NCBI GenBank assembly: GCA_021819435.1
Contig: JAKARB010000002.1
Location: 186,001 to 250,000 of the forward strand
DNA length: 64,000 nt
Reading direction: 5' to 3'
Source of the DNA: Pseudomonadota bacterium
Lineage (GTDB): Bacteria; Pseudomonadota; Gammaproteobacteria; Burkholderiales; Burkholderiaceae_C
Notes under the pieces: generated by a model
What the model saw: the letters and a program-made list of their open reading frames with translations, nothing else
The model's database searches: none
What the model was told of the DNA's origin: nothing
Part shown: piece after piece, positions 1 through 64,000 of the stretch
Position numbering within the stretch: position 1 is the stretch's first letter
Layout of the letters: every line of letters starts with the position of its first letter
Program-made: the position numbers and the translations under genes

Positions 1-644
1 AGGCGCGCTTCGCACTGGCGGGCAAACTCGTCGGCCCAATCCTGGCGGTCTGCCTCGGTGGCGTCCTTGATGGCCGCATTCGCGGCGACCTTGACGCCTG
101 CCTCGTCGGTGGCCTCACGAATGGCGGCCTCGTGTGCGTCGATGACGGCATCGTCGAAGACCGGCTCGCTTGCGTTGCCTCGCTGCTTGCCCTTGCCCTT
201 GCCCTTGCCTTCGACATCGTGGGTCGTGAAGTCGGCGTCGTTGTCGGGCGTGGCTTCCGTGGGAATGCAGAAGGTCAAAAGGGCCATGTACTTGTAAGCG
301 GCCGACATGGCTTTGTTTGTCGACTTGTCGGCGCTGTCCATCGCTTCCCCGTAGGTTGTGACGGTGTGCTTCGAGCCGTCCTCTTTGGCGATGAGGTCGA
401 AGTCGACCTTCACAGTCGTATAGAAGAGGGCGCCGCCCTTCGATGTGCTGCGCTCGACTTGCGTGCGCTCAAGAACGCGGGGCACGCACAAGAGCCCGGC
501 CTCACACATGGCCGCGCTCAGGTTGTTGAGCACGTCGTCGATGCCTCGGAATTGATAGCCCTGCTGCTGGTTCTTGCGACCCTTGCCGATGCCTTCCTTC
601 GACATCGTGGTCATTACTTCGTGAATGGCTTGAAAGACTTTCAT
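1..644 (-). CDS. erf: ERF-family single-strand annealing protein (partial)
   Basis: Leftward reading frame open from an ATG at 644 to the window edge, so the C-terminus is missing (214 residues visible). Residues about 28-50 read YQFRGIDDVLNNLSAAM followed by a CEAGLLCVP stretch, the signature of the ERF superfamily; a later MDSADKSTNKAMSAAYKY stretch is also typical. ERF proteins anneal single strands during phage recombination and genome circularisation. A GKGKGKGKGK linker near residue 155 comes from a short tandem repeat at about 187-210. Two GCTACC-type elements lie just upstream. The neighbours are recombination nucleases, which fits an early recombination module. Family call strong; mechanism is by homology. 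Confidence 0.85.
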   Translation of the reverse strand, partial: MKVFQAIHEVMTTMSKEGIGKGRKNQQQGYQFRGIDDVLNNLSAAMCEAGLLCVPRVLERTQVERSTSKGGALFYTTVKVDFDLIAKEDGSKHTVTTYGEAMDSADKSTNKAMSAAYKYMALLTFCIPTEATPDNDADFTTHDVEGKGKGKGKQRGNASEPVFDDAVIDAHEAAIREATDEAGVKVAANAAIKDATEADRQDWADEFARQCEAR

Positions 645-668
645 ATCGTCCTCGTTAGGGTGTTGAAT

Positions 669-685
669 GCTACCGATTTGGTCGC
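669..685. promoter_or_regulatory. GCTACC-type operator-like site upstream of erf
   Basis: GCTACC-GATTT-GGTCGC, a palindrome with one arm mismatch and an A/T-rich centre, 24 bases upstream of the erf start. It belongs to the dispersed 17-bp family described in the findings. Confidence 0.55.
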
Positions 686-693
686 ACAAAGTC

Positions 694-710
694 AAGCGCG
701 AAAAGGTAGC
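694..710 (-). promoter_or_regulatory. GCTACC-type half site upstream of erf
   Basis: Reading toward erf (minus strand) this is GCTACC-TTTTC-GCGCTT. Only the GCTACC half is conserved. It lies in tandem with the 669-685 site in the 69-base gap between erf and the DUF1064 gene. Confidence 0.5.
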
Positions 711-713
711 GGA

Positions 714-1166
714 TTACGTCTCAAGGATGTCGACGCCGTGAACCGACTTCATCAAGTGCCGCTTGATGCGATACACGTCGGTTCGGTGGCCCTTGCAGTC
801 CTCGACGACCTCACGGCCGAGTCGCTTGTCGAAATAAACGAAGTCGGCGAAGTAGCGAAGCGCGGGCTTAGTCTTCCCGTCGAGCTTGACGGCCGGGGCC
901 AGTTCGAAACGAACTTCGCGACGCAAGTTTTCGACTAGGCCAGCGTGAGCGAGAAGCATCAAGGCTTGATGCCGGTTTGCCTCGCGCTTGCTTCGGTACT
1001 TTTGGCCGCCCACTTCGCAAGCCTTGTTGCCGAACTTGCTCGGCTTCTTTGCGAGCACGAGCGAGGCGGCGGTCTTCGGCTTCCTGGCGCCATTGCTCAA
1101 CGTCTTCGAGCGTGATGCCGAGCGCGTGGCGGGTGCGCTCGACGAGTTCTTCTTCGGTGATGCCAT
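714..1166 (-). CDS. DUF1064 phage nuclease-like protein
   Basis: 150 residues. The second half has the DUF1064 pattern: SKFGNKACEVGG, YRSKREANRHQALML, then RYFADFVYF and EVVEDCKGHRTDVYRIK, ending in HGVDILET. The D and E-x-K residues fit a PD-(D/E)XK-type nuclease core, and the family is common in phage recombination modules. The first 36 residues are low complexity and overlap the upstream Ref-like gene in another frame; a GTG at 1058 just before the conserved part is a credible alternative start. It precedes erf in the same operon. Confidence 0.75.
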   Translation of the reverse strand: MASPKKNSSSAPATRSASRSKTLSNGARKPKTAASLVLAKKPSKFGNKACEVGGQKYRSKREANRHQALMLLAHAGLVENLRREVRFELAPAVKLDGKTKPALRYFADFVYFDKRLGREVVEDCKGHRTDVYRIKRHLMKSVHGVDILET

Positions 1167-1377
1167 AGGTTCGAATGAATGCCTTAGTCCCTAGTCCATG
1201 AATGCCGCTGTCGCCCCGGTGATGCTCGACACATAGGGGCATCGTGTCGAAGTCGCAGGCGCGGCGGCCGAGGCCGGTGCCCGTTCGCTTGTGGTGAACC
1301 TCGACGGGGAAGGCCCCGCACCCTGGCACCATGCAGCGAAGGCGGGCAACTTGCCCCATGTACGCGGCGCCGTTCAA
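868..1377 (-). CDS. Ref-family recombination-associated HNH nuclease
   Basis: Residues near the N-terminus read MGQVARLRCMVPGC, followed by VEVHHKRTGTGLGRRACDFDTMPLC and HHRGDSGIHGLGTKAF, the Cys/His pattern of the Ref (recombination enhancement function) nuclease family known from phage P1. I start it at a TTG (1377) that overlaps the stop of the upstream gene; an ATG at 1359 is the alternative, and a longer ATG at 1449 would overlap more. The frame runs on past the nuclease domain into a basic low-complexity tail that overlaps the DUF1064 gene by up to 299 bases, so the real C-terminal boundary is uncertain. Confidence 0.7.
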   Translation of the reverse strand: MNGAAYMGQVARLRCMVPGCGAFPVEVHHKRTGTGLGRRACDFDTMPLCVEHHRGDSGIHGLGTKAFIRTYGITEEELVERTRHALGITLEDVEQWRQEAEDRRLARARKEAEQVRQQGLRSGRPKVPKQARGKPASSLDASRSRWPSRKLASRSSFRTGPGRQARRED

Positions 1378-1784
1378 CTGAAGGCCCGCATCTTCTCGGC
1401 GACCTCTTCGGCGTACTTGCGCAGCGCCTTCGCGTTGCCCTTGCGCCAAATCGACTTAGGCGCGGCATGGCAACCGGCCGACTTCTGCGGCCCGTAGCCG
1501 ATGCGGCGAATCACGCCCTTGTCGGCGAGAACCTGGGTCACGGCGCCCCATGCGCGGCAATCGGGCGGCTCGGGCAAGCCTGCGGCCGTCGCGGCTTGTC
1601 GGATGTCTTCGGTCATGAACGAGTGCTCGCACGTCGCCAGGAAGTCGACGAAGAACGAGAGGGCTCGCGTGTGCCATCCACGATGGGCGCGGCTTGCTCT
1701 CTCTGCTGCGGCGTTCGCGCCATCGCGGGCGGCCGTGCGCTCGACGTTCAGGTCATGCCCGAACAAGGGTGCTTGAAGTTCCAT
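1374..1784 (-). CDS. Hypothetical phage protein, early region
   Basis: 136 residues. The second half (HSFMTEDIRQAATAAG, then CRAWGAVTQVLADKGVIRRIGYGP) looks like a small winged-helix domain of a type seen in phage replication regions, but I cannot name a function. The C-terminus is rich in Lys, Arg and Glu. It lies between the P-like loader (5 bases upstream) and the Ref-like nuclease (stop overlaps its start), so it is co-transcribed with replication and recombination genes. Confidence 0.6.
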   Translation of the reverse strand: MELQAPLFGHDLNVERTAARDGANAAAERASRAHRGWHTRALSFFVDFLATCEHSFMTEDIRQAATAAGLPEPPDCRAWGAVTQVLADKGVIRRIGYGPQKSAGCHAAPKSIWRKGNAKALRKYAEEVAEKMRAFS

Positions 1785-1788
1785 GTCA

Positions 1789-2469
1789 TCAATCCTTCGG
1801 GGTTACGTTCGTGCGTTTGAAGAGGCCCGCAAGCTGCTCACGAACACGCGCAGGCATGGGCACGGGGGTCGGGTTGTATGGAAGTTCGAGGGGGCGCTCG
1901 GGCACGTCGTCGAGCAAGCCTTCGCGGTCGGCCGCGAGCTTCTCTTCGTAGATGCGCGCCCATCGCTTTTGCTGCGCCTTGTATGGAAGAACCACGAGGT
2001 CGCCGCCCATTGCTGCGGCCGCCCAAAAGAGCGCGCGGCTCGGCCACTTGTCGGCCCGTCGGTCGCGTCGGCGCATCTGCTCGACTGCGACCTCGAAGTC
2101 GGCCTCGAAGTCAACGGGAGGGCGACACAAGGCCAGGAACTCGGGGAGCATCGGGGGCCACTTCTGGCGGCCGGTGACGCAAGCGCGAACCCCGCGAGTC
2201 ACCTCGCCGCGAGAGAGCCCCTCGGCTTCGATGCCTGCTTGCCATGTGGCCTTGATGACATCGAGCGGCACGCCTCGATAAGCGTCGGCGAACTTGGTGC
2301 CATAGGTCGCGAGCATCGTTTGAACAACGCCGTCGATGCCGTCGTCGACGATGGCCTTAAACGTCGACGATGTCGGGCTCGGGGCCGCCTTGACGACGGC
2401 GCCCGAAGGCTTGGCTCGTGAAGTCGTCGGCGTGGTCGAATCGTCCGGGTCGTGTTGGTCGTGTGCCAT
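1789..2469 (-). CDS. Replication protein P-like helicase loader
   Basis: 226 residues. Central GEVTRGVRACVTGRQKWPPMLPEFLALCR carries the WPPxLPEFLxLC signature of lambda P-type proteins, which load the host replicative helicase at the phage origin. About 30 N-terminal residues are Thr/Pro/Asp-rich and overlap the 3' end of the O-like gene by 113 bases, so the true start may be downstream. The pairing with an upstream winged-helix protein mirrors the lambda O-P pair. Family call by motif; helicase partner not shown. Confidence 0.75.
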   Translation of the reverse strand: MAHDQHDPDDSTTPTTSRAKPSGAVVKAAPSPTSSTFKAIVDDGIDGVVQTMLATYGTKFADAYRGVPLDVIKATWQAGIEAEGLSRGEVTRGVRACVTGRQKWPPMLPEFLALCRPPVDFEADFEVAVEQMRRRDRRADKWPSRALFWAAAAMGGDLVVLPYKAQQKRWARIYEEKLAADREGLLDDVPERPLELPYNPTPVPMPARVREQLAGLFKRTNVTPKD

Positions 2470-3238
2470 AGGTCGGTGAGGGCCTGAAGGTTTGCGGGGT
2501 GTTGAGTCGTGGCGCCTTGTCCTGCGCTCGGCTCATCCAGTTCGTGAGGAACCGCGTGTAATTGCTCTTTCGGTTGGCGGGGTTCGCCACGAGCCACAAG
2601 GCGGCGCGGCGGGCTTCTGCGTCCACGTCGATAGCCGGGAAGGCTTCGCGAAAGCGACCGAAAAGGTCGCCGATAGGGCCGAGAAAAGTGCCCTTCTCGA
2701 AGTCGAACTCGACGGGGTCGGCTTTTGTCTTCCTGGCGGCTCGCTTCGCTTTCGGTGGCGGCGCCTCTTCTCCTTCTTCTTTACTTACAGGTTCAATGAC
2801 AGGTTCGTCGGCAAATTTCGCCGGGGGGGTAGGCAAATTTCGCCGGGGGGCGGGGAGGTTTTCGCCAGGGGGCGGGGCGGCGAGATTTGCCGGGGGATGC
2901 TCGAAGCCCGAGGCCCTTGCCAGTTCGTCGAGGTCGACGGCCGTCGGCTTGCGCTTCAGTTCGCCGGGGCGCTCAAGGTTCAGCCGGAAGAGGTCGCTCA
3001 ACTGCTGGCCGTTCTTGCCTGCGCGCCCCCTGCGGCTCAGGAAGCCGTCGGCCTCAAGGCCCGCGAGGTGCTCGCGAACGGTGCGGGGGCTTTGCTCGGT
3101 GTAGGTCGAGAGGTTCGCTTGAGAAGGCCAGCAAACGCCCACCTCGTCGGCGAATTGAGCGAGGGCCATCAAGACGGCCTTACGCCCTGGCGAGCCGGTG
3201 GCCTGCTCCCAAGCCCATGCGATAGCCTGGAAGCTCAC
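2357..3238 (-). CDS. O-like replication initiator with winged helix
   Basis: 293 residues from a GTG at 3238 that overlaps the TGA of the upstream gene by four bases (GTGA); longer in-frame starts give only Arg/Pro-rich sequence. Residues 1-90 (WAWEQATGSPGRKAVLMAL, VCWPSQANLSTYTEQSPRT, REHLAGLEADGFLSRRG) form the helix-turn-helix domain found in phage replication proteins. A Pro-rich linker follows, then a C-terminal domain (FGRFREAFPAIDVDAEARRAAL, NWMSRAQDKAP). Probably binds the phage origin and recruits the P-like loader encoded next. Confidence 0.75.
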   Translation of the reverse strand: MSFQAIAWAWEQATGSPGRKAVLMALAQFADEVGVCWPSQANLSTYTEQSPRTVREHLAGLEADGFLSRRGRAGKNGQQLSDLFRLNLERPGELKRKPTAVDLDELARASGFEHPPANLAAPPPGENLPAPRRNLPTPPAKFADEPVIEPVSKEEGEEAPPPKAKRAARKTKADPVEFDFEKGTFLGPIGDLFGRFREAFPAIDVDAEARRAALWLVANPANRKSNYTRFLTNWMSRAQDKAPRLNTPQTFRPSPTYGTRPTRPGRFDHADDFTSQAFGRRRQGGPEPDIVDV

Positions 3239-3549
3239 GAGCGGCCCCCAATCGGGGCGGCCCCGGTCTTGCGCAACTGTTCGCGGGGGATGAGCAAGCC
3301 GTCGAGGCTCAGGCGCCCGCCCGATGCTTCCACGAGGGCGCGGGCGAGGTCGACGCCCGGCCGCTTGCGTCGGTCTTTGATGTGAAGCCAGTAACCGAAC
3401 GTCGTGCCCGCGCGCTCGCACATGGCGAGAATCTCTTCGCGGGGGGTCTTCTCGTGGAACTCATGCGGCGAGAGGGTCTTCGCCTTCGGCTTGCTTGCGG
3501 GCTTGAGAGGTTCTCCCGATACCGCTTTTTTCTTTCGTGAATCTTTCAT
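3235..3549 (-). CDS. Cro/YdaS-like helix-turn-helix regulator
   Basis: 104 residues. After a basic N-terminus, residues 34-95 (REEILAMCERAGTTFGYWLHIKD then GVDLARALVEASGGRLSLDGLL) match the small Cro/YdaS-like DNA-binding fold. It is the first gene of the leftward early operon, divergent from the repressor-like gene at 3691, the position of a Cro or antirepressor gene. A good ribosome site (AAGGAGAG) precedes the ATG. The perfect operator-like palindrome at 3610-3626 sits in its leader. Confidence 0.7.
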   Translation of the reverse strand: MKDSRKKKAVSGEPLKPASKPKAKTLSPHEFHEKTPREEILAMCERAGTTFGYWLHIKDRRKRPGVDLARALVEASGGRLSLDGLLIPREQLRKTGAAPIGGRS

Positions 3550-3609
3550 GTCTGTCTCTCCTTCGCTTGGGGGCGTTCAAAAGGGGGATTTGTTGAAAAG
3601 GGTCGCAAT

Positions 3610-3626
3610 GCTACCTTATTGGTAGC
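3610..3626. promoter_or_regulatory. Perfect GCTACC/GGTAGC palindrome in the immunity region
   Basis: GCTACC-TTATT-GGTAGC, both arms exact. It lies between the divergent Cro-like (3549) and repressor-like (3691) genes, where a lambdoid operator would be. It is the best reference copy of the dispersed element. Confidence 0.7.
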
Positions 3627-3654
3627 CCATGCGAACACGCGCTCGGCTAGACTT

Positions 3655-3671
3655 GCTACCAATTTGGAACA
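3655..3671 (+). promoter_or_regulatory. Second operator-like site before the repressor-like gene
   Basis: GCTACC-AATTT-GGAACA: first arm exact, second arm degenerate. It ends 19 bases before the rightward ATG at 3691. With 3610-3626 it makes a two-site arrangement like paired left and right operators. Confidence 0.55.
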
Positions 3672-3690
3672 CTAGGGATAGGGGTTAAAA

Positions 3691-4056
3691 ATGACTGCTT
3701 CTGAGATTCGACTGAAGAACTTCCTCGCACTGTTCGCGGCCTTCAAGATGAAGAACGCACACCTCCCCGATAAGGGCATGCTCAAGATGTGGGCGCTTCA
3801 TGTCGGCGGCGACGAGCGTCACTTCTCCCACATAAAGAACGGCCGCAAGGGCATCGGTCACGCCCTGGCCCGCCAGATCGAAGAGGCCGAAGGCTTGCCC
3901 GAAGGATGGCTCGACCGCGAACACGGTGACCTCGAACCCCGCGACCTTCATGAGCGGGCGTTCATCGAGACGGCTCTCGCGCTTTACCGCACGAGCCCCG
4001 CCGATGCTCAATCGAAGATGACCGAGCTTCTGAAGACGCGCCTCGCTGGTCGTTGA
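3691..4056 (+). CDS. Phage repressor-like DNA-binding protein
   Basis: 121 residues. The region FAAFKMKNAHLPDKGMLKMWALHVGGDERHFSHIKNGRKGIGHALARQIEEAEGLPEGWLDRE has helix-turn-helix character, and the phrase ARQIEEAEGLPEGWLD closely resembles the DNA-binding part of phage CI-type repressors. There is no C-terminal S24 (LexA-like) self-cleavage domain, so it is about half the usual repressor length. It is the only rightward gene in the control region and diverges from the Cro-like gene. Likely the immunity repressor or a partner; the DNA target is inferred. Confidence 0.65.
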   Translation: MTASEIRLKNFLALFAAFKMKNAHLPDKGMLKMWALHVGGDERHFSHIKNGRKGIGHALARQIEEAEGLPEGWLDREHGDLEPRDLHERAFIETALALYRTSPADAQSKMTELLKTRLAGR

Positions 4057-4201
4057 TCCCGCGAACACGGGGGTTTGTGTCCTCATTTATGACCGCCTAG
4101 ATAAGTGCCTTCACACTTCTTTCACATTTATCAAACTTCCGGTTACAGTTCCCGCCTCGCGCCACTTCGGGGCGTTGCAGTACCAAGGAAGGAAAGAGGA
4201 A

Positions 4202-4345
4202 ATGAACGAGAAGGCTTTCGTCGAACTGTTGAAGCAAGTTCAGCCGGAAGAGCGGGGGGAGGTCTTGAAGGCCCTCGCCGATCTCTCGGGCGACAAGAAG
4301 ACTACCGAAAAGGTAGCCCACGAAGGCGCGCGCATTGGTAGCTAA
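4202..4345 (+). CDS. Small hypothetical protein (47 aa)
   Basis: ATG preceded by a strong AAGGAAGGAAAGAGG ribosome site. The product begins MNEKAFVELLKQVQPEERGE and is mostly predicted helix (VLKALADLSGDKK). Its 3' end contains a GCTACC-type site and its last codons contain another GGTAGC. Third rightward reading frame after the repressor-like gene; function unknown. The ribosome site is the main reason for believing it. Confidence 0.6.
   Translation: MNEKAFVELLKQVQPEERGEVLKALADLSGDKKTTEKVAHEGARIGS
4301..4317. promoter_or_regulatory. Operator-like palindrome near the 3' end of the 47-aa gene
   Basis: ACTACC-GAAAA-GGTAGC, one arm-base mismatch. It is inside the small rightward gene and about 30 bases from the end of the converging leftward operon. 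A GGTAGC half also occurs at 4337-4342. Confidence 0.5.
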
Positions 4346-4504
4346 CTAGCCCAAAAGCGCGCACACTGCACGGGCGGCGAGAACGACGCCCGAACCCACA
4401 AGCCCGCCCACGGTAACGGCCGCGAGAAACACGCACACGGCCGACACCGGGCGGGCTTTTTTGTGGGCGACGATGACGCCAGGGGCGAACGGATAGCGGC
4501 TCAT
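4346..4504 (-). CDS. Small single-pass membrane protein (52 aa)
   Basis: ATG at 4504 overlaps the TGA of the upstream gene (ATGA). The sequence is MSRYPFAPGVIVAHKK, then one hydrophobic segment at residues about 19-50 (AVCVFLAAVTVGGLVGSG). Last gene of a leftward chain of five translationally coupled small genes. No family recognised; probably an inner-membrane accessory phage protein. Confidence 0.6.
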   Translation of the reverse strand: MSRYPFAPGVIVAHKKARPVSAVCVFLAAVTVGGLVGSGVVLAARAVCALLG

Positions 4505-4857
4505 GCTGGCACCTCTTCTGCTTGGGTTGCGGGAGCGGGCAGGGCGAGCAAGTTCGCGAGCTTCGTGTCGATGGCGTCGAGCTTGCCTTCGTACTCCGAC
4601 ACGATGCGGGCGCGCTCGGTGCGAAGTGCGGCCTCTTGTTCGCCGATGGGGTCGAAGTCCTCGGGGATGGTGAAGAGGGTCTTCAAGGGGCCGACGTACA
4701 CGAGGCCGGGAATCAAGGCGGCGCAATTGTCGCCAGGGAAGACCGAGAGGCGCGGCTTCGCTTGAAACTTGCCGTCGACGAAGCCGGGGGCCTCGTCGAT
4801 GTAGACGTGTGCGGCGACGGTGTGCGTCGAGCCAGGGGTGAAGGGCTTCGTGTTCAT
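4501..4857 (-). CDS. Hypothetical phage protein (118 aa)
   Basis: Starts at ATG 4857, which overlaps the stop of the 46-residue gene upstream (ATGA). The first half (YIDEAPGFVDGKFQAKPRLSVF, then LIPGLVYVGPLKTLFTIP) looks like beta strands; the second half is a charged helix (EQEAALRTERARIVSEYEGKLDAIDTK, cut here) able to form a coiled coil. Function unknown; part of the coupled leftward operon. Confidence 0.6.
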   Translation of the reverse strand: MNTKPFTPGSTHTVAAHVYIDEAPGFVDGKFQAKPRLSVFPGDNCAALIPGLVYVGPLKTLFTIPEDFDPIGEQEAALRTERARIVSEYEGKLDAIDTKLANLLALPAPATQAEEVPA

Positions 4858-4994
4858 GCTGCGAGCTTTCGGGCTGTTGCGTGGGTGGCTTGGGTCATGG
4901 TGAGCACGAGGTCGAGGGCGGCCCATGTGCTCGGGGCTTGGATCACGGCGCGAGAGGCGCCTCGGTCGGTGGTGTACTTGACGAGCACGGTCAC
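4854..4994 (-). CDS. Small hypothetical protein (46 aa, GTG start)
   Basis: GTG at 4994 overlaps the preceding gene's TGA (GTGA), and its own TGA overlaps the next ATG (ATGA). The product runs VTVLVKYTTDRGASRAVI, then helix-forming sequence to KLAA. Identified by the double coupling rather than by similarity. No function assigned. Confidence 0.5.
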   Translation of the reverse strand: MTVLVKYTTDRGASRAVIQAPSTWAALDLVLTMTQATHATARKLAA

Positions 4995-5293
4995 GGCTTG
5001 AGCCCCTTCGTCGTCATGTCGCCGCGCTCGGTGGCCTTGAGGTCTTCACGCAAGCAAGCCAGGGCGGCGGCCTCTGCGTTCTCGCGATACTTCTGCATGA
5101 TGATGGTCGTGAGGTGGCGCTCGGCGTAAGCCTTCAGGGGCTTGATTGCCACATTGAACGGGTGGTCGGCGTAGAGGTTGGAGTCGCCGAAGCCAAGCTC
5201 TCGGGCGACGCGCGAGACGATGGCGTTCGCGCCACGGTAAGCGGCGGCCTTCGCCACGTCTTGCGCTCTCTGTTCGATTACCTTGAGGTTCAT
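4991..5293 (-). CDS. Hypothetical helical phage protein (100 aa)
   Basis: ATG at 5293 overlaps the TGA of the upstream gene (ATGA). Mainly helical: MNLKVIEQRAQDVAKAAAYR, a central GFGDSNLYADHPFNVAIK, then a charged C-terminal helix. No known domain recognised. Its coupling on both sides supports it as real and co-expressed. Confidence 0.6.
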   Translation of the reverse strand: MNLKVIEQRAQDVAKAAAYRGANAIVSRVARELGFGDSNLYADHPFNVAIKPLKAYAERHLTTIIMQKYRENAEAAALACLREDLKATERGDMTTKGLKP

Positions 5294-5568
5294 GCTTGCT
5301 TGTCCTTCTGCTGCTGGTGGTACTTGTCCGACTCGGCGAGAAGAGCCTCGTCGCACTGCTGCGCCAGGGTGCCCCCTGGCTTGATTGGCACGTCGATAAA
5401 GCCCGAGGGGGCTTCAGGCGTGCCGGTGAATGTGCCGACCTCGTCGGGCGGCGGGTGCATGTGCCGGGTGCTTGGGATTCGGTAAGCCCTGGTGAGCACT
5501 CGGCGCCGCTCGTGGTCGACGAGTCCGACGAACGTCGTCGGGCCGGTCTTGCTGGTGTGAATAATCAT
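5290..5568 (-). CDS. Hypothetical phage protein (92 aa), operon lead gene
   Basis: First gene of the coupled leftward set 4346-5568. Begins MIIHTSKTGPTTFVGLVDHE, has a Pro-rich middle (HMHPPPDEVGTFTG) and a Gln/Lys-rich end. The ATG has no Shine-Dalgarno sequence; the GCTACC-type element ends only two bases before it. Function unknown. Confidence 0.6.
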   Translation of the reverse strand: MIIHTSKTGPTTFVGLVDHERRRVLTRAYRIPSTRHMHPPPDEVGTFTGTPEAPSGFIDVPIKPGGTLAQQCDEALLAESDKYHQQQKDKQA

Positions 5569-5569
5569 C

Positions 5570-5586
5570 GCTGTCGTTTTGGTAGC
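5570..5586 (-). promoter_or_regulatory. GCTACC-type element abutting a start codon
   Basis: On the coding (minus) strand GCTACC-AAAAC-GACAGC, two bases before the ATG at 5568, so it occupies the place of a ribosome site. A 16-base stretch around it is shared with the 33298-33314 copy, and the hairpin at 5591-5611 lies directly behind it. Confidence 0.55.
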
Positions 5587-5590
5587 CGAT

Positions 5591-5611
5591 AGGGGCGAGC
5601 GAATCGCCCCT
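5591..5611 (-). terminator. Hairpin between leftward genes
   Basis: AGGGGCGA / TCGCCCCT, a perfect 8-bp stem with a 5-base loop, six bases past the stop of the 72-residue gene. There is no clear T-run, so it may be a Rho-assisted terminator or processing hairpin. Nearly identical to the hairpin at 22633-22651. Confidence 0.55.
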
Positions 5612-5616
5612 CGCGC

Positions 5617-5835
5617 TCAGGCGTCGAACTCGTCGACGATTGCCAGGGCGACTACCGTGCCCTCGCTGTTGCGAACTGCGGCCTCGTGCTCGCGGCCGTT
5701 CGAGAAGATGCCGAAGCTCACGGTGTAGTCGCCGACCTTGCGAGTCTCGCTCTCTGGATTGGCGCGGCAGGCGTCGAAGATGGCCTCGGTCGCTGCGCCT
5801 TCGGTGATGTCGGTCGTGTGCTCAAGGTTGCGCAT
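5617..5835 (-). CDS. Small hypothetical phage protein (72 aa), paralogue pair member
   Basis: Sequence runs MRNLEHTTDITEGAATEAIF, then YTVSFGIFSNGREHEAAV and TVVALAIVDEFDA. The last 40 residues resemble the leftward gene at 33323-33544 (FGLFSVSFDETESGEHVATL, then VAAVAVVDAFDF), so the prophage carries two diverged copies at opposite ends. Function unknown. A perfect GCTACC palindrome lies 37 bases upstream. Confidence 0.6.
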   Translation of the reverse strand: MRNLEHTTDITEGAATEAIFDACRANPESETRKVGDYTVSFGIFSNGREHEAAVRNSEGTVVALAIVDEFDA

Positions 5836-5872
5836 GATGCTCGTGTCGGTGTGTTGCTGAAGTCCTCATTAT

Positions 5873-5889
5873 GCTACCTAAAAGGTAGC
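5873..5889. promoter_or_regulatory. Perfect operator-like palindrome
   Basis: GCTACC-TAAAA-GGTAGC with exact arms, in the gap between two leftward genes and 37 bases upstream of the ATG at 5835. Same spacing as the site before the 7120 start (38 bases). Confidence 0.65.
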
Positions 5890-5914
5890 GGACGCAAGAG
5901 GCGTTGCGCCGTTG

Positions 5915-6232
5915 TCACGCCTCGGCGTTCTTCTTCGTCGCGGCCTTCACTGCGGCCTCGGCCGTCTTGAACGCGCCGCACGAAGAGAAGCCGACGCCCT
6001 TGTTCGGCTTGTAAGCGAGCGTCCACGGCTTCGCGCGCTCTTTGTAGCCCCACCGGCCGACCGTGACGCCCGCCTCGTGATAGACGAAGAACCGGCCGCG
6101 AGCCACTTCGGCCGAGCCATGCACGCGAACCGTGCCCTCTGGCGTGGCGATGTGAGCCGGGGCGCACACGGCGACGGGCTCGACGGCGGTCGCTGGCTCG
6201 GTGTGTTCGTCTTCAATGTGTCGGGTGTCCAT
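5915..6232 (-). CDS. Hypothetical phage protein (105 aa)
   Basis: Acidic Thr/Ala-rich first 30 residues, then a beta-rich part (TVRVHGSAEVARGRFFVYHE, VGRWGYKERAKPWTLAY) and a Lys/Ala-rich C-terminal helix. I do not recognise the family. Lies in the leftward operon read from 7120. Confidence 0.55.
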   Translation of the reverse strand: MDTRHIEDEHTEPATAVEPVAVCAPAHIATPEGTVRVHGSAEVARGRFFVYHEAGVTVGRWGYKERAKPWTLAYKPNKGVGFSSCGAFKTAEAAVKAATKKNAEA

Positions 6233-6274
6233 GTCTTTACCTCTCGTGTGGTGCGGGCCGAGGCCCGCGTTCTA

Positions 6275-7120
6275 TTACTTGGCGACCATCACCTCGGCGA
6301 GCGGCTTGCCGTGAACCTCGGCGGCGAGCGTCTCGATTGCTTCGGCGTGCTGGCGCGCGCCACGGGCCGAGCCTTCGAGGTTCGCCGCCAGGATGGCGAC
6401 GGCCTGCTCTTGCATGTGGGCGGGCGCATCGGCGAAGGGCACGACCTCGGCGTTCATGAAGACCGAGGCGCGGGCGGTCTTCGGCTTGATGGTGCCCGCG
6501 CGCACCTTCGCGGCCTTCTCGGCTTGCTCGTCGGCGTGGGCGCGCAGGCTTTCGGCGACCTTGCTCGTGTAGTCGGTCGACACTTCCATCGGTGAGCGGC
6601 CCCACCCGTGGCAGGTGCCCGAGAAGAAGCCGAACTTCACCTCGTAGCCGTGTTTTGCGATGCGGCCGTCGGTGGCGGCTTGCTGGCTTCCGCAGGCTTG
6701 GCAGTGGCCGCGAAGCTGAAGGCGTGCGCCGTCGGCCTCGGTGAGCACCTTCTTCGCCTTCGGGGTGATGATGGCGCCCTTGATGGTCGACGCCAGGGCG
6801 ACGGCCTCTTCAATGCGGGCGACGGCCTCGGTCATGGCGGGGAACACTGCCAGGACGGCGGCCGAGTGCTTCGGCTTCCACTCGTGAGGAAGGCCGGGGA
6901 GGTTCCAGTAAAGCGCCTCAACGTCGGCGGGCATGTTGAGGGCGCCGTCGCGTGTGGCGAGGCAGGCTTCGCGAACCTCTTCGCGCATTGCCTCGTGTGC
7001 GGCGGTCGCGTCGGCGCGGGCGCGGTCTGCTGCGGCCTTCGTCGAGAAGCCTTCGGCCAGGGCGGCGCGGGCGGCTTCCATGCGGCGAGCGAAGCGGTCG
7101 GCGTTCGTTTGGCGGGTCAT
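6275..7120 (-). CDS. Hypothetical phage protein with CxxC motif (281 aa)
   Basis: Helical N-terminal half, then LQLRGHCQACGSQQA followed by GRIAKHGYEVKFGFFSGTCHG and GRSPMEVSTD. The CxxC plus later Cys/His residues suggest a zinc-stabilised fold. Similar 'GRIAKHGY' proteins occur in phages and plasmids, without assigned function as far as I know. Distal C-terminus is helical. A near-perfect GCTACC palindrome lies 38 bases upstream of the start. Confidence 0.6.
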   Translation of the reverse strand: MTRQTNADRFARRMEAARAALAEGFSTKAAADRARADATAAHEAMREEVREACLATRDGALNMPADVEALYWNLPGLPHEWKPKHSAAVLAVFPAMTEAVARIEEAVALASTIKGAIITPKAKKVLTEADGARLQLRGHCQACGSQQAATDGRIAKHGYEVKFGFFSGTCHGWGRSPMEVSTDYTSKVAESLRAHADEQAEKAAKVRAGTIKPKTARASVFMNAEVVPFADAPAHMQEQAVAILAANLEGSARGARQHAEAIETLAAEVHGKPLAEVMVAK

Positions 7121-7158
7121 GTCGGCGTGTCCTTGTTGCGTGTCAATGCCGTGATTCT

Positions 7159-7175
7159 GCTACCAAAAAGGTAGA
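7159..7175. promoter_or_regulatory. Operator-like palindrome upstream of the 281-aa gene
   Basis: GCTACC-AAAAA-GGTAGA, one mismatch at the end. In the 167-base divergent gap between the 7120 (leftward) and 7288 (rightward) starts, together with the site at 7254-7270. Confidence 0.65.
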
Positions 7176-7253
7176 CGACGCAAGAGGAAGAGGCAGAAAA
7201 ATCGCGCTACGTCGAAGAAACGGCGAGAAATTGGTGAAATGTGTCGCGCATTT

Positions 7254-7270
7254 GCTACCATTACGGACGT
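7254..7270 (+). promoter_or_regulatory. GCTACC-type half site before the ParB-like gene
   Basis: GCTACC-ATTAC-GGACGT: conserved first arm only, ending 17 bases before the ATG at 7288. Paired with 7159-7175 across a divergent promoter region, as in the immunity region. Confidence 0.45.
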
Positions 7271-7287
7271 AAACCGAACGGCCCGAC

Positions 7288-7941
7288 ATGCAAATCGAAC
7301 TCCGTCACCGCGAAAGCCTGAAGCCCTACGAAGCGAACTCTCGAACGCACTCGCCCGAGCAAGTGCGCCAGATTGCCGCGTCGATGCGCGCCTTCGGGTG
7401 GACGCTGCCCATCCTGGCCGACGGCGACACCATCGTCGCCGGTCACGGGCGCGACATGGCGGCCGCCCTCATCTACTCCGAGGGCGACTTCATTCGGTGG
7501 CCGAACGGCGCGGGCATCCCCTTCGGGATGGTGCCGGTCATCCCTTGCGATGGCTGGACGCCTGAGCAAGTGCGCGCCTATGTCATCGCCGACAACAAGC
7601 TCGCCCTAAATGCCGGGTGGGATGACGAGACGCTTCGCGCCGAGCTTGCCGCCCTGGCCGACCTGGGCTTCGACCTTGACCTCACCGGCTTCTCGGCCGG
7701 GGAAATCGCCGCCCTGAACGGCGAAGAGCCTCTCGACCTCGACGAAGAGGAAGAGGGCGACCGCGAGGGCACGGGTCAGAAGTTCGTCGCCATCGACGGC
7801 GAGAAGGTGCCCGTCACCGACGACGAGGTCGACGCGCTGCTCGCGGCCGTTCGGGATTACACGAGCCGCAACGGGATGAGCTTCGGCTTCTTCTCGAAGC
7901 TGCTGAACGACGCGGGGGCGAACACCGCCCTCGAAGACTGA
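7288..7941 (+). CDS. ParB/sulfiredoxin-like nuclease-domain protein
   Basis: 217 residues. The N-terminal 105 residues match the phage ParB-N/Srx domain: LKPYEANSRTHSPEQVRQIA, SMRAFGWTLPILAD, DTIVAGHGRDMAA, then VPVIPCDGWTPEQVRAYVIADN. GHGR in place of the usual GxxR box is typical. This domain often precedes DNA methylases in phages, but no methylase follows here. The C-terminal part is very acidic (DLDEEEEGDREG) and ends in a small helical domain. DNA binding or NTP-dependent activity is inferred. First rightward gene of the 7-15 kb block; no Shine-Dalgarno evident. Confidence 0.7.
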   Translation: MQIELRHRESLKPYEANSRTHSPEQVRQIAASMRAFGWTLPILADGDTIVAGHGRDMAAALIYSEGDFIRWPNGAGIPFGMVPVIPCDGWTPEQVRAYVIADNKLALNAGWDDETLRAELAALADLGFDLDLTGFSAGEIAALNGEEPLDLDEEEEGDREGTGQKFVAIDGEKVPVTDDEVDALLAAVRDYTSRNGMSFGFFSKLLNDAGANTALED

Positions 7942-7964
7942 CCCCTTCAACCCATCAAGACCAC

Positions 7965-8204
7965 ATGAACACGACCGTCTTCGCCTACACCGAGCCCGGC
8001 CAATCGAACCCGGCATTCGTCAACATCACCGAGAAGCCCGAGGGCCTGGTTCTGTACGCTCGCGCCCGTGGTGCGAACGCTCCCGTCGAGGTGCCGCTCA
8101 CCGAGCGCGAACTCGGCCGCCTGCTGGGTGTCCTGGCGAACCGTCGCCGCAACAAACGCGCCGCCGAAATGCGCGAGGCCCTGAACGAAGCGGCGGGGGC
8201 TTGA
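7965..8204 (+). CDS. Hypothetical phage protein (79 aa)
   Basis: Begins MNTTVFAYTEPGQSNPAFVN; predicted beta strands, then a basic helix (LGRLLGVLANRRRNKRAAEM). Stop overlaps the next ATG (TGATG). No function recognised; member of the coupled rightward small-gene run. Confidence 0.6.
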   Translation: MNTTVFAYTEPGQSNPAFVNITEKPEGLVLYARARGANAPVEVPLTERELGRLLGVLANRRRNKRAAEMREALNEAAGA

Positions 8205-8539
8205 TGCCGTACCCCGAGAGCAAGGCGCCCGAGGCGGCGCCGAACCCGTGGGGGCGCTCGCCCGAGACGCTGTTCGGCTTCCGGTTGATCGTCACGCCAG
8301 ACCGCCCGCGTTATGAGCTTCCCGCCGAAATCCTGCCGGGCTTGCCCTGGCCTGAAGGCTTCCGCGAGGAAATCAACGCATGGGCGCGCGGCTTCTTCCG
8401 GCCGGTGAACATGCTGCAAGACGGCGCGGCCGTCGTCATGACGAGCCCGAGCGACGCGGTCATGATGAACCCGCGCACCCTGGCCGCTATGCGCCTGGAA
8501 GCCGAGGCCCTCGGCGTCTCGTTCGGGGGTGCCCAATGA
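8204..8539 (+). CDS. Hypothetical phage protein (111 aa)
   Basis: ATG at 8204 overlaps the previous stop; a TTG three bases upstream is possible. Contains FGFRLIVTPDRPRYELPAEI, FREEINAWARGFFRP and a Met-rich middle, NMLQDGAAVVMTSPSDAVMM. No family recognised. Stop overlaps the next ATG. Confidence 0.55.
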   Translation: MPYPESKAPEAAPNPWGRSPETLFGFRLIVTPDRPRYELPAEILPGLPWPEGFREEINAWARGFFRPVNMLQDGAAVVMTSPSDAVMMNPRTLAAMRLEAEALGVSFGGAQ

Positions 8540-8730
8540 TGCGCCGCCGAATGACGAGCCTCGCCGCTCTGGCCGCCCTGGCGCTCGCCTCGGCCCCGTC
8601 TCTGGCCTGCGCCCCCTTCCCGAACGTGGTGCCGTTCTCCCCGAACGTCTTCGAGGCGCCCATGTTCCCCCGAGCCCGTGGCGGCTCTCACAAGCAAAAG
8701 GCCCGCAAGGCAGGGAAGGGGCGCGCATGA
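8536..8730 (+). CDS. Small exported protein with signal peptide (64 aa)
   Basis: ATG overlaps the preceding TGA (ATGA). N-terminus MMRRRMTSLAALAALALA is a clear signal peptide, with likely cleavage after PSLA just before a Cys. The mature part is short, Pro/Phe-rich, ending in a basic tail. The pre-Cys residues do not form a good lipobox. Periplasmic; role unknown. Confidence 0.55.
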   Translation: MMRRRMTSLAALAALALASAPSLACAPFPNVVPFSPNVFEAPMFPRARGGSHKQKARKAGKGRA

Positions 8731-9005
8731 GCGAGAAGACCGTTAAAAAAGCCTGCGGCGCCTTGTATGAGCTTCGCGGCCTGACTTCGACCGGGTGCCC
8801 CGACTGCGCCGCCTATCGTGACCCGGCCGCCTGCAATTCGCTTTCTGAGGGTGGCGCGTGCCAAGTGAGCGAGGCCGCTCATTGGGTGAAGGTCGCCGTC
8901 GTGCCCCCTGGTGGCCCTGAGCTTTCGCGCTCCAAGGTTGAGGCCGTCGCCGACGCGCTCGGGTACCGGGCGCACATCCGTGAAGCCTTGCGGGGTGAAG
9001 CATGA
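8727..9005 (+). CDS. Cys-rich hypothetical phage protein (92 aa)
   Basis: ATG overlaps the previous stop (ATGA). Six Cys residues: KKACGALYEL, TGCPDCAAYRDPAACNSL and GGACQVSE, suggesting a metal site or zinc knuckle. C-terminus helical. No known family; next gene is also Cys-rich and coupled. Confidence 0.55.
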   Translation: MSEKTVKKACGALYELRGLTSTGCPDCAAYRDPAACNSLSEGGACQVSEAAHWVKVAVVPPGGPELSRSKVEAVADALGYRAHIREALRGEA

Positions 9006-9358
9006 GCGCGCCGACCGAGTGCCGGGCCGATGGCCGCTGTCAGTACGCAATCGACCACGGGGCCGAGGGCTTGGGGTGCTGCCCGCGTGGCAAATGCTCC
9101 ATGCCCGCCCTGTGGTGCATCTACATTCCCGGCCCGTGCGAGGTTCATGCCGCGCCGAGCAAGGCGGCCGCCGAGCACATGGCCGCCCGTCATAACGAGG
9201 CAATGACCCGTTACTTCGAGCGTTACCCCGAGCGCGCCCCCGAGCCTCTCGCATGGACGCGCGCCGAGGTGCGGGAGTGGCCTCACGACGAAGAGGCTCA
9301 CGCCGACGCCCTGGCCGAGTTCGATGCCGCTGCATGGGGCTGGAAGGGTGACGCATGA
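9002..9358 (+). CDS. Cys-rich hypothetical phage protein (118 aa)
   Basis: ATG overlaps the previous stop. N-terminal half has eight Cys (TECRADGRCQYAIDHGAEG, LGCCPRGKCSMPALWC, GPCEVH), a pattern seen in uncharacterised phage proteins that begin with a CQYAIDHG segment. The C-terminal half is helical and acidic. Probable metal-binding protein; function not known. Confidence 0.55.
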   Translation: MSAPTECRADGRCQYAIDHGAEGLGCCPRGKCSMPALWCIYIPGPCEVHAAPSKAAAEHMAARHNEAMTRYFERYPERAPEPLAWTRAEVREWPHDEEAHADALAEFDAAAWGWKGDA

Positions 9359-9732
9359 GCCGGGGCGACCTGTTGGCGCTGGCCGCCATGAAGAAGGGCC
9401 TCGCGGAACTCGAAGCGAAGGCCGAGAAGGCTCGGGCCGCTGAGAAGGCGTGTATCGACGCACCGGGCGCGCTCATCGCGTTGCACCGGGAGGCGGTCGA
9501 GGTGATGCGTGATGTCGCCGCAAAGCCTCGCGAGAGCCTGAAGAAGCTCGAAGACATGAAGGCGCGCGAAGAGGCCATTCGCCGACACCTGAAGCAAGAC
9601 CTCGTGAAGCTCATGGACAAGACGCACGCGGCCGAGTGGGACGCGAGCGCCCTGCGTGAGCACATCGCCTATTTCGAAATGAATCTCCGCTTTCGCGGGG
9701 TGTTGAAGGAAGAAGGAAGCAAGACCAAATGA
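9355..9732 (+). CDS. Hypothetical coiled-coil phage protein (125 aa)
   Basis: ATG overlaps the previous stop. Almost wholly helical and charged: KKGLAELEAKAEKARAAEK, later REEAIRRHLKQDLVKLMD. A coiled coil is likely over residues 10-85. Function unknown. Confidence 0.55.
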   Translation: MSRGDLLALAAMKKGLAELEAKAEKARAAEKACIDAPGALIALHREAVEVMRDVAAKPRESLKKLEDMKAREEAIRRHLKQDLVKLMDKTHAAEWDASALREHIAYFEMNLRFRGVLKEEGSKTK

Positions 9733-9977
9733 AGAAGCTGATCGTCGGGGCCGTGCGCGGCTCTCTGTTGTTCCTGGCCGGTGTTGTCGTGCTGGCTGTC
9801 GTGCTGTCGTGTGCTGCTGGTGTGGTGGGCCTGCTGGTCGCCTCGCTTGCGTTCACGGCTGTCGTGCTGGGTGTGTTCGGCGTCGCTGCTGTTGTTGTGC
9901 TGGCTGGCGTGATGGCTGTCGTCATCCTGGCGGCCGTGTCGGGTGGCGTGAAGCGCATCGCCGAGGGGGTGGCATGA
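9729..9977 (+). CDS. Small multi-pass membrane protein (82 aa)
   Basis: ATG overlaps the previous stop. MKKLIVGAVRGSLLFLAGVV is followed by nearly continuous Val/Ala/Leu sequence to residue about 72, enough for two or three membrane segments. Not linked to the lysis genes, which are 20 kb away. Function unknown. Confidence 0.55.
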   Translation: MKKLIVGAVRGSLLFLAGVVVLAVVLSCAAGVVGLLVASLAFTAVVLGVFGVAAVVVLAGVMAVVILAAVSGGVKRIAEGVA

Positions 9978-10195
9978 AGTGCGCCTCGTGCGGGAAGGTC
10001 GCCGAGGTGCGGCCTTATGGCCCTGGCGGCTCGCTCATCTGCTTCGACTGCGCCTTCGGTACGCCTGAGAGCAAGAAGGCGACCGAGAAAGCCTTCGCCG
10101 CCCAACTCAACGCGGCCGGGCCTGTCGTCGTCATCGGCGGGGAGTGCGGCCCCGTGCCTGCGCCCCCTGAACTCGGCGGGCGCGTCTTGTCGTGA
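9974..10195 (+). CDS. Small zinc-ribbon-like protein (73 aa)
   Basis: ATG overlaps the previous stop. Two CxxC pairs, CASCGKVAEVRPYGPGG then CFDC, spaced like a zinc ribbon; the rest is flexible with a final hydrophobic VVVIGGECGP. Immediately upstream of the terminase genes. Role unknown. Confidence 0.55.
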   Translation: MKCASCGKVAEVRPYGPGGSLICFDCAFGTPESKKATEKAFAAQLNAAGPVVVIGGECGPVPAPPELGGRVLS

Positions 10196-10204
10196 GGTGA
10201 TGGG

Positions 10205-10756
10205 ATGAGCGCGACGGATTGGGAAGCTCTGCGCCTTGAGTTCATTCACGGCGCGATGACCGCCGAGGAACTCGCTGAGCGTCACGGCCTGAAGCCCGAC
10301 ACGGTGCGAACGCGCGCCCGTCGTGGTGGATGGCGTGAGCAACGCGAAGAACTGTCGCGCGCTGTCGTGTCTCGGGCCGAAGCTGTCGCGCAAGCCGAAG
10401 AAAGTGTCGCGCAGCATGTCGACGCTGTCGCGACGGCTGTCGCGGTCGAGGTGAAGGCGACGACCCTCGTCGAGTTCAATGCCGACGATGTGAAGCTCGC
10501 GAAGGCTCTGCGCGCCGAGGTGGCGAAGCTCATCACCGAAGCCCGCAAGGCTGGCGGGGCTCGCCTGTCGCCGCGCGACCTGAACGCACTCGCCGCGACG
10601 GCCGAGCGTGCGCAACGCATGGGGCGCCTTGCCCTGGGTGTGTCGACCGAGAACGTCGGCCTCGGTGGCGAGAATGGTCGCGGCCCGGTGCCCGTGGCGG
10701 CCGTCACCCCGGCCGAATATGAGGCCATCGCGCGCAAGCTGCTCGAAGAGTTCTAA
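10205..10756 (+). CDS. Putative terminase small subunit
   Basis: 183 residues. N-terminal helix-turn-helix: WEALRLEFIHGAMTAEELAE, then RHGLKPDTVRTRARRGGW, as in many phage small terminases that recognise the packaging site. The middle is a long Ala/Glu helix, the C-terminus flexible. It ends three bases before the large subunit. Called from the HTH and position; not from a diagnostic full-length match. Confidence 0.65.
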   Translation: MSATDWEALRLEFIHGAMTAEELAERHGLKPDTVRTRARRGGWREQREELSRAVVSRAEAVAQAEESVAQHVDAVATAVAVEVKATTLVEFNADDVKLAKALRAEVAKLITEARKAGGARLSPRDLNALAATAERAQRMGRLALGVSTENVGLGGENGRGPVPVAAVTPAEYEAIARKLLEEF

Positions 10757-10759
10757 GCC

Positions 10760-12169
10760 GTGGCCGCTGTCCTGAGCCCTCAAGAGCAAGCCGTCGCGCA
10801 AGACCTCGCACGTCGCGACCTCTACTTCTTCGCGCGCCGCATGTTTCAGGTGCGCAAGGGGTTCAAGTGGCGCCACAACTGGCACCACAAGGCCATTTGC
10901 GACGCCCTCATGAGGGTCTATCGGGGCGAGGTGACGCGCCTCATCATCAACGTGCCCCCGCGCTACTCGAAGACCGACCTCGCTGTCGTGGCCTTCATCG
11001 CGTGGGCGCTCGGGAACAACCCCGACGCCGAGTTCATTCACACGAGTTACTCGGCGACCCTGGCGGGCTCGAACGCGGCGAACGTGAAGTCGCTTGTCGA
11101 GTCCGAGGAATATCGCGCCATGTTCCCCGAGGTCGTGCTTCGTAACGACTTCCAAAGCCGGGGCGACTGGCGCACGACGAAGGGCGGGGTCGTGTACGCG
11201 ACCGGCTCGGGTGGCACGATTACCGGCTTCGGCGCGGGCAAGATGCGGCCGGGCTTCGGTGGCGCCATCATCATCGACGACCCGCACAAGGCCGACGAAG
11301 CGCGCTCGGACAAGGTGCGCGAGGGCGTTATCGAATGGTTCGGCAACACGCTCGAAAGCCGGAAGAACGACCCGGCCCGAACCCCGATCATCGTCATCAT
11401 GCAGCGCCTACACGAGCGCGACCTCGCGGGCTGGCTCATGGATGGGGGCAACGGCGAGAAGTGGGAAGTCGTCGAGCTTCCCGCCATTCAGCCCGACGGC
11501 TCGGCCCTGTGGCCTGAGAAGCACTCCATCGAGCAACTGAAGGTGATGCAACTCGCGAACCCCTACGTTTTCGCGGGTCAGTATCAACAACGCCCGACCC
11601 CTGGCGAGGGCGGCACCTTCAAGCCCGATAACCTCGAAATCGTCGACGCCATCCCGGCCGGGCCTATCCGATGGGTTCGCGGGTGGGACTTGGGGAGCAC
11701 GACCGACGGCGACCCGACTGCGGGCGCGAAGCTGGGCCTCATGCCCGACGGCCGCCTCATCATCGCCGACATGGTTCACGGTGCGATGGGGCCGGATGAG
11801 CGCGACCGCGCCATCAAGAACACGGCGACCAAAGACACGCGCGTCGTGTGCCAGTCGTTGCCGCAAGACCCGGGGCAGGCCGGTAAATCGCAGGTTGTCG
11901 CGTTCGCGAAGCTGCTGCTCGGCTTTAACATCCACACGAGCCCGGAATCGGGCGACAAAGTCACACGCGCCGAACTGTTTGCCGCTCAGGTGAACGTCGG
12001 CAATGTCCTCATGCTGCGCGCCCCGTGGAATGACGCCCTCGTGAACGAGATGCGAGTCTTCCCCCTCGGCGCGCACGACGACCGCGTCGACGCGCTTTCG
12101 CGCGCCTTCGCGAAGCTCATCGAAGGAAGCGGCGCCCCTGTGCTGCCGATGTCCTTGCCTGGACTGTGA
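10760..12169 (+). CDS. terL: Terminase large subunit
   Basis: 469 residues from a GTG. ATPase motor: Walker A-like PPRYSKTDL (residues 66-74) and Walker B AIIIDDPHKA (169-178). Nuclease domain: WDLGSTTDGDPTAG at 309, Asp310 being the expected first RNase H-like catalytic Asp, and a later acidic HDDRVDALS near the end. It translocates DNA into the procapsid and cuts it at headful or site ends. Length is usual for the family. Confidence 0.92.
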   Translation: MAAVLSPQEQAVAQDLARRDLYFFARRMFQVRKGFKWRHNWHHKAICDALMRVYRGEVTRLIINVPPRYSKTDLAVVAFIAWALGNNPDAEFIHTSYSATLAGSNAANVKSLVESEEYRAMFPEVVLRNDFQSRGDWRTTKGGVVYATGSGGTITGFGAGKMRPGFGGAIIIDDPHKADEARSDKVREGVIEWFGNTLESRKNDPARTPIIVIMQRLHERDLAGWLMDGGNGEKWEVVELPAIQPDGSALWPEKHSIEQLKVMQLANPYVFAGQYQQRPTPGEGGTFKPDNLEIVDAIPAGPIRWVRGWDLGSTTDGDPTAGAKLGLMPDGRLIIADMVHGAMGPDERDRAIKNTATKDTRVVCQSLPQDPGQAGKSQVVAFAKLLLGFNIHTSPESGDKVTRAELFAAQVNVGNVLMLRAPWNDALVNEMRVFPLGAHDDRVDALSRAFAKLIEGSGAPVLPMSLPGL

Positions 12170-12176
12170 CGACCGC

Positions 12177-12524
12177 ATGAAGACAACGACGACCGCACGA
12201 AAGAACGAAGGCCCGACGCCCCTCGAATGGTTCCTCGCCGAGCTTGCTCGGGTCGATGGGTGCGAGACGACGAAACGCAAGGTTCGCACGCTGCTCGGCC
12301 GCATGGCGGGGCAACAACTCTACTTGTCGAAGGCCGTTCTTCAGCACCGGGAGCGGGTACGCGCGGCCGTCGTGCTTCTTGATTCGGGCGTGTCTGCTAC
12401 CAAAACGCGCGCCGACATCGCGAGCCGCTTCAAGGTGACGGCTCGCACTGCCGAGCGCATCGTCACGAAGGCACTGAACGAGCGCGCCGCTTCTGCCGTG
12501 GGTGCCCGCAATGGTCGCGCCTGA
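12177..12524 (+). CDS. HTH-containing hypothetical phage protein (115 aa)
   Basis: N-terminal PTPLEWFLAELARVDGCE, then a basic middle and a C-terminal helix-turn-helix (TRADIASRFKVTARTAERIV). The final 14 bases overlap the MuF gene. The pattern recalls small phage regulators, but I cannot name it. A GCTACC-AAAAC-GCGCGC match at 12396 is coding for SATKTR. Confidence 0.55.
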   Translation: MKTTTTARKNEGPTPLEWFLAELARVDGCETTKRKVRTLLGRMAGQQLYLSKAVLQHRERVRAAVVLLDSGVSATKTRADIASRFKVTARTAERIVTKALNERAASAVGARNGRA

Positions 12525-14661
12525 CCATCAAGCCGACGCGACGCTCGACGAGGTTCAACGAGCGATTGACAAGGCCGCCCGCAAGGCGTTCGAGCACGTC
12601 GTCGACCTGATCCGCTCGGGGGTGCCTCCGCGTGACGCCATCGCGGGCGCGTTCGAGTCGTTTACGGGAGACTATGCCGACCGCATGGCCGAGGCGTTCT
12701 CGAAGCTGCTCGGGGGCTCGTTCGGGCGCCGCAGTGTGCTCGACATGCCCGTCGGCGACCTGACCTTGAGCGAGCGCATGTTCAAGGAATCCGAGCGCGT
12801 CTCGGCCGAGGTGACTGCCCTCGTTCGTGAGCACGCGAAGGGCGTGCAGCAAGCGCGCGAGCTGGCCCTCGCGATGTATGACGGCTATCTTCCCAAGGAT
12901 GCCCCGCGCCGCCCGCTGGATGGTGCGGCCCGTGTGCGCTTGCCGAAGGCCCTGCGCGCCCTGGTGTCTGACGTGAAGGTTCGCGGCCCGCTGTCCGACC
13001 TCATCGAGAAGGGGCAGGCGCAAGCGGCCCGGCTGAAGACGCAACCGCTTCGCGCGGCGTACACGCAAGCCCTGAAGGCATGGGAAGACGGCGCGGCCGC
13101 TGACCGGCTGAAGCACCTCGTCGACATCGCGGCCCGTGAAAAGACGCGCTACTTCGCGAACCGCATCGCTCAAACCGAACTCGCGGCCGCGCATCAAAAG
13201 GCCGTCGGGCGTGAACTCATGGCCGACAAGAGCCTCTCGGTCGTGCAAGTCGTCATCAACCCGACGCACCCACGCAAGGACATTTGCGACCTACACGCTC
13301 GCGCCGACTTGTGGGGCCTCGGCCCTGGCTGTTACCCGAAAGAGCACGCGCCCCGGCCCACGTTTCACCCCTTCTGTCGTTGCAAGCTGCGCGGCCGCTT
13401 CAGCATGGACGCGGCGAACGCGAAGCGCGTGCCGAACGGTGAGGGCGCTTACCTGCGCGACCTCGACGAAGACGAGGCGGCGGCCGTCATGGGGTCGAAG
13501 GAGAAGGCCGAGCGCGTCATGAACGGCGAGCCCTTCGAGCAAGTCTTGAACGACGGGGTAAAGCCCGCCTATCACCTCGCCCGCCTCGGCGACAAGGAAA
13601 CGCCCGCCACGCGACGCAAGGCCCCGCCCCCTGGCTCTGCCCCTCCCGCCCCGCCAGTCGCGCCGCCTGCGCCCGTTTCGCCCGCCCGCAAGCCCTTCGA
13701 CACGTCCACGCCTGCGGGCAAGTGGCACGCCGTCGGGTTCGACCGCTCGGCCGGGTGGATTCGTGACGCCGTGCTCAAGACGCAAGCCGTCGCCGTGCAG
13801 CATGACGCGCCTAAAGGTGCCTGGGCACGCCGAGGCACGCTCGTCGAAATGGACGGCATGAGCAAGACCGACCACGAAGGCCCGGTCGTGTGGCGCCATG
13901 AGTTCGGCCACATCCTCGACTATCGGGTCGGCTCGAAGGCGAAGCCGGGCACCTACCGAAGCGAGCACGACGATTACCTCGCCGCGATGCGCGCCGACGC
14001 CGACCGCCTGCTCGCCATCCACGGGCGCACGCGCAAGCAAGCCGACAAGCTGGCCGCCGACGCGGCGTTCGAGGGCGTGAAGGCCATCAAGGCGGGCGCG
14101 TTCGCCATCCTGGCAGGGGTCGAGGGGGCCGCCCGTGAGGGGGTTGCGCGCCGCTTCCTGGCCGGGTACGCTGACCGGGCGGGCATCGGGCTCGACGACT
14201 TCCTCGGCTTCCTGGCGGCCGAGTCGTTCGTCTTGTCCTTGCCCGATGGGGTGAGCAACCCGAACGCGGTCGGTCGCATCGCCGTCGCGCTTGACGCCGT
14301 CGCCCGTGGTGATGTCGAGCGATTCCTCATCGCCGTGAACATCATGGACGAGCGCGCCGTCTCTGCCGAAGGGGTTCAAGTGGGCTTCAAGGCTTGGAGC
14401 GAGCGCGGCGTCACGCTCGGCATGCTTTCCGACCTCGTGGGCGCCGCCACGCGCAACAAGGTTTGCGACCATGATTCGCGCGTGTGGTTTGGTCACTCGA
14501 CCCGGTATTACAAGGAAGCAACGCACCGACAAGGGACTGAGACATTCGCGAACCTGACCGCCATCGCGGCCCATGAGTCGCCCGTGTGGTGGACTCTGGC
14601 CGAGTCGTTCGCGCCGAACATGGCCCGGCTCTTCCGTCGCATCATCGACACCGAAACATGA
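12511..14661 (+). CDS. MuF minor head protein fused to a putative zinc metallopeptidase
   Basis: 716 residues from ATG 12511 (a GTG at 12502 is possible). Residues 1-290: phage Mu gpF-type head morphogenesis domain, with NPTHPRKDICDLHARADL near 249 and TFHPFCRCKL near 282 (the Cys/His box of the family). A Pro-rich linker (PPPGSAPPAPPVAPPAP) spans about 371-395. The extra C-terminal domain has WRHEFGHILDYR, with HEFGH at 463-467, a zincin HExxH motif, and TETFANLTAI near the end, which could supply the third glutamate ligand. MuF proteins sit inside the head and can carry toxin or enzyme domains. Peptidase activity is inferred. Confidence 0.8.
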   Translation: MVAPDHQADATLDEVQRAIDKAARKAFEHVVDLIRSGVPPRDAIAGAFESFTGDYADRMAEAFSKLLGGSFGRRSVLDMPVGDLTLSERMFKESERVSAEVTALVREHAKGVQQARELALAMYDGYLPKDAPRRPLDGAARVRLPKALRALVSDVKVRGPLSDLIEKGQAQAARLKTQPLRAAYTQALKAWEDGAAADRLKHLVDIAAREKTRYFANRIAQTELAAAHQKAVGRELMADKSLSVVQVVINPTHPRKDICDLHARADLWGLGPGCYPKEHAPRPTFHPFCRCKLRGRFSMDAANAKRVPNGEGAYLRDLDEDEAAAVMGSKEKAERVMNGEPFEQVLNDGVKPAYHLARLGDKETPATRRKAPPPGSAPPAPPVAPPAPVSPARKPFDTSTPAGKWHAVGFDRSAGWIRDAVLKTQAVAVQHDAPKGAWARRGTLVEMDGMSKTDHEGPVVWRHEFGHILDYRVGSKAKPGTYRSEHDDYLAAMRADADRLLAIHGRTRKQADKLAADAAFEGVKAIKAGAFAILAGVEGAAREGVARRFLAGYADRAGIGLDDFLGFLAAESFVLSLPDGVSNPNAVGRIAVALDAVARGDVERFLIAVNIMDERAVSAEGVQVGFKAWSERGVTLGMLSDLVGAATRNKVCDHDSRVWFGHSTRYYKEATHRQGTETFANLTAIAAHESPVWWTLAESFAPNMARLFRRIIDTET

Positions 14662-14843
14662 AGCACGACTTCGACAAGCTCTTCGACGATTACCTCGACC
14701 GCTTCGGGGTTCCCCCGCCCGCTCCCGCGAACGTGAGCCGGGCCTATCGGTGCGAGGTCATCGCTCGCGCCCTGGCCGACGGTGAGCCGGTGCCCGAGGG
14801 CTTCGATTGGTGGGGCGACGTGCCCGACGACGCGGTCGCCTGA
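14658..14843 (+). CDS. Small hypothetical phage protein (61 aa)
   Basis: ATG overlaps the MuF stop (ATGA). Acidic: MKHDFDKLFDDYLDRFGVPP, then VIARALADGEPVPEGFDWWG. Translational coupling to the MuF-peptidase gene makes it a candidate partner or immunity/chaperone protein, but there is no direct evidence. Confidence 0.55.
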   Translation: MKHDFDKLFDDYLDRFGVPPPAPANVSRAYRCEVIARALADGEPVPEGFDWWGDVPDDAVA

Positions 14844-14885
14844 CCGCTATCATGTTGCCCCTGTTTTTCTCTGTGAGGTTCCCCG

Positions 14886-15062
14886 ATGCCGTTCGTTCTT
14901 GTTCTCATCCTGGCCGGTTCTGTCTCGATGCAACGCTTCGAGTCTGAGGCCGCGTGTGTGGCCGCGAAGAAGGCCGTCACGATTGAAGCCTTCTCGGGTG
15001 GGCACGGCGGCCCGGTGTCGGCTCTGTGCGTGCCAGTGGATACCCCGAAGGCCGACAAGTGA
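14886..15062 (+). CDS. Small phage protein with hydrophobic N-terminus (58 aa)
   Basis: MPFVLVLILAGSVSMQRFES then AACVAAKKAV and SALCVPVDTPK. The hydrophobic start is a signal sequence or anchor, and the two Cys could form a disulphide in the periplasm. Similar tiny proteins are common in phages; function unknown. Last rightward gene before the strand switch. Confidence 0.55.
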   Translation: MPFVLVLILAGSVSMQRFESEAACVAAKKAVTIEAFSGGHGGPVSALCVPVDTPKADK

Positions 15063-15069
15063 ACCGGGC

Positions 15070-15146
15070 GGCGTGACGGTGAGGCAGAAGCGAGCGCGGG
15101 GTCGCGCTCAATGCTGGGTCGGGGGTTCCTGGCCGACCGTCACGCC
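15070..15146. terminator. Nested inverted repeats at the convergent junction
   Basis: Outer arms GGCGTGACGGT (15070-15080) and ACCGTCACGCC (15136-15146) are exact complements. Between them GAGCGCG-GGGT-CGCGCTC (15092-15109) is a perfect 7-bp hairpin. Placed where rightward and leftward transcription converge, so probably a bidirectional terminator, though without a T-run. The right arm overlaps the last codons of the leftward gene. Confidence 0.5.
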
Positions 15147-15520
15147 TCAAGGTTGACGCGCAAGGCCATGAGCTTGTAAGCGTCGACCCGGTCTTCGTCG
15201 AGGATCGTCTCGACATACTCGCAAGACACGCCCGACATCGAGCCGAGCTTCGCGAGCAAATCGCCCTCCATCGTCAAGAGGGCTTGATATTCGGCCTCAA
15301 GCCCGGCCGTGAACTCGTGAACGGGCTTACCGAAGTAGATGAGGGCCTCGACGCGGCGCGCGCCGATGACGGCCCCGTAAGCCGTGCGCGATGGCACGAC
15401 CCGAACCATCGGGTAATCGGCGGGCGTCATGTTCGCTTCGAGGCCGATGCGGCACGTCGTCACGCCCGGCACAGTCGCCAGGGCGTCGCGGGTGGTGGTG
15501 AGGATGTCGAAGGGCTTCAT
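15140..15520 (-). CDS. Putative tail-completion / minor tail protein
   Basis: 126 residues: MKPFDILTTTRDALATVPG, TPADYPMVRVVPSR, then VEALIYFGKPVHEFTAGLEA. Size, position after the gp10-like gene and the beta-alpha pattern fit a gpU-like tail terminator, but no diagnostic motif is visible. Last gene of the leftward structural block. Its stop region overlaps the junction inverted repeat. Confidence 0.5.
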   Translation of the reverse strand: MKPFDILTTTRDALATVPGVTTCRIGLEANMTPADYPMVRVVPSRTAYGAVIGARRVEALIYFGKPVHEFTAGLEAEYQALLTMEGDLLAKLGSMSGVSCEYVETILDEDRVDAYKLMALRVNLEA

Positions 15521-15849
15521 CAGGCGCGCTCAAGGCTCACAGTGAACGGGCTCGCGCCCTGGTTTGCGTTCGTGCTGGTGGCGGCCGCAAGCTGCGCCGC
15601 TGCGCGGGCCTGTGGCAAGGCTTCGGCGAACTCATTGCGGTAGGCGGCGAGCTTCGCCGTGAACACGTCCTCGGTGCTCTTCTGCGACTCCATGCAAGTG
15701 ATGATGTAGGCGCGCACGATGGCGAGCTTCTTGCGCCATGCGGCCGGGAAGGTGCCGAGAAGGTCAACGTCGGCGAGGGCCTGGTTCTCGCGGTCGATGG
15801 TGATGAGCGAGGCGAGATAACTGTCGGTGTAGGTGTAGACGAGGGCCAT
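15520..15849 (-). CDS. Putative head-tail connector-region protein
   Basis: 109 residues, stop overlapping the next start by one base. YTYTDSYLASLITIDRENQA and FPAAWRKKLAIVRAYIITCM, then a helical Ala-rich end. Its place between the gp10-like and tail-completion genes suggests a head-tail joining role; family not recognised. Confidence 0.5.
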   Translation of the reverse strand: MALVYTYTDSYLASLITIDRENQALADVDLLGTFPAAWRKKLAIVRAYIITCMESQKSTEDVFTAKLAAYRNEFAEALPQARAAAQLAAATSTNANQGASPFTVSLERA

Positions 15850-15852
15850 TGT

Positions 15853-16296
15853 TTAAGCCTTGTTGTCGAGGTGCTTTTGAACGTGAAGCGCGAACATCGT
15901 CGGCGCATGGCGCGCGGCTCGAATGAGCCAGGGGTCGCCCTTGTAGCCTGGATGGCGCACGAGCTTCGAGAAGAAGAACGCGCCGCCCGAAGCCCATCGA
16001 AGCGACTTCTTCTTCTTCGGCTTGATGACGTGCGGCCGCGTGCCCCAATGCACGAAGAGCGCATGAGGCGCGATGCTGGTGTCGTGGCCGATTGCGAAGC
16101 CCCGGCCCTCTGGCCGATTGAAGACCGAGCGGAAGAGGGCGCCGTCGCGCGAGTGCTTGCCCGCCTCGTGTGCGACGTACTCTTCGACATCCTCGGCCGT
16201 CTCTGCGAGGGCCTTGCGTGCCAGCACGTCGCCGAGTTCGGCGAGCTTCTTCTTCGTCTCGGCGGTGCCGTCGAGCTTGATTCGGGTAAGGCGCAT
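15853..16296 (-). CDS. HK97 gp10-like head-tail protein
   Basis: 147 residues. N-terminal LDGTAETKKKLAELGDVLARKALAE (split here), then VHWGTRPHVIKPKKKKSLRW, GAFFFSKLVRHPGYKGDPWL and RAARHAPTMFALHV: the HK97-gp10-like signature, including the HPG segment. These proteins act in head-tail joining or tail completion. It lies in the leftward block, 32 bases after the Gly-rich structural gene. Confidence 0.8.
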   Translation of the reverse strand: MRLTRIKLDGTAETKKKLAELGDVLARKALAETAEDVEEYVAHEAGKHSRDGALFRSVFNRPEGRGFAIGHDTSIAPHALFVHWGTRPHVIKPKKKKSLRWASGGAFFFSKLVRHPGYKGDPWLIRAARHAPTMFALHVQKHLDNKA

Positions 16297-16328
16297 GTGA
16301 TGCAGGCGGGCGCGAGGCCCGCCCCTGG

Positions 16329-17081
16329 TTAGGTGCCCGAGAAGGCCGTGAGGTAGAGCTTCGCGGTCGCGCCCGTGCTCAAGCCGATGAGCACGTCGGC
16401 ATGAATGAACCGGCCGGTCACGCGAATGTCGCGCGTCGGGTTGCCCGAGCCCGAGAGCCCATCAATCCATGCCTCTGTGCCGAGCGTGGGCATCGTGCTC
16501 ATGCCGACCCGGTTCGAGCCGTCATCGCTGACGAAGCACGCGATTCGATAGACGCACGAGCCCGCGTTCATGGTGCCGAGCGTTGCGACCGAGTATTGAG
16601 CCCAATCGGGGCCGAGGTCGAACACGACGGGGGTCGTCGTGCCCGCGTCGATGGTGCAAGAGCTAACCGTCGTTGCGCCCGTGCCCCCGTTCGTGATGAC
16701 GATGCCGGTCACGACGCCCGAGCCGCTCGTTTGCGCGTAGCCCGCGAATCCGGTGCCGTCGGATGTGACGGACACCTTCAGGCGCGCGTTTGCAGGGTAG
16801 CCCGAGCCGCCCGACGACACCGGAATCGCCGTGATGACGCCCCCGGTAATGGTCGCGGCGCCAGGGGTGAAGCCCGAGCCCGAGGCCGAGCCCCCGGCTT
16901 TGTTCGCGATGCTTCCGGTCACGCCTGGGGTCTTGTTGTTGCTCGCGACCGGGTCGCCGTTGTCCGTGGTGAGTCGGATGTTCGGCGGGCGGCCGATTGC
17001 GCCGTTTCGGTCGGCCAGCACGGGGACAACCGAGCTTGCCTTGTCGGTGGCGAGCTTGTAAATCACGTTCAGGATGTTCAT
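16329..17081 (-). CDS. Gly/Thr-rich phage structural protein (decoration-like)
   Basis: 250 residues, beta-rich. Contains the phage structural repeat style GGVITAIPVSSGGSGYPANA and VVTGIVITNGGTGATTV, plus TLGTEAWIDGLSGSGNPTRD. The N-terminus (MNILNVIYKLATDKASSV) is helical and may anchor it. Probably a head decoration or exposed virion protein. Identified by composition and position, not by a named family. Confidence 0.55.
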   Translation of the reverse strand: MNILNVIYKLATDKASSVVPVLADRNGAIGRPPNIRLTTDNGDPVASNNKTPGVTGSIANKAGGSASGSGFTPGAATITGGVITAIPVSSGGSGYPANARLKVSVTSDGTGFAGYAQTSGSGVVTGIVITNGGTGATTVSSCTIDAGTTTPVVFDLGPDWAQYSVATLGTMNAGSCVYRIACFVSDDGSNRVGMSTMPTLGTEAWIDGLSGSGNPTRDIRVTGRFIHADVLIGLSTGATAKLYLTAFSGT

Positions 17082-17090
17082 GGTCTTGCC

Positions 17091-17711
17091 TTAGTTCACG
17101 ACGAGGAAGTCGAAGGTCGCGGCGGTGCCAGTCGAGGCGCCGTTCGCGGTCACGGTGAACGAGCCCGCGTTCGCCTTGCAAGTGACGATGCTCGTCAATG
17201 CGCCGTCGACGCTGTTGAGGTCGCAGAAGATGCGGCTCGACGCGCTCACAAGCGAGCTTGTGACGGTCACGGTCGATTGACCTGCCCCGAACGCGATGCG
17301 GCCGCTCGGGCTGTTGTTTGTCACGTTGCCCGGCGTGCTGGTGCTGTCGGTGAAGGTGGCGCCGAGGTTCGAGGTCTTCACGGCGGCCGGGGTGGTCTGG
17401 CCGATGGGCGTGCCATTGATTGCGCCGCCCGTGAGGTTCACGTTCGAAGGGTCGAACACTTCGTCGATGACGACGGGGTCGGTCATGTCGACGCGGCCGG
17501 TCACACACACGACCTCGAAGACGAGCGGGGTCGTCTTCAGGCCGACGACCTTCTTTTGTGCCGTGATGGTTTGGGGCGCCTGCGCGGGAGTGCCCGGCGT
17601 GCCCAATTGAGTCACACGCGCGCTAGAGCTTGCGCCCGGCGTGATGGCGACGGTCGCTTGAGGTGGCACGGCGAACGTGATGCGCTGGCCTGCGAGAAGA
17701 GAGAGAGGCAT
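17091..17711 (-). CDS. Putative phage virion protein (206 aa)
   Basis: Begins MPLSLLAGQRITFAVPPQAT, beta-rich, with VCVTGRVDMTDPVVIDEV in the middle and a Thr/Ser-rich C-terminal half. Ends just before the Gly-rich gene and starts five bases after the portal stop, so it is co-expressed with both. Likely a head or head-surface component; no domain recognised. Confidence 0.5.
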   Translation of the reverse strand: MPLSLLAGQRITFAVPPQATVAITPGASSSARVTQLGTPGTPAQAPQTITAQKKVVGLKTTPLVFEVVCVTGRVDMTDPVVIDEVFDPSNVNLTGGAINGTPIGQTTPAAVKTSNLGATFTDSTSTPGNVTNNSPSGRIAFGAGQSTVTVTSSLVSASSRIFCDLNSVDGALTSIVTCKANAGSFTVTANGASTGTAATFDFLVVN

Positions 17712-17716
17712 TCGGT

Positions 17717-19201
17717 TTAGTCCTGGCTCGGGTTGTTGTGGTCGGTGGCGCCCGGGGCGTTGCCCGGTGCCTTCGGCTCTTGCGCCTGCTCGTTCACTGC
17801 CGCTTTGAGTGCTGCGCGCTCGGCGTCGGGCATCGCGTCGAACTCGGCGTCGACGATGGCCGCTTGTTTGGCCGCGATGACCTCGGTCGGGAATGCGCAA
17901 CCCTGCATAGAGGCAAGAATGTCGAGTTCGGCGACGGTGTCGGTCAGATTGAAGTCGGTCGGCCAAACGGTGACGACTCGGTTCTCGGTGCCGAGGGCAC
18001 TGTGAAACAAGCCCCACACCTGGGCCTCAAGGGATCGCATGCGACCGGCGAATGTCGCGAGGTCTGCGTTCAGGCGCTCGAAGCGCAACTTACGCGCGAC
18101 GCCCGACTCGTTCGCGCCGCCCTGGTCGCTGCTCGCGTCTTCCATTGCAATGCGCTTGATGCTGGCTTGCCGCTGTTCGATCTTCTTCATGTAGACCTCG
18201 GCGGGGCCGCTGTCTGGCGAGACAAACGCGGGCGTGATGCCCTGGTGAATGAGCATCGAGTGAGTGCCGATGCTGGCGGCCGTTGCCATCGGGTCGAAGA
18301 GCCCGGCCGACTCTGGCGGGACTTGCATCGTCAAGATGCTGAAGGTCTGCGAGCGAAGCAACTCGCGAAGCTCAGAGTCGAGATTGAAAATGTCGCGAGA
18401 GAGGTCGGCAATCTGCGCGAACTTGCCGACCACGGGGAAGGCGTCGCCGTTCTCGGTGAAGGCCAGCACCGGGCATTTTCCGAACTTGTGCTCGCCCTCT
18501 TCGACGACCTTGCCCTCGTGGATGACTTGCCACTTCTCGGCGTCCCACCGACGAACGCACTTCTCGGCCTTGCCTGCAATCTCTTCGACTGCGCGAATCT
18601 CGACCCACTCGAACAAGCCGGTATCGTCGTCGACCTCGAAGTCGACAACCGTCTCGGGCTCGATGGCGCGCAGGAATGGCACGGCGCGGGTGTCGATCTG
18701 CTGGCGCAGGGACATCGCGCCCGCTTCGCCTTCCTTGCCTTCTTCCTGGCGCTCGATGGCGGGCAAGTCGACGAGCAAGAGCATCGACCCGCGAGCCTTC
18801 GCCTTGAGCGCGAAGGTCGTGAGGAACTCGTCGAGCGGCGTGCCCTTCAAGTCGGCATCTTTCACGAGCAATTGAACGAGGGGCGCGTTCGTGCCCTCGC
18901 GCTGCGGCTTCTTGCGGCCGAGGAAGCCGACAAACCGCTCGCATGCTTCGCGAAGGTGGTTCTCATAGACCGCAAGGGAAGAGCGGCCCGCGAACTTCTC
19001 GACGCTCTCGCGTTGGTACGGGGTGAGGTGGTTCGGGCCGCTCGTCTTCGGCACACGGCGCGATGCCGTGATGACTTCCCCGGCTTGCGTCTTGGTCTGA
19101 AGCTGTTCGGTTTCCCACGAGACGGCCGGGGCGAACCCGCCCGACCCGTCGAAGGCTTCAGCCAGGAAGGCGAAGCGGCGCAATGCTGTTTGTTTGTCCA
19201 T
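17717..19201 (-). CDS. Phage portal protein (DUF4055-like)
   Basis: 494 residues from ATG 19201 (MDKQTALRRFAFLAEAF); the longer reading frame upstream of that is noise. PNHLTPYQRESVEKFAGRSS, LDEFLTTFALKAKARGSMLL, CPVLAFTENGD, IADLSRDIFNLDSELRELLR and ESGVARKLRFERLNADLATFAGRM (split here) follow the portal pattern of this family. The portal ring is the DNA gate and head-tail docking point. It is read leftward although terminase, scaffold and coat genes flanking it are rightward. Confidence 0.82.
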   Translation of the reverse strand: MDKQTALRRFAFLAEAFDGSGGFAPAVSWETEQLQTKTQAGEVITASRRVPKTSGPNHLTPYQRESVEKFAGRSSLAVYENHLREACERFVGFLGRKKPQREGTNAPLVQLLVKDADLKGTPLDEFLTTFALKAKARGSMLLLVDLPAIERQEEGKEGEAGAMSLRQQIDTRAVPFLRAIEPETVVDFEVDDDTGLFEWVEIRAVEEIAGKAEKCVRRWDAEKWQVIHEGKVVEEGEHKFGKCPVLAFTENGDAFPVVGKFAQIADLSRDIFNLDSELRELLRSQTFSILTMQVPPESAGLFDPMATAASIGTHSMLIHQGITPAFVSPDSGPAEVYMKKIEQRQASIKRIAMEDASSDQGGANESGVARKLRFERLNADLATFAGRMRSLEAQVWGLFHSALGTENRVVTVWPTDFNLTDTVAELDILASMQGCAFPTEVIAAKQAAIVDAEFDAMPDAERAALKAAVNEQAQEPKAPGNAPGATDHNNPSQD

Positions 19202-19346
19202 GCGGTCGATGGTCGAGCGCAAGAGCGACAAGGTTCGGTGACTTCTGTCGGGGTCGGCTCGCATCCTCTGGCCCGTGGCTGGCGTGATGCCGGTCTTCAA
19301 GTGGCCCCGCTGCCGGGATGGCGGCGACATCAACAAACCCCGACAC

Positions 19347-20042
19347 ATGAACCTCGACAAATTCAAAGGCAAGACGCTCGACGGCGAGACGCTGGCGGCT
19401 CTGACCGAAGCCATTTCGGCCCATGTTTCCACGTTCGAAGAGCGCGCCGTCGCTGCTGAAGACAAGGCCCGCAAGGCCGCGAAGGAAAGCATCGAAGGCC
19501 GCAAGGGCAAAGACGAAGTGATTCGCAAGGCCCTCGAAAAGCTGGGCATCGAATCGGCTGAAGAACTCGACAACCTGCCCGACGCCAAGGGTCAAGCCGA
19601 CGCCATGCGTCAAGCCGAAACCCGCCTGAAGCGACTCGAACGCGACCTCGCCGACAAGACGAAGGCGTTCGACGAACTGCAAGGCAAGTACACGGGCGAA
19701 CGTCGTGAGCGCGCCATCGCTGAAGCCGTTGCGAAACACCCGTTCATCGACCCCGACGACGCTCGCGCGCTCATCGGTGGCCGCGTGGTTCAAGAAGGCG
19801 ACGACCTGCTCTTCAACGGCCCCGATGGCAAGGCCGTGCCCCTGGCCGATGGCGTCGCATGGTTCGCGAAGACGAAGACGCACCTCGTTCGCGCGCAAGG
19901 CAACGACGGCGGCGGCTCTGGCTTCAAGGGCTCCCGCCAGGACGGCGGCGGCGCTCGACAAATCACCCGCGCCGAGTTCGACGCGATGAGCCCCGGCGAC
20001 CGCTCTGCGGCACTGAAGGGCGGCGCACAACTGACCGACTAA
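19347..20042 (+). CDS. Putative capsid scaffolding protein
   Basis: 231 residues from ATG 19347. Charged helical N-terminal two thirds (VAAEDKARKAAKESIEGRKG, RLKRLERDLADKTKAFDELQ) with coiled-coil character, then VAKHPFIDPDDARALIGGRV and a flexible Gly/Arg-rich end. Directly upstream of the coat gene, the usual site for a scaffold. A 145-base divergent gap separates it from the leftward portal gene. Confidence 0.7.
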   Translation: MNLDKFKGKTLDGETLAALTEAISAHVSTFEERAVAAEDKARKAAKESIEGRKGKDEVIRKALEKLGIESAEELDNLPDAKGQADAMRQAETRLKRLERDLADKTKAFDELQGKYTGERRERAIAEAVAKHPFIDPDDARALIGGRVVQEGDDLLFNGPDGKAVPLADGVAWFAKTKTHLVRAQGNDGGGSGFKGSRQDGGGARQITRAEFDAMSPGDRSAALKGGAQLTD

Positions 20043-20082
20043 CCGCCCCGCAAGGGCACACCACACAAAGGACTAAGCCAGC

Positions 20083-21216
20083 ATGGCGAACACTCTGACC
20101 GGGTTGATTCCCGACCTGTACGAAAGCATGGACATCGTGAGCCGCGAACTCGTCGGCCTGATTCCTGCTGTCTCTCGCGACCACACCATCGACCGCGCTG
20201 CCGTGGGTCAATCGGTGAAGTCGTTCGTCGCTCCCGCAGTGACCGCGACCGACATCACCCCCGGCGTGACCCCTCCGAACGATGGCGACCAAACCTTGAG
20301 CAATGTGTCGATGACCATTACCAAGGCTCGCCGCGTGCCGATCCGCTGGAACGGTGAAGAGCAACGCGGCGTGAACTCTGGCCCCGGTTATCGCAACATC
20401 CGTGCAAACCAGATGGCGCAAGCCTTCCGCACGCTGACGAACGAAATCGAAGCCGACCTCGCTGCCCTGTACGTCAACGCCTCGCGCGGCTACGGCACGC
20501 CCGGGACTGCCCCGTTCGGCTCTTCGCTGGCCGACTCGGCTCAACCCCGCAAGATCCTCGCCGACAACGGCACGCCCTTGACCGACCTGCAACTCGTGAT
20601 TGACACGAGCGCGGGCGCGAACCTGCGCACCCTGGCGAACCTGACCCGCGTGAGCGAGTCGGGCACCGCCGACGTGCTGCGTCAAGGCGTCTTGATTGAC
20701 CTGCACGGCTTCGCGATTCGCGAGTCGGCCGCCATCAAGACCCACACCAAGGGCACCGGCACGAGCTATGTGACCTCGGGCACCTATGCCGTGGGCGCGA
20801 CCGCTATCACCCTGGCAACCGGCTCGGGCACCCTGGTCGCTGGCGACGAGGTGCAATTCGCGGGTGATTCGAACTGGTACGTCGTGAAGGCCGGTATCTC
20901 GGCCCCTGGCGTGCTGACCATCGCGGCCCCTGGTCTGCTGAAGGCCCTCGGCACTGGCGTCGCCGTGTCGGTTCGTAACGGCGGCGTGAAGAACATGGCT
21001 TTCCGTCGCTCGGCTATCGCCCTGGCGACTCGCATGCCTGCGCTGCCGGAAGAAGGTGACTCGGCCGACGACCGCATGACCCTGATTGATCCCGTCTCGG
21101 GTCTGGCGTTCGAAATCGCGATGTATCGCCAATACCGACAAGTTCAATACGAACTGTCTCTCGCCTGGGGCGTGCAAGTGTTCAAGCCTGAACACCTCGC
21201 CATCCTCGAAGGCTAA
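20083..21216 (+). CDS. Major capsid protein, P22 coat-like
   Basis: 377 residues. N-terminus MANTLTGLIPDLYESMDIVS, then AVSRDHTIDRAAVGQSVKSF, TPPNDGDQTLSNVSMTITKA and RRVPIRWNGEEQRGVNSG fit the P22 gene 5 coat family (HK97 fold). A central beta insertion (residues about 225-310) carries TGTSYVTSGTYAVGATAITL, corresponding to a surface domain. C-terminus AMYRQYRQVQYELSLAWGVQ. Somewhat shorter than P22 coat. Followed by a strong hairpin. Confidence 0.85.
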   Translation: MANTLTGLIPDLYESMDIVSRELVGLIPAVSRDHTIDRAAVGQSVKSFVAPAVTATDITPGVTPPNDGDQTLSNVSMTITKARRVPIRWNGEEQRGVNSGPGYRNIRANQMAQAFRTLTNEIEADLAALYVNASRGYGTPGTAPFGSSLADSAQPRKILADNGTPLTDLQLVIDTSAGANLRTLANLTRVSESGTADVLRQGVLIDLHGFAIRESAAIKTHTKGTGTSYVTSGTYAVGATAITLATGSGTLVAGDEVQFAGDSNWYVVKAGISAPGVLTIAAPGLLKALGTGVAVSVRNGGVKNMAFRRSAIALATRMPALPEEGDSADDRMTLIDPVSGLAFEIAMYRQYRQVQYELSLAWGVQVFKPEHLAILEG

Positions 21217-21231
21217 TCCATCAACGAAGAC

Positions 21232-21256
21232 GCGGGCCGCCTTCTTGGTGGCCCGC
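21232..21256 (+). terminator. Strong hairpin after the major capsid gene
   Basis: GCGGGCCGCC-TTCTT-GGTGGCCCGC, a 10-bp stem with one G-T pair and a 5-base loop, 15 bases past the coat stop. Followed by only a short TT, so probably a partial terminator or mRNA stabiliser that lets coat exceed tail expression. Confidence 0.6.
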
Positions 21257-21270
21257 TTGGAGATTCACAC

Positions 21271-21465
21271 ATGGCTGAGAACGCCCAAGTCAACGACGTG
21301 CCCGCCGAGGGTTGCGTCTTCATGTACCGCAAAGACGAAGAAACCGGCGAGGTCGCCCGCGCCGAGGTCAACGTCGAGAGCGGCTCTGTCGAAATCATGG
21401 CCGGTTGGGGCTGGTCGACCGACAACCCCGACGCCCCCGAGGCCGCCCCGAAGGCGAAGAAGTAA
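21271..21465 (+). CDS. Small acidic hypothetical protein (64 aa)
   Basis: MAENAQVNDVPAEGCVFMYR, then EEIAGEV-like acidic sequence, GSVEIMAGWGWSTDNPD and a Lys tail. Between coat and tail-tube genes; perhaps a head-tail accessory. Function unknown. Confidence 0.55.
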   Translation: MAENAQVNDVPAEGCVFMYRKDEETGEVARAEVNVESGSVEIMAGWGWSTDNPDAPEAAPKAKK

Positions 21466-21471
21466 AGCCTC

Positions 21472-21654
21472 ATGAAGACCCGCATCGAACCCCGTGAAGA
21501 CGGGCTCGAACTGGCGCCGCCTTCGGGCGGCTCTTGGGTTCGTGACCCCGACGGCGGCCTGAGCCCTGCCGATGCTGCGACCGCTGTCGCCGCTGGCCTG
21601 GACTGGCCCGAACAACCCCACGACGCCGACGGCGTCGACATCGAAAAGGAGTAA
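21472..21654 (+). CDS. Small acidic hypothetical protein (60 aa)
   Basis: MKTRIEPREDGLELAPPSGG, then SPADAATAVAAGLDWPEQPH and an acidic end. Its own GAAAAGGAGTAAG tail contains the ribosome site for the tail-tube gene seven bases on. Function unknown. Confidence 0.5.
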   Translation: MKTRIEPREDGLELAPPSGGSWVRDPDGGLSPADAATAVAAGLDWPEQPHDADGVDIEKE

Positions 21655-21660
21655 GCCCGA

Positions 21661-22626
21661 ATGGCTGGTTCCATCAATCAAACGGTGATCCTGGCGAAGA
21701 TCGAAACGACTTCGGGCACCGATGCCGCGCCGACGAACACGGCCGACGCTATCGCGATTCGTGTCTCGAACCTGAGCACGAAGGTCGACGAGACGTTCGC
21801 CGACCGCGACGTGATTCTCGGCGTCTTCGCGGCCGCCGACAAACTGCCCGTGACTCGCCGCGCGACCGTGAGCTTCTCGGTCGAACTGCAAAGCTCGGGC
21901 ACGCTGGGCACCGCGCCCGCATGGGGCAAGCTGCTGCAAGCCTGCGGCATGGCTGAAACCGTGACCGCGACGACCCGCGTCGACTACACGACCGCATCGA
22001 CCGGCCTGAAGACCCTCACCATTTGGGCTTACACGAACGGCCGCCTCGAAAAGTACAACTACTGTGCGGGCACGTTCACGGTGAACCTGAAGGCGGGCGA
22101 CGTGCCGAGCCTCGACTTCACCTTCACCGGCCTCGTGACCTCGGTCGCTGCTGGCTCTGCGCCGACCCCGACCCTCACGGCCTGGATTGCGCCTCAAGCC
22201 GTCGGCCCCGCTGCGACGACCTCGCTCTCTGTGGGTTGCACCTACTCTGCGGGCGCGCTGTCTGGTGGCACGAGCTACAACTTCCGCGAGCTGTCCATCG
22301 ACGCGGGCAACGATGTGCAAGACCTCATGCTCATCGCTCAAGAGTCGGTCGGCATCTATGGCCGAACCCCGACCTCGAAGTTCGTCGCCGACCTGGGCGG
22401 CACTGCACACGCGCAGTTTGTCGCCGACATGCACGCGGGCACTCAAAAGAGCTTCGGCCTCGTCCACGGCTCGACCGCAGGTAAGAAGGTGCTCGTCTTC
22501 GCTGGTCAAGCGACCTTGACCGGCGTGAGCGACACGGCCGACGGCTCGGTTCTGCTGTCCGAGGTTTCCTCGGTGCTGCGCCCGTCTTCGGCTGGCTCTG
22601 ACGACTTCCGCATCGTCGCCATTTAA
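21661..22626 (+). CDS. Major tail tube protein
   Basis: 321 residues, beta-rich. NQTVILAKIETTSGTDAAPT, VKTD-type linker sequence TKVDETFADRDVILGVFAA, LPVTRRATVSFSVELQSSGT, APAWGKLLQACGM and LTIWAYTNGRLEKYNYCAGT fit siphophage tail tube proteins; AWGKLLQACG is a typical box. The C-terminal 100 residues form an extra, probably exposed, domain. Followed by a hairpin, then the chaperone gene, as in most siphophages. Confidence 0.82.
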   Translation: MAGSINQTVILAKIETTSGTDAAPTNTADAIAIRVSNLSTKVDETFADRDVILGVFAAADKLPVTRRATVSFSVELQSSGTLGTAPAWGKLLQACGMAETVTATTRVDYTTASTGLKTLTIWAYTNGRLEKYNYCAGTFTVNLKAGDVPSLDFTFTGLVTSVAAGSAPTPTLTAWIAPQAVGPAATTSLSVGCTYSAGALSGGTSYNFRELSIDAGNDVQDLMLIAQESVGIYGRTPTSKFVADLGGTAHAQFVADMHAGTQKSFGLVHGSTAGKKVLVFAGQATLTGVSDTADGSVLLSEVSSVLRPSSAGSDDFRIVAI

Positions 22627-22632
22627 GCGGCG

Positions 22633-22651
22633 GGGGCGATTCGTTCGCCCC
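22633..22651 (+). terminator. Hairpin after the tail tube gene
   Basis: GGGGCGA-TTCGT-TCGCCCC, a perfect 7-bp stem immediately after the tail-tube stop. On the opposite strand it is almost identical to the hairpin at 5591-5611. A GCTACC element follows five bases later. Confidence 0.55.
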
Positions 22652-22656
22652 TGTTC

Positions 22657-22673
22657 GCTACCTTTTCGCACTC
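22657..22673 (+). promoter_or_regulatory. GCTACC-type half site before the tail chaperone gene
   Basis: GCTACC-TTTTC-GCACTC, conserved first arm, 14 bases before the ATG at 22688. The only intergenic copy of the element within the late region. Confidence 0.45.
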
Positions 22674-22687
22674 CAACACATCCGACC

Positions 22688-23032
22688 ATGTTCAAGCTGA
22701 ACCCCTCCCCGACCTTCTCCGCTTCCGTCTCCCTGTCCGTGCCCGGTGGCACTGTCGCCGAACTGCCTGTCGTGTTCAAGCACAAGGGCCGCAAGGCTCT
22801 CGCCGAATGGGTGAAGCGTCCGGCCGCTGCTGCTGCTGAAGGCCGCGAACTGAGTGACGCCGAATATCTGGCCGAGGTCATCGAAGACGCGACCGTCTTC
22901 AACGACGAAGGCGTCGCCGTGCCGTTCTCTGTCGACGTGCTGGCTCAGGTGCTCGACGCCTACCCGGCCGCAGGCGGCGAACTGTTCGCCGCGTACATGG
23001 CCGCCTTGACCGAGGCGAAGGCAAAAAACTAA
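22688..23032 (+). CDS. Tail assembly chaperone, short form (gpG-like)
   Basis: 114 residues: MFKLNPSPTFSASVSLSVPG, LPVVFKHKGRKALAEWV, YLAEVIEDATVFNDEGVAV, then AYPAAGGELFAAYMAAL and KAKN. Sits between the tail tube and tape measure genes like lambda G. The last codons form the slippery heptamer A-AAA-AAC (23023-23029) in the correct phase, with the stop TAA immediately after. Confidence 0.8.
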   Translation: MFKLNPSPTFSASVSLSVPGGTVAELPVVFKHKGRKALAEWVKRPAAAAAEGRELSDAEYLAEVIEDATVFNDEGVAVPFSVDVLAQVLDAYPAAGGELFAAYMAALTEAKAKN

Positions 23033-23370
23033 AGGCCATCGCGCGGGCGTGCATGGAAGGGCCGCCCCGCGACGAGACGAACGAGGCCCTCGCCGCCTTC
23101 GGCATTGCTCCCGATGCCATGCCGAAAGCCGAGAAGCCTCTCGTCGAGGTATGGCCCGAGCACGAGGCCGCGCTTCGGCTCTTCCTCGCAATGCAAACGC
23201 AATGGCGCGTCGGCATGGGCGGCCCGGTGGGGCTCGATTACGGGGTGTTGACCCTGGTCGCTGAGTCCATCGGCATCAAACCCAAAGACGTGCGCAAGAA
23301 CTTCGCCGACTTGCAGGGCATCGAGCGCGAGGCCCTCGCCTGGATGAGCGAGCAACACAAGACGAAATGA
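22688..23370 (+). CDS. Tail assembly chaperone, -1 frameshift form (gpGT-like)
   Basis: A -1 slip on A-AAA-AAC at 23023-23029 continues reading at 23029 (CTA AAG GCC...) through LKAIARACMEGPPRDETNEA to the TGA at 23370, giving 227 residues instead of 114. The extension (WPEHEAALRLFLAMQTQWRV, YGVLTLVAESIG) is a DUF1799-like domain, usual for the T part. The extended form is expected to bind the tape measure protein and the short form the tail tube. The tape measure start (23367) overlaps the stop by four bases. Confidence 0.75.
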
Positions 23371-26300
23371 CGAACGACGTAAAGCTCACCCTCACGGCCG
23401 ACGGCTCTCAAGCCGAAGCGGCCGTCGTCAAGGTCGGCAAGGCCCTCGACGGCCTCGCCGCTCCCGCAACCGATGCCGGTAAGGCCGTCGACACCCTGAC
23501 GAAGAAACTCTCGAAGGTGGGCGACGTGAAGCGCCTCGACGTGGCCCGAGACATTCTCGGCGTCGATTCGTTCGTGAAGGTCGAGCGCGAGATTCGTCGA
23601 GTCGAGGCCGCATATAAGCGGCTCGCCGATTCCGGCAAGGCGACGGCCGCCGAGCTTGCTCAAGCCGACCGCGCTCGCGCCGCTGCTGTTGAGCAACTGA
23701 AGGCGAAGCTCGGCGAAGCTGGCAAGGCCGGGCAAGTGAGCGCGGCTCAGACTGCGGCCGCCTTCCGCACGCTGCCCGCTCAGATGACGGACATCGTCAC
23801 CCAGCTACAAGGCGGCGCGAACCCCTTGACAATCCTGCTTCAGCAAGGCGGGCAAATTAAGGATTCCTTCGGCGGCTTCGCCCCGACCTTCCGCGCCCTG
23901 GCTGGCGCAATCACACCCGTCGGCCTCGCGGTCGCTGGCGTGGCCGCTTCTGTCGGCTTCCTGGCCGTCGCCTACATGCAGGCCGAGAGCGAGGCCGCTG
24001 CCCTGACGAACGCGAACAAGCTGACCGGGGGCGTCGCTGGCATCACGAGCGCGAACATCGACGCCTTGACCGCGTCCGTCTCGAACCTGTCGGGCGTGAC
24101 TGTCGGCGCCGCCCGTGACATCGCGACCGCTGTCGCTGGCTCGGGCATGTTCAACACGAAGAACGCCGAGGCCGCAACGCGAGCAATCGCGCTTTACACG
24201 AAGGCAACGGGCACCGATGCACCCGAGGCCCTCAAGCTGTTCGAAACCTTCACCAAGGACGCGGCAGGGGCCTCGCTGACCCTGAACGAGCGCGTTCGCT
24301 TCCTGACCCCTGAGCTTCTGAAGCAAATTCAGGGCTTGCAAGACCACGGCAAGAACGCCGAGGCCGCTGCTGTCGCGATGAAGGCCGTCGGCGACGCGCT
24401 CGAATCGAACCGCCCGAAGCTGACGACCATCGGCCAATTGCTCGAAGACGGCGCGAACGCATGGTCGAAGTTCTGGAAGGCGGCGAAGGGCACGGTCGTC
24501 GGTGAGTCCGACTCCGACAAGCTGGCATCGCTGCAAGAGCGCATCAAGAACATGCGCGCATCGGGCTATAAGGCCGAGTCGTCGCCCCTGCTTGCTGGCA
24601 TGGAAGGCGAGGCCGACAAGCTGACGGCAAAGCTCAACGCACAGAAGGCCGCCGACGAGCAACGCGCCCGCGAGCAAGACAAGAAAGACGAGCGCGTCGC
24701 CGCTCAAAACAAGGTCGCGGGCCTGCTGGCTCAAGCGGACGCACAAAAGCGCCTGAACCTTGCGGTCGAAGAGGCGACGAAGGCATTCGACGCTCTCGAA
24801 GGCACCTCGGCGGCCGTGCCTGCGGCCGATCAGGCTCGCGTGATTAACTACCTCCGCGAGAGCCTCGCCGACCGCACCGGCATCGCCACTGCTCAAGCCC
24901 GCATCGCGCTCGAACTGTCGACCGCTCGGGCTGGCGCTCAAGCTCGCCTCGACATGCAGGGCAAGGCCGAGGCCGCCTTGAACGCGCAACGCTCGAAGGG
25001 CCTCGTCGATGTCGAAGAGTACGAAGACAAGAAGCTCGCCATCGAGCGCGCCCGCCTGGACGCACGCGCGAAGCTCATCGAGCAAGAAATCGCCCTCGAA
25101 AAGAAGCGCCCCGTCACCTCTGCGGCCGACGGCCTGACCCGTGAGGCGAACGTCGCGTCGCTGCGCTCTCAACTGGCGAGCAATCGCGCCGAGCGCGACA
25201 ACCTGGGCACGAACGCCGACGCGGCGAAGGCGGCCCGCGAGCTTGAAGACTTCCGCAAGGGTGCGACCGACTTCGCTGCGGCCTACACACAAGCGAACGA
25301 GGCGGCCGTCTCCCTGTCGAATCAATCGGCGCAAGCCCTGGCGCAACTCATCACCGACCCGGTCGAGCGCGCGAAGGCCGAGGCCGATGTCGCTGTCGCC
25401 GAGATTGAGCGCAACGCGGCACGCATTCGCCTCGCCGTGCAAGGTCAAGCCGACATGCTGCGCGGTCGCGCTTCTGCTGCCCTGGAAGATGGGAAGAGCG
25501 ACATCGCCGCTTCGCTGAAGGCTCAGGCCGACGAACTCGACAAGGTCATTCAACGGCTTGACACCGCGACCTCGAAGGCTTCGGTCGCCGCGCGCCAGAA
25601 GGCGGGGGCACCCGTGGCCGACGACTTCATCAAGGGCGGTCAGTCTGTCGACCTGTCTGCGGGCTTCGACAAACAAACGCAATCCCTCGCGCAGTTTTCG
25701 ACGAGCTTTAAGAACCTGCTCGACCTGCAAATTCGCTACAACCAAGCGCGCGAGGCCGCTGCGGGCAACGCCGAGAAGCTGGCCGCCATCGAGAAGGCGA
25801 ACACGCTGCAACAACTGGCCGGTTATGCGACCCTGGTCGGCGCGGCGAAGGGGCTCGTCAAAGAGAAGACCGGGGCACACAAGCTGCTCGCCGCTTCCGA
25901 GAAGGCTCTTCGGGCAATCGAGATTGCGCAAGCCATTCGCGCCGCTGCCGTGAAGATTGGCCTTATCGAAGGTGAGACGGCCGTGAAGGTGGCAAGCGAC
26001 GGCACGAAGGCCGCGAGCGAGTCGGGCTTCACGCTCTTCTCGATTGCTCAGTCTGGCGCGCGTACCGCAGTGAAGGCCGTCGAGGCGCTCGTGTCTCAAC
26101 TGACCTTGCCATTCCCCGCGAACGTGCCCGCCTTCGCCATCACGGCCGCAATGCTGGCCGGGCTCGGCATCGCCGTCGGTGGCATGGGCGGCGGCGGCGG
26201 CTCTGGCGCCGACTCCCTGGGCAACCCGAACACCGGCACGGGCACGGTGCTCGGCGACCCGACGGCCCAATCTGAGAGCATCGCGAAGAGCCTCGACGAG

Positions 26301-28181
26301 CTTTCGGGCATCGACACGGAAACGGCGCGCTACTCGGCGCAGATGGCCGCGAGCCTGCGCAACATCGAGAGCAACATCGGCGGCGTTGCTTCTCTGCTCA
26401 TCAAGAGCGGGGCCATCGACGCATCGGCCGCAGGCATTCAAACCGGCTTCAAGCAAGACGCGCTCGGCAAGCTGGCCGCGCTGCCGAATAAGCTCGTCGC
26501 CGCGACCGTGGCAAAGATTCCCGTCATCGGTGGGATTGCTGCGGGCCTGCTCAATAAGGTCGGCAACATCGTCGGCAACTTGTTCGGCACGAAGACGAGC
26601 ATCACGGGACAAGGCATTTTCGCGGGCGCGCAAAGCCTTAGCTCTGTCCTGTCTGGCGGCTTTCAGGCTCAATACTTCACCGAAATCGAGAAGAAGAAGA
26701 AAGCCTTCGGCGTGACCTACTCGTCGAGCAAGTCGGTTCGCATGACCGACGCCGACGCGCAATTCGAAGACCAAATTACGAAGGTCTTCTCGAACTTCTC
26801 GACGCTCGTCAAGGCGGCGGCCGGGCCGCTCGGCCGCAACCTCGGCGACATTCAAGCGAAGCTCGACTCGTTCGTCGTCAACATCGGCCGAATCGACACG
26901 AAGGGCCTGAGCGGTCAAGAGCTTCAAGACCGCTTGACGGCCGTCTTCGGCGCCGTCGGTGACAACATCGCGGCCGTTGCCCTCGGCGGCCTTGAGCAAT
27001 TCCAGAAGGTCGGCGAAGGCTACCTTCAGACCGTGACGCGCGTCGCAACCGGCGTTGAAGTCGGCACGCTGGCATTGAAGAAGCTGCGCATCGCCGCGAT
27101 TGATTACAACAAGGTGGCGAACAAGCAAGGCGACGTGAGTGCCGAGCTTGTGCGCGACTCCATCATCGCCGCCGATGGCTTGAACCTTCTGACCGAGGTG
27201 ATTGCGACCCTCGACGGCTCGGGCTCTGACATCGCCGACGCCTTCCGCGCACTTGACGACGTTCGCACGTCGATGAAGCTGCTCGGCCTGGACGCGAGCG
27301 CGGTCGGCTTCGACCTCATCAACGGGGCGGGCGGCGCTCAAGCCCTGGCCGATGCCGTGAAGGCGTTCGAGGAAGGCTTCACCGACGAGGGCGCTCAAGT
27401 CACGAACAAGGCGAAGCGCCTGTCGGATCAATTCGAGAAGCTCGGCCTCTCGATGCCCTCGTCGTCTGCCGACTTCGTCAAGCTGGTGAAGGGCATCGAC
27501 ACGAGCACCGAGTCGGGTCGCGACTTGCTCGGCGCCGTGCTGGCGCTGTCTGGCGGCTTCTCCGACTTGCTCGGCGCATTGAAGGACACGGGCAAGGGCA
27601 TCGCCGACGAGATTGAGCGCATCAAGGGATTGAGCGCGACGGGGTCGGCCCGCACGCTGGCCGGTGCTCAAGCCGACTTCAGCATCGCGACCGTTCAGGC
27701 TCGCGCGGGCTCTCAGACTGCCGTCGACTCTCTGCCGAAGCTGTCTCAAGCCCTGCTCGATGTGGCGCAGTCGTCGGCCTCTTCTGCTGAAGAGTACGCA
27801 ACGATTCAAGCTCAAACCCTGGCCTCGCTTCAAGCGACGCTCGACGCCATCACCGACCCGAAGAAGCGCCTCACGGTGCCCGGCTTCGCTTCCGGTGGAT
27901 CGTTCGGCGGCGGCCTTCGCCTTGTCGGTGAGAACGGCCCCGAGCTTGAAGTCACCGGCCCGAGCCGAATCTTCAACGCCGACCAAACCCGGGCGCTTTT
28001 GTCGCGTGGTGATGAGAGTCTCGCCGCAGAAGTGCGAGCCCTTCGCGAAGAGGTGGCCGCCCTGCGTGCCGAGCAAATGCAAGGACACGCGGCAATCGCA
28101 GGACACGCGCGACGCACTGCCGAGACGCTGACCCGCGTCACCCCCGACGGCTATGCCCTGGCCGTGAAGACCGCGACTTAA
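23367..28181 (+). CDS. Tail tape measure protein
   Basis: 1604 residues. Long helical protein with AAFRTLPAQMTDIVTQLQGG then ANPLTILLQQGGQIKDSFGG, the lambda gpH-type tape measure signature, followed by hydrophobic segments (about 165-200 and 905-950). Large heptad-rich blocks in the middle. C-terminus VPGFASGGSFGGGLRLVGEN then GPELEVTGPSRIFNADQT is typical. At roughly 0.15 nm per residue it predicts a tail near 240 nm, longer than lambda's. ATG overlaps the chaperone extension stop. Confidence 0.92.
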   Translation: MTNDVKLTLTADGSQAEAAVVKVGKALDGLAAPATDAGKAVDTLTKKLSKVGDVKRLDVARDILGVDSFVKVEREIRRVEAAYKRLADSGKATAAELAQADRARAAAVEQLKAKLGEAGKAGQVSAAQTAAAFRTLPAQMTDIVTQLQGGANPLTILLQQGGQIKDSFGGFAPTFRALAGAITPVGLAVAGVAASVGFLAVAYMQAESEAAALTNANKLTGGVAGITSANIDALTASVSNLSGVTVGAARDIATAVAGSGMFNTKNAEAATRAIALYTKATGTDAPEALKLFETFTKDAAGASLTLNERVRFLTPELLKQIQGLQDHGKNAEAAAVAMKAVGDALESNRPKLTTIGQLLEDGANAWSKFWKAAKGTVVGESDSDKLASLQERIKNMRASGYKAESSPLLAGMEGEADKLTAKLNAQKAADEQRAREQDKKDERVAAQNKVAGLLAQADAQKRLNLAVEEATKAFDALEGTSAAVPAADQARVINYLRESLADRTGIATAQARIALELSTARAGAQARLDMQGKAEAALNAQRSKGLVDVEEYEDKKLAIERARLDARAKLIEQEIALEKKRPVTSAADGLTREANVASLRSQLASNRAERDNLGTNADAAKAARELEDFRKGATDFAAAYTQANEAAVSLSNQSAQALAQLITDPVERAKAEADVAVAEIERNAARIRLAVQGQADMLRGRASAALEDGKSDIAASLKAQADELDKVIQRLDTATSKASVAARQKAGAPVADDFIKGGQSVDLSAGFDKQTQSLAQFSTSFKNLLDLQIRYNQAREAAAGNAEKLAAIEKANTLQQLAGYATLVGAAKGLVKEKTGAHKLLAASEKALRAIEIAQAIRAAAVKIGLIEGETAVKVASDGTKAASESGFTLFSIAQSGARTAVKAVEALVSQLTLPFPANVPAFAITAAMLAGLGIAVGGMGGGGGSGADSLGNPNTGTGTVLGDPTAQSESIAKSLDELSGIDTETARYSAQMAASLRNIESNIGGVASLLIKSGAIDASAAGIQTGFKQDALGKLAALPNKLVAATVAKIPVIGGIAAGLLNKVGNIVGNLFGTKTSITGQGIFAGAQSLSSVLSGGFQAQYFTEIEKKKKAFGVTYSSSKSVRMTDADAQFEDQITKVFSNFSTLVKAAAGPLGRNLGDIQAKLDSFVVNIGRIDTKGLSGQELQDRLTAVFGAVGDNIAAVALGGLEQFQKVGEGYLQTVTRVATGVEVGTLALKKLRIAAIDYNKVANKQGDVSAELVRDSIIAADGLNLLTEVIATLDGSGSDIADAFRALDDVRTSMKLLGLDASAVGFDLINGAGGAQALADAVKAFEEGFTDEGAQVTNKAKRLSDQFEKLGLSMPSSSADFVKLVKGIDTSTESGRDLLGAVLALSGGFSDLLGALKDTGKGIADEIERIKGLSATGSARTLAGAQADFSIATVQARAGSQTAVDSLPKLSQALLDVAQSSASSAEEYATIQAQTLASLQATLDAITDPKKRLTVPGFASGGSFGGGLRLVGENGPELEVTGPSRIFNADQTRALLSRGDESLAAEVRALREEVAALRAEQMQGHAAIAGHARRTAETLTRVTPDGYALAVKTAT

Positions 28182-28185
28182 CGAC

Positions 28186-29067
28186 ATGAAGTTCATCATC
28201 CCGACCGCAATCACCGACGCGATGTTCGTGTCGTCGTCGGTGGCCGAGAACGACGCGGCGGCCTGGAACCCGTCGACGGCTTACGCCGTCGGCGCCCTGG
28301 CTTTGCTCACGTCGACGCACTCGGTTTACAAACGAATCGTCGCGGGCACGACCGCGACATCGCCCGATGTCGACTCGACGAATTGGGTTCGTGTAGGCCC
28401 TTCGAATCGCTGGGCCATGTTCGACAAGGCGACGGGCACCATCACGACCGCGCCCGGCCCGCTCACGTTCTCCGTGAAGCCGGGCATCGGCTCGGGCGTC
28501 GCGTTGCTCGACGTTGTCGGCTCGTTCTTGACCGTGACCGTCACCGATGGCGGCTCGACGACCTACACGCGCCGCGTAACGATGACCTCGGTCGACTCGA
28601 CCGATTGGTTCGGCTACTTCTTCGGCGACCAAATCAAGCGCACGGCCGTCGCCTTTACCGACGTGCCCATGACCTCGACGAGCGTCGTCACGGTCACGAT
28701 TGAAGGCGCGGGCAACGTGTCTTGCGGCACCTTCGTCGCTGGCACTGTCGTCGATGTCGGCGGGACGAAGTACGGGCTTCAATTGGGCATCGTCGACTAT
28801 TCCGTCAAGTCGACCGACGCCTTCGGCGCGACCACGGTCACACAACGAAGCTACGCGAAGCGCATGACCGCGACCGCTTACGTCGACCGCTCCCGAGTCG
28901 ACTACGTCGCGCAACGACTCGCGTCGGTGCGTGCTTTGCCTGTCGTGTGGATTGGCTCGGAGCTTTACGACACGTCGCTCATCTATGGCTTTTTCAAAGA
29001 CTTCGGAATCGACATTTCTTATTCGAACGTGTCGGTCTGCTCTTTGACTATCGAGGGGCTTTCGTAA
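28186..29067 (+). CDS. Putative distal tail / tail-tip protein
   Basis: 293 residues, beta-rich. AAAWNPSTAYAVGALALLTS then HSVYKRIVAGTTATSPDVDS and TNWVRVGPSNRWAMFD look like a carbohydrate-binding-type module (W-x3-T-Y-x-x-G pattern). The C-terminal part, RVDYVAQRLASVRALPVVWI then SLIYGFFKDFGIDISYSN, resembles distal tail hub proteins of some phages. Directly after the tape measure; the only candidate tail-tip hub in the window. Confidence 0.6.
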   Translation: MKFIIPTAITDAMFVSSSVAENDAAAWNPSTAYAVGALALLTSTHSVYKRIVAGTTATSPDVDSTNWVRVGPSNRWAMFDKATGTITTAPGPLTFSVKPGIGSGVALLDVVGSFLTVTVTDGGSTTYTRRVTMTSVDSTDWFGYFFGDQIKRTAVAFTDVPMTSTSVVTVTIEGAGNVSCGTFVAGTVVDVGGTKYGLQLGIVDYSVKSTDAFGATTVTQRSYAKRMTATAYVDRSRVDYVAQRLASVRALPVVWIGSELYDTSLIYGFFKDFGIDISYSNVSVCSLTIEGLS

Positions 29068-29079
29068 GAACCCCGACCG

Positions 29080-30348
29080 ATGCCGCTGCCAACACTACCG
29101 AGCCCGCCGACGCGGGCCGACCCCTCTACCTTCAACGACCGCGCCGACGCCTTCCTCGCCGCGCTTCCTGGCTTTGCGACGGCGTGTAATGCGCTTGAGC
29201 AATCCCTTCAACTGACGAGCACGGTCGCGACCTCGACGACCTCGCTCTCGGTGAGCACTGGCGCGAAGACCATCACGACCCAAACCGGGAAGGCTTGGGT
29301 CGTCGGTGCATTCCTCTACATCGTCGCGGCCGCATCGCCCTCGAACTACATGGTCGGGCAGGTGTCGAGTTATGACTCGGCGACCGGCGCGCTCGGCGTG
29401 TCTGTGAGCACCGCGAACGGCGGCGGAACATTCGCCTCGTGGGTCATCGGCTTGAGCGTGCCCGACAACGTGGCCGCGAACTTGAGCGGCGGCACCGCTG
29501 GGCAAATCGTCAAGCAATCCGGCCCGAACTCGACCGCCTTCATCGGCCCCGAGGCTGTCGTCGCCATTGCGGCCGCAGGCGGGGCCGCCGACGCCCTGAC
29601 CGCGTCGTTCACGCCTCAAATTTCGGCCGCATCGAATGGCATGGTCGTCTATGTGCGCGCCGCTTCGGCAAACGTGACCACGACGCCGAGCATCGTCGTC
29701 GGCACACTGGCCGCGAAGACCATCGTCAAGGGCCTGAACGCTCCCCTCGTCGCTGGCGACATCGCGGGCGCTGGTCACTGGCTGGCGCTTCAGTACGACG
29801 CAACGCTCGACAAGTTCGTTCTACTGAATCCCGCCTATGGCGTGAGCGGCTTCGTGCCCGGCATGGTCGGCATGTTTGCGCGCACCGACACGCCTGCGGG
29901 CTTCCTTCGAATGAACGGCTCGGCCGTCGCTGTCGCTTCCTATCCTGGCCTGACGGCCGCGATTTACTGCGGCGACTCGAACAACGCCTCGGCGACGTGG
30001 GGCTATCGCTGCACAGACTCGGCGAACCCGTCGACCACGCGCTCGACGACCGGGGCTTACATCGTGTTGCCCGACGCTCGTGCCGAGTTCCCTCGCGGCC
30101 TGGATGACGGCCGAGGCGTCGACTCTGGTCGCCTGCTTTGGTTCGCTCAGGCGCAACAACTGTGCGACCACTATCACAACCAATGGAGCGGCGCGGGCGG
30201 GCAGGGCCACGGCGGCGAACTGCCTCTCGTCGCGAACTACCAATATCGCGGCACTGAAGGCCCGATTCTCGGCGGCGGCGTGCCCGGCTCGACTGGCACC
30301 GAATTGCGTGTTCGCAATTTGGCGTTTCTCTTCTGCATCAAGTTCTGA
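29080..30348 (+). CDS. Tail fibre protein with collar-like C-terminus
   Basis: 422 residues. N-terminal DRADAFLAALPGFATACNAL is the conserved start of many phage fibres; the middle is Thr/Ser/Ala-rich beta sequence. The C-terminal FVPGMVGMFARTDTPAGFLR and YIVLPDARAEFPRGLDDGRG form a tail-collar-type domain, followed by a His-rich QLCDHYHNQWSG, consistent with metal-stabilised tip trimers. Likely the receptor-binding protein. Followed two bases on by a fibre-assembly-like gene. Confidence 0.78.
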   Translation: MPLPTLPSPPTRADPSTFNDRADAFLAALPGFATACNALEQSLQLTSTVATSTTSLSVSTGAKTITTQTGKAWVVGAFLYIVAAASPSNYMVGQVSSYDSATGALGVSVSTANGGGTFASWVIGLSVPDNVAANLSGGTAGQIVKQSGPNSTAFIGPEAVVAIAAAGGAADALTASFTPQISAASNGMVVYVRAASANVTTTPSIVVGTLAAKTIVKGLNAPLVAGDIAGAGHWLALQYDATLDKFVLLNPAYGVSGFVPGMVGMFARTDTPAGFLRMNGSAVAVASYPGLTAAIYCGDSNNASATWGYRCTDSANPSTTRSTTGAYIVLPDARAEFPRGLDDGRGVDSGRLLWFAQAQQLCDHYHNQWSGAGGQGHGGELPLVANYQYRGTEGPILGGGVPGSTGTELRVRNLAFLFCIKF

Positions 30349-30350
30349 CC

Positions 30351-30905
30351 ATGAACATCACGCGAACCGCTTACCAATGCGACGAGTTCGATTGCTTCGT
30401 CTGCGAGGTCGAGGCCGAGCGCGACCCGATGAACCCGGGCGTCTACCTGTGGCCCGGTGGGGCTCGCCACAAGGCCCCGCCGAGCACTGGCCCACATGAG
30501 GCCGCCCGATGGGTTGGCGACGATTGGGTCGTCGTGCCCGACTTCCGGGGCGTCACTGGATGGGGGCCGGATGGCGAGCAATTCTTCATTCACGAGCCGG
30601 GCATCGTGCCCCCTGAAGGCTGGACTCGCGAGCGCCCATCGCTGCCCGCTGCTGGCGCTGGTGATGTGCCATCTTCGGTGAGCCGCTTTCAGGCCCGCGC
30701 CGCCTTGATGCTCGAAGGCTTGCTCGACGAGGTCGAGGCTTACATCGCCCGCCCCGATGTCGACCCGCTGGCAAAGCTGGCATGGCGCGAGGCGACCGAG
30801 TTTCGGCGCAAGAGCCTCACGGTCGTGATGCTGTCGTCGGTGCTCGGCCTGACCGAAGCCGACCTCGACCGGCTCTTCATCAAGGCCGCTTCGATTGTGG
30901 TGTGA
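30351..30905 (+). CDS. Putative tail fibre assembly protein
   Basis: 184 residues. N-terminal YLWPGGARHKAPPSTGPHEA, ARWVGDDWVVVPDFRG matches tail fibre assembly chaperones; the C-terminal half (FQARAALMLEGLLDEVEAYI, LTEADLDRLFIKAA) is helical as in many such proteins. Position right after the fibre gene supports a folding or trimerisation role. Confidence 0.65.
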   Translation: MNITRTAYQCDEFDCFVCEVEAERDPMNPGVYLWPGGARHKAPPSTGPHEAARWVGDDWVVVPDFRGVTGWGPDGEQFFIHEPGIVPPEGWTRERPSLPAAGAGDVPSSVSRFQARAALMLEGLLDEVEAYIARPDVDPLAKLAWREATEFRRKSLTVVMLSSVLGLTEADLDRLFIKAASIVV

Positions 30906-30907
30906 GC

Positions 30908-31243
30908 ATGAACATCGTTACCCGAATCCTCATCTTCATCGCGTGCGCTGTCGCCGATGTCGTCTCGCTGCTCTGGATGGTGCCCCTCGTCGTGTTCGGC
31001 GATGGGCGGCGCTTCCTGGCAATCGCGATTGCGAAGGACTGCGCCGCCTCGGCCACGTTTGGCGGGAATGGCACGACGACCGTAAGCCTGCGCGCTGCGC
31101 TGGCGCGAGCGAGGGGCGCTCGTTGGGGTTGCGTGCTCTGCAAGCTGCTCGACGTGGTCGACAAGGGGCATTGCGACAAGCAACTCGCCGACCACGTTCA
31201 ACAACCCGCCAACAACCCGCAAGCATGGAACCCGACGCCGTGA
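30908..31243 (+). CDS. Small membrane protein of the lysis region (111 aa)
   Basis: One hydrophobic segment, MNIVTRILIFIACAVADVVS with LLWMVPLVVF, then a Cys-containing soluble part (AIAKDCAASATFGGNGTTTV, WGCVLCKLLDVVDKGHC). This pattern of one membrane helix plus a D-x3-N/G-T-S box is found in an uncharacterised phage family near lysis genes. Its stop overlaps the next GTG. Function unknown. Confidence 0.55.
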   Translation: MNIVTRILIFIACAVADVVSLLWMVPLVVFGDGRRFLAIAIAKDCAASATFGGNGTTTVSLRAALARARGARWGCVLCKLLDVVDKGHCDKQLADHVQQPANNPQAWNPTP

Positions 31244-31503
31244 CTCCCCACGACTTCCACCGACTCGAAGGCAAGGTCGACAAGCTGGCCGACGCTGTCG
31301 AGAAGCTCGTTCTCATCGAAGACCGCCAGACCCGACACGAGGCCCGACTCGACCGTCATGAGGCCGAGATTCGCGAAGCCCGCGAAGAGACGGCGAAGAC
31401 GAACCGACGATTCGACCGCTTCGTCGCTCTGCTCACTGGCGGCGCCTTCGTTGTGGGCGCCTTGTTCGAGCTTGCCAAGTTCGCGAAGGACATCGCGCAA
31501 TGA
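31240..31503 (+). CDS. XhlA-like holin-associated protein
   Basis: 87 residues from a GTG that overlaps the previous stop (GTGA); an ATG at 31225 adds five residues. Charged coiled coil FHRLEGKVDKLADAVEKLV, then RQTRHEARLDRHEAEIRE, ending in one C-terminal membrane helix (FVALLTGGAFVVGALFELA). This is the architecture of XhlA-type cell-surface proteins and small holin partners. Stop overlaps the DUF5675 gene start. Confidence 0.6.
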   Translation: MTPHDFHRLEGKVDKLADAVEKLVLIEDRQTRHEARLDRHEAEIREAREETAKTNRRFDRFVALLTGGAFVVGALFELAKFAKDIAQ

Positions 31504-31919
31504 ATCTTCAACTCATCCGATACCCGTCGAAGGGCGGCGCGACTCGCGGCGTCTTGTTCATCGACGGCCGGGCCTTCTGCATGACCCTCGAAGACGAGAC
31601 TCGCGAAGTTCCCGGCAAGCCTGTCGCCGCCTGGAAGGTGCCAGGACAAACCGCAATCCCGCGCGGCACTTACGCCGTGCAAATCACCCCCTCGGCGCGC
31701 TTTAAGCGCGACCTTCCTCTCGTGGTCGGCGTGCCCGGCTTCGATGGGATTCGCATTCACCCCGGCAACACGGCGGCCGACACCGAGGGGTGCATTCTGG
31801 TCGGGCAACCTTCCGGGCCTTACGACGTGGCGAAGAGCCGCGACACGTTCGAGCCGTTGTTCGCCGCCCTCTGCCTCGCCCGCGACCGTGGCGAGCAAAT
31901 CACCTTGAAAGTGGAGTGA
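31500..31919 (+). CDS. DUF5675 protein, candidate cell-wall lysis enzyme
   Basis: 139 residues. LFIDGRAFCMTLEDETREVP, TAIPRGTYAVQITPSARFKR then GIRIHPGNTAADTEGCILVG fit DUF5675. The H-x12-C arrangement (IHPGN...TEGCI) recalls the His/Cys active site of L,D-transpeptidase-like folds. It lies between two membrane proteins where an endolysin is expected, and no other endolysin is visible, so it may attack or remodel peptidoglycan. Enzyme activity is inferred. Confidence 0.65.
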   Translation: MNLQLIRYPSKGGATRGVLFIDGRAFCMTLEDETREVPGKPVAAWKVPGQTAIPRGTYAVQITPSARFKRDLPLVVGVPGFDGIRIHPGNTAADTEGCILVGQPSGPYDVAKSRDTFEPLFAALCLARDRGEQITLKVE

Positions 31920-31924
31920 ATCAA

Positions 31925-32467
31925 ATGGACTTGAAGAGCCTCGGCAAGCGGCTCGCCGACGTGGGTCTTCCCCTGCTCGGCGCCGCGCTGCCTGTCCCTG
32001 GTGGTGCTGCAATCGGCGCCGCCCTGGCCGAGTATGTGACCGGCGACGCGAAAGCCTCGGCCGCCGATGTCGTCGACGCCATCACGGCCGACCCTGCTGC
32101 CCGCGAGCGCGCCGCCGAGTTTCAGGCGACGCACCGCGAGACGGTCTTGAAGGTGCTCACCGAGCACGACTTGAACCGGGCGCGCGTGGCCCTGGAAGAC
32201 CGCCAGGGCGCGCGGCGCGCTTCGGTTGAGGGTGGCACCGCGAAACGGCTGTTCGTGCTGTCTGTGGTCATCCTGGCCGCCTCGCTTGGCGCCGAGATTG
32301 CCGCGCTCTTCCACGGCTTGCCCGCTGGCGTGTCCGAGCTTGTCGTCGGCCGTGTGTTGGGCCTGCTCGACGCGGCCGCGATGCTGGTGCTCGGCTTCCA
32401 TTACGGCACGAGCGAAGGGGCCGGTCGAGCGACCGAACTGCTCGCGCAGTCTGCGCCCGTCAAGTGA
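31925..32467 (+). CDS. Holin, 3TM type
   Basis: 180 residues. Amphipathic N-terminus with GLPLLGAALPVPGGAAIGAA (first hydrophobic segment), a long charged middle (VLKVLTEHDLNRARVALEDR), then two membrane helices (FVLSVVILAASLGAEIAALF and VLGLLDAAAMLVLGFHYGTS). FHYGTSEGAGRATELL is the usual C-terminus of 3TM holins. It would permeabilise the inner membrane at lysis. Last gene of the rightward late operon; a terminator follows. Confidence 0.75.
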   Translation: MDLKSLGKRLADVGLPLLGAALPVPGGAAIGAALAEYVTGDAKASAADVVDAITADPAARERAAEFQATHRETVLKVLTEHDLNRARVALEDRQGARRASVEGGTAKRLFVLSVVILAASLGAEIAALFHGLPAGVSELVVGRVLGLLDAAAMLVLGFHYGTSEGAGRATELLAQSAPVK

Positions 32468-32486
32468 CGGGCTCCCGCAAATGACG

Positions 32487-32509
32487 AAGGCCCCCTCGGG
32501 GGCCTTTTT
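32487..32509 (+). terminator. Rho-independent terminator of the late operon
   Basis: AAGGCCCCCTCGGGGGCCTT: GC-rich stem with a tight loop, then five T. Twenty bases after the holin stop, closing rightward late transcription and facing the leftward accessory operon. Confidence 0.85.
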
Positions 32510-32514
32510 CATGC

Positions 32515-33051
32515 TCAAGCCGTGGCGGGCTCTGCCTTCATGGTGCGGCCCGGCGTGGGCGGCGGGTTGTCTTTCATGAGGCCGTCAATGTCGGCGCGCG
32601 CTGCGCTGAGTGTCATCGTCGGCAATCGAGACATGAGGCGGCGGCACTTCTCGCGCGTCTCGCTGTCCTCGTGGTCGTGCATGAGGAAGTTAAACCGCGT
32701 GAAGTCCTCGAAGACATCGCGCGGCACCTCGTGCCGAATGATGACGGGGACAAGGCGGGGCGCCCGCTGGCGGCGCTCGAACTCTTGCGTCAAGGCCCCG
32801 AGCATCATCACGGCGGCGTCGGCCCGCTGCGTCTCTTCGCGTCGCGTGAAGTGAGCCTCGCAGGCTTCGAGGCGCGCGTTCACTGCGTCGACGCGCAGGC
32901 GTTGAAGCGAGGCGCAGGCAATCGCGAGGCGGGCTTCGAGGTGCTCGACATCGTCGGCAATGCGAGCCATGCCTTCGGCGATGCCGTCGAGGCCGGTCGA
33001 GCGAGCCAGGGCGCGAAGGGATTGCGAGGGGGTCTTGTTAGGCGTGTGCAT
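32515..33051 (-). CDS. Hypothetical phage protein (178 aa)
   Basis: Helical N-terminal half (LRALARSTGLDGIAEGMARI, EHLEARLAIACASLQRLRVD) with coiled-coil character, then VPVIIRHEVPRDVFEDFTRF and a Met-rich helical end. No family recognised. Its start overlaps the upstream gene by 14 bases; third in the leftward accessory operon. Confidence 0.55.
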   Translation of the reverse strand: MHTPNKTPSQSLRALARSTGLDGIAEGMARIADDVEHLEARLAIACASLQRLRVDAVNARLEACEAHFTRREETQRADAAVMMLGALTQEFERRQRAPRLVPVIIRHEVPRDVFEDFTRFNFLMHDHEDSETREKCRRLMSRLPTMTLSAARADIDGLMKDNPPPTPGRTMKAEPATA

Positions 33052-33292
33052 GGTGTTCGTGTGCGTGGTGTTCGGCTTGTCTGCCGGTTGCGAAGCGGCG
33101 CAGGGCCGCGCGAAGGTTCAGAAGGCCCCGGGGGTCTGCCTTCCCCGATGGCATGACGAAGGCGCGCTCGTCGCCTTGCTTGTTCTTCAGGGTGAGCCGG
33201 TGGCGCCCCTGGCCGGTCTTGCCTATCTCGACGACCGAGAGGCCCTCGGCCTCGGCCATGTGTCGACATGCGCGCTCGGTGTTCTGCTTCAT
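33038..33292 (-). CDS. Small phage protein, HicA/dsRBD-like pattern (84 aa)
   Basis: RHMAEAEGLSVVEIGKTGQG then RHRLTLKNKQGDERAFVMPS and RGLLNLRAALRRFA. The G-x-G-x-H strand followed by a polar helix with RR recalls uncharacterised small phage proteins with a HicA or double-stranded-RNA-binding-like fold. C-terminus is His-rich (HHAHEHHAHA), a possible metal site. No ribosome site; the GCTACC element ends five bases before the ATG. Confidence 0.5.
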   Translation of the reverse strand: MKQNTERACRHMAEAEGLSVVEIGKTGQGRHRLTLKNKQGDERAFVMPSGKADPRGLLNLRAALRRFATGRQAEHHAHEHHAHA

Positions 33293-33297
33293 GGTGT

Positions 33298-33314
33298 GCG
33301 CTCGTTTTGGTAGC
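33298..33314 (-). promoter_or_regulatory. GCTACC-type element close to a start codon
   Basis: Coding strand: GCTACC-AAAAC-GAGCGC, ending five bases before the ATG at 33292. ATCGGCTACCAAAACGA is shared exactly with the 5570-5586 copy 28 kb away. Confidence 0.5.
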
Positions 33315-33322
33315 CGATGCGG

Positions 33323-33544
33323 TCAAAAGTCGAAGGCGTCGACGACGGCGACGGCCGCGACCTTCGTGCCTGCTCGCAGGGTGGCGACGTGTTCGCCGCT
33401 CTCTGTCTCGTCAAAGCTGACCGAGAAGAGGCCGAACCGGCAAGGCTGTCGGGCGGCGTTGTTGAGCACGGCGCGAAGGATGAGGTCTTGCGCCGTGTGC
33501 TCTGTGACGTGGTTCGATGTGATGGTGAGCGAGTGCATGTTCAT
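33323..33544 (-). CDS. Small hypothetical phage protein (73 aa), paralogue of 5617-5835
   Basis: MNMHSLTITSNHVTEHTAQD, then FGLFSVSFDETESGEHVATL and VAAVAVVDAFDF. The C-terminal 40 residues parallel those of the gene at 5617-5835 (SFGIFSNGREHEAAV...ALAIVDEFDA). Both have a GCTACC element in their leaders. Function unknown. Confidence 0.55.
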   Translation of the reverse strand: MNMHSLTITSNHVTEHTAQDLILRAVLNNAARQPCRFGLFSVSFDETESGEHVATLRAGTKVAAVAVVDAFDF

Positions 33545-33551
33545 GCGTCCT

Positions 33552-33911
33552 TCAGTGTGCGGCCGAAAAGGTAGCCGACGGGGTCAAGCGAAAGCGGCCG
33601 AGGTCGGCGAGGCGGGGGAGCATGTCGGCGAGCGCGTCGTGTGCTTCCTTGAGGGCGGCGTCGAGGCTCATCGCTTCGCCGTCGGCCATGCGTGCCAGGA
33701 AACGGGCGATGTCTTGCGAGAACGTCGTCGCGCGGTCGACGGGCACGAATGTCGCGGCCTGCTCGGCTTCCTGAAGGCGCAGGAAGAGCCCCGAGTCGGT
33801 CTTCACGACCCACGAGTCGGGCTTCGCCATCGCACCGGCCGCGAGCATGTCGAAGAGTCGGGCCTTATAGCTGTCGGCGAGGCTTTCGCGTGCTGCTTGC
33901 ATGTTGTTCAT
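33552..33911 (-). CDS. Hypothetical helical phage protein (119 aa)
   Basis: MNNMQAARESLADSYKARLF, then VVKTDSGLFLRLQEAEQAAT and DIARFLARMADGEAMSLDAA. Mostly helical; no known domain. A GCTACC element (33559-33575) lies inside its 3' end and upstream of the next leftward gene. Confidence 0.55.
   Translation of the reverse strand: MNNMQAARESLADSYKARLFDMLAAGAMAKPDSWVVKTDSGLFLRLQEAEQAATFVPVDRATTFSQDIARFLARMADGEAMSLDAALKEAHDALADMLPRLADLGRFRLTPSATFSAAH
33559..33575 (-). promoter_or_regulatory. GCTACC-type element upstream of the 73-aa gene
   Basis: Coding strand: GCTACC-TTTTC-GGCCGC, 14 bases before the ATG at 33544 and overlapping the last codons of the upstream gene. Same core as the sites at 694-710 and 22657-22673. 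Confidence 0.5.
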
Positions 33912-33924
33912 GGTTCGGTGTCTC

Positions 33925-34104
33925 TCAGTTTCGAACGCGCTTCAACTGGCGCGGGTTGTTTCGCTTGTTGTCTTCCTCGACCTCTTTGCTCCACTCGTGG
34001 GGGTCGGCAAATTCCGCGCTCTGCTCGGCTTTCGTCTTCCATCCGAGTGCGCTCGCGATGCGCCTGTCGAGCGCGTCGCAGTCTTCTAGCGTGATGAGTG
34101 CCAT
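33925..34104 (-). CDS. Small hypothetical / excisionase-position protein (59 aa)
   Basis: MALITLEDCDALDRRIASAL then GWKTKAEQSAEFADPHEWSK and a basic end. Start placed at ATG 34104, downstream of the repeat cluster at 34135-34167; a longer frame to 34218 would run through those repeats. Next to the integrase and small and charged, so it could be an excisionase, but no winged-helix signature is evident. Confidence 0.45.
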   Translation of the reverse strand: MALITLEDCDALDRRIASALGWKTKAEQSAEFADPHEWSKEVEEDNKRNNPRQLKRVRN

Positions 34105-34134
34105 GCCGTCGGCCGCGTTGTTGTGAAGCCGTAA

Positions 34135-34167
34135 GTATGCGACCAATTCGGTAGCGTATGCGACCAA
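34135..34167. promoter_or_regulatory. Direct repeats plus GCTACC-type site beside the integrase gene
   Basis: GTATGCGACCAA occurs at 34135-34146 and 34156-34167 (21-base period, two helical turns). Within them lies GCGACC-AATTC-GGTAGC (34139-34155), a variant of the dispersed element. Located between the integrase 3' end and the 59-residue gene, so a regulator or excisionase binding region is plausible. Confidence 0.5.
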
Positions 34168-34198
34168 ATGACGCGCCCGCGCAACACGGGCGCACGCA

Positions 34199-35419
34199 TC
34201 ACACGGCGAGCATCGCAAGGGCGTCGGCGGCCCTGGTTTGCTTCAGGTGCCCATAGTGCTTTTCGATCATCGCGACCGACGTGCCCGAAAGCTGGGCCAC
34301 GGTGAGAAGGTCGAGCACCGGCACGAGGTCGGTGATAGTCGAATGCCTGAGCGCGTAGGCCGTCGCCTTCGGGTTGACCTTCGCGGCCGTCACGGCGTCT
34401 TTGATTGGCCCCTTCCATGCGTCTTTATTCCACGCCGAGCCGTTCGCCCTGGCGAAGATGAACGCGGCCGGTGTCTTGTCCTTGCACAAGGCTTTGAACC
34501 GCTCGGCGGTCGCTTGAGGGAGCGAGATTTTTCGGTCGCGGCCCGCCTTGTCCTTGCCCACGGTGAGAACGCCGAGGCGAGAGTCGAACGCCGACACGCG
34601 AAGGGCCGCCAGGGCGCCCGGCCTGAACGGGAGCAAGCAAAGCCCCTCAACGAAGGCGCGGGCGTTGTCGGCTTCCGTGGTCGAGTCGATGAGCTTGCGG
34701 CGCTCTTCCCTGGTGAGGTACACGTCGCGAGCCGTGTCGGCGTTCTTGATGGGCTGAAGGGCCGAGAGCCATGCGACGGCCGTGTCGATGTGCCCCCGGG
34801 TGTGCGCGTAGTTCAGGGCGGCCCGTAGTGCTGTCATGTCTCGGTTAAGCGTCGACGGCGAGCGCGGGCGCGTCCTTCTGTCCTGCTCGTCGGCGTAAGG
34901 GTTGACGACGACGGGCGTCGCCGCGAGGAACTTGCGCCACTTCTCGACCGCGCCCATCGTGAGGGCCTCAAGCCTCACGCTCGCGATGTGGTGGGGGTAG
35001 ACCCATCGCTCGAACCGGGCCGCAATCTCGTCGGCCTTCGCCTTCGCCTCTTCGGGGGTCTGTTTGCCGTCGCCGTCGGCGATGTGCTTCACATACGCCT
35101 CGCAAGCCTCGCGAACCGTGCGAACCTCCGAGATAGCCTTCGAGCCGACCACGGTCGCGCGAGAGAACCACTTCTCGGCGGCGTCGAGCGCGGCGTCATA
35201 CCGGCGAGAGGGCGGGAGGTCAGAGAACTCGCCGAGGGGCTCGTGAACCTTCTTCGTCGTGCCGGGCGGGATGTACCGGGCGACCCATGAGCCGACGCTC
35301 GTCGCGGTCATCTTGCGGAAGCCGAGGGCGCAACCCATGCGAATGGGCACGAAGTAGGGGTCGCGGCGCGGCGCCAGTTTGGCGCGGCCGTCCACGGTCT
35401 TGATGTTGAAGTCGGGCAT
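34199..35419 (-). CDS. int: Tyrosine-family phage integrase
   Basis: 406 residues from ATG 35419. N-terminal arm-binding region, core-binding domain (about 100-225) and catalytic domain. Catalytic residues: Arg266 in LCLLPFRPGALAAL, Arg358 in TAYALRHSTITD, nucleophile Tyr389 in EKHYGHL. Two usual His positions differ: the HxxR box is YALR and the LGHxS box is LSGTS. Such variants occur in other phage integrases. It catalyses insertion at the tRNA-Val 3' end located 120 bases upstream of its start. Confidence 0.88.
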   Translation of the reverse strand: MPDFNIKTVDGRAKLAPRRDPYFVPIRMGCALGFRKMTATSVGSWVARYIPPGTTKKVHEPLGEFSDLPPSRRYDAALDAAEKWFSRATVVGSKAISEVRTVREACEAYVKHIADGDGKQTPEEAKAKADEIAARFERWVYPHHIASVRLEALTMGAVEKWRKFLAATPVVVNPYADEQDRRTRPRSPSTLNRDMTALRAALNYAHTRGHIDTAVAWLSALQPIKNADTARDVYLTREERRKLIDSTTEADNARAFVEGLCLLPFRPGALAALRVSAFDSRLGVLTVGKDKAGRDRKISLPQATAERFKALCKDKTPAAFIFARANGSAWNKDAWKGPIKDAVTAAKVNPKATAYALRHSTITDLVPVLDLLTVAQLSGTSVAMIEKHYGHLKQTRAADALAMLAV

Positions 35420-35435
35420 CGCTTTCGCTCGTGAG

Positions 35436-35510
35436 GTATGAAAAGAAGTATGAAAATCATACTCGCACGAACACGGACGAACACGCACCTCCCCCTAGGG
35501 AGTGAGGTGC
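35436..35510. other. Integrase leader / attachment-arm region with repeats
   Basis: GTATGAAAA is repeated at 35436-35444 and 35448-35456 and is followed by the inverted TCATAC (35457-35462). Further on, GCACCTC (35485-35491) pairs with GAGGTGC (35504-35510) around a CCCCTAGGG core. Between the integrase start and the att core, these look like integrase arm sites or its promoter-operator region. Confidence 0.45.
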
Positions 35511-35538
35511 GAGGAAGTGCAAAAAACCCCCGCCCCGA

Positions 35539-35587
35539 TGCCTTCACACGGCAGGGGTCGCAGGTTCGAACCCTGCACCGCCCACCA
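35539..35587 (+). other. attR: 3' fragment of tRNA-Val(CAC)
   Basis: Contains the anticodon arm TGCC-TTCACAC-GGCA (anticodon CAC), the T arm GCAGG-TTCGAAC-CCTGC, acceptor strand ACCGCCC, discriminator A and CCA. No 5' acceptor strand or D arm precedes it, so this is a 49-nt tRNA remnant marking the right prophage junction. The intact tRNA is expected at the left junction outside the window. Confidence 0.85.
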
Positions 35588-35595
35588 AGAAAATC

Positions 35596-35627
35596 AAGCA
35601 CTTAGCAGCGATGCTAAGTGCTTTTTT
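35596..35627 (+). terminator. Strong terminator of the host tRNA-Val locus
   Basis: AAGCACTTAGCA-GCGA-TGCTAAGTGCTT, a perfect 12-bp stem with a 4-base loop, followed by a T-rich tail. It lies nine bases after the tRNA 3' end and is host DNA; it originally terminated the tRNA transcript. Confidence 0.9.
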
Positions 35628-35735
35628 CTTTGCGTCGTTGAATTTCCGAGTGCTCGCGCTTTGACCATGCGCCACGGTCACGCATCCGGGAATCATTTTT
35701 GCCCATGCGGCATGTGCAAACGGCGCGTCCATCAC

Positions 35736-36695
35736 ATGTCCCAGAATCGACATACGCAACAACAACTCGGCAGCGTCCGCATTGGCATTTCTGGTTGGCG
35801 CTATGAGGGCTGGCGAGGGGTCTTCTACCCCAAGGGCCTTGTCCAGAAGCGCGAGCTGATGTTCGCGTCCAGGGCCTTGCCGAGCATCGAGATCAACGGG
35901 ACCTTCTACGCGCTGCAAAAGCCGCGGAGCTTCATGCAGTGGTTCGCGGACACGCCGGATGATTTCCTGTTCAGCGTCAAAGCGCCCAAGTACGTGACCC
36001 ACGTGCAGCGTCTGCGGGATGTCGAGCAGCCCATCGCCAACTTCTTCGCGTCGGGCGTGCTGGCGCTCGGGCAGAAGCTCGGGCCGGTGCTGTGGCAGTT
36101 TCCTCCGAGCTTTCGCTTCGATGCGGCGCTTTTCGATGCCTTCCTGACGCAACTGCCGCACGACACCCAGGCGGCATTCACGCTGGCTGGGCAGCGCGAT
36201 GGCTTCATGGCGGAACGGGAGCACCTTGAGGCCGATGTGCAAAGGCCCTTGCGCCATGCCGTGGAGATACGCCACCCGAGTTTCGAGTGCGCCGAGTTCG
36301 TTGACATGCTCAAGCGCCATGGCGTGGCCCTGGTCGTGGCCGACACGGCGGGCAAATGGCCCTTCATGATGGAGATCACTTGCGACTTCATGTACCTGCG
36401 GCTGCACGGCGACAAGGAGCTCTACGCCAGTGGCTACGATGACAAGGCGCTGGACACGTGGGCGGGCCTCATCGATGGATGGCGCAAGCGGGGCAGGGTG
36501 CAGGGCGGCCCTTTGGATGTCCACGTCTACTTCGACAACGACATCAAGGTGAGGGCGCCGTTCGACGCCGCGCGGCTGCTCAAGCGCTTGGGACTGGCGC
36601 ATACATTGAATGAGGCAGGGCATTTCGAGGTGCGCATGCCTGCCCCGCCTCCGCGTGCGAGGAAGGCGACTCGGGTGGCCCGCGCAGGCACGTGA
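35736..36695 (+). CDS. DUF72 (YecE) family protein
   Basis: 319 residues. VRIGISGWRYEGWRGVFYPK, RALPSIEINGTFYALQKPRS and FLFSVKAPKYVTHVQRL are the DUF72 signature of a TIM-barrel protein; DFMYLRLHGDKELYASGY and VHVYFDNDIKVRAPFDA complete it. The biochemical role of the family is unsettled. First host gene after the prophage. ATG 35736 is chosen because upstream frames give low-quality sequence; an ATG at 35712 is possible. Confidence 0.85.
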   Translation: MSQNRHTQQQLGSVRIGISGWRYEGWRGVFYPKGLVQKRELMFASRALPSIEINGTFYALQKPRSFMQWFADTPDDFLFSVKAPKYVTHVQRLRDVEQPIANFFASGVLALGQKLGPVLWQFPPSFRFDAALFDAFLTQLPHDTQAAFTLAGQRDGFMAEREHLEADVQRPLRHAVEIRHPSFECAEFVDMLKRHGVALVVADTAGKWPFMMEITCDFMYLRLHGDKELYASGYDDKALDTWAGLIDGWRKRGRVQGGPLDVHVYFDNDIKVRAPFDAARLLKRLGLAHTLNEAGHFEVRMPAPPPRARKATRVARAGT

Positions 36696-36793
36696 TGCCG
36701 CTGCGCTCGCACCCGTGCATGCTCGCGCGATCCGGTGGCGATGCGGGCAGAGGAGCTTGGCGGCTCGCCCGCTCCATCAAATCAATCAGTCAA

Positions 36794-36976
36794 TCAGTGG
36801 TGCTTCTTCGGCGGTACCTTCCCCCCTGCCTTGCGCGCTTCCGACAAGCCGATGGCGACGGCCTGCTTCGGGTTCGTCACCTTCTTGCCAGAACCGCTTT
36901 TGAGCTTGCCCGATTTCATTTCGTGCATGGCCTTGCCGACCTTGGACGATGCTTTCTCGCCGTACTTGCTGGTCAT
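36794..36976 (-). CDS. DUF6496 small basic protein
   Basis: 60 residues. YGEKASSKVGKAMHEMKSGK, then KQAVAIGLSEARKAGGKVPP: a Lys-rich family widespread in proteobacteria, function unknown. The GGAG ribosome site lies upstream of ATG 36976, so this start is preferred to 36988. Monocistronic and leftward. Confidence 0.75.
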   Translation of the reverse strand: MTSKYGEKASSKVGKAMHEMKSGKLKSGSGKKVTNPKQAVAIGLSEARKAGGKVPPKKHH

Positions 36977-37251
36977 GATGATCTCCAAGTGCTTGAGTTG
37001 AGATCAGCCCAATGAGGCAATCCACGTGCCTTCGGCGCACGCCGTGCGCACGCCATATCGATCACGGTTGCCTGTCATGCAGCAGGCATGCCGGCACCGG
37101 GGCGATCTCATGCCAACCCCGGTCTTTCCCTTGTGGTTCGCGTCGCTGAGGCCTCCCGCGTTCAGGTGGCGGCGTGTGGCGGGCAAGCCTGGGCCAGGGT
37201 TCAGGTGAGGCGGGCCGCAAGGGCGCTTCGTGTTGAATGGATGCGTTGTAG

Positions 37252-39547
<2,296 letters not shown>

Positions 39548-39584
39548 GGGTGGGGCAAGGCGTTGGGAGCGCGAGGGTGGGTGC

Positions 39585-41135
39585 TCAGGAGCCCGATTGT
39601 CGCTGCTTGGCAGTTGACGTGCCCGCCGGCGCTTCGGCTGTGCCCGATTCGTCGCGCACGCCGCCGCCCAGCACCTTGTAAAGGGTGATGCGGTTGACCT
39701 GCTGGGACAGGCGCGCGGTGATCAAGCCTTGTTGCGCGCTGTAGAGCGAGCGTTGGGCGTCGAGCGTGCTGAGGTAGTCGTCGAGGCCCTGGCGGTAGCG
39801 GGCGTCGGCGAGGCGGTAGGCCTCCTGGCTGGCAGTGACCAGGTCTTGTTGCGCGGCGGTCTGCTCACCGATGGTGGCGCGCTGGGCGAGCGCATCGGCC
39901 ACGTCCTTGAAGGCTGATTGGATGGCCTTCTCGTATTGGGCCACGCCGATGTCGCGCTCGACCTCGGCCACCTTCAGGTTGGCGCTGTTGCGCCCGCCAT
40001 CGAAGATCGGCAACGTGATCTGCGGCGCGAAGGACCAGAAGCCCTGCCCGCCCTGGAAGAGCTGGTCGAGCGAAGCGCTGGCCGCGCCCGCGCTGCCCGT
40101 GAGCGTGATGCGCGGGAAGAAGGCCGCGCGCGCCGCGCCGATGTTGGCGTTGGCCGCCTGCAGGGTGCGTTCGGCCTGCTGCACGTCCGGGCGTTGCAGC
40201 AGCACTTCGGAAGGCACGCCGGTGGGCAGGTCGCGGGTGATCGTCAACGCGGCCTGGGTGTTGCCAGCGGGCAGCAGCTCGGCCTGCACCGGGCCGCCCA
40301 CCAGCAGGGTCAGCGCGTTGCGGTCTTGCGCGACGAGGCTGGTGTAGCTCGCGACGTCGGCGCGCGCGGCTTCGACGGTGGTTTGCACCTGGCGCACGTC
40401 GAGCGCCGAAGAGGCACCGAACTCGTGGCTCTTCTGTGTGATGCGCAGCGTCTCCTGGCGGCTGGCAAGTGTTTGCTTGGCCAGCTCCAGGCGTTCCTGG
40501 TCGGCGGCCAGCGTGAGGTAGGCCGTGGCGACCTGGGCGACCAGGCTGATCCGCGTGCCGCGCTGGGCGTCTTCGGTGGCCAGGTATTGCGCCAGGGCGG
40601 CGTTGCGCAGGCTGCGCACGCGGCCGAAGAGGTCGAGCTCGTATGCGCTCACGCCCAGCGTGGCGCTGTATTGGCGCGTGATGGTGGGCTCGCGGGTGCT
40701 GCTCAGGTCAGCGGGCAAGCGCTGCGCATTCTGGCCGCCGGCCGCGTTGACGCCGGGGAACAGGTCGGCGCGTTGCACTTGGTACTGCGCCTGGGCCTTC
40801 TCGACGTTGAGCGCGGCCACGCGCAGGTCGCGGTTGTTGGCCAGCGCCTGCTCGATCACCTGACGCAGTTTGTCGTCGGTGAAGAAGTCGCGCCAGCCGA
40901 TGTCGGCGGCGAAGGGGCCTTTGATCGCGCCATCCGCGACGTGGGCCGAGGCGGATGGCGATGGCGACGAGGCGCCGTCGTCTGCCCATGTTGAGCTCAC
41001 GGGGGCCGCCGGGCGTTGGTAATCGGGCGCCAGGGTGCCGCAGGCGCTCAACAGCGTGGCCGAGGCGGCCAGGGCGGTGATGCTCAGCCTGAGCGGGGTC
41101 CGTGTGCCGGAGAGGGTTTGAAAAAGCTTGTTCAT
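39585..41135 (-). CDS. Outer-membrane efflux lipoprotein (NodT/OprM type)
   Basis: 516 residues from ATG 41135, one base after the RND gene stop. Signal with lipobox ATLLSACGTLAPDYQRPAAP; Cys about residue 31 is lipidated. Two OEP repeats with coiled-coil helices (LRVAALNVEKAQAQYQVQRA; QKSHEFGASSALDVRQVQTT) and late DARYRQGLDDYLSTLDAQRS. Forms the TolC-like exit duct of the tripartite pump. Confidence 0.9.
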   Translation of the reverse strand: MNKLFQTLSGTRTPLRLSITALAASATLLSACGTLAPDYQRPAAPVSSTWADDGASSPSPSASAHVADGAIKGPFAADIGWRDFFTDDKLRQVIEQALANNRDLRVAALNVEKAQAQYQVQRADLFPGVNAAGGQNAQRLPADLSSTREPTITRQYSATLGVSAYELDLFGRVRSLRNAALAQYLATEDAQRGTRISLVAQVATAYLTLAADQERLELAKQTLASRQETLRITQKSHEFGASSALDVRQVQTTVEAARADVASYTSLVAQDRNALTLLVGGPVQAELLPAGNTQAALTITRDLPTGVPSEVLLQRPDVQQAERTLQAANANIGAARAAFFPRITLTGSAGAASASLDQLFQGGQGFWSFAPQITLPIFDGGRNSANLKVAEVERDIGVAQYEKAIQSAFKDVADALAQRATIGEQTAAQQDLVTASQEAYRLADARYRQGLDDYLSTLDAQRSLYSAQQGLITARLSQQVNRITLYKVLGGGVRDESGTAEAPAGTSTAKQRQSGS

Positions 41136-41136
41136 G

Positions 41137-44100
41137 TCATGCACCTTCCGAAGTCGGTGGGAGGGTGGTGTGAAGGCCCTGCGCGTCTTGCTTGCCACCC
41201 GGCACCTCGGCCGCTTCGCCGCGCGCCGGGAACAGCATGCGCACCGCCACGAAGAACACGGGGACGAAGAAGATGCCCAGCACGGTGGCCGCGATCATGC
41301 CGCCGAGCACGCCGGTGCCGATGGCGTTCTGGCTGCCCGAGCCGGCTCCGTTGGCGATGGCCAGCGGCAGCACGCCCAGGGCGAAGGCCAGCGAGGTCAT
41401 CAGGATGGGCCGCAGGCGCAGGCGCACGGCTTCCAGCGTGGCGTCGATCAGGCCCAGGCCGTGCTCCATCTTCTCCTTGGCGAACTCGACGATCAGGATC
41501 GCGTTCTTCGCCGAGAGGCCGATGGTGGTCAGCAGGCCGACCTGGAAGTACACGTCGTTGGAGAGCCCGCGCAGGCCGGCGGCCAGCAGCGCACCGATCA
41601 CGCCCAGCGGCACGACCAGCATCACCGCGAAGGGGATGGACCAGCTCTCGTACAACGCGGCCAGGCAAAGGAACACCACCAGCAGCGAGATCGCGTACAG
41701 CGCCGGGGCCTGCGAGCCCGAGAGGCGTTCCTGGTAAGACAGGCCCGTCCACGAGATGCCCACGCCGGGCGGCAACTTGGCGGCGATCTCCTCGACCGCT
41801 TTCATCGCGGCGCCAGAGCTCTTGCCCGGTGCGGGTTCGCCCATGATCTCGACGGCGGACAGCCCGTTGTAGCGCTCAAGTCGGGGCGAACCCAGCTCCC
41901 AGCGTGCTTCGCCAAAGGCCGAGAAGGGCACCATCTGGCCGCTGCTGTTGCGCACGCGCCATTGCTTGAGGTCCTCGGGCTGCATGCGGAACTGCGCGTC
42001 CGATTGCAGGTAGACCTTCTTGACCCGACCACGGTCGATGAAGTCGTTGACGTAGGCGCTGCCCCAGGCGGTCGACAGCATGGCGTTGATGTCGGCCACC
42101 GAGACGCCCAGCGCGCCGGCCTTGGCCTGGTCGATCTCCAGCCTGATCTGGGGCGAATCCTCCTGCCCATTGGGCCGCACGCCCGCCAAGTCCGGATGCT
42201 GCGCGGCCATGCCGAGGAACTGGTTGCGCGCCTGCATCAGCGCCTCGTGGCCGATGCCGCCACGGTCCTGCAGGAAGAGGGTGAAGCCCGTGGCGTTGCC
42301 CAGCTCGATCACCGCAGGCGGCGCGAAGGCGAAGGCCATGGCGTCCTTGAACTGCATGAAGGCGCCCATCGCGCGGCCGGCGATGGCCTGCACGCGTCGC
42401 GCGGCGCCCTGGCGCTCGCTCCAGTCCTTGAGCTGCACGAAGCCGATGGCCATGTTCTCGCCCTGGCCCGCGAAGCTGAAGCCGGCCACCGTGAAGATGG
42501 ACTTCACGTTGTCCTTCTCGTTTTGCAGGAAGTGCTGCTCCACGCGCTCGACCACCTTGAGCGTGCGCTCTTGCGTGGCGCCTGCGGGCAGCTGGATCTG
42601 CGAGAACAGGATGCCCTGGTCCTCGTCGGGCAGGAAGGCGGTGGGCAGGCGCATGAACAGCACGCCCATGGCGACGACGATGCCGCCATAGACCACCAGG
42701 TGGCGACCGCGCTTCTTGAGCATGCGGCCCACCACGCCCTGGTAGCCATGGGTGGCCTGCTCGAAGCGGCGGTTGAACCAACCGAAGAAGCCCTTGTCGG
42801 CCACGTGATGGCTCTTCTCGATGGGCTTGAGCAGCGTCGCGCACAAGGCGGGCGTCAGCACCATGGCCACCAGCACCGACAGCACCATGGCCGAGACGAT
42901 GGTGATCGAGAACTGGCGGTAGATCACGCCGGTCGAGCCACCGAAGAAAGCCATCGGCACGAACACGGCCGAGAGCACCAGTGCGATGCCCACCAGCGCG
43001 CCGGTGATCTGACCCATGGACTTGCGCGTGGCTTCCTTGGGCGAGAGGCCTTCCTCGCTCATCACGCGCTCGACGTTCTCGACCACCACGATGGCATCGT
43101 CCACCAGCAGACCGATCGCCAGCACCAGGCCGAACATCGTCAGCGTGTTGATCGAGAAGCCCGCCACCGCCATCACGCCGAAGGTGCCCAGCAGCACCAC
43201 CGGCACGGCGATGGTGGGGATCAGCGTGGCGCGGAAGTTCTGCAGGAACAGGTACATCACCAGGAAGACCAGCACCACGGCCTCGACCAGGGTCTTGACC
43301 ACTTCGTGAATGGAAACCTCGACGAAGGGCGTGGTGTCATAAGGCACCACCACCTTCATGCCATGGGGCATGAACTGCTGCATTTCCTCGACCCTGGCCT
43401 CGACGGCCTTGGCCGTGGCCAGCGCGTTGGCGCCGGTGGCGAGCTTGACGGCCACGCCCGCAGCGGGCTTGCCGTTGTAGCGCGAGACGGTGGCGTAGCT
43501 CTCGGCGCCCAGCTCCACGCGGGCGACATCGCGCAGGCGCACGGCAGAGCCGTCCGCCTGTGTCTTGAGCAAGATGGCACCAAACTGCTCAGCCGTCTGC
43601 AAGCGGCTTTGCGCCGTGATGGTGGCATTGAGCTGCTGGCCCTTTGCGGCGGGCGCGGCGCCCATCTGGCCGGCGGAGACCTGTGCGTTCTGCGCCTGCA
43701 CGGCGTTGCTGATGTCTGAGGGCGTCAGGTTGAACTGGTTCAGCTTGTTGGGGTCCATCCAGATGCGCATGGCGTATTGCGCACCGAACAGCTGCACCTC
43801 ACCCACGCCCTCGACGCGGCTGAGCGAGTCGATCACGTTGGACGAGACGTAGTCGGCCAGGTCGGCATCTCCCATGCTGCCGTCCTCGGACGCGAAGCCC
43901 AGCACCATCAGGAAATTGACGGTGGACTTGACCACCTGCACCCCTTGGCGCTGCACCTCTTGTGGCAGAAGCGGCGTGGCGGCCTGCAGCTTGTTCTGCA
44001 CCTGCACCTGCGCGATGTCGGGGTTGGTGCCGGCTTCGAACGTCAGCGTGATGCTCACATTGCCGGCCGAGTCTGACGTCGAGCTCATGTAGGTCAGCCC

Positions 44101-44319
44101 ATCGATGCCCTTCATCTTCTGCTCGATGACCTGGGTGACGGTGTCTTCCAAGGTCTTGGCCGAAGCGCCGGGGTAACTGGCGTTGACCTCGATCTGGGGC
44201 GGGGCGATGCTGGGGTACTGCGAAATGGGCAGCGTGCGGATGGCCAGCGCGCCGGCCAGCATCACGACGATGGCCAGCACCCAAGCGAAGATGGGCCTGT
44301 CGATGAAAAAGCGGGACAT
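41137..44319 (-). CDS. RND multidrug efflux pump (HAE1 family)
   Basis: 1060 residues, normal for AcrB/MexB proteins. [20 protein letters not shown] is the classic start; [20 protein letters not shown] and [18 protein letters not shown] follow. Proton-relay AspAsp is in [20 protein letters not shown]. Twelve membrane helices and two porter domains are evident from the layout, including [20 protein letters not shown] in the second loop. It pumps hydrophobic toxicants with the adaptor and duct encoded either side. Confidence 0.95.
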
Positions 44320-44367
44320 GGTGACTCCTCTGTGGGACCTGATGCGCCTGATGACTCGGGCGAGCGA

Positions 44368-45591
44368 TCAGTTCGCGCTGGCCGTGGAGGCCGTGGAGGC
44401 GGATGCGGGAGCCGCCGTCGCAGACGATGCGCTCGCCTCGACGCCCTGCGCCGGCGCGCCCGGCTGCACCTTGTGCAGGCCATCCACGATGAGCTTGTCG
44501 CCGGCCTTCAGGCCCGACGACACCAGCCACTGGTCGCCCACCGATTGCGCGGTTTGCAGGGTGCGCGCCTGGACCTTGCCGTCCGGGCCCAGCACCAACG
44601 CCGTGGCATTGCCCTTGGCGTCACGCGAGACGGCAGCCTGCGGCACCAGGATCGCCTGCTCGCTCACGCCCTTCTCGACGATGGCGCGCACGTACATGCC
44701 GGGCAGCAACTGGCGCTGCGGATTGGGGAAGACGGCCCGCAGCGTCACGCTGCCCGAACCCGTGTCCACCGACAGCTCGGAGAACTGCAGCTTGCCTTCC
44801 AACGGGTAGGTGCTGCCATCTTCGAGCAGCAGCTTGACCTTGGCCTGCCCGTTGCCTGCGCGTTGCAGCCGCCCTTCGGCGAGGTCGCGTTGCAAGCGCA
44901 GCATCTCGGCGCTGGTCTGGGTCACGTCCACGTAGATGGGGTCGAGCTGCTGCACGGTGGCCAGCGCGGTGGCCTGGTTGGCCGTCACCAGCGCGCCAGG
45001 CGTGACGGCCGAGCGACCAATGCGCCCGGAGATGGGCGTGCTCACACGGGTGTAACCCAGCTCGATCTGCGCGGTGCGCACGGCGGCCTGGGCGGCACTC
45101 ACGTCGGCCTGGGCCTGCTTGAGTGCGGCCTGCGCGTCGTCGCGGGCCTGCTTGCTCACGGCGTCGATGCCGGCGAGCTCTTCATAGCGGCCGGCCTTCA
45201 GCTTGGTGGTGGTCAAGTTCGCCTCGGCCTTGGCCAGGGTGGCGCGGGCGCTCTCCAGCGTCGCCTCGTAGCTGGCCGAGTCGACCTGGTAGAGCACCTG
45301 TCCGGCTTTTACCTCGCTGCCCTCGGTGAAGGCGCGGGCCTTGATCACTCCGGTGATCTGCGGGCGCACCTCGGCGATCAGGTAGGGCGTGGTCCGCCCC
45401 GCCAGTTCGGCGGTGAGGGCCACGGGCCGCGGCTGGATGGTCAGCACCGTGACCTGGGGCGCCGCGCCGCCATGACCGGCCTGGGCGCCGTTGCCCGGGC
45501 CACGGTCGCAGCCAGCGAGCACCAGGGCGATGGTCAGGCCGGCGGCCACAGGCAGCCAGCGGGTTCGGAAAGAGACGTTGGAGGTGGACAT
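44368..45591 (-). CDS. RND periplasmic adaptor lipoprotein
   Basis: 407 residues. Start at 45591 (MSTSNVSFRTRWLPVAAGLT); a longer frame would read through the operator. Lipobox VLAGCDRGPG. VTVLTIQPRPVALTAELAGR, LYQVDSASYEATLESARATL (lipoyl/hairpin) and ISGRIGRSAVTPGALVTANQ mark an AcrA/MexA-type adaptor. Ala/Ser/Thr-rich C-terminus. First gene of the pump operon; palindrome 32 bases upstream. Confidence 0.92.
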   Translation of the reverse strand: MSTSNVSFRTRWLPVAAGLTIALVLAGCDRGPGNGAQAGHGGAAPQVTVLTIQPRPVALTAELAGRTTPYLIAEVRPQITGVIKARAFTEGSEVKAGQVLYQVDSASYEATLESARATLAKAEANLTTTKLKAGRYEELAGIDAVSKQARDDAQAALKQAQADVSAAQAAVRTAQIELGYTRVSTPISGRIGRSAVTPGALVTANQATALATVQQLDPIYVDVTQTSAEMLRLQRDLAEGRLQRAGNGQAKVKLLLEDGSTYPLEGKLQFSELSVDTGSGSVTLRAVFPNPQRQLLPGMYVRAIVEKGVSEQAILVPQAAVSRDAKGNATALVLGPDGKVQARTLQTAQSVGDQWLVSSGLKAGDKLIVDGLHKVQPGAPAQGVEASASSATAAPASASTASTASAN

Positions 45592-45622
45592 GGGAAGCCT
45601 CGATCGGTGCTCGAATGAGAAT

Positions 45623-45644
45623 AATGAATGAACGTTCATTCATT
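45623..45644. promoter_or_regulatory. 22-bp perfect palindrome, probable TetR operator
   Basis: Arms AATGAATGAAC and GTTCATTCATT are exact reverse complements with no spacer. It lies 32 bases upstream of the adaptor start, in the promoter position of the efflux operon. Size and symmetry are typical of TetR-family operators; the regulator is probably the gene at 38933-39547. Confidence 0.8.
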
Positions 45645-45740
45645 TTTGAGCATCGAAAGCGAGCTGTCAAGCCAATGAAAGGAGATGCCCCCCTCTCGAC
45701 TCTTGGCTTTTGTGGACTCGTTCACGCCGCAGCGGCCCCA

Positions 45741-45775
45741 AAAGCGAAAGCCCCGCGTCCGATGGAGGCGGGGCT
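45741..45775 (-). terminator. Hairpin terminator after the PEP-CTERM gene
   Basis: AGCCCCGC (45749-45756) pairs with GCGGGGCT (45768-45775); on the leftward strand it is followed by TTTCGCTTTTGG. It lies 36 bases downstream of the leftward gene ending at 45811. Confidence 0.65.
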
Positions 45776-45810
45776 CTTGCCGGGTGGATGATCCGCCCCC
45801 AGCGAAGGCG

Positions 45811-46434
45811 TCAGGCGATTTTTGCGGCAGCCTGGGCGGTGGTTTTGCGGCGGACCAGCACGCCCACGGCGGCCAGCCCCAGCACGGCCATCACGCTGGC
45901 ATCGGCTTCAGGAACGGGGTTCACCCAAGGGATGGAATATGCGGTGTTGTAAGCCTTGCCTGAGGGCAGCGTGGCCACGGACGTTGATTTCCACACGCCA
46001 GGTTGATTGGAATTCCATTCCGAAATGTAGGCAGTCCCGTACCACTTAGTGCCGTCAGACCCCAGCCCTCCGCTGTAGTGGGAATGTTCGCCAAATTCTG
46101 GGGCCTTCCATATCTCGAAATCCCAGGTTTGGAAAACGCCCCCCTCTCCCATGACGCCGGTGAAGGAGTACCACCCTTGCTGTTCCTTGAAGGACACCGA
46201 TTCGCCAACTTCGAGAGGAGCTTTCAAATAGAAACTGAAAGCAACCCCAGGGTGGTAGATCTTGCCGGTGCTGGAGCCCGCCCGGGCGTCGCGCGAGTAG
46301 TTGGTCAGAGCTTGTCCCTGGTAGGTATACAGCACCGACTCAGCAGTTTGCTGCGCATGTGCGCCAAACGTGATAAGTGTGGCGAGCGTCGCCGCCGCGA
46401 GGCTGATCGATAGACGGAGGTGTCGATGGTTCAT
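45811..46434 (-). CDS. Exported protein with PEP-CTERM-like anchor
   Basis: 207 residues from ATG 46434. Signal peptide LSISLAAATLATLITFGAHA, then a beta-rich domain (SVLYTYQGQALTNYSRDARA, VSFKEQQGWYSFTGVMGEGG). The C-terminus is VPEADASVMAVLGLAAVGVL followed by VRRK: PEP-CTERM layout, but with VPEA rather than VPEP. Probably sorted by an exosortase/EpsH system. Function unknown. Divergent from the AraC gene. Confidence 0.7.
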   Translation of the reverse strand: MNHRHLRLSISLAAATLATLITFGAHAQQTAESVLYTYQGQALTNYSRDARAGSSTGKIYHPGVAFSFYLKAPLEVGESVSFKEQQGWYSFTGVMGEGGVFQTWDFEIWKAPEFGEHSHYSGGLGSDGTKWYGTAYISEWNSNQPGVWKSTSVATLPSGKAYNTAYSIPWVNPVPEADASVMAVLGLAAVGVLVRRKTTAQAAAKIA

Positions 46435-46605
46435 GATGTGGCTTCCTGGATTGGATGTAGAGGTTTCGGCCTTTGTTGTCGCTTGTCGCGCATGGCCTGC
46501 ATGCAGATATAACACCGCAGATGTGACGCCGTCTCGCATGCCCGGCTGCGGATGTGAAACGATCCGTTCTCCGGGAAGAGATGAAGACAATACCGTCGCC
46601 AGGAC

Positions 46606-47400
46606 ATGCCGCGTTCATCCCCATTGCTGTATCTCTCTCCCGAGCGGGTGCTTTACCGAGGGCCCCTTGGTCACCCGCAAATTCGCACCCTGGGCGCCAC
46701 AGCTTGGTACCTGTCCGTCGACCACGCCTTGAGCGTGGCGTGCCCGGGAGGTCAAGCATGGCGCCAAGCCGGCGCCCTTTGTGTGCCGGCCGGCGTGCCT
46801 CATCAAGTCGATGTTGGTCACGGACATGTGATCTGTTATCTGGTCGAGCAAGGGTTCTCGGACTCCTCGGTCGTCGGGACGTTGGGGCCTTGGGCTGTGG
46901 CAGGAAATGGCATAGGTTGGGAACAAGCCACCAAGCTCTCCGCTGCGGACCTCAGGTTGTGGAGGGACGCAGGTCGCCAAATCGACGTTGAACTCGATCG
47001 CTTGCTCTTCGGTCATGTGTTGCCAAGCAGGCTCCCTGACCCGCGCATCGCTGATATTTTGCTGCGCATCAGCACAGACCCCGCGCGTGCCTGGCTGGCC
47101 GCCGATGCCGCCGCGCATTGCGGCTTGTCCACCTCGCGCTTCATGCACCTGTTCAAGTCCGAAGTGGGCGTGGGCTGGCGCGCATTGCGGGCCTGGAAGC
47201 GGGCGAGGGCGCTGCTCGCGTGTGTCCATACTGGGGAGAACCTGACGCAGTTGGCTTTGTCCCTAGGCTACCCCGATGGCACCCATTTCAGCCACGCCAT
47301 CCGGCAGATCACGGGGCTGCGGCCGAGCGACATCATTTCCGGCTCGCGCCACCTGAGCGTTTGGAATGACTCAGGGGTTTCCCCCGGCACAGCCAGTTGA
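46606..47400 (+). CDS. AraC-family transcriptional regulator
   Basis: 264 residues. N-terminal sensor part (LGATAWYLSVDHALSVACPG, GALCVPAGVPHQVDVGHGHV) is cupin-like; the C-terminal two-HTH AraC domain is WLAADAAAHCGLSTSRFMHL and then LTQLALSLGYPDGTHFSHAI, RQITGLRPSD. Divergent from the PEP-CTERM gene and 62 bases upstream of an SDR gene, either of which it may control. Confidence 0.85.
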   Translation: MPRSSPLLYLSPERVLYRGPLGHPQIRTLGATAWYLSVDHALSVACPGGQAWRQAGALCVPAGVPHQVDVGHGHVICYLVEQGFSDSSVVGTLGPWAVAGNGIGWEQATKLSAADLRLWRDAGRQIDVELDRLLFGHVLPSRLPDPRIADILLRISTDPARAWLAADAAAHCGLSTSRFMHLFKSEVGVGWRALRAWKRARALLACVHTGENLTQLALSLGYPDGTHFSHAIRQITGLRPSDIISGSRHLSVWNDSGVSPGTAS

Positions 47401-47462
47401 CGCAAGCCGTGACCGTGCCGCCCAGCTATGGTTCGCCTTGATCTGACAACCTTCAAGTCCAC

Positions 47463-48332
47463 ATGGCCACCTTGCGAGGCAAGACCCTCTTCATCAGCGG
47501 CGCGAGCCGAGGCATCGGCTTGGCCATCGCGCTGCGCGCTGCACGCGACGGCGCCAACATCGTCATCGCCGCCAAGACCGCCTCGCCCGATCCGCGCCTG
47601 CCCGGCACCATCCACACCGCCGCCGCAGAAGTGGAAGCCGTAGGCGGGCGCGCCCTGGCCCTGCAGGTCGACATCCGCGACGAAGTCGCCGTGCAGGCCG
47701 CCGTGGCCCGAGCGGCCGAACACTTCGGTGGCATCGACATCCTCGTCAACAACGCCAGCGCCATCAGCCTCACGCGCACGCCCGAGACGCCCATCAAGCG
47801 CTACGACCTGATGATGGACATCAACGTGCGCGGTAGCTTCGTGTGCGTCCAGGCCTGCCTGCCGCACCTGAAGCGCGCGGCCAACCCCCACATCCTGTCG
47901 CTGTCGCCGCCGCTCAACCTCGACCCGAAGTGGCTGGGCGTGCACGCCGCCTACACCACGTCCAAATACGCGATGAGCCTGATCGCGCTGGGCCTGGCCG
48001 AAGAGCTCAAGGCCCAGGGCATCGCCGTCAACACGCTGTGGCCGCAGACCATCATCGCCACTTCGGCGCTCAACGTGGCCAGCGTGGGCCTGGGCGAGAT
48101 GGGCCGCAAGCCGGAGATCATGGCCGACGCGGCCTGGCACGTGCTGACCGCCGCTGCCCGTTCGCTGACGGGTCACAGCCTCATCGACGAGGCCGTGCTG
48201 CGCGAGGCTGGCGTCACCGACTTCTCGGGCTATTTGTTCAAGCCGGGCGCCACGCCCATCCTCGATCTCTTCCTCGATCCCAGCGAACCCGTTGGATGTG
48301 CAGAACCCGAAGCGCGCGCGACACCTTTCTGA
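47463..48332 (+). CDS. SDR-family oxidoreductase (HSDL2-like)
   Basis: 289 residues. Rossmann start KTLFISGASRGIGLAIALRA (TGxxxGxG variant), NNAS motif in GIDILVNNASAISLTRTPET, and catalytic YTTSKYAMS (YxxxK). The PPLNLDPKWLGVHAAYTTSK segment with KTASPDPRLPGTIHTAAAEV is characteristic of hydroxysteroid dehydrogenase-like 2 type SDRs. Uses NAD(P) to oxidise or reduce a lipid-like alcohol/ketone; substrate not known. Stop lies ten bases before the oxygenase-like gene. Confidence 0.85.
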   Translation: MATLRGKTLFISGASRGIGLAIALRAARDGANIVIAAKTASPDPRLPGTIHTAAAEVEAVGGRALALQVDIRDEVAVQAAVARAAEHFGGIDILVNNASAISLTRTPETPIKRYDLMMDINVRGSFVCVQACLPHLKRAANPHILSLSPPLNLDPKWLGVHAAYTTSKYAMSLIALGLAEELKAQGIAVNTLWPQTIIATSALNVASVGLGEMGRKPEIMADAAWHVLTAAARSLTGHSLIDEAVLREAGVTDFSGYLFKPGATPILDLFLDPSEPVGCAEPEARATPF

Positions 48333-48342
48333 GGCCGAAACC

Positions 48343-49602
48343 ATGAGCACCTTCGAACTCGGACCTTCTTCCGCTTTCCCCACTCGCCACGGCTGTGAGG
48401 TCGAGCGCGCGCGCCGCGCCGCCCGCCTGATCGTCGGCCAGATCCCGTCGGATTTGCCTTGCGAGCCCTCTGAGGCCGAGTGGGCGCAGCTCGGCCAGGG
48501 CTTGCTCAGGGGTGATGAACCCGCCGATCAACTGGTCGCCTGGATGCAGGCCACCGGCATGCGCGCCGCCTGGGCCCAAGTCAACCAGGCGATCGAAGCG
48601 GGCGTGGCGGCCGTGCCCGATGCCGCGCCGGCTTTGCGCGCCTTCTTCGAACATGTCGAGCGCCGGCCAGAGTGGGTGGATGAATCACAACTCGTTCACG
48701 GGGCGCGCGTGTGCGGCCTGGGCGGACGCGCCGGCATGCGGGCGCTGGCCGTCACGGGCCTGATGGCCGGCTACCAGCTCGCCGCCGTCAACCAGACCCT
48801 GCTGGCCACCGGCGCGCTGGAAAAGGGCGCCGCCCGCCGCATCGCCGAAACCACCAAGTGGTGGATCGACGTGACCGAGCCTGGCGCCATGGTGCATGGC
48901 GGCGATGGCTTCAAGAGCACCTTGCGCGTGCGCATCATCCACGCGCTGGTGCGCCACCACGTTTCACAGCAGCCCACCTGGGATCGAGCTGACGTGGGCC
49001 TGCCCGTCAACCAGACCGACATGCAGGCCACCTACCTCGGCTTCAGCACGGTCTACCTCCTGGGCATGAAGCTGGTGGGCATTCCGCTGAGCCGTGACGA
49101 CAAGGCCGCCGTCATGCACCTGTGGCGCTACATCGCCTGGCTCAACGGGGTGGACGAAGACCTGCTGCACGACCTGGCCGATGGCGAACGCTCGGGCATG
49201 GCCTGGCTATTCAAGAACCTGCTGAGCCAGCGCATGGCCGATGCCGACAGCGCCCGCTTGGCGCAAGCCTTGGCCAACGAACCGCTGCACCGCCACTACC
49301 CCCGCTGGGGCTGGCTGATGGGGCGCTTCAACCGCTCGATGCACCTGAGCCTCGCGCGCCTGTGCATGGGCAACGAAACCCTGCGCGACCTGGGTTTGCC
49401 GGTGTGGACGCTGCCCTGGTATCCGCTGTGGATGATGGTGTTCAACCAGACGCTGCATCGCGTGGCGCGGCTGTTGCCGGGCGGCGATGCGTGGCTGATG
49501 AAGCGGGGCAGGGCGCAGCAGCGCAACTACCTGCCCGTGCTGTTCGGTGAGCAGGCGCCCGCGCTGCGGGACGTGGGGGCGGTGAAGGCCGGGGTGCATT
49601 GA
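48343..49602 (+). CDS. MpaB/Lcp-family oxygenase-like protein (DUF2236)
   Basis: 419 residues from ATG 48343. LRAFFEHVERRPEWVDESQL, GLMAGYQLAAVNQTLLATGA, TTKWWIDVTEPGAMVHGGDG and FKSTLRVRIIHALVRHHV match the helical MpaB/latex-clearing-protein superfamily, whose members are b-type haem oxygenases. The Lys-Trp-Trp and later His in RIIHALVRHH are at the expected haem region. Probably co-transcribed with the SDR. Substrate unknown. Confidence 0.75.
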   Translation: MSTFELGPSSAFPTRHGCEVERARRAARLIVGQIPSDLPCEPSEAEWAQLGQGLLRGDEPADQLVAWMQATGMRAAWAQVNQAIEAGVAAVPDAAPALRAFFEHVERRPEWVDESQLVHGARVCGLGGRAGMRALAVTGLMAGYQLAAVNQTLLATGALEKGAARRIAETTKWWIDVTEPGAMVHGGDGFKSTLRVRIIHALVRHHVSQQPTWDRADVGLPVNQTDMQATYLGFSTVYLLGMKLVGIPLSRDDKAAVMHLWRYIAWLNGVDEDLLHDLADGERSGMAWLFKNLLSQRMADADSARLAQALANEPLHRHYPRWGWLMGRFNRSMHLSLARLCMGNETLRDLGLPVWTLPWYPLWMMVFNQTLHRVARLLPGGDAWLMKRGRAQQRNYLPVLFGEQAPALRDVGAVKAGVH

Positions 49603-49627
49603 CCCCAGCCTGCTGGATGATGGCGGC

Positions 49628-51022
49628 TCAGTGCACTGTTTGATGCGCAGTGCGACGACGCAGGCGCCAGGCGACCACGCCGAGGCCGCACAGCATCAGG
49701 CCCCAGGTTTCGGGTTCGGGCACCATGGCGATTTCAACGGCGCCGTTGCGCTGTTGAATGAAGGTCCAAGGCAGGCCGCCTGCACCGTTGACGCGAATGG
49801 AGCGGAAAGCGCCTTGAACCGATGAAGCCTCGAACAAGAGGTCGAAGGTTGATGGCACCTTTGCGCCATCAACGAACGAGATGATCAAATCACCTCCCAG
49901 CGAAGCCTCGCCCCAGACATCCACAATGGCTATTGGCAGGCCATCCTTGACGATCACTTCGACTTCTGATTGATCTGAAAGACTGAGGTTGCCATGGATG
50001 ACCGGAGGCTGGTATGCCCAACCATCGCTATCAAGCTGGAGTTCATGCAGCACCAGCCGGCCTTTTTGGACATCGACGCCGCCTTCCACATAGCTTTCCT
50101 TGTCGAGTTCGATGACACCCCCTTTGATCTGGATCTCGGGGGCCTGCAAAGTGCCTTTCACGTCCAGGCGGGCGTCGTCGCCTTCCTGAACGATGGTCGA
50201 GTCGCCCCTCAACTGCTCGCTAGCATTGACCTCCACCATGCCCTGGTTGAGCAAGCTCACATCGGTGATGTGGCCCGTTCCGCTCAGCGTGTGGCCCGCC
50301 TCGATGGTCAGTTTCGGAGCCATCACACCGGGCGCAGCCCCGATGGTCGCGTTGTTGAGCAAGGTCCTACCCGTGCCACGAAGCAAGGTGGATTCACTCA
50401 GGTTCACGGCAGCGACGCGTAAGGTGCCGTCAACGGTCAACGTGCCGCCGACGGTGCCGGGTGTGGTCGCGCCTTGCGGGAGCTTCCAAGGAATCAGGTT
50501 CACCTGACCCGTGATCGTCACATCCCTCAAGTTGTGGGCGCTCAAGTTGCTGGTGTTGGCAACACCATGGATGCGACCTCCAACGATAGATTGGGTGGTC
50601 GACAAGACGCTGCTGTTGGCCCCGATCTGGAAGACCCCGCCATGGTTGTCCAGGCCGCCTTCCAGGTACATCCGAACCCAGTTGTCGACGATCCATTGGC
50701 CTCGGTTGGTCTGGGCTGCGCTGCTGAGAACCAGGGCTTCGCCGTATTGGCCCGTTGCCGCGACGTGAACCACGCCATGGTTGATCAAGGGCGCTTCGAG
50801 CAAAAATGAAGAATCCTCGGTATCCAGGACCAGGGTGTGTGCCGCGCCGATTTCCAGTGGCACATCGGACAGCAGTTCGGATGTGTACGTCGTGGTCCCC
50901 GGCTCAAGCAAAGACCCCGCGTGTGCTGCCACCATCCCGGTGCCCAAGCAGGCCCCTGCCAGCAAACTCGCGATCGACTTCCAACGTGTGCGCTCAGACA
51001 GATGGCGTGACAGGCCTCGCAT
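49628..51022 (-). CDS. PEP-CTERM exported beta-helix-like protein
   Basis: 464 residues. N-terminal signal LLAGACLGTGMVAAHAGSLL; a long repetitive beta region (VLDTEDSSFLLEAPLINHGV, LTIEAGHTLSGTGHITDVSL) of autotransporter/adhesin-like style, so a beta-helix is likely. C-terminus is canonical: VPEPETWGLMLCGLGVVAWR then LRRR. Expected to be processed by an exosortase and placed in exopolysaccharide or on the surface. Function unknown; monocistronic. Confidence 0.82.
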   Translation of the reverse strand: MRGLSRHLSERTRWKSIASLLAGACLGTGMVAAHAGSLLEPGTTTYTSELLSDVPLEIGAAHTLVLDTEDSSFLLEAPLINHGVVHVAATGQYGEALVLSSAAQTNRGQWIVDNWVRMYLEGGLDNHGGVFQIGANSSVLSTTQSIVGGRIHGVANTSNLSAHNLRDVTITGQVNLIPWKLPQGATTPGTVGGTLTVDGTLRVAAVNLSESTLLRGTGRTLLNNATIGAAPGVMAPKLTIEAGHTLSGTGHITDVSLLNQGMVEVNASEQLRGDSTIVQEGDDARLDVKGTLQAPEIQIKGGVIELDKESYVEGGVDVQKGRLVLHELQLDSDGWAYQPPVIHGNLSLSDQSEVEVIVKDGLPIAIVDVWGEASLGGDLIISFVDGAKVPSTFDLLFEASSVQGAFRSIRVNGAGGLPWTFIQQRNGAVEIAMVPEPETWGLMLCGLGVVAWRLRRRTAHQTVH

Positions 51023-51270
51023 GGTTCTCTCTTCCCTGAAAGTGGTTCGGGCCGTTCATCGGCCTCAAGCCCTGGAAGTTTCTCATTTTTGTAACAAGAC
51101 TTGTCGCCTCGCCACGGAGCGAAGCCCCTCAAACCCTTGAACGAGGGGCCGGGTTCCCGCTCGGGCCCGGCCTCATGCGCTCACCTCATTCCCTAGCTTG
51201 ATCTCCGCACTTGGCAGCGCTTCCACCATCCGGTACGGTGGAGGACTGTTCGCTGAAGGAGAACCATTCC

Positions 51271-52557
51271 ATGAGCCAGGAAAACTGGAAATTCGAGACC
51301 CTGTCCGTGCACGCCGGCTACTCGCCGGACCCCACCACCAAGTCGGTGGCCGTGCCCCTGTACCAGACCGTGGCCTACGCCTTCGACAGCGCCCAGCATG
51401 GCGCCGACCTGTTCGACCTCAAGGTGGCGGGCAACATCTACACCCGCATCATGAACCCGACGACCGATGTGCTCGAAAAGCGCATCGCGGCGCTCGAAGG
51501 CGGCATCGGCGCGCTGGCGCTGGCATCGGGCCAGGCCGCCGTCACCTACGCCATCCAGACCATCGCCGAAGCGGGTGACAACTTCGTCTCATCGACAGCG
51601 CTGTACGGCGGCACCTACAACCTCTTCGCGCACACGCTGCCGCAGTACGGCATCACCGCGCGCTTCGCCGACCACCGCGACCCGGCGAGCTTCGAGCGTC
51701 TCATCGATGAGCGCACCAAGGCCATCTTCGTCGAGTCGCTGGGCAACCCTTCTGGCGCCATCACCGACATCGCGCGCATCGCCGAGATCGCGCACCGCCA
51801 CGGCGTGCCGCTGATCGTCGACAACACCGTCCCCAGCCCTTACCTGTGCCGGCCCATTGAGCACGGCGCCGACATCGTCGTGCAGTCGCTGACCAAGTAC
51901 ATCGGTGGCCACGGCACCAGCATCGGTGGCGCCATCATCGACTCGGGCAAGTTCCCGTGGGCCCAGCACAAGGAGCGCTTCAAGCGCCTCAACGAGCCCG
52001 ACGTGAGCTACCACGGCGTGGTCTACACCGAGGCCCTGGGGCCGGCGGCCTACATTGGCCGGGCGCGCGTGGTGCCGCTGCGCAACATGGGCGCGGCGCT
52101 CTCGCCCTTTAACGCCTTCCTGATCTTGCAGGGTGTCGAGACGCTGGGCCTGCGCATGGACCGCATCAGCCAGAACACGCTGAAGATCGCGCAGCACCTG
52201 CAGAAGCACCCGCGCGTGGAGTGGGTCAACTACGCGGGCCTGCCCGATCACCCCGAGCACCACCTGGTGCAGAAGTACCTCTCGGGCCAGGGCTCGGGCG
52301 TGTTGACCTTTGGCGTGCCTGGTGGCCGCCAGGGCGGCGAGCGCTTCCTGGATGCGCTGCAGTTGTTCACGCGCCTGGTCAACATCGGCGACGTGCGCTC
52401 GCTGGCCACGCACCCGGCTTCGACCACGCACCGCCAGCTTGCGCCTGAAGAGCTGGCCAAGGCGGGTGTGACGGAAGACACCGTGCGTCTGTCCATTGGC
52501 ATCGAGCACATCGACGACTTGCTGGCCGACCTCGATCAGGCGTTGGCGAAGGCCTGA
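51271..52557 (+). CDS. metY: O-acetylhomoserine sulfhydrylase-type enzyme
   Basis: 428 residues. FETLSVHAGYSPDPTTKSVA, VAYAFDSAQHGADLFDLKVA and YTRIMNPTTDVLEKRIAALE are hallmark Cys/Met-metabolism PLP enzymes; the PLP lysine is in QSLTKYIGGHGTSIGGAIID. It uses sulfide with O-acetylhomoserine to make homocysteine. ATG 51271 follows a GAAGGAGAA ribosome site. Adjacent to sulfur-transport-like genes, which fits a sulfur theme. Confidence 0.92.
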   Translation: MSQENWKFETLSVHAGYSPDPTTKSVAVPLYQTVAYAFDSAQHGADLFDLKVAGNIYTRIMNPTTDVLEKRIAALEGGIGALALASGQAAVTYAIQTIAEAGDNFVSSTALYGGTYNLFAHTLPQYGITARFADHRDPASFERLIDERTKAIFVESLGNPSGAITDIARIAEIAHRHGVPLIVDNTVPSPYLCRPIEHGADIVVQSLTKYIGGHGTSIGGAIIDSGKFPWAQHKERFKRLNEPDVSYHGVVYTEALGPAAYIGRARVVPLRNMGAALSPFNAFLILQGVETLGLRMDRISQNTLKIAQHLQKHPRVEWVNYAGLPDHPEHHLVQKYLSGQGSGVLTFGVPGGRQGGERFLDALQLFTRLVNIGDVRSLATHPASTTHRQLAPEELAKAGVTEDTVRLSIGIEHIDDLLADLDQALAKA

Positions 52558-52565
52558 TTCGCTGT

Positions 52566-53021
52566 TCAGCGCGGGCGGTTGGTCTGCCTTTGCAGCCAGG
52601 CGCCCGCCAGCATCGCCGGCACGAACACCCACACCTCGGTGTTGCCGGCCAGCAGGCTGGTGATGGCGGGGCCAGGGCAATAGCCGGCCAGGCCCCAGCC
52701 GATGCCGAACAGCAAGGCACCACCCAGCAGACGTCGGTCAATGGCCTTGTTCTGCGGCAGATGGAAGACGTCACCGCAAATGGGCGCTTGGCGTTTTTTC
52801 AGCAGCCACTGGAAGCCGAGCAGGCTCATCAGCACGGCGCCACCCATGACGAAGGCGAGAGCGGGGTTCCATTCACCCGCCACATCCAGGAAGGCTTGCA
52901 CGGTGAGCGGGTCGGTCATGCCCGAAAGGGCCAGCCCCCAACCAAAGAACAGGCCCGCTCCCAATGCGATCAGGAAGCCATGCCAAGGGTGGGTGGAGGC
53001 GGTGTGTGGTGTGGCTGACAT
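52566..53021 (-). CDS. YeeE/YedE-family sulfur transport protein (PmpB-like)
   Basis: 151 residues from ATG 53021, four membrane segments: FLIALGAGLFFGWGLALSGM, LAFVMGGAVLMSLLGFQWLL, LLGGALLFGIGWGLAGYCPG. The GLALSGMTDP and GYCPGPA boxes with conserved Cys are characteristic of thiosulfate/sulfur permeases. Second gene of a leftward pair; length fits the half-size pair type (YeeE/YedE split in two). Confidence 0.82.
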   Translation of the reverse strand: MSATPHTASTHPWHGFLIALGAGLFFGWGLALSGMTDPLTVQAFLDVAGEWNPALAFVMGGAVLMSLLGFQWLLKKRQAPICGDVFHLPQNKAIDRRLLGGALLFGIGWGLAGYCPGPAITSLLAGNTEVWVFVPAMLAGAWLQRQTNRPR

Positions 53022-53083
53022 GCGGGGGGGCTGGTTGGTGTGGGCTGTGCTCGTTGTTGATTGCGGCTGATCGCGGCCCCGCC

Positions 53084-53512
53084 TCATGCCAGCATGTGGC
53101 GCATCACGAAGACGGTGACGCCAGCACTCAGCATGAAGGTGGCGACCGCTGCCAGCGAGCGCACGGACAAGCGGCCCAAACCGCACACGCCGTGCCCGCT
53201 GGTGCAGCCGCTGCCCAGCGAGGTGCCGAAGCCCACCAGCAAGCCCGAAGCGATCAGCAGCGGCACGTTGGCCGTGCGCTCAGGTCGCAGCGGCTGGGCA
53301 GTCCATTGCGTCCACACCCAACCCGCAGCCACCAGCCCAAGCACGAAGCCCGCGCGCCACAGGTTGGCCGCACTCCAGTTCGGGCGGTCCAGCAGCCCGA
53401 AGGCGATGCCGCTGATACCGGCGATTCGGCCCAATCCCATGAGCAGCAGCACCGATGCCGCGCCGATCAGCAAGCCACCCAGCAACGCGGGCATGACGTC
53501 CATCAAGTTCAT
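53084..53512 (-). CDS. YeeE/YedE-family sulfur transport protein (PmpA-like)
   Basis: 142 residues from ATG 53512, with GGAGTCAAGC as ribosome site. Four membrane segments; GISGIAFGLLDRPNWSAANL and FGTSLGSGCTSGHGVCGLGR carry the GSGCTSGHGxCG signature of the family. Partner of the next gene; together they would move reduced sulfur across the inner membrane. The CsoR-type palindrome lies 16 bases upstream. Confidence 0.82.
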   Translation of the reverse strand: MNLMDVMPALLGGLLIGAASVLLLMGLGRIAGISGIAFGLLDRPNWSAANLWRAGFVLGLVAAGWVWTQWTAQPLRPERTANVPLLIASGLLVGFGTSLGSGCTSGHGVCGLGRLSVRSLAAVATFMLSAGVTVFVMRHMLA

Positions 53513-53528
53513 GCTTGACTCCATTCTG

Positions 53529-53544
53529 ATACCCCTAGGAGTAT
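53529..53544. promoter_or_regulatory. CsoR/FrmR-type palindrome before the sulfur transport pair
   Basis: ATACCCCTAGGAGTAT, one mismatch from perfect symmetry, 16 bases upstream of the leftward ATG. The ATAC-C-rich / G-rich-GTAT form is that of DUF156 (CsoR, CstR, FrmR) operators, some of which sense persulfide. The matching regulator is not in the window. Confidence 0.55.
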
Positions 53545-53650
53545 ATGTTGTGGTGCGCTGGATGGCCAGTGTGCCTCCCCCAAAACCTCGCCTGCGTGAC
53601 GCGCTCCGACGCCACGGCGGTAAAGTGGCTGTCACAGCAGCGACCACACC

Positions 53651-54337
53651 ATGAGCCAGCCCATCATCCAGATCTCGCACCTGAGCAAGACCTACCAGCG
53701 TGGCGGTCAACTCATCCCGGTGCTCAACGACATCAACCTCACCGTGCAGCCGGCCGAATTCGTGGCGCTGATGGGGCCCAGTGGTTCGGGCAAGAGCACG
53801 CTGCTGAACCTGATCGCCGGCATCGACCAGCCGAGCTCCGGCACGATCGAAGTGGGCGGGGTGGACATCTCCACTTTGGGCGAGCGCGCCCTGGCCGACT
53901 GGCGTGCGGCGCATGTCGGCTTCATTTTCCAGTTCTACAACCTGATGCCCGTGCTGACGGCCTTCGAGAATGTGGAGCTACCCCTGCTGCTGACCGGCCT
54001 GTCGCGCAAGGAGCGGCGTCAGCATGTCGAGGCGGCGTTGGAGATGGTCCGCCTCACGGACCGCATGGACCACCAGCCGAACGAGCTCTCTGGTGGCCAG
54101 CAGCAGCGTGTGGCCATCGCCCGGGCCCTGGTCACCGACCCGACCCTCATCGTGGCCGACGAACCCACCGGTGACCTCGACCGCCAGACGGGCGAGGAGA
54201 TCCTGGTGCTGTTGGACGAACTGCACCGTGACCTGGGCAAGACCATCGTCATGGTCACGCACGACCCGAAGGCTGCGGCGCGTGCCAGTCGCCAGGTGGA
54301 GCTTGAAAAAGGCGTGCTGGTGGATGCCGCCTCATAG
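53651..54337 (+). CDS. ABC transporter ATP-binding protein (LolD/MacB-like)
   Basis: 228 residues. Walker A GPSGSGKST (42-50), FQFYNLMPVLTAFENVELPL Q-loop region, signature LSGGQQQRVAIARALVTDP, Walker B LIVADEPTGDLD. The NLMPVLTAFENVELPL stretch is typical of the LolD/MacB/FtsE-like subgroup. No permease gene is next to it: the following gene, comF, converges and overlaps its end by six bases. The partner must be elsewhere. Confidence 0.85.
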   Translation: MSQPIIQISHLSKTYQRGGQLIPVLNDINLTVQPAEFVALMGPSGSGKSTLLNLIAGIDQPSSGTIEVGGVDISTLGERALADWRAAHVGFIFQFYNLMPVLTAFENVELPLLLTGLSRKERRQHVEAALEMVRLTDRMDHQPNELSGGQQQRVAIARALVTDPTLIVADEPTGDLDRQTGEEILVLLDELHRDLGKTIVMVTHDPKAAARASRQVELEKGVLVDAAS

Positions 54338-55129
54338 ACCGGAGCCGCGGGCGCCCACTGACTCCGCCGCGGAGCCCGGCACTGCCGCGTCGTCCTCGCT
54401 GGCGCCTGCCATGGTTGAAGGCTGCATCAATGCATCAGGTGTGGGCGTGCGCGCCAGCACCCAGGCCGACAGGCCCGCCACGCCGTGCCGCCTCAGCATG
54501 CGGCTGATTTCGTCAAGTGTGGCGCCGGTGGTGAGCACGTCATCGACCAGGGCGACATGGCGTCCGCGCAGCCGTCCGGCCCACACCGGCCCGACTTGGA
54601 AGGCTCCGTGGATGGCCCTCAGGCGTTCTTCGCTGTCCAGCGTCATGAGCCGAGGCGTGCCACGCGTGCGGACCAAGGCCTCATCGGTGACGGGGCGTTG
54701 CAAGGCTTGGCCCAACCCCTTGGCCAGCAGCCAGGACTGGTTGTAGCCCCGCTCCGCGAGTCGGGCAGCAGAAAGTGGCACGGGCAGGATCAGGTCGACC
54801 CGGTGTGGGCGTTGTCGGATGGCATCGGCCATCAGTTGCACGAAGGTGAGCCGCAGGCTGGCATCACGCTGGAATTTGAAGCGTGAGATCAAGCCGGACC
54901 ACGGCGGCACGTAGTCAAGCGCGGTGATGGCCCGGTCGAACTCGGGTTGGCGGGCTTCGCACGCCGGGCATGCGCCTGCTCGTGCTGCATCGGGCCAGGG
55001 CAGGGCGCAACGCAGACATCGTGGCAGGTCGATTCGCCAGGTGCGCACGCAGGCGCTGCACACGGCCTGGGACTGCCAGCGCCCGCACATGGCACACAAG
55101 CCCGACCAAGCCGGCAGCTTGCGGGGCAT
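54332..55129 (-). CDS. comF: ComF-like phosphoribosyltransferase
   Basis: 265 residues. N-terminal zinc site CAMCGRWQSQAVCSAC then LPRCLRCALPWP. C-terminal type I PRTase: LPVPLSAARLAERGYNQSWL and the PRPP motif VALVDDVLTTGATLDEIS. ComF proteins are linked to DNA uptake and replication restart in other bacteria. The C-terminal 35 residues are an unusual Ala/Ser extension. Divergent from the BioC-like gene, a usual Burkholderiales pairing. Confidence 0.85.
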   Translation of the reverse strand: MPRKLPAWSGLCAMCGRWQSQAVCSACVRTWRIDLPRCLRCALPWPDAARAGACPACEARQPEFDRAITALDYVPPWSGLISRFKFQRDASLRLTFVQLMADAIRQRPHRVDLILPVPLSAARLAERGYNQSWLLAKGLGQALQRPVTDEALVRTRGTPRLMTLDSEERLRAIHGAFQVGPVWAGRLRGRHVALVDDVLTTGATLDEISRMLRRHGVAGLSAWVLARTPTPDALMQPSTMAGASEDDAAVPGSAAESVGARGSGL

Positions 55130-55344
55130 CCAGGAAGGCAGGGATGGGAGCAAATGGCGCGGCAAGGAAGGACAAAAGGGTGTGCAAAGCGTTTGAAATC
55201 CCCGGCGAAAAGCGGGCAGGCGTGGAATCAATATACTGAGCGGCCCCTCTGCGAGGGAATCGCCCTTGCGTGGGCGTTCAAGTGGGCGCCGTCGCGGGTT
55301 TCGCGGGTGCTCATGCGGGCGCGCAGCACGCCTGGCCAGGCCCC

Positions 55345-56307
55345 ATGACCGACGCACCTCTGCCTTCCTCCGCCCCCCAGCCATCTCCGGCCGCGATTGC
55401 GCTGCCGCCGTGCGCCCCCGATCCCGCGGCGCTGCGCCATCAGCACCTGCGCCTCGCCCATCTGTCTGAGCGCCCTTGGCTGCACGAGGAGGTTGCGCGC
55501 CGCCTGGCGGCCAAACTGGAGCCCATCCGCATCGAGCCCACTGATTGGGTCGACTGGTCTGCCTGGCTCGGCGCGGGCGAAGGCCTGGTGGCCGAGCGCT
55601 ACCCGCAGGCGCGCCGCTGGGTGGTGGAGCCCACGCCTGAACTGGCCGAACGCAGTCGCATGCAGGCGCGAGCGCAAGGTGGATGGCTGGGCCGATTGCT
55701 TTCGTCCAGGCCACCCGTGCTCACCGAGCCGGTTGCTCAGGCCCCATGGCCGAAAGACGGTGTTCAGATGCTCTGGGCCAACATGACCTTGCATGGCGCG
55801 CCAGACCTCAAGGCGCTGATAGGCGCCTGGCATCGTCACCTGGCGATCGGTGGTTTCCTGATGTGCTCCGGACTCGGGCCCGACACCGCCCGCGAGCTGC
55901 GGGGGCTTTATCGGGAACTGGGCTGGCCGATGCCGACAATCGATTTCATCGACATGCACGACCTGGGCGATGAATTGCTGCAAGCCGGCTTCAGCGATCC
56001 GGTCATGGACATGGAGCGCCTGACGCTGACTTGGGCCAGCCCCGAAGCCATGCTCGATGAGCTGCGAACCTGGGGCGGCAACGTGTCGCGAGGGCGGATG
56101 GCCGGGCTGCGCACCCCACGCTGGAAACAGGGTCTTCTCGGACACATCCGCGAACGCCTGGCGCGGCAGGACGGGTGCGTTGCGTTGACGGTGGAGCTGG
56201 TTTACGGCCACGCCGTCAAGCCCGAGCCACGCGCCAGGGTGGCCCCTGAAACCCGCGTTTCGCTTGATGACATGCGTCGGATGGTGCGCAAGCCGGGCCA
56301 TCCCTGA
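55345..56307 (+). CDS. BioC-like methyltransferase with altered SAM motif
   Basis: 320 residues. MLWANMTLHGAPDLKALIGA, WHRHLAIGGFLMCSGLGPDT, ELRGLY and then IDFIDMHDLGDELLQAGFSD, PVMDMERLTLTWASPEAML follow malonyl-ACP O-methyltransferase (BioC) closely. The SAM glycine motif, normally near GCGTG, reads WLGAGEG, and the strand before it is VDWSA, so binding may be altered. The Pro-rich N-terminus is variable. Could be biotin-related or a diverged paralogue. Confidence 0.7.
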   Translation: MTDAPLPSSAPQPSPAAIALPPCAPDPAALRHQHLRLAHLSERPWLHEEVARRLAAKLEPIRIEPTDWVDWSAWLGAGEGLVAERYPQARRWVVEPTPELAERSRMQARAQGGWLGRLLSSRPPVLTEPVAQAPWPKDGVQMLWANMTLHGAPDLKALIGAWHRHLAIGGFLMCSGLGPDTARELRGLYRELGWPMPTIDFIDMHDLGDELLQAGFSDPVMDMERLTLTWASPEAMLDELRTWGGNVSRGRMAGLRTPRWKQGLLGHIRERLARQDGCVALTVELVYGHAVKPEPRARVAPETRVSLDDMRRMVRKPGHP

Positions 56308-56516
56308 CGTCCGCTGTGTGGCGGCATCGCCTCGCCGCCGTGGCATTCGCGCGCAAACTGCGGGTTATTCATAGCACGGCTTGCATGATTCCTTGTTGAG
56401 GCAGCGCAAGTGGCTGGCTAGAATGAATTTCATCGGATGCAGGGAACCCCCTGTTCCCGTGTCCATGCTGGAGCGATCCTCCAGGTGTGAATTCAGTCAG
56501 CCGGAGACTTGGCGAG

Positions 56517-57071
56517 ATGACCGCCACAGCGTCACCCGTCCACATGCTGCCATCCGCCCCGTTGCGATTCGGGGTTTGGCGTGCCCTCCCGGTGTCCCGG
56601 CGTTCGCGGCAGGCAGCCGCCCACGAAGCCTGGCAGGCCGAGTGGCGTCTGGCGCGCGTGCTGCCGCTCTCTGCTTTCCGCTTCGGGCTCATTTGCCTGA
56701 CGCTCTTGCTCGCGGCAGGCATCGTGCTTGCCATGTCAAACGGAGCGGTGCAGCCCTGGCTGTCTGGCCTGGCGGTTGCTGGCACACTGAGTGTGATCGG
56801 TGTCATGCAATTGGCCCGCATCGCCTCGGACGGCGAACACATCGCGATGCGCGCAGGCCTTGTTCGCGTCACCCAACGCCACGCCGGTCGGGTGCGCACC
56901 ACCGATTTCATGCCCCGCTGGATGCGCATCGAACCCGAGCGGCACGATCGCTCTTTGATCCGCCTTTCGGGGCAGGGGCGTTCGGTCACGGTTGGCGTTC
57001 ACATCCCGCCTCAAGAGCGCCGCCAGCTTGCCGACGAACTCCGCTGGGCCTTGCGGCAGCTCGACGAGTGA
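56517..57071 (+). CDS. DUF2244 membrane protein
   Basis: 184 residues from ATG 56517. Two membrane helices (FGLICLTLLLAAGIVLAMSN; LSGLAVAGTLSVIGVMQLAR), then a soluble domain with RIASDGEHIAMRAGLVRVTQ and a helical end. DUF2244 genes typically precede cytochrome oxidase subunit II in this group. It is the likely first gene of the oxidase operon. Function unknown. Confidence 0.75.
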   Translation: MTATASPVHMLPSAPLRFGVWRALPVSRRSRQAAAHEAWQAEWRLARVLPLSAFRFGLICLTLLLAAGIVLAMSNGAVQPWLSGLAVAGTLSVIGVMQLARIASDGEHIAMRAGLVRVTQRHAGRVRTTDFMPRWMRIEPERHDRSLIRLSGQGRSVTVGVHIPPQERRQLADELRWALRQLDE

Positions 57072-57158
57072 GTTTTCCCCACCGCATCGCCCGGCCTGAT
57101 GCGCTCAGCGCGGCAGGCCAGACAACCGCGTTCCACCCATGAAGTGAAGAGCAACGAG

Positions 57159-58331
57159 ATGAGCCAAGTTCCTGGGATCCGAATGAATGCATGGCGCCGC
57201 CCCTTGGTCGCCATCGCTTCGCTGTGCCTGGTGGCGTCCGCCTGGGCCGTCAACGACCTGCCGGGCGGCCCCGCCGTGCGCCAGATCGACCTGCCCGCGC
57301 CCGTCACCAAGGTGGCGGCGGCGCAGCAAGGGCTGCATTACATGATGCTCTACATCTGCCTGGCCATCTTCATCGGTGTGTTCGGGGTGATGTTCTATTC
57401 CATCTACAAGCACCGCAAGTCCAAGGGCCACAAGCCCGCCGATTTCCACGAGTCCACCACCGTCGAAATCATCTGGACCATCGTCCCCTTCCTGATCGTC
57501 ATCGGCATGGCCTTGCCGGCCACCAAGGTTGTCGTGGCCCAGAAGGACACCACCAACGCCGACCTCACCATCAAGGCGGTGGGCATGCAGTGGAAGTGGG
57601 GCTACGAGTACCTCAATGGCGAGGGCGAGGGCATCCAGTTCATCTCCACGCTCGATGCCAGCCAGCGTGCGCTGTCCGATGCCGGCACGCCCGCCGGCGA
57701 TGACTACCTGCTGAAAGTCGACAACGCCATGGTGGTGCCCGTGGACAAAAAGGTCCGCATCATCACCACGGCCAACGACGTGATCCACTCCTTCATGGTG
57801 CCGGCTTTCGGCATCAAGCAAGACGCCATCCCCGGCTTCGTGCGCGACACATGGTTCCGCGCCGAGAAGGTGGGCGACTACTACGGCCAGTGCGTCGAGC
57901 TGTGCGGCAAAGAGCACGCCTACATGCCCATCCACGTCAAGGTGGTCACGGCTGAGGACTACGCCAAGTGGGTCGACACCAAGCGCAAGGAAATGGCCGC
58001 CAAGGCCGACGATCCGAACAAGGTCTGGACGCTCGATGCCCTGATCGCCCGAGGCGAGAAGGTCTACAACGCCAACTGCGCGGCCTGCCACCAGCCCAAC
58101 GGCAAAGGCGGCGGCGCTATCAAGCCGCTCGATGGTTCGCCCGTGGTGCTCGACAGCGATCGCGGCAAGCAGATCCACGTGCTGCTCAACGGTCAGAACA
58201 ACATCATGCCTTCGTGGAAGCAGTTGTCCGACACCGAGATCGCAGCGGTCATCACCTTCACCAAGAACCATTGGTCGAACAAAACGGGCCAGTTGGTGCA
58301 GCCCGCCGAAGTGCTGGCCGCGCGCAAGTGA
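57159..58331 (+). CDS. coxB: Cytochrome c oxidase subunit II with fused cytochrome c
   Basis: 390 residues from ATG 57159. Signal peptide, two membrane helices (MLYICLAIFIGVFGVMFYSI; IIWTIVPFLIVIGMALPATK) and the CuA domain: VIHSFMVPAFGIKQDAIPGF, then YYGQCVELCGKEHAYMP with the CuA Cys/His/Met ligands. The C-terminal 110 residues are a cytochrome c domain with haem motif CAACH. It accepts electrons from cytochrome c; the fusion is caa3-like. Confidence 0.94.
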   Translation: MSQVPGIRMNAWRRPLVAIASLCLVASAWAVNDLPGGPAVRQIDLPAPVTKVAAAQQGLHYMMLYICLAIFIGVFGVMFYSIYKHRKSKGHKPADFHESTTVEIIWTIVPFLIVIGMALPATKVVVAQKDTTNADLTIKAVGMQWKWGYEYLNGEGEGIQFISTLDASQRALSDAGTPAGDDYLLKVDNAMVVPVDKKVRIITTANDVIHSFMVPAFGIKQDAIPGFVRDTWFRAEKVGDYYGQCVELCGKEHAYMPIHVKVVTAEDYAKWVDTKRKEMAAKADDPNKVWTLDALIARGEKVYNANCAACHQPNGKGGGAIKPLDGSPVVLDSDRGKQIHVLLNGQNNIMPSWKQLSDTEIAAVITFTKNHWSNKTGQLVQPAEVLAARK

Positions 58332-58400
58332 CCTGCCAGCGTGAACCGGACCTCCGCACCGAGAACCGACAGCCCGACCTGATCTTCGAAAGGACGCTCC

Positions 58401-60026
58401 ATGAGCGCAGTGCTTGACCACGGTGGCCACGGCCACGACGGCCACGAAGGCCACCACGACCACCCGCATGGCTGGCGTCGCTGGGTGTTCGCCACCAACC
58501 ACAAGGACATCGGCACCCTGTACATGCTGTTCTCGCTGACGATGCTGATGATCGGCGGCGTGCTGGCGCTGGGCATCCGCGCCGAGCTGTTCAAGCCAGG
58601 GCTGCAACTGGTCAACCCCGAGCTGTTCAACCAGCTCACGACCATGCACGGCATCATCATGGTGTTCGGCGCGATCATGCCGGCCTTCGTGGGTTTCGCG
58701 AACTGGATGCTGCCGCTTCAGATCGGCGCGTCTGACATGGCTTTCGCGCGCATGAACAACTTCAGCTTCTGGCTGATGATCCCGGCGGCCATCATGCTGG
58801 TGAGCTCGTTCTTCATGCCCGGTGGCGCGCCCGCCGCCGGCTGGACGCTCTACGCGCCGCTGACCTTGCAGATGGGCCCCTCGATGGACGCCGGCATCTT
58901 CGCGATGCACATCCTGGGCGCGTCTTCCATCATGGGCTCGATCAACATCATCGTGACCATCCTGAACATGCGCGCACCGGGCATGACGCTCATGAAGATG
59001 CCCATGTTTGCCTGGACCTGGCTGATCACCGCCTACCTGCTGATCGCGGTGATGCCTGTGCTGGCCGGTGCCATCACGATGACGCTGACCGACCGCCACT
59101 TCGGCACCAGCTTCTTCAACCCGGCTGGCGGCGGCGACCCGATCATGTACCAGCACATCTTCTGGTTCTTCGGCCACCCCGAGGTCTACATCATGATCTT
59201 GCCGGCGTTCGGCATCATCAGCCAGATCGTGCCGGCCTTCGCGCGCAAGAAGCTGTTCGGCTACGCGTCGATGGTGTATGCCACGGCATCGATTGCCATC
59301 CTGAGCTTCATCGTGTGGGCCCACCACATGTTCGCCACCGGCATGCCGGTGACCGGCCAGCTGTTCTTCATGTACGCGACCATGCTGATCTCGGTGCCCA
59401 CGGGCGTGAAGGTCTTCAACTGGATCGCGACGATGTGGCGTGGCTCCATGACCTTCGAGAGCCCGATGCTGTGGGCCGTGGGCTTCATCTTCGTGTTCAC
59501 CATGGGCGGCTTCACGGGGCTGATCTGCTCGGTGGCGCCCATCGACACGCAAATCCAGGACACGTACTACGTGGTGGCGCACTTCCACTACGTGCTGGTG
59601 GCCGGCTCGCTGTTTGCGCTGTTCGCCGGCTTCTACTACTGGGCCCCGAAGTGGACGGGCGTGATGGTGCCGGAGTGGAAGGGCAAGCTGCACTTCTGGT
59701 GGTCGCTGATCGCCTTCAACGTCACCTTCTTCCCGATGCACTTCCTGGGGCTGGCTGGCATGCCACGCCGCTATGCCGACTACCCCATGCAGTTCGCTGA
59801 CTACAACGCCATCGCGTCGGTGGGGGCCTTCGCCTTTGGCTTCGCGCAGGTGTATTTCATCTTCGGTGTGCTGATCCCCGCCATGCGCGGCAAGGGTGAG
59901 CCGGCGCCGGCCAAGCCATGGGAAGGCGCAGAAGGCCTGGAGTGGGAAGTGCCGTCGCCGGCCCCCTTCCACACCTTCGAGAACCCGCCCAAGCTCGATG
60001 CCACGGCAACCAAGGTGATCGGCTGA
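58401..60026 (+). CDS. ctaD: Cytochrome c oxidase subunit I
   Basis: 541 residues, twelve membrane helices. His-rich start HGGHGHDGHEGHHDHPHG. MHGIIMVFGAIMPAFVGFAN holds the haem a ligand; FFGHPEVYIMILPAFGIISQ and VWAHHMFATGMPVTG hold CuB ligands and the cross-linked Tyr; FHYVLVAGSLFALFAGFYYW includes the haem ligands. It reduces O2 at the haem a3-CuB centre and pumps protons. Core of the operon. Confidence 0.96.
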   Translation: MSAVLDHGGHGHDGHEGHHDHPHGWRRWVFATNHKDIGTLYMLFSLTMLMIGGVLALGIRAELFKPGLQLVNPELFNQLTTMHGIIMVFGAIMPAFVGFANWMLPLQIGASDMAFARMNNFSFWLMIPAAIMLVSSFFMPGGAPAAGWTLYAPLTLQMGPSMDAGIFAMHILGASSIMGSINIIVTILNMRAPGMTLMKMPMFAWTWLITAYLLIAVMPVLAGAITMTLTDRHFGTSFFNPAGGGDPIMYQHIFWFFGHPEVYIMILPAFGIISQIVPAFARKKLFGYASMVYATASIAILSFIVWAHHMFATGMPVTGQLFFMYATMLISVPTGVKVFNWIATMWRGSMTFESPMLWAVGFIFVFTMGGFTGLICSVAPIDTQIQDTYYVVAHFHYVLVAGSLFALFAGFYYWAPKWTGVMVPEWKGKLHFWWSLIAFNVTFFPMHFLGLAGMPRRYADYPMQFADYNAIASVGAFAFGFAQVYFIFGVLIPAMRGKGEPAPAKPWEGAEGLEWEVPSPAPFHTFENPPKLDATATKVIG

Positions 60027-60037
60027 GGATGCAAGCC

Positions 60038-60166
60038 ATGTCCGAGCTCGTTGACAAGTCGGCCCAGCGCGCGCGCAACGTGCGCCTGGCCCTGATCCTG
60101 GCGTCGGTTGCTGCGGCCTTCTTCGTGGGCTTCGTGGTGAAGATCGCCTTGCTGGGCAAGGCTTGA
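60038..60166 (+). CDS. Cytochrome oxidase small assembly protein
   Basis: 42 residues from ATG 60038 (ATG 60029 is alternative): MSELVDKSAQRARNVRLALI then one membrane helix (ASVAAAFFVGFVVKIALL). This tiny single-pass protein between ctaD and ctaG is conserved in Burkholderiales oxidase operons. Ends ten bases before ctaG. Confidence 0.75.
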   Translation: MSELVDKSAQRARNVRLALILASVAAAFFVGFVVKIALLGKA

Positions 60167-60176
60167 GCCGGGCACC

Positions 60177-60785
60177 ATGAGCGACCACACCCCGCGCCCT
60201 GTTGGTTCCGCATGGTTGGCTCGCTTGCGTCGGGCCAACCTCCAGATGGTGGGCAAGCTCGTTGTCGTCACCGGGGTGATGTTCGGGTTCGGCTACGCCA
60301 TGGTGCCGATGTACAAGCACATCTGCGAGGCGCTCGGCATCAACGTGCTGTCGTTGTCCGAGCAGCAGGTTTCGCGAGCAGGGCAGGGCAAGATCAACAC
60401 GCAGGTCGACCTCAGCCGCACCATCACCGTCGAGTTCGATGCCAATGCGCGCGGCCCCTGGGGTTTCAAGCCCGAAGTTCGCTCGGTGAAGGTGCACCCG
60501 GGTGAGATCACCACCGTCGTCTACGAATTCACCAATGAGCAGGATCGCACCATGGCCGCGCAGGCCATCCCGAGCTACGCGCCCAAGCAGGCCACCTCGC
60601 ACTTCAACAAACTCGAGTGCTTCTGCTTCACGGAGCACACGCTCAAGCCGGGCGAGAGCAAGCGCTGGCCGGTGGTGTTCGTGATCGACCCCAAGCTGCC
60701 CAAGGACGTTTCCACCATCACCCTGTCCTACACCTTCTTCGAGGTGGGCGGCAAGGTGCCGGCGGCGCCGAAAGGAGCCGTGTGA
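60177..60785 (+). CDS. ctaG: Cytochrome c oxidase assembly protein CtaG (Cox11)
   Basis: 202 residues. One N-terminal membrane helix (LVVVTGVMFGFGYAMVPMYK), then a periplasmic copper-chaperone domain; copper-binding Cys pair in FNKLECFCFTEHTLKPGESK and STITLSYTFFEV near the end. Delivers copper to the CuB site of subunit I. Stop overlaps the next GTG. Confidence 0.93.
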   Translation: MSDHTPRPVGSAWLARLRRANLQMVGKLVVVTGVMFGFGYAMVPMYKHICEALGINVLSLSEQQVSRAGQGKINTQVDLSRTITVEFDANARGPWGFKPEVRSVKVHPGEITTVVYEFTNEQDRTMAAQAIPSYAPKQATSHFNKLECFCFTEHTLKPGESKRWPVVFVIDPKLPKDVSTITLSYTFFEVGGKVPAAPKGAV

Positions 60786-61012
60786 GCGAGGACCTGAAGC
60801 AGGCGGTGCAGCGCAAGGGCTCGTTCTGGCAGACGGTCAAGGCGGTGGGCTGGTCGTTCTTTGGTGTGCGCAAGGCTTCCGGGTACGAAGAGGACATCAG
60901 CAAGATCAACCCGGTGCACGTGATCGTGGCGGGCTTGCTGGCCGCCTTGTTGTTCGTGCTGGGGCTGGTGCTCCTGGTCAAGTGGGTCGTGGCCAGCGGG
61001 GCTGCGCTCTGA
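60782..61012 (+). CDS. DUF2970 small membrane protein
   Basis: 76 residues from a GTG overlapping the ctaG stop (GTGA). SEDLKQAVQRKGSFWQTVKA, VGWSFFGVRKASGYEEDI, then one membrane helix VIVAGLLAALLFVLGLVLLV. DUF2970 is typical of this operon position in betaproteobacteria. Function unknown. Confidence 0.78.
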   Translation: MSEDLKQAVQRKGSFWQTVKAVGWSFFGVRKASGYEEDISKINPVHVIVAGLLAALLFVLGLVLLVKWVVASGAAL

Positions 61013-61077
61013 GGTTTTCGTTCGTTTGTTTGTTTGTATGACGCGTTCAAGGGCGTCCAAGGTCTGAGGAGATCGTG

Positions 61078-61962
61078 ATGTCGACAGCGGTGAGCAAAGG
61101 GCAGGCGCCCTACTACTACGTGCCAGGGCCATCGAGGCACCCGGTCATGGCGGCCATCGGCCTGTTCTTCGTCATCCTGGGCGCCGGGCAGTGGGTCAAT
61201 GGCGCGGCCTGGGCGCCGTACTCGCTGGCCTTCGGGCTGGTGTGGTGGCTGGTGGTGCTCAAGCAGTGGTTCTCGGATGCCATCCGCGAATCCGAGGGCG
61301 GGCTCTACAGCGATCGCATCGACGTGTCCTTCCGCTGGAGCATGGCCTGGTTCATCTTCTCGGAGGTGATGTTCTTCGGCGCTTTCTTTGGGGCGCTGTT
61401 CTGGGCGCGCCTGTATGTGCTGCCATCGCTGGGCAGCCTCGACAACGCCTTGCTGTGGCCCGACTTCAAGGCCATCTGGCCTTCGGAGATGGCCGGCGCC
61501 ACGGCTTCGCCTGCGGGCACGGTCGAGGCCTTTCGCACCATGGGCCCGTGGCCCTTGCCGACCATCAACACGGCGCTGCTGCTGACCTCGGGCGTGACGC
61601 TGACCTTCGCCCACCATGCGCTGCGCGAGAATCACCGCGGCAAGTGCATCGCCTTCATGTGGATGACGGTGCTGCTGGGCATCACCTTCCTGCTCTGCCA
61701 GGGCTATGAGTACTACGAGGCCTACCACCACCTCAACCTGAAGCTCTCGTCGGGCATCTATGGCTCGACCTTCTTCATGCTGACGGGCTTCCACGGCATG
61801 CACGTGTTCGTCGGCATGCTGATGCTGCTGTTCATCACGCTGCGCCTGCAAAGAGGCCACTTCACGCCCGATCGACATTTCGGCTTCGAAGGCGCGGCCT
61901 GGTACTGGCACTTCGTGGACGTGGTCTGGCTGGGCCTGTACGTGGTCGTCTACTGGATGTGA
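61078..61962 (+). CDS. ctaE: Cytochrome c oxidase subunit III
   Basis: 294 residues from ATG 61078, seven helices. AYYYVP-type start (GQAPYYYVPGPSRHPVMAAI), SMAWFIFSEVMFFGAFFGAL, LTSGVTLTFAHHALRENHRG and FHGMHVFVGMLMLLFI, WYWHFVDVVWLGLYVVVYWM are standard. A GAGGAG ribosome site precedes it. Accessory to proton uptake and oxidase stability. Confidence 0.94.
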   Translation: MSTAVSKGQAPYYYVPGPSRHPVMAAIGLFFVILGAGQWVNGAAWAPYSLAFGLVWWLVVLKQWFSDAIRESEGGLYSDRIDVSFRWSMAWFIFSEVMFFGAFFGALFWARLYVLPSLGSLDNALLWPDFKAIWPSEMAGATASPAGTVEAFRTMGPWPLPTINTALLLTSGVTLTFAHHALRENHRGKCIAFMWMTVLLGITFLLCQGYEYYEAYHHLNLKLSSGIYGSTFFMLTGFHGMHVFVGMLMLLFITLRLQRGHFTPDRHFGFEGAAWYWHFVDVVWLGLYVVVYWM

Positions 61963-62034
61963 TGAAGCGGCGGTGGCGACTCGGTGCGCGCACTGCCCGG
62001 CCATCCCTGTCGAACATCAACAGAGCATGAACAG

Positions 62035-62061
62035 AGGCGCTCCAAGGAGCGCCTTTTCTTT
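62035..62061 (+). terminator. Terminator after ctaE
   Basis: AGGCGCTCC-AA-GGAGCGCCT with a 9-bp stem followed by TTTTCTTTT. It lies 73 bases past the ctaE stop and separates it from the leftward DUF2909 gene. Confidence 0.85.
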
Positions 62062-62134
62062 TGTCAAAATAGATCCGATGAGCAGGCCCGGTGAATGGGC
62101 CTGATGTTTGAACCTGCCTTCAGCGCGAGCTTTG

Positions 62135-62350
62135 TCAGACCGGTATGCCGGTCGGCTGGATCCAGCCCATCTTGTAGGCGATGAGGATGAACACGAACAA
62201 GGCCACCGACAGGCCCACGCGCAAAGCCAGCGCGTGCAGCATGCGGTTGCTCTTGGGTTGGCCATCGCGGCCATCCCGCAACATGGCCCGGCCCGCGAAA
62301 GCCAGGGCCGCCACAATGGCCAACAGGGTCAGCAGAAAGACGATCTTCAT
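62135..62350 (-). CDS. DUF2909 twin-transmembrane protein
   Basis: 71 residues. MKIVFLLTLLAIVAALAFAG, RAMLRDGRDGQPKSNRMLHA, then VGLSVALFVFILIAYKMGWI: two membrane helices with a short basic loop. Conserved beside SURF1 in Burkholderiales. Divergent from SURF1, 41 bases apart. Function unknown. Confidence 0.8.
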   Translation of the reverse strand: MKIVFLLTLLAIVAALAFAGRAMLRDGRDGQPKSNRMLHALALRVGLSVALFVFILIAYKMGWIQPTGIPV

Positions 62351-62391
62351 GTGCTGGATGATGGCTGCCTGAGCTTTTCGGAGACCACGGG

Positions 62392-63246
62392 ATGAACCCC
62401 ATGCACAAGCGCTGGCTGGCGGTGGCCTCGGGCACATTGCTTGCCCTGTTGACCGCGCGCCTGGGCGTTTGGCAACTCGACCGCGCGGCCCAGAAAATAG
62501 CCCTCGCGGAGCAGGGGCACCAGCGCGCGGACGCACCTCCCTGGTCTGATCGGGACTGGCCTTGCGCGCAGGCGCCTGTCGGCCGGTACGCGCGACAACA
62601 GGAGGTGGCCAGTCCACCTGGCGCGATGGAGCCGGTGCCAGCCCAGCAACCGGTGCACCTGCGCGGCCGCTGGCTGAGCCAGCACACGGTCTTCCTGGAC
62701 AACCGGCCCATGGACGGCCAGGCTGGCTTCTTCGTGGTGACCCCGTTGAAACTGTCCGATTCAGCGTGCCCGGGCGGCATCGTGCTGGTGCAACGAGGCT
62801 GGTGGCCCCGCGATGCGCAAGACCGTCAGCGCCTGCCTGAGTGGGCCGATGCCGACGGTGAAATCGAGCTGCGGGGCACCGTGTTGCCCCACGTGTCGCG
62901 CACCTTTGCCTTGGGCGACGAAGGCCCGCCTCCGCGCGAGGCACACCGCGCGCTCAGGCAAAATGTGGACGAGGCTTTCTGGCGCGCGTGGCTGGGGCAA
63001 TCCCCGCTACCCGGGGCGGTGTTGCAAGGGCATCCTGAGTTCATGGCGTCTGCTTCGCCGGCTGCTTCCCAGGCTGGTTTCGCGCCGCCTGACTTGCGGC
63101 GCGACTGGCCCCAGCCCGACCTGGGCGTCGACAAGCACCGTGCCTACGCTGTGCAGTGGTTTGCCTTGTCCGCGCTTTCGGTAGGCCTCACACTCTGGTT
63201 TTCGGTGATCAGGCCGTGGCGTGCGCGGCGGCCCGATCCAGCCTGA
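62392..63246 (+). CDS. SURF1-family oxidase assembly protein
   Basis: 284 residues. N-terminal membrane helix (LAVASGTLLALLTARLGVWQ), PVHLRGRWLSQHTVFLDNRP, GFFVVTPLKLSD, VLVQRGWWPRDAQDRQRLP and a C-terminal membrane helix (YAVQWFALSALSVGLTLWFS). SURF1 proteins help insert haem a into subunit I. The loop after the first helix is longer than usual (DAPPWSDRDWPCAQAPVG). Confidence 0.88.
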   Translation: MNPMHKRWLAVASGTLLALLTARLGVWQLDRAAQKIALAEQGHQRADAPPWSDRDWPCAQAPVGRYARQQEVASPPGAMEPVPAQQPVHLRGRWLSQHTVFLDNRPMDGQAGFFVVTPLKLSDSACPGGIVLVQRGWWPRDAQDRQRLPEWADADGEIELRGTVLPHVSRTFALGDEGPPPREAHRALRQNVDEAFWRAWLGQSPLPGAVLQGHPEFMASASPAASQAGFAPPDLRRDWPQPDLGVDKHRAYAVQWFALSALSVGLTLWFSVIRPWRARRPDPA

Positions 63247-63262
63247 CCGCAATCGTCTTGTC

Positions 63263-63991
63263 ATGACTCGACCTTCTGTCCACGTTCATCCGGCCTCGCA
63301 CCCGATGCCACATCCGAGCCCGATGGTGCCCGACCCGATGGTCCAGCTCAGCGTGCACAGCCTGCCTTCGGCCGACAAGGCTGATGCTCAGCGCACGCGC
63401 ATGGGGCGCCTCAAGATGCTGCTGGTTTGGGCTGTGTGCGCCGCGCCGGTGGTCGCCTCTTATTTCATGTACTACGTGGTTCGGCCGGAGGGCCGCACCA
63501 ACCACGGCGCTCTGATTCAGCCGGTGCGCGCCATGCCGGGTCCGAAGGAGCTGCCTCTGCATGATCTGCGAGGCGCGCCTGTCCTGCCAGCGTCGCTCAA
63601 GGGCCAGTGGCTGCTCGTGTCGGTGGCGGGCGGGGCGTGCGACGCCGCCTGCGAAAAGACGCTCTACCTGCAGCGCCAACTGCGCGAATCGCTCGGCCGC
63701 GACAAGGACCGCGTTGATCGCGTCTGGCTTGTCAACGACGATGCCCCGGTGCGCCAGGCCCTGCTGCCAGCCTTGCAGCAGGCCACGGTGCTGCGGGCTG
63801 CGCCGGCCGATCTGGCACGTTGGCTTCAGCCCGAAGCCGGTCACCAACTGGCCGATCACCTCTACTTGGTTGACCCGCGCGGTGACTGGATGATGCGCTT
63901 TCCCTCTGGCATCGATTTCAACAAAGCCAAGCGTGACCTCACGCGATTGCTCAAGGCCAGCGAAGCCTGGGACGAGGCAGGCCGGCCATGA
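63263..63991 (+). CDS. SCO-like membrane-anchored protein
   Basis: 242 residues from ATG 63263. His/Pro-rich N-terminus, one membrane helix (LLVWAVCAAPVVASYFMYYV), then a thioredoxin-like domain: LKGQWLLVSVAGGACDAACE with a CxxxC motif, and HLYLVDPRGDWMMRFPSGID. The CxxxC plus later His suggests a copper or redox role in oxidase assembly. Sequence is diverged from canonical SCO1. Its stop overlaps the next ATG. Confidence 0.65.
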   Translation: MTRPSVHVHPASHPMPHPSPMVPDPMVQLSVHSLPSADKADAQRTRMGRLKMLLVWAVCAAPVVASYFMYYVVRPEGRTNHGALIQPVRAMPGPKELPLHDLRGAPVLPASLKGQWLLVSVAGGACDAACEKTLYLQRQLRESLGRDKDRVDRVWLVNDDAPVRQALLPALQQATVLRAAPADLARWLQPEAGHQLADHLYLVDPRGDWMMRFPSGIDFNKAKRDLTRLLKASEAWDEAGRP

Positions 63992-64000
63992 ACGCCGCGA
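63988..64000 (+). CDS. Start of next gene (partial), probably ctaA
   Basis: ATG overlaps the previous stop (ATGA); only MNAA is visible. In Burkholderiales the gene after this SCO-like protein is usually the haem A synthase ctaA, so this is a prediction from gene order only. Confidence 0.35.

Follow-up and report, generated by a model that had tools for sequence, protein, structure and literature searches.

The 64,000-nucleotide stretch of DNA analysed here (the window) contains part of a 38.7-kb prophage in which a 17-bp element, GCTACC-N5-GGTAGC, recurs at many places, raising the question of which protein reads this element and how its copies act. The prophage is flanked by a 49-bp attachment repeat, the right copy of which lies at 35539..35587 (strand not applicable) and the left copy of which starts at -3146, outside the window (negative positions are to its left). 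A tyrosine integrase is encoded at 34199..35488 on the minus strand (Pfam PF00589, 1.8e-9; PHROG 1).

Two exact copies of the element, at 3610 and 5873, were identified, as the initial annotation had claimed, whereas 100 shuffled sequences contained a mean of 0.00. All 13 coordinates that it had listed exist, and 11 of these are among the matches with up to three mismatches. This loose pattern gave 44 matches against 24.3 expected, indicating that by itself it yields many chance matches, and it was dropped as a search tool. A weight-matrix scan, the kind of check that had been proposed, was made with a matrix derived from relatives; it found 13 sites above 14 bits in the prophage, compared with 0.16 for column-permuted matrices, and 0 in the 45 kb of host sequence flanking it. 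With the relatives' matrix, which was trained on sites chosen with the window matrix and is thus not fully independent of it, 11 of the 13 listed sites scored above 14 bits, the others being 694 (9.5) and 22657 (10.0). These two are present, but as half-sites consisting of one good and one degenerate half. Sites beyond the list were found at -1858, -635, 2654, 4326, and 12396, and approximately 16 copies are distributed over the prophage from -1858 to 34139 (about 36 kb). The element had been described as lying almost only in gene gaps; 12 of the 16 copies do so, gaps accounting for 9% of the prophage, but 2654, 4301, 12396, and 33559 overlap genes. (The gene caller placed 13 of 16 in gaps; it had missed the replication-gene ORF, and 2654 is truly coding.) Both arms of the palindromic motif are conserved, and the copies at 3610, 5873, and 2654 are perfect palindromes. 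The motif sites and their non-random placement are therefore real.

Individual copies differ in quality and setting. The sites at -1858 and -635, in the part of the prophage left of the window, each lie in a short gap or gene junction before a start codon. The putative operator at 669..685 (minus strand), 24 bp upstream of the gene starting at 644, occupies the spacer of a promoter-like sequence (TTGACT-17-TAGCAT), with promoter scores of 13.5 (sense) and 9.9 (antisense); it is one of two promoter-like matches in a stricter scan of positions 1-8000, in which 0.7 were expected. The half-site at 694..710 (minus) is 25 bp from it. The copy at 2654..2670 (minus) is a perfect variant palindrome with the arms GCGACC/GGTCGC, located within the gene for a replication initiation O-like protein (2357..3421, minus; PHROG 1032, 4.9e-24); the equivalent codons also bear a site in two related phage contigs, G438 and G439, and this palindrome may be partly protein-driven. 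The gap between the repressor gene and the divergent Cro-like gene contains two putative operators. The perfect one at 3610..3626 (minus) is surrounded by a promoter-like sequence in the Cro direction (TTCGCA-16-TAGCAT; sense score 8.9, with null 90th and 99th percentiles of 3.66 and 9.33), and the other, at 3655..3671 (plus; matrix score 14.5), lies 19 bp before the repressor start. The candidate operator at 4301..4317 (minus; 23.9) is at the end of a small plus-strand ORF. The repressor gene lies on one side of this operator and the accessory genes, transcribed leftward towards that gene, on the other. A weak site at 4326..4342 (minus; 8.4) is 25 bp from the operator. A half-degenerate site at 5570..5586 (minus; 15.5) directly precedes an ATG at 5568, although this start codon is uncertain, and its promoter score (3.9) is below the null 99th percentile.

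The perfect copy at 5873..5889 (minus), 37 bp upstream of the gene starting at 5835, lies in the spacer of a promoter-like sequence (TTGCGT-18-CATAAT), with scores of 9.8 (sense) and -2.5 (antisense), and the stricter promoter scan gave no match there. The copy at 7159..7175 (minus) lies in a similarly promoter-like spacer (TTGCGT-18-CAGAAT; score 7.1) 38 bp before the gene starting at 7120, and that at 7254..7270 (plus; matrix score 18.6) is separated by 17 bp from the downstream ParB-like gene at 7288. A weak half-degenerate site at 12396..12412 (plus; 12.9) falls inside a called gene whose start differed between callings. The half-site at 22657..22673 (plus) is followed after 14 bp by the late gene at 22688. 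Further half-degenerate sites were found at 33298..33314 (minus; 15.9), before a start codon (either the ATG at 33292 or position 33259, where the gene caller placed it), and at 33559..33575 (minus; 14.5), overlapping the 3' end of a called gene and immediately preceding the one that follows. Finally, the putative operator at 34139..34155 (minus; 22.8) is 34 bp before a small gene adjoining the integrase; only weak promoter-like hexamers were found around it (score 4.6), and the stricter promoter scan had no match. Several of the sites in the window have sequences too degenerate to be assigned confidently as binding sites.

The 121-aa protein encoded at 3691..4056 on the plus strand is related to PHROG 12107 ('transcriptional repressor', 8e-9), has a helix-turn-helix by sequence, and matched a phage CI chain in the PDB in a profile search (3.4e-6). 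Only residues 1-82 match repressor families (PHROG). The protein was assigned to no Pfam family, and no match was found to the C-terminal peptidase domain that is a feature of LexA-like self-cleaving CI proteins, or to any other peptidase domain.

Relatives of this repressor were found by a profile search of genome contigs, a single-sequence search having given none. Nine phage contigs encode a repressor relative: six contain many sites, one contains two, and two with a changed recognition helix contain 0 and 1. In the five close contigs (G437-G441), in which the repressor is 44-52% identical, sites above 14 bits were compared with those found by 200 permuted matrices: 12 versus a mean of 0.32 (maximum 8) in G438, where one site near both record ends may be double-counted; 8 versus 0.42 (4) in G437; 10 versus 0.69 (5) in G439; 2 versus 0.28 (3) in G440; and 7 versus 0.47 (3) in G441. 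Host flanks contained 0 sites in this comparison. Enrichment in gaps was significant in four of the five (p from 9e-4 to 1e-7), the value for G440 being 0.063 with 3 sites. L103 and L104 contain 11 sites each in 20 kb, and at their syntenic sites 128 of 132 arm positions are identical (97%), compared with 74% of the flanks. The motif is thus conserved in related phages, with the arms better kept than their surroundings in this pair. L102 and L105, which have SQINNDRK in place of SH(I/V)...RK in the presumed recognition helix, contain 0 and 1 sites, and a de novo palindrome search in these two gave weak candidates only. L069 shares the capsid (69%), yet has 0 sites in 18.9 kb.

The association extends to bacterial genomes. 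All 17 genome loci with a homologue of the repressor have sites within 1.5 kb of the gene, with 39 sites in 48.9 kb near the homologue versus 0 in 243.4 kb, although these loci are mutually related and do not represent 17 independent cases. More distant homologues (33-41% identical) occur in 7 of 41 other genomes of the genus (E 1e-3) and in 48 of 398 others of the family (E 1e-8). Among 36 short loci with such homologues, each about 3 kb long, 34 had no match above 12 bits, and L011 and L058 had one each; at four of the seven genus loci, a different palindrome was found near the homologue gene. Two other searches were set aside: the exact pattern with an A/T centre matched 20 of 399 family genomes, no more commonly than a reversed control, and was not used as evidence, and TGTACC-N5-GGTACA, clustered beside LexA-type repressors (L007 and L008), was rejected as the same specificity because the stretch that the proteins have in common is not the presumed recognition helix.

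The sites therefore co-occur with the 3691 repressor family and with its presumed recognition helix. The 17-bp element is very probably the operator for the CI-like repressor of 121 aa encoded by the prophage itself, and is dispersed such that many transcription units would be silenced directly. Of the two candidate silencers named in the initial annotation, the 3691 protein is thus the likely binder, and the idea of dispersed repressor-type sites over many units is retained. We infer binding, dimerisation, repression, and a roadblock role for this protein. On the model of other helix-turn-helix repressors, it would bind GCTACC-N5-GGTAGC probably as a dimer, with one subunit on each GCTACC arm. 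Copies over the early, accessory, late, and immunity units would allow one repressor to silence many of them directly. At some sites, most clearly 669 and 5873, the operator would fill the spacer between -35 and -10, and the bound repressor should exclude RNA polymerase. The sites in short gaps before start codons retain a good match only in the upstream arm and may serve as roadblocks to elongation or as operators of low affinity.

The Cro-like protein (3235..3549, minus), which matched no PHROG or Pfam entry, may compete at some sites. That it, rather than the repressor, is the main reader is unlikely, even though homologues are present in all five close phage relatives, directly adjoining the repressor in four and at the opposite record end in the fifth, and a HIK..RK stretch is common to the presumed recognition helices of both proteins (by eye). 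Sites persist at all 17 genome loci, none of which has a tblastn match to the window's Cro, so that the sites can be explained without Cro; moreover, a weak Cro match is present in each of L102, L104, and L105, whereas many sites occur only in L104, tracking the repressor helix. It is very unlikely that the copies act at the RNA level, as terminator or attenuator hairpins: a 6-bp stem is possible for the perfect copies, but no T run follows directly 3' of these, one-sided arm changes (GCGACC/GGTAGC) break the pairing, half-sites occur, compensatory two-sided changes are absent at most sites, and no Rfam match reached the gathering score in the window. It is extremely improbable that the copies serve the ParB-like protein at 7288 (PHROG 620, 3e-43), before whose gene one of them lies, in partition or segregation, as only two of the 18 loci searched, L089 and L090, gave a ParB-like match and the motif tracks the repressor. 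Chance or base composition is a virtually negligible explanation; the 24 matches expected for the loose pattern would favour it, but the permuted-matrix and host controls and the conservation in relatives contradict it.

A further alternative concerns the mode of action of the 3691 repressor, namely that most sites are true stoperators, as in mycobacteriophage L5, stopping moving RNA polymerase rather than blocking promoters. Start codons follow the sites at -1858, -635, 5570, 22657, 33298, and 33559, all of which occupy short gaps or gene junctions; among asymmetric sites in tandem gaps, the better half is upstream in six of seven (window) and 16 of 23 (relatives); and the double site 4301/4326 faces transcription heading into the immunity region. 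However, the orientation bias is weak (one-sided p of 0.06 in the window and 0.047 in relatives), the best sites are symmetric whereas the L5 site is described in the available text of PMC9283540 as asymmetric and monomer-bound, and some sites sit in promoter-like spacers. The promoter score exceeded the null 99th percentile at nine of 43 sites in the sense direction and at one in the antisense direction. At the 90th percentile, the corresponding numbers were 22 and 18 of 43 overall and six and one of 12 in the window, and the mean sense-minus-antisense difference was not significant (p of 0.20 in relatives and 0.09 in the window). This control reduced the proposal that every site is a promoter spacer to a minority of sites, most clearly 669 and 5873, which appear to fill a sigma-70-like spacer. 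Stoperators as the general rule are thus possible but doubtful. The L5 analogy in the initial annotation is at odds with the palindromic motif, both arms of which are conserved, and with the placement of a minority of copies within promoter spacers, but it suits the half-degenerate sites just before start codons, which may be stoperator-like, the evidence from orientation being weak.

Dispersed repressor sites have already been described, in the portions of the literature consulted, for P1, cluster A mycobacteriophages (L5), and SPbeta. In L5 and cluster A, according to excerpts of PMC9283540 and PMC6550527, many sites occur genome-wide in promoter regions and short intergenic spaces with an orientation bias, and the prophage likewise has many dispersed sites; unlike the 13-bp asymmetric sites of L5, which these excerpts present as thought to be monomer-bound, the prophage site is a 17-bp palindrome with a weak orientation bias. 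The operator consensus of P1 C1 is also 17 bp but asymmetric. The SPbeta system of Bacillus (MrpR/SPBRE), as outlined in the accessible part of PMC10516654, likewise pairs one master repressor with a conserved element, there in many prophage promoter regions; however, MrpR has a tyrosine-recombinase fold, whereas the 3691 protein matches helix-turn-helix phage CI types. Lambda, N15, and phiKO2 (excerpts of PMC4997575) share with the prophage a divergent repressor-Cro gene pair whose gap holds operators (here the putative ones at 3610 and 3655) and operator lengths of 16 to 17 bp. In these phages, on the same partial text, five (N15 and phiKO2) or six (lambda) operators lie near the repressor, in contrast to approximately 16 over 36 kb here. 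Relative to P1, L5, and SPbeta, palindromic dispersed operators run by a small CI/Cro-type repressor look new.

We tentatively suggest, as a possibility somewhat short of an even chance, that an undescribed family of small, peptidase-less CI-like proteins silences, genome-wide, a group of temperate phages, some probably of Burkholderiales, via one conserved palindrome, using both promoter-spacer operators and sense-oriented roadblocks before start codons, and that the repressor-operator pair may have been kept in the genomes of Noviherbaspirillum and relatives, where it would control a captured phage AAA_24/Gp157 module. Defined by sequence, the operator can be traced from the prophage of the window into six other phage contigs and 17 loci of bacterial genomes, and natural variants of the recognition helix lack it. 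Together, these features make operator specificity, the distinction between operators and stoperators, and immunity groups testable, and the motif can be used to find direct repressor targets in uncharacterised prophages.

The 49-bp direct repeat that bounds the prophage resembles a tRNA 3′ end and sets its limits at −3146 and 35587 (38.7 kb; negative positions lie to the left of the window, which sits within one contig of a 4.4-Mb genome), and no intact tRNA was detected in the window by ARAGORN. Two exact copies of the GCTACC-N5-GGTAGC palindrome were observed (shuffled mean, 0.00). Using a weight matrix built from the 13 sites of the initial annotation (the window matrix), the top 16 matches (at least 13.8 bits) all fell inside the prophage, whereas the best match in 45 kb of flanking host DNA scored 9.9 bits. 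Because this matrix was trained on the very sites scored, the scan was repeated with a matrix of 66 related-phage sites (the relatives' matrix), which is not fully independent since these sites had been chosen with the window matrix. Above 14 bits, it identified 13 sites in the window, compared with 0.16 for column-permuted matrices, and none in the host flanks. Eleven of the 13 annotated sites were recovered at this threshold, which upholds them as a repeat; those at 694 and 22657 are half-sites. The window matrix added sites at −1858, −635, 2654, 4326, and 12396. Exact halves (GCTACC or GGTAGC) number 21 in the prophage, with 15 in 2.8 kb of gaps, and 16 in the host flanks, with 3 in 9.3 kb of gaps.

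Gaps, defined by a purpose-written codon-based gene caller, occupy 9% of the prophage, and the caller places 13 of the 16 sites there. It skipped the replication-initiator ORF at 2357–3421 (a PHROG replication protein), however, so site 2654 in fact falls within a gene and the corrected figure is 12 of 16. The claim that sites lie almost only in gene gaps stands apart from the exceptions at 2654, 4301, 12396, and 33559. The replication-initiator site occurs at equal codons in three phages (window 2654, and G438:45746 and G439:34316 in two close phage contigs), and two of the three copies are perfect palindromes. This shared site may serve as an operator linked to the replication origin or may only reflect conservation of the protein, and it is not independent evidence because the replication protein itself is conserved there. 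Transcripts from the repressor gene and from the leftward accessory genes would meet head-on at the double site 4301/4326. Two small genes of unknown function, 5617–5835 (−) and 33323–33544 (−), belong to separate leftward operons, each directly downstream of a site, and are probably paralogues, judging from their sequence match (E 6e-6 in one direction and 0.007 in the other). The gene for a ParB-like protein (7288–7941, +), which also matches a phage DNA-methyltransferase family, begins 17 bp past a site.

Flank inspection revealed several sites occupying the spacer of a sigma-70-like promoter, e.g. TTGCAA-T-[site]-ATAAT in G438 and TTGATA/TATAAT around a site in the bacterial genome locus L084. 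When sense and antisense promoter scores were compared, with gene-upstream positions at matched distances as the null, the means showed no sense excess (relatives, p 0.20; window, p 0.09). Scores above the null 90th percentile were obtained for 22/43 sense and 18/43 antisense cases (6/12 versus 1/12 in the window), and those above the 99th percentile for 9/43 and 1/43, respectively. A minority of sites are therefore convincing as putative promoter operators, 669 and 5873 being the clearest in the window. A strict promoter scan of 1–8000 returned two promoter-like matches (0.7 expected), one coinciding exactly with site 669 and neither with 5873, and no promoter-like match was found in 32400–35600. 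The remaining sites lie in short gaps near start codons and have one decayed arm, more often the downstream one (6/7 in the window and 16/23 in relatives).

Excerpts of published reports describe 22 dispersed repressor operators in P1 (PMC8546580), dispersed repressor sites in cluster A mycobacteriophages (PMC9283540 and PMC6550527) and SPbeta (PMC10516654), five operators near the repressor in N15 and phiKO2 (PMC4997575), and both operators and stoperators in L5 (PMC9283540). The suggested likeness to L5 stoperators extends to the dispersal of the sites and perhaps to those near start codons with one decayed arm, whose orientation bias is weak, but the prophage site is a palindrome, whereas P1 and L5 sites are asymmetric according to these excerpts, and a minority of sites occupy promoter-like spacers. 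Searches of an open-access literature collection, which excludes most subscription papers, yielded no paper that by its title or abstract opening treats the motif or the repressor family.

The 121-aa protein encoded at 3691 matches PHROG 12107 phage transcriptional repressors (8e-9) and PDB phage CI chains, with no Pfam match or sign of a peptidase domain. A profile from the alignment of six homologues found by protein search identified 17 bacterial genome loci and five phage contigs, and a wider profile added four further phage contigs. By title, the genome loci are mostly Oxalobacteraceae, and the named relatives are mainly Noviherbaspirillum (Burkholderiales), plus genera in or near Oxalobacteraceae, which suggests a Burkholderiales host. 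In one Noviherbaspirillum locus (L079:7517–10405), the repressor homologue, an AAA_24 ATPase, a Sipho_Gp157 protein, and one further gene, with operator-like sites, are surrounded by ordinary metabolic genes. Similar genes are present in all five genome loci read (L071, L077, L079, L084, and L086), and the arrangement looks like a captured phage module.

Other palindromes were observed. Three phages with LexA-type repressors (L007, L008, and L017) carry TGTACC-N5-GGTACA clustered beside the repressor, sharing the 6-5-6 spacing of the prophage motif and differing in the outer bases. GTAAAGA-C-TCTTTAC, near the repressor gene in four repressor relatives of the same genus (L013, L014, L015, and L016), perhaps represents another operator class. 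GATACC-N5-GGTATC-like palindromes at L102:1715, 4559, 6908, 11955, and 12050 are tentative candidates for the dispersed operator of the repressor of this more distant phage contig, which has a variant helix, SQINNDRK. The portal and neighbouring genes of the prophage (15140–19201, −) run leftward within an otherwise rightward packaging-head-tail region. This layout is probably conserved rather than recently inverted, because L069, a phage contig with a 69% identical capsid, likewise carries its portal on the opposite strand.

In the five close phage contigs (repressor 44–52% identical), 12, 8, 10, 2, and 7 sites exceeded 14 bits (permuted means, 0.28–0.69), the two of G440 being inside the permuted-control range (maximum 3). 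Gap bias was significant in four contigs (p 9e-4 to 1e-7), with p 0.063 for the three sites of G440. In G438, the Cro homologue and repressor lie at opposite record ends. One site recurs close to each end with matching surroundings, pointing to a genome that is circular or redundant, although a search for exact terminal repeats of 21–400 bp found none. Capsid-sharing L069 contains no site in the 18.9 kb scanned. The window's Cro-like protein had no match at E 1e-3 in the 17 genome loci, which are related to each other and hence are not 17 independent cases; in every one of the 17, sites occur no more than 1.5 kb from the repressor gene, with 39 in the 48.9 kb near it versus none in the remaining 243.4 kb. 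Among the more distant phage contigs, L103 and L104 (repressor 33 and 31% identical; presumed recognition helix SHINTGRK) have 11 sites each, and L102 and L105, with presumed helix SQINNDRK, have 0 and 1. All 11 L103 sites have a syntenic L104 partner, with 97% identity in the arms versus 74% in the flanks. The matrix scan of the prophage and its relatives, proposed initially as a check, found gap enrichment, no host-flank sites, and conservation in relatives. Site counts track repressor homologues and their presumed recognition helix, as expected if the protein at 3691 reads the dispersed sites, and this comparative evidence strongly supports the motif being read by the repressor family.
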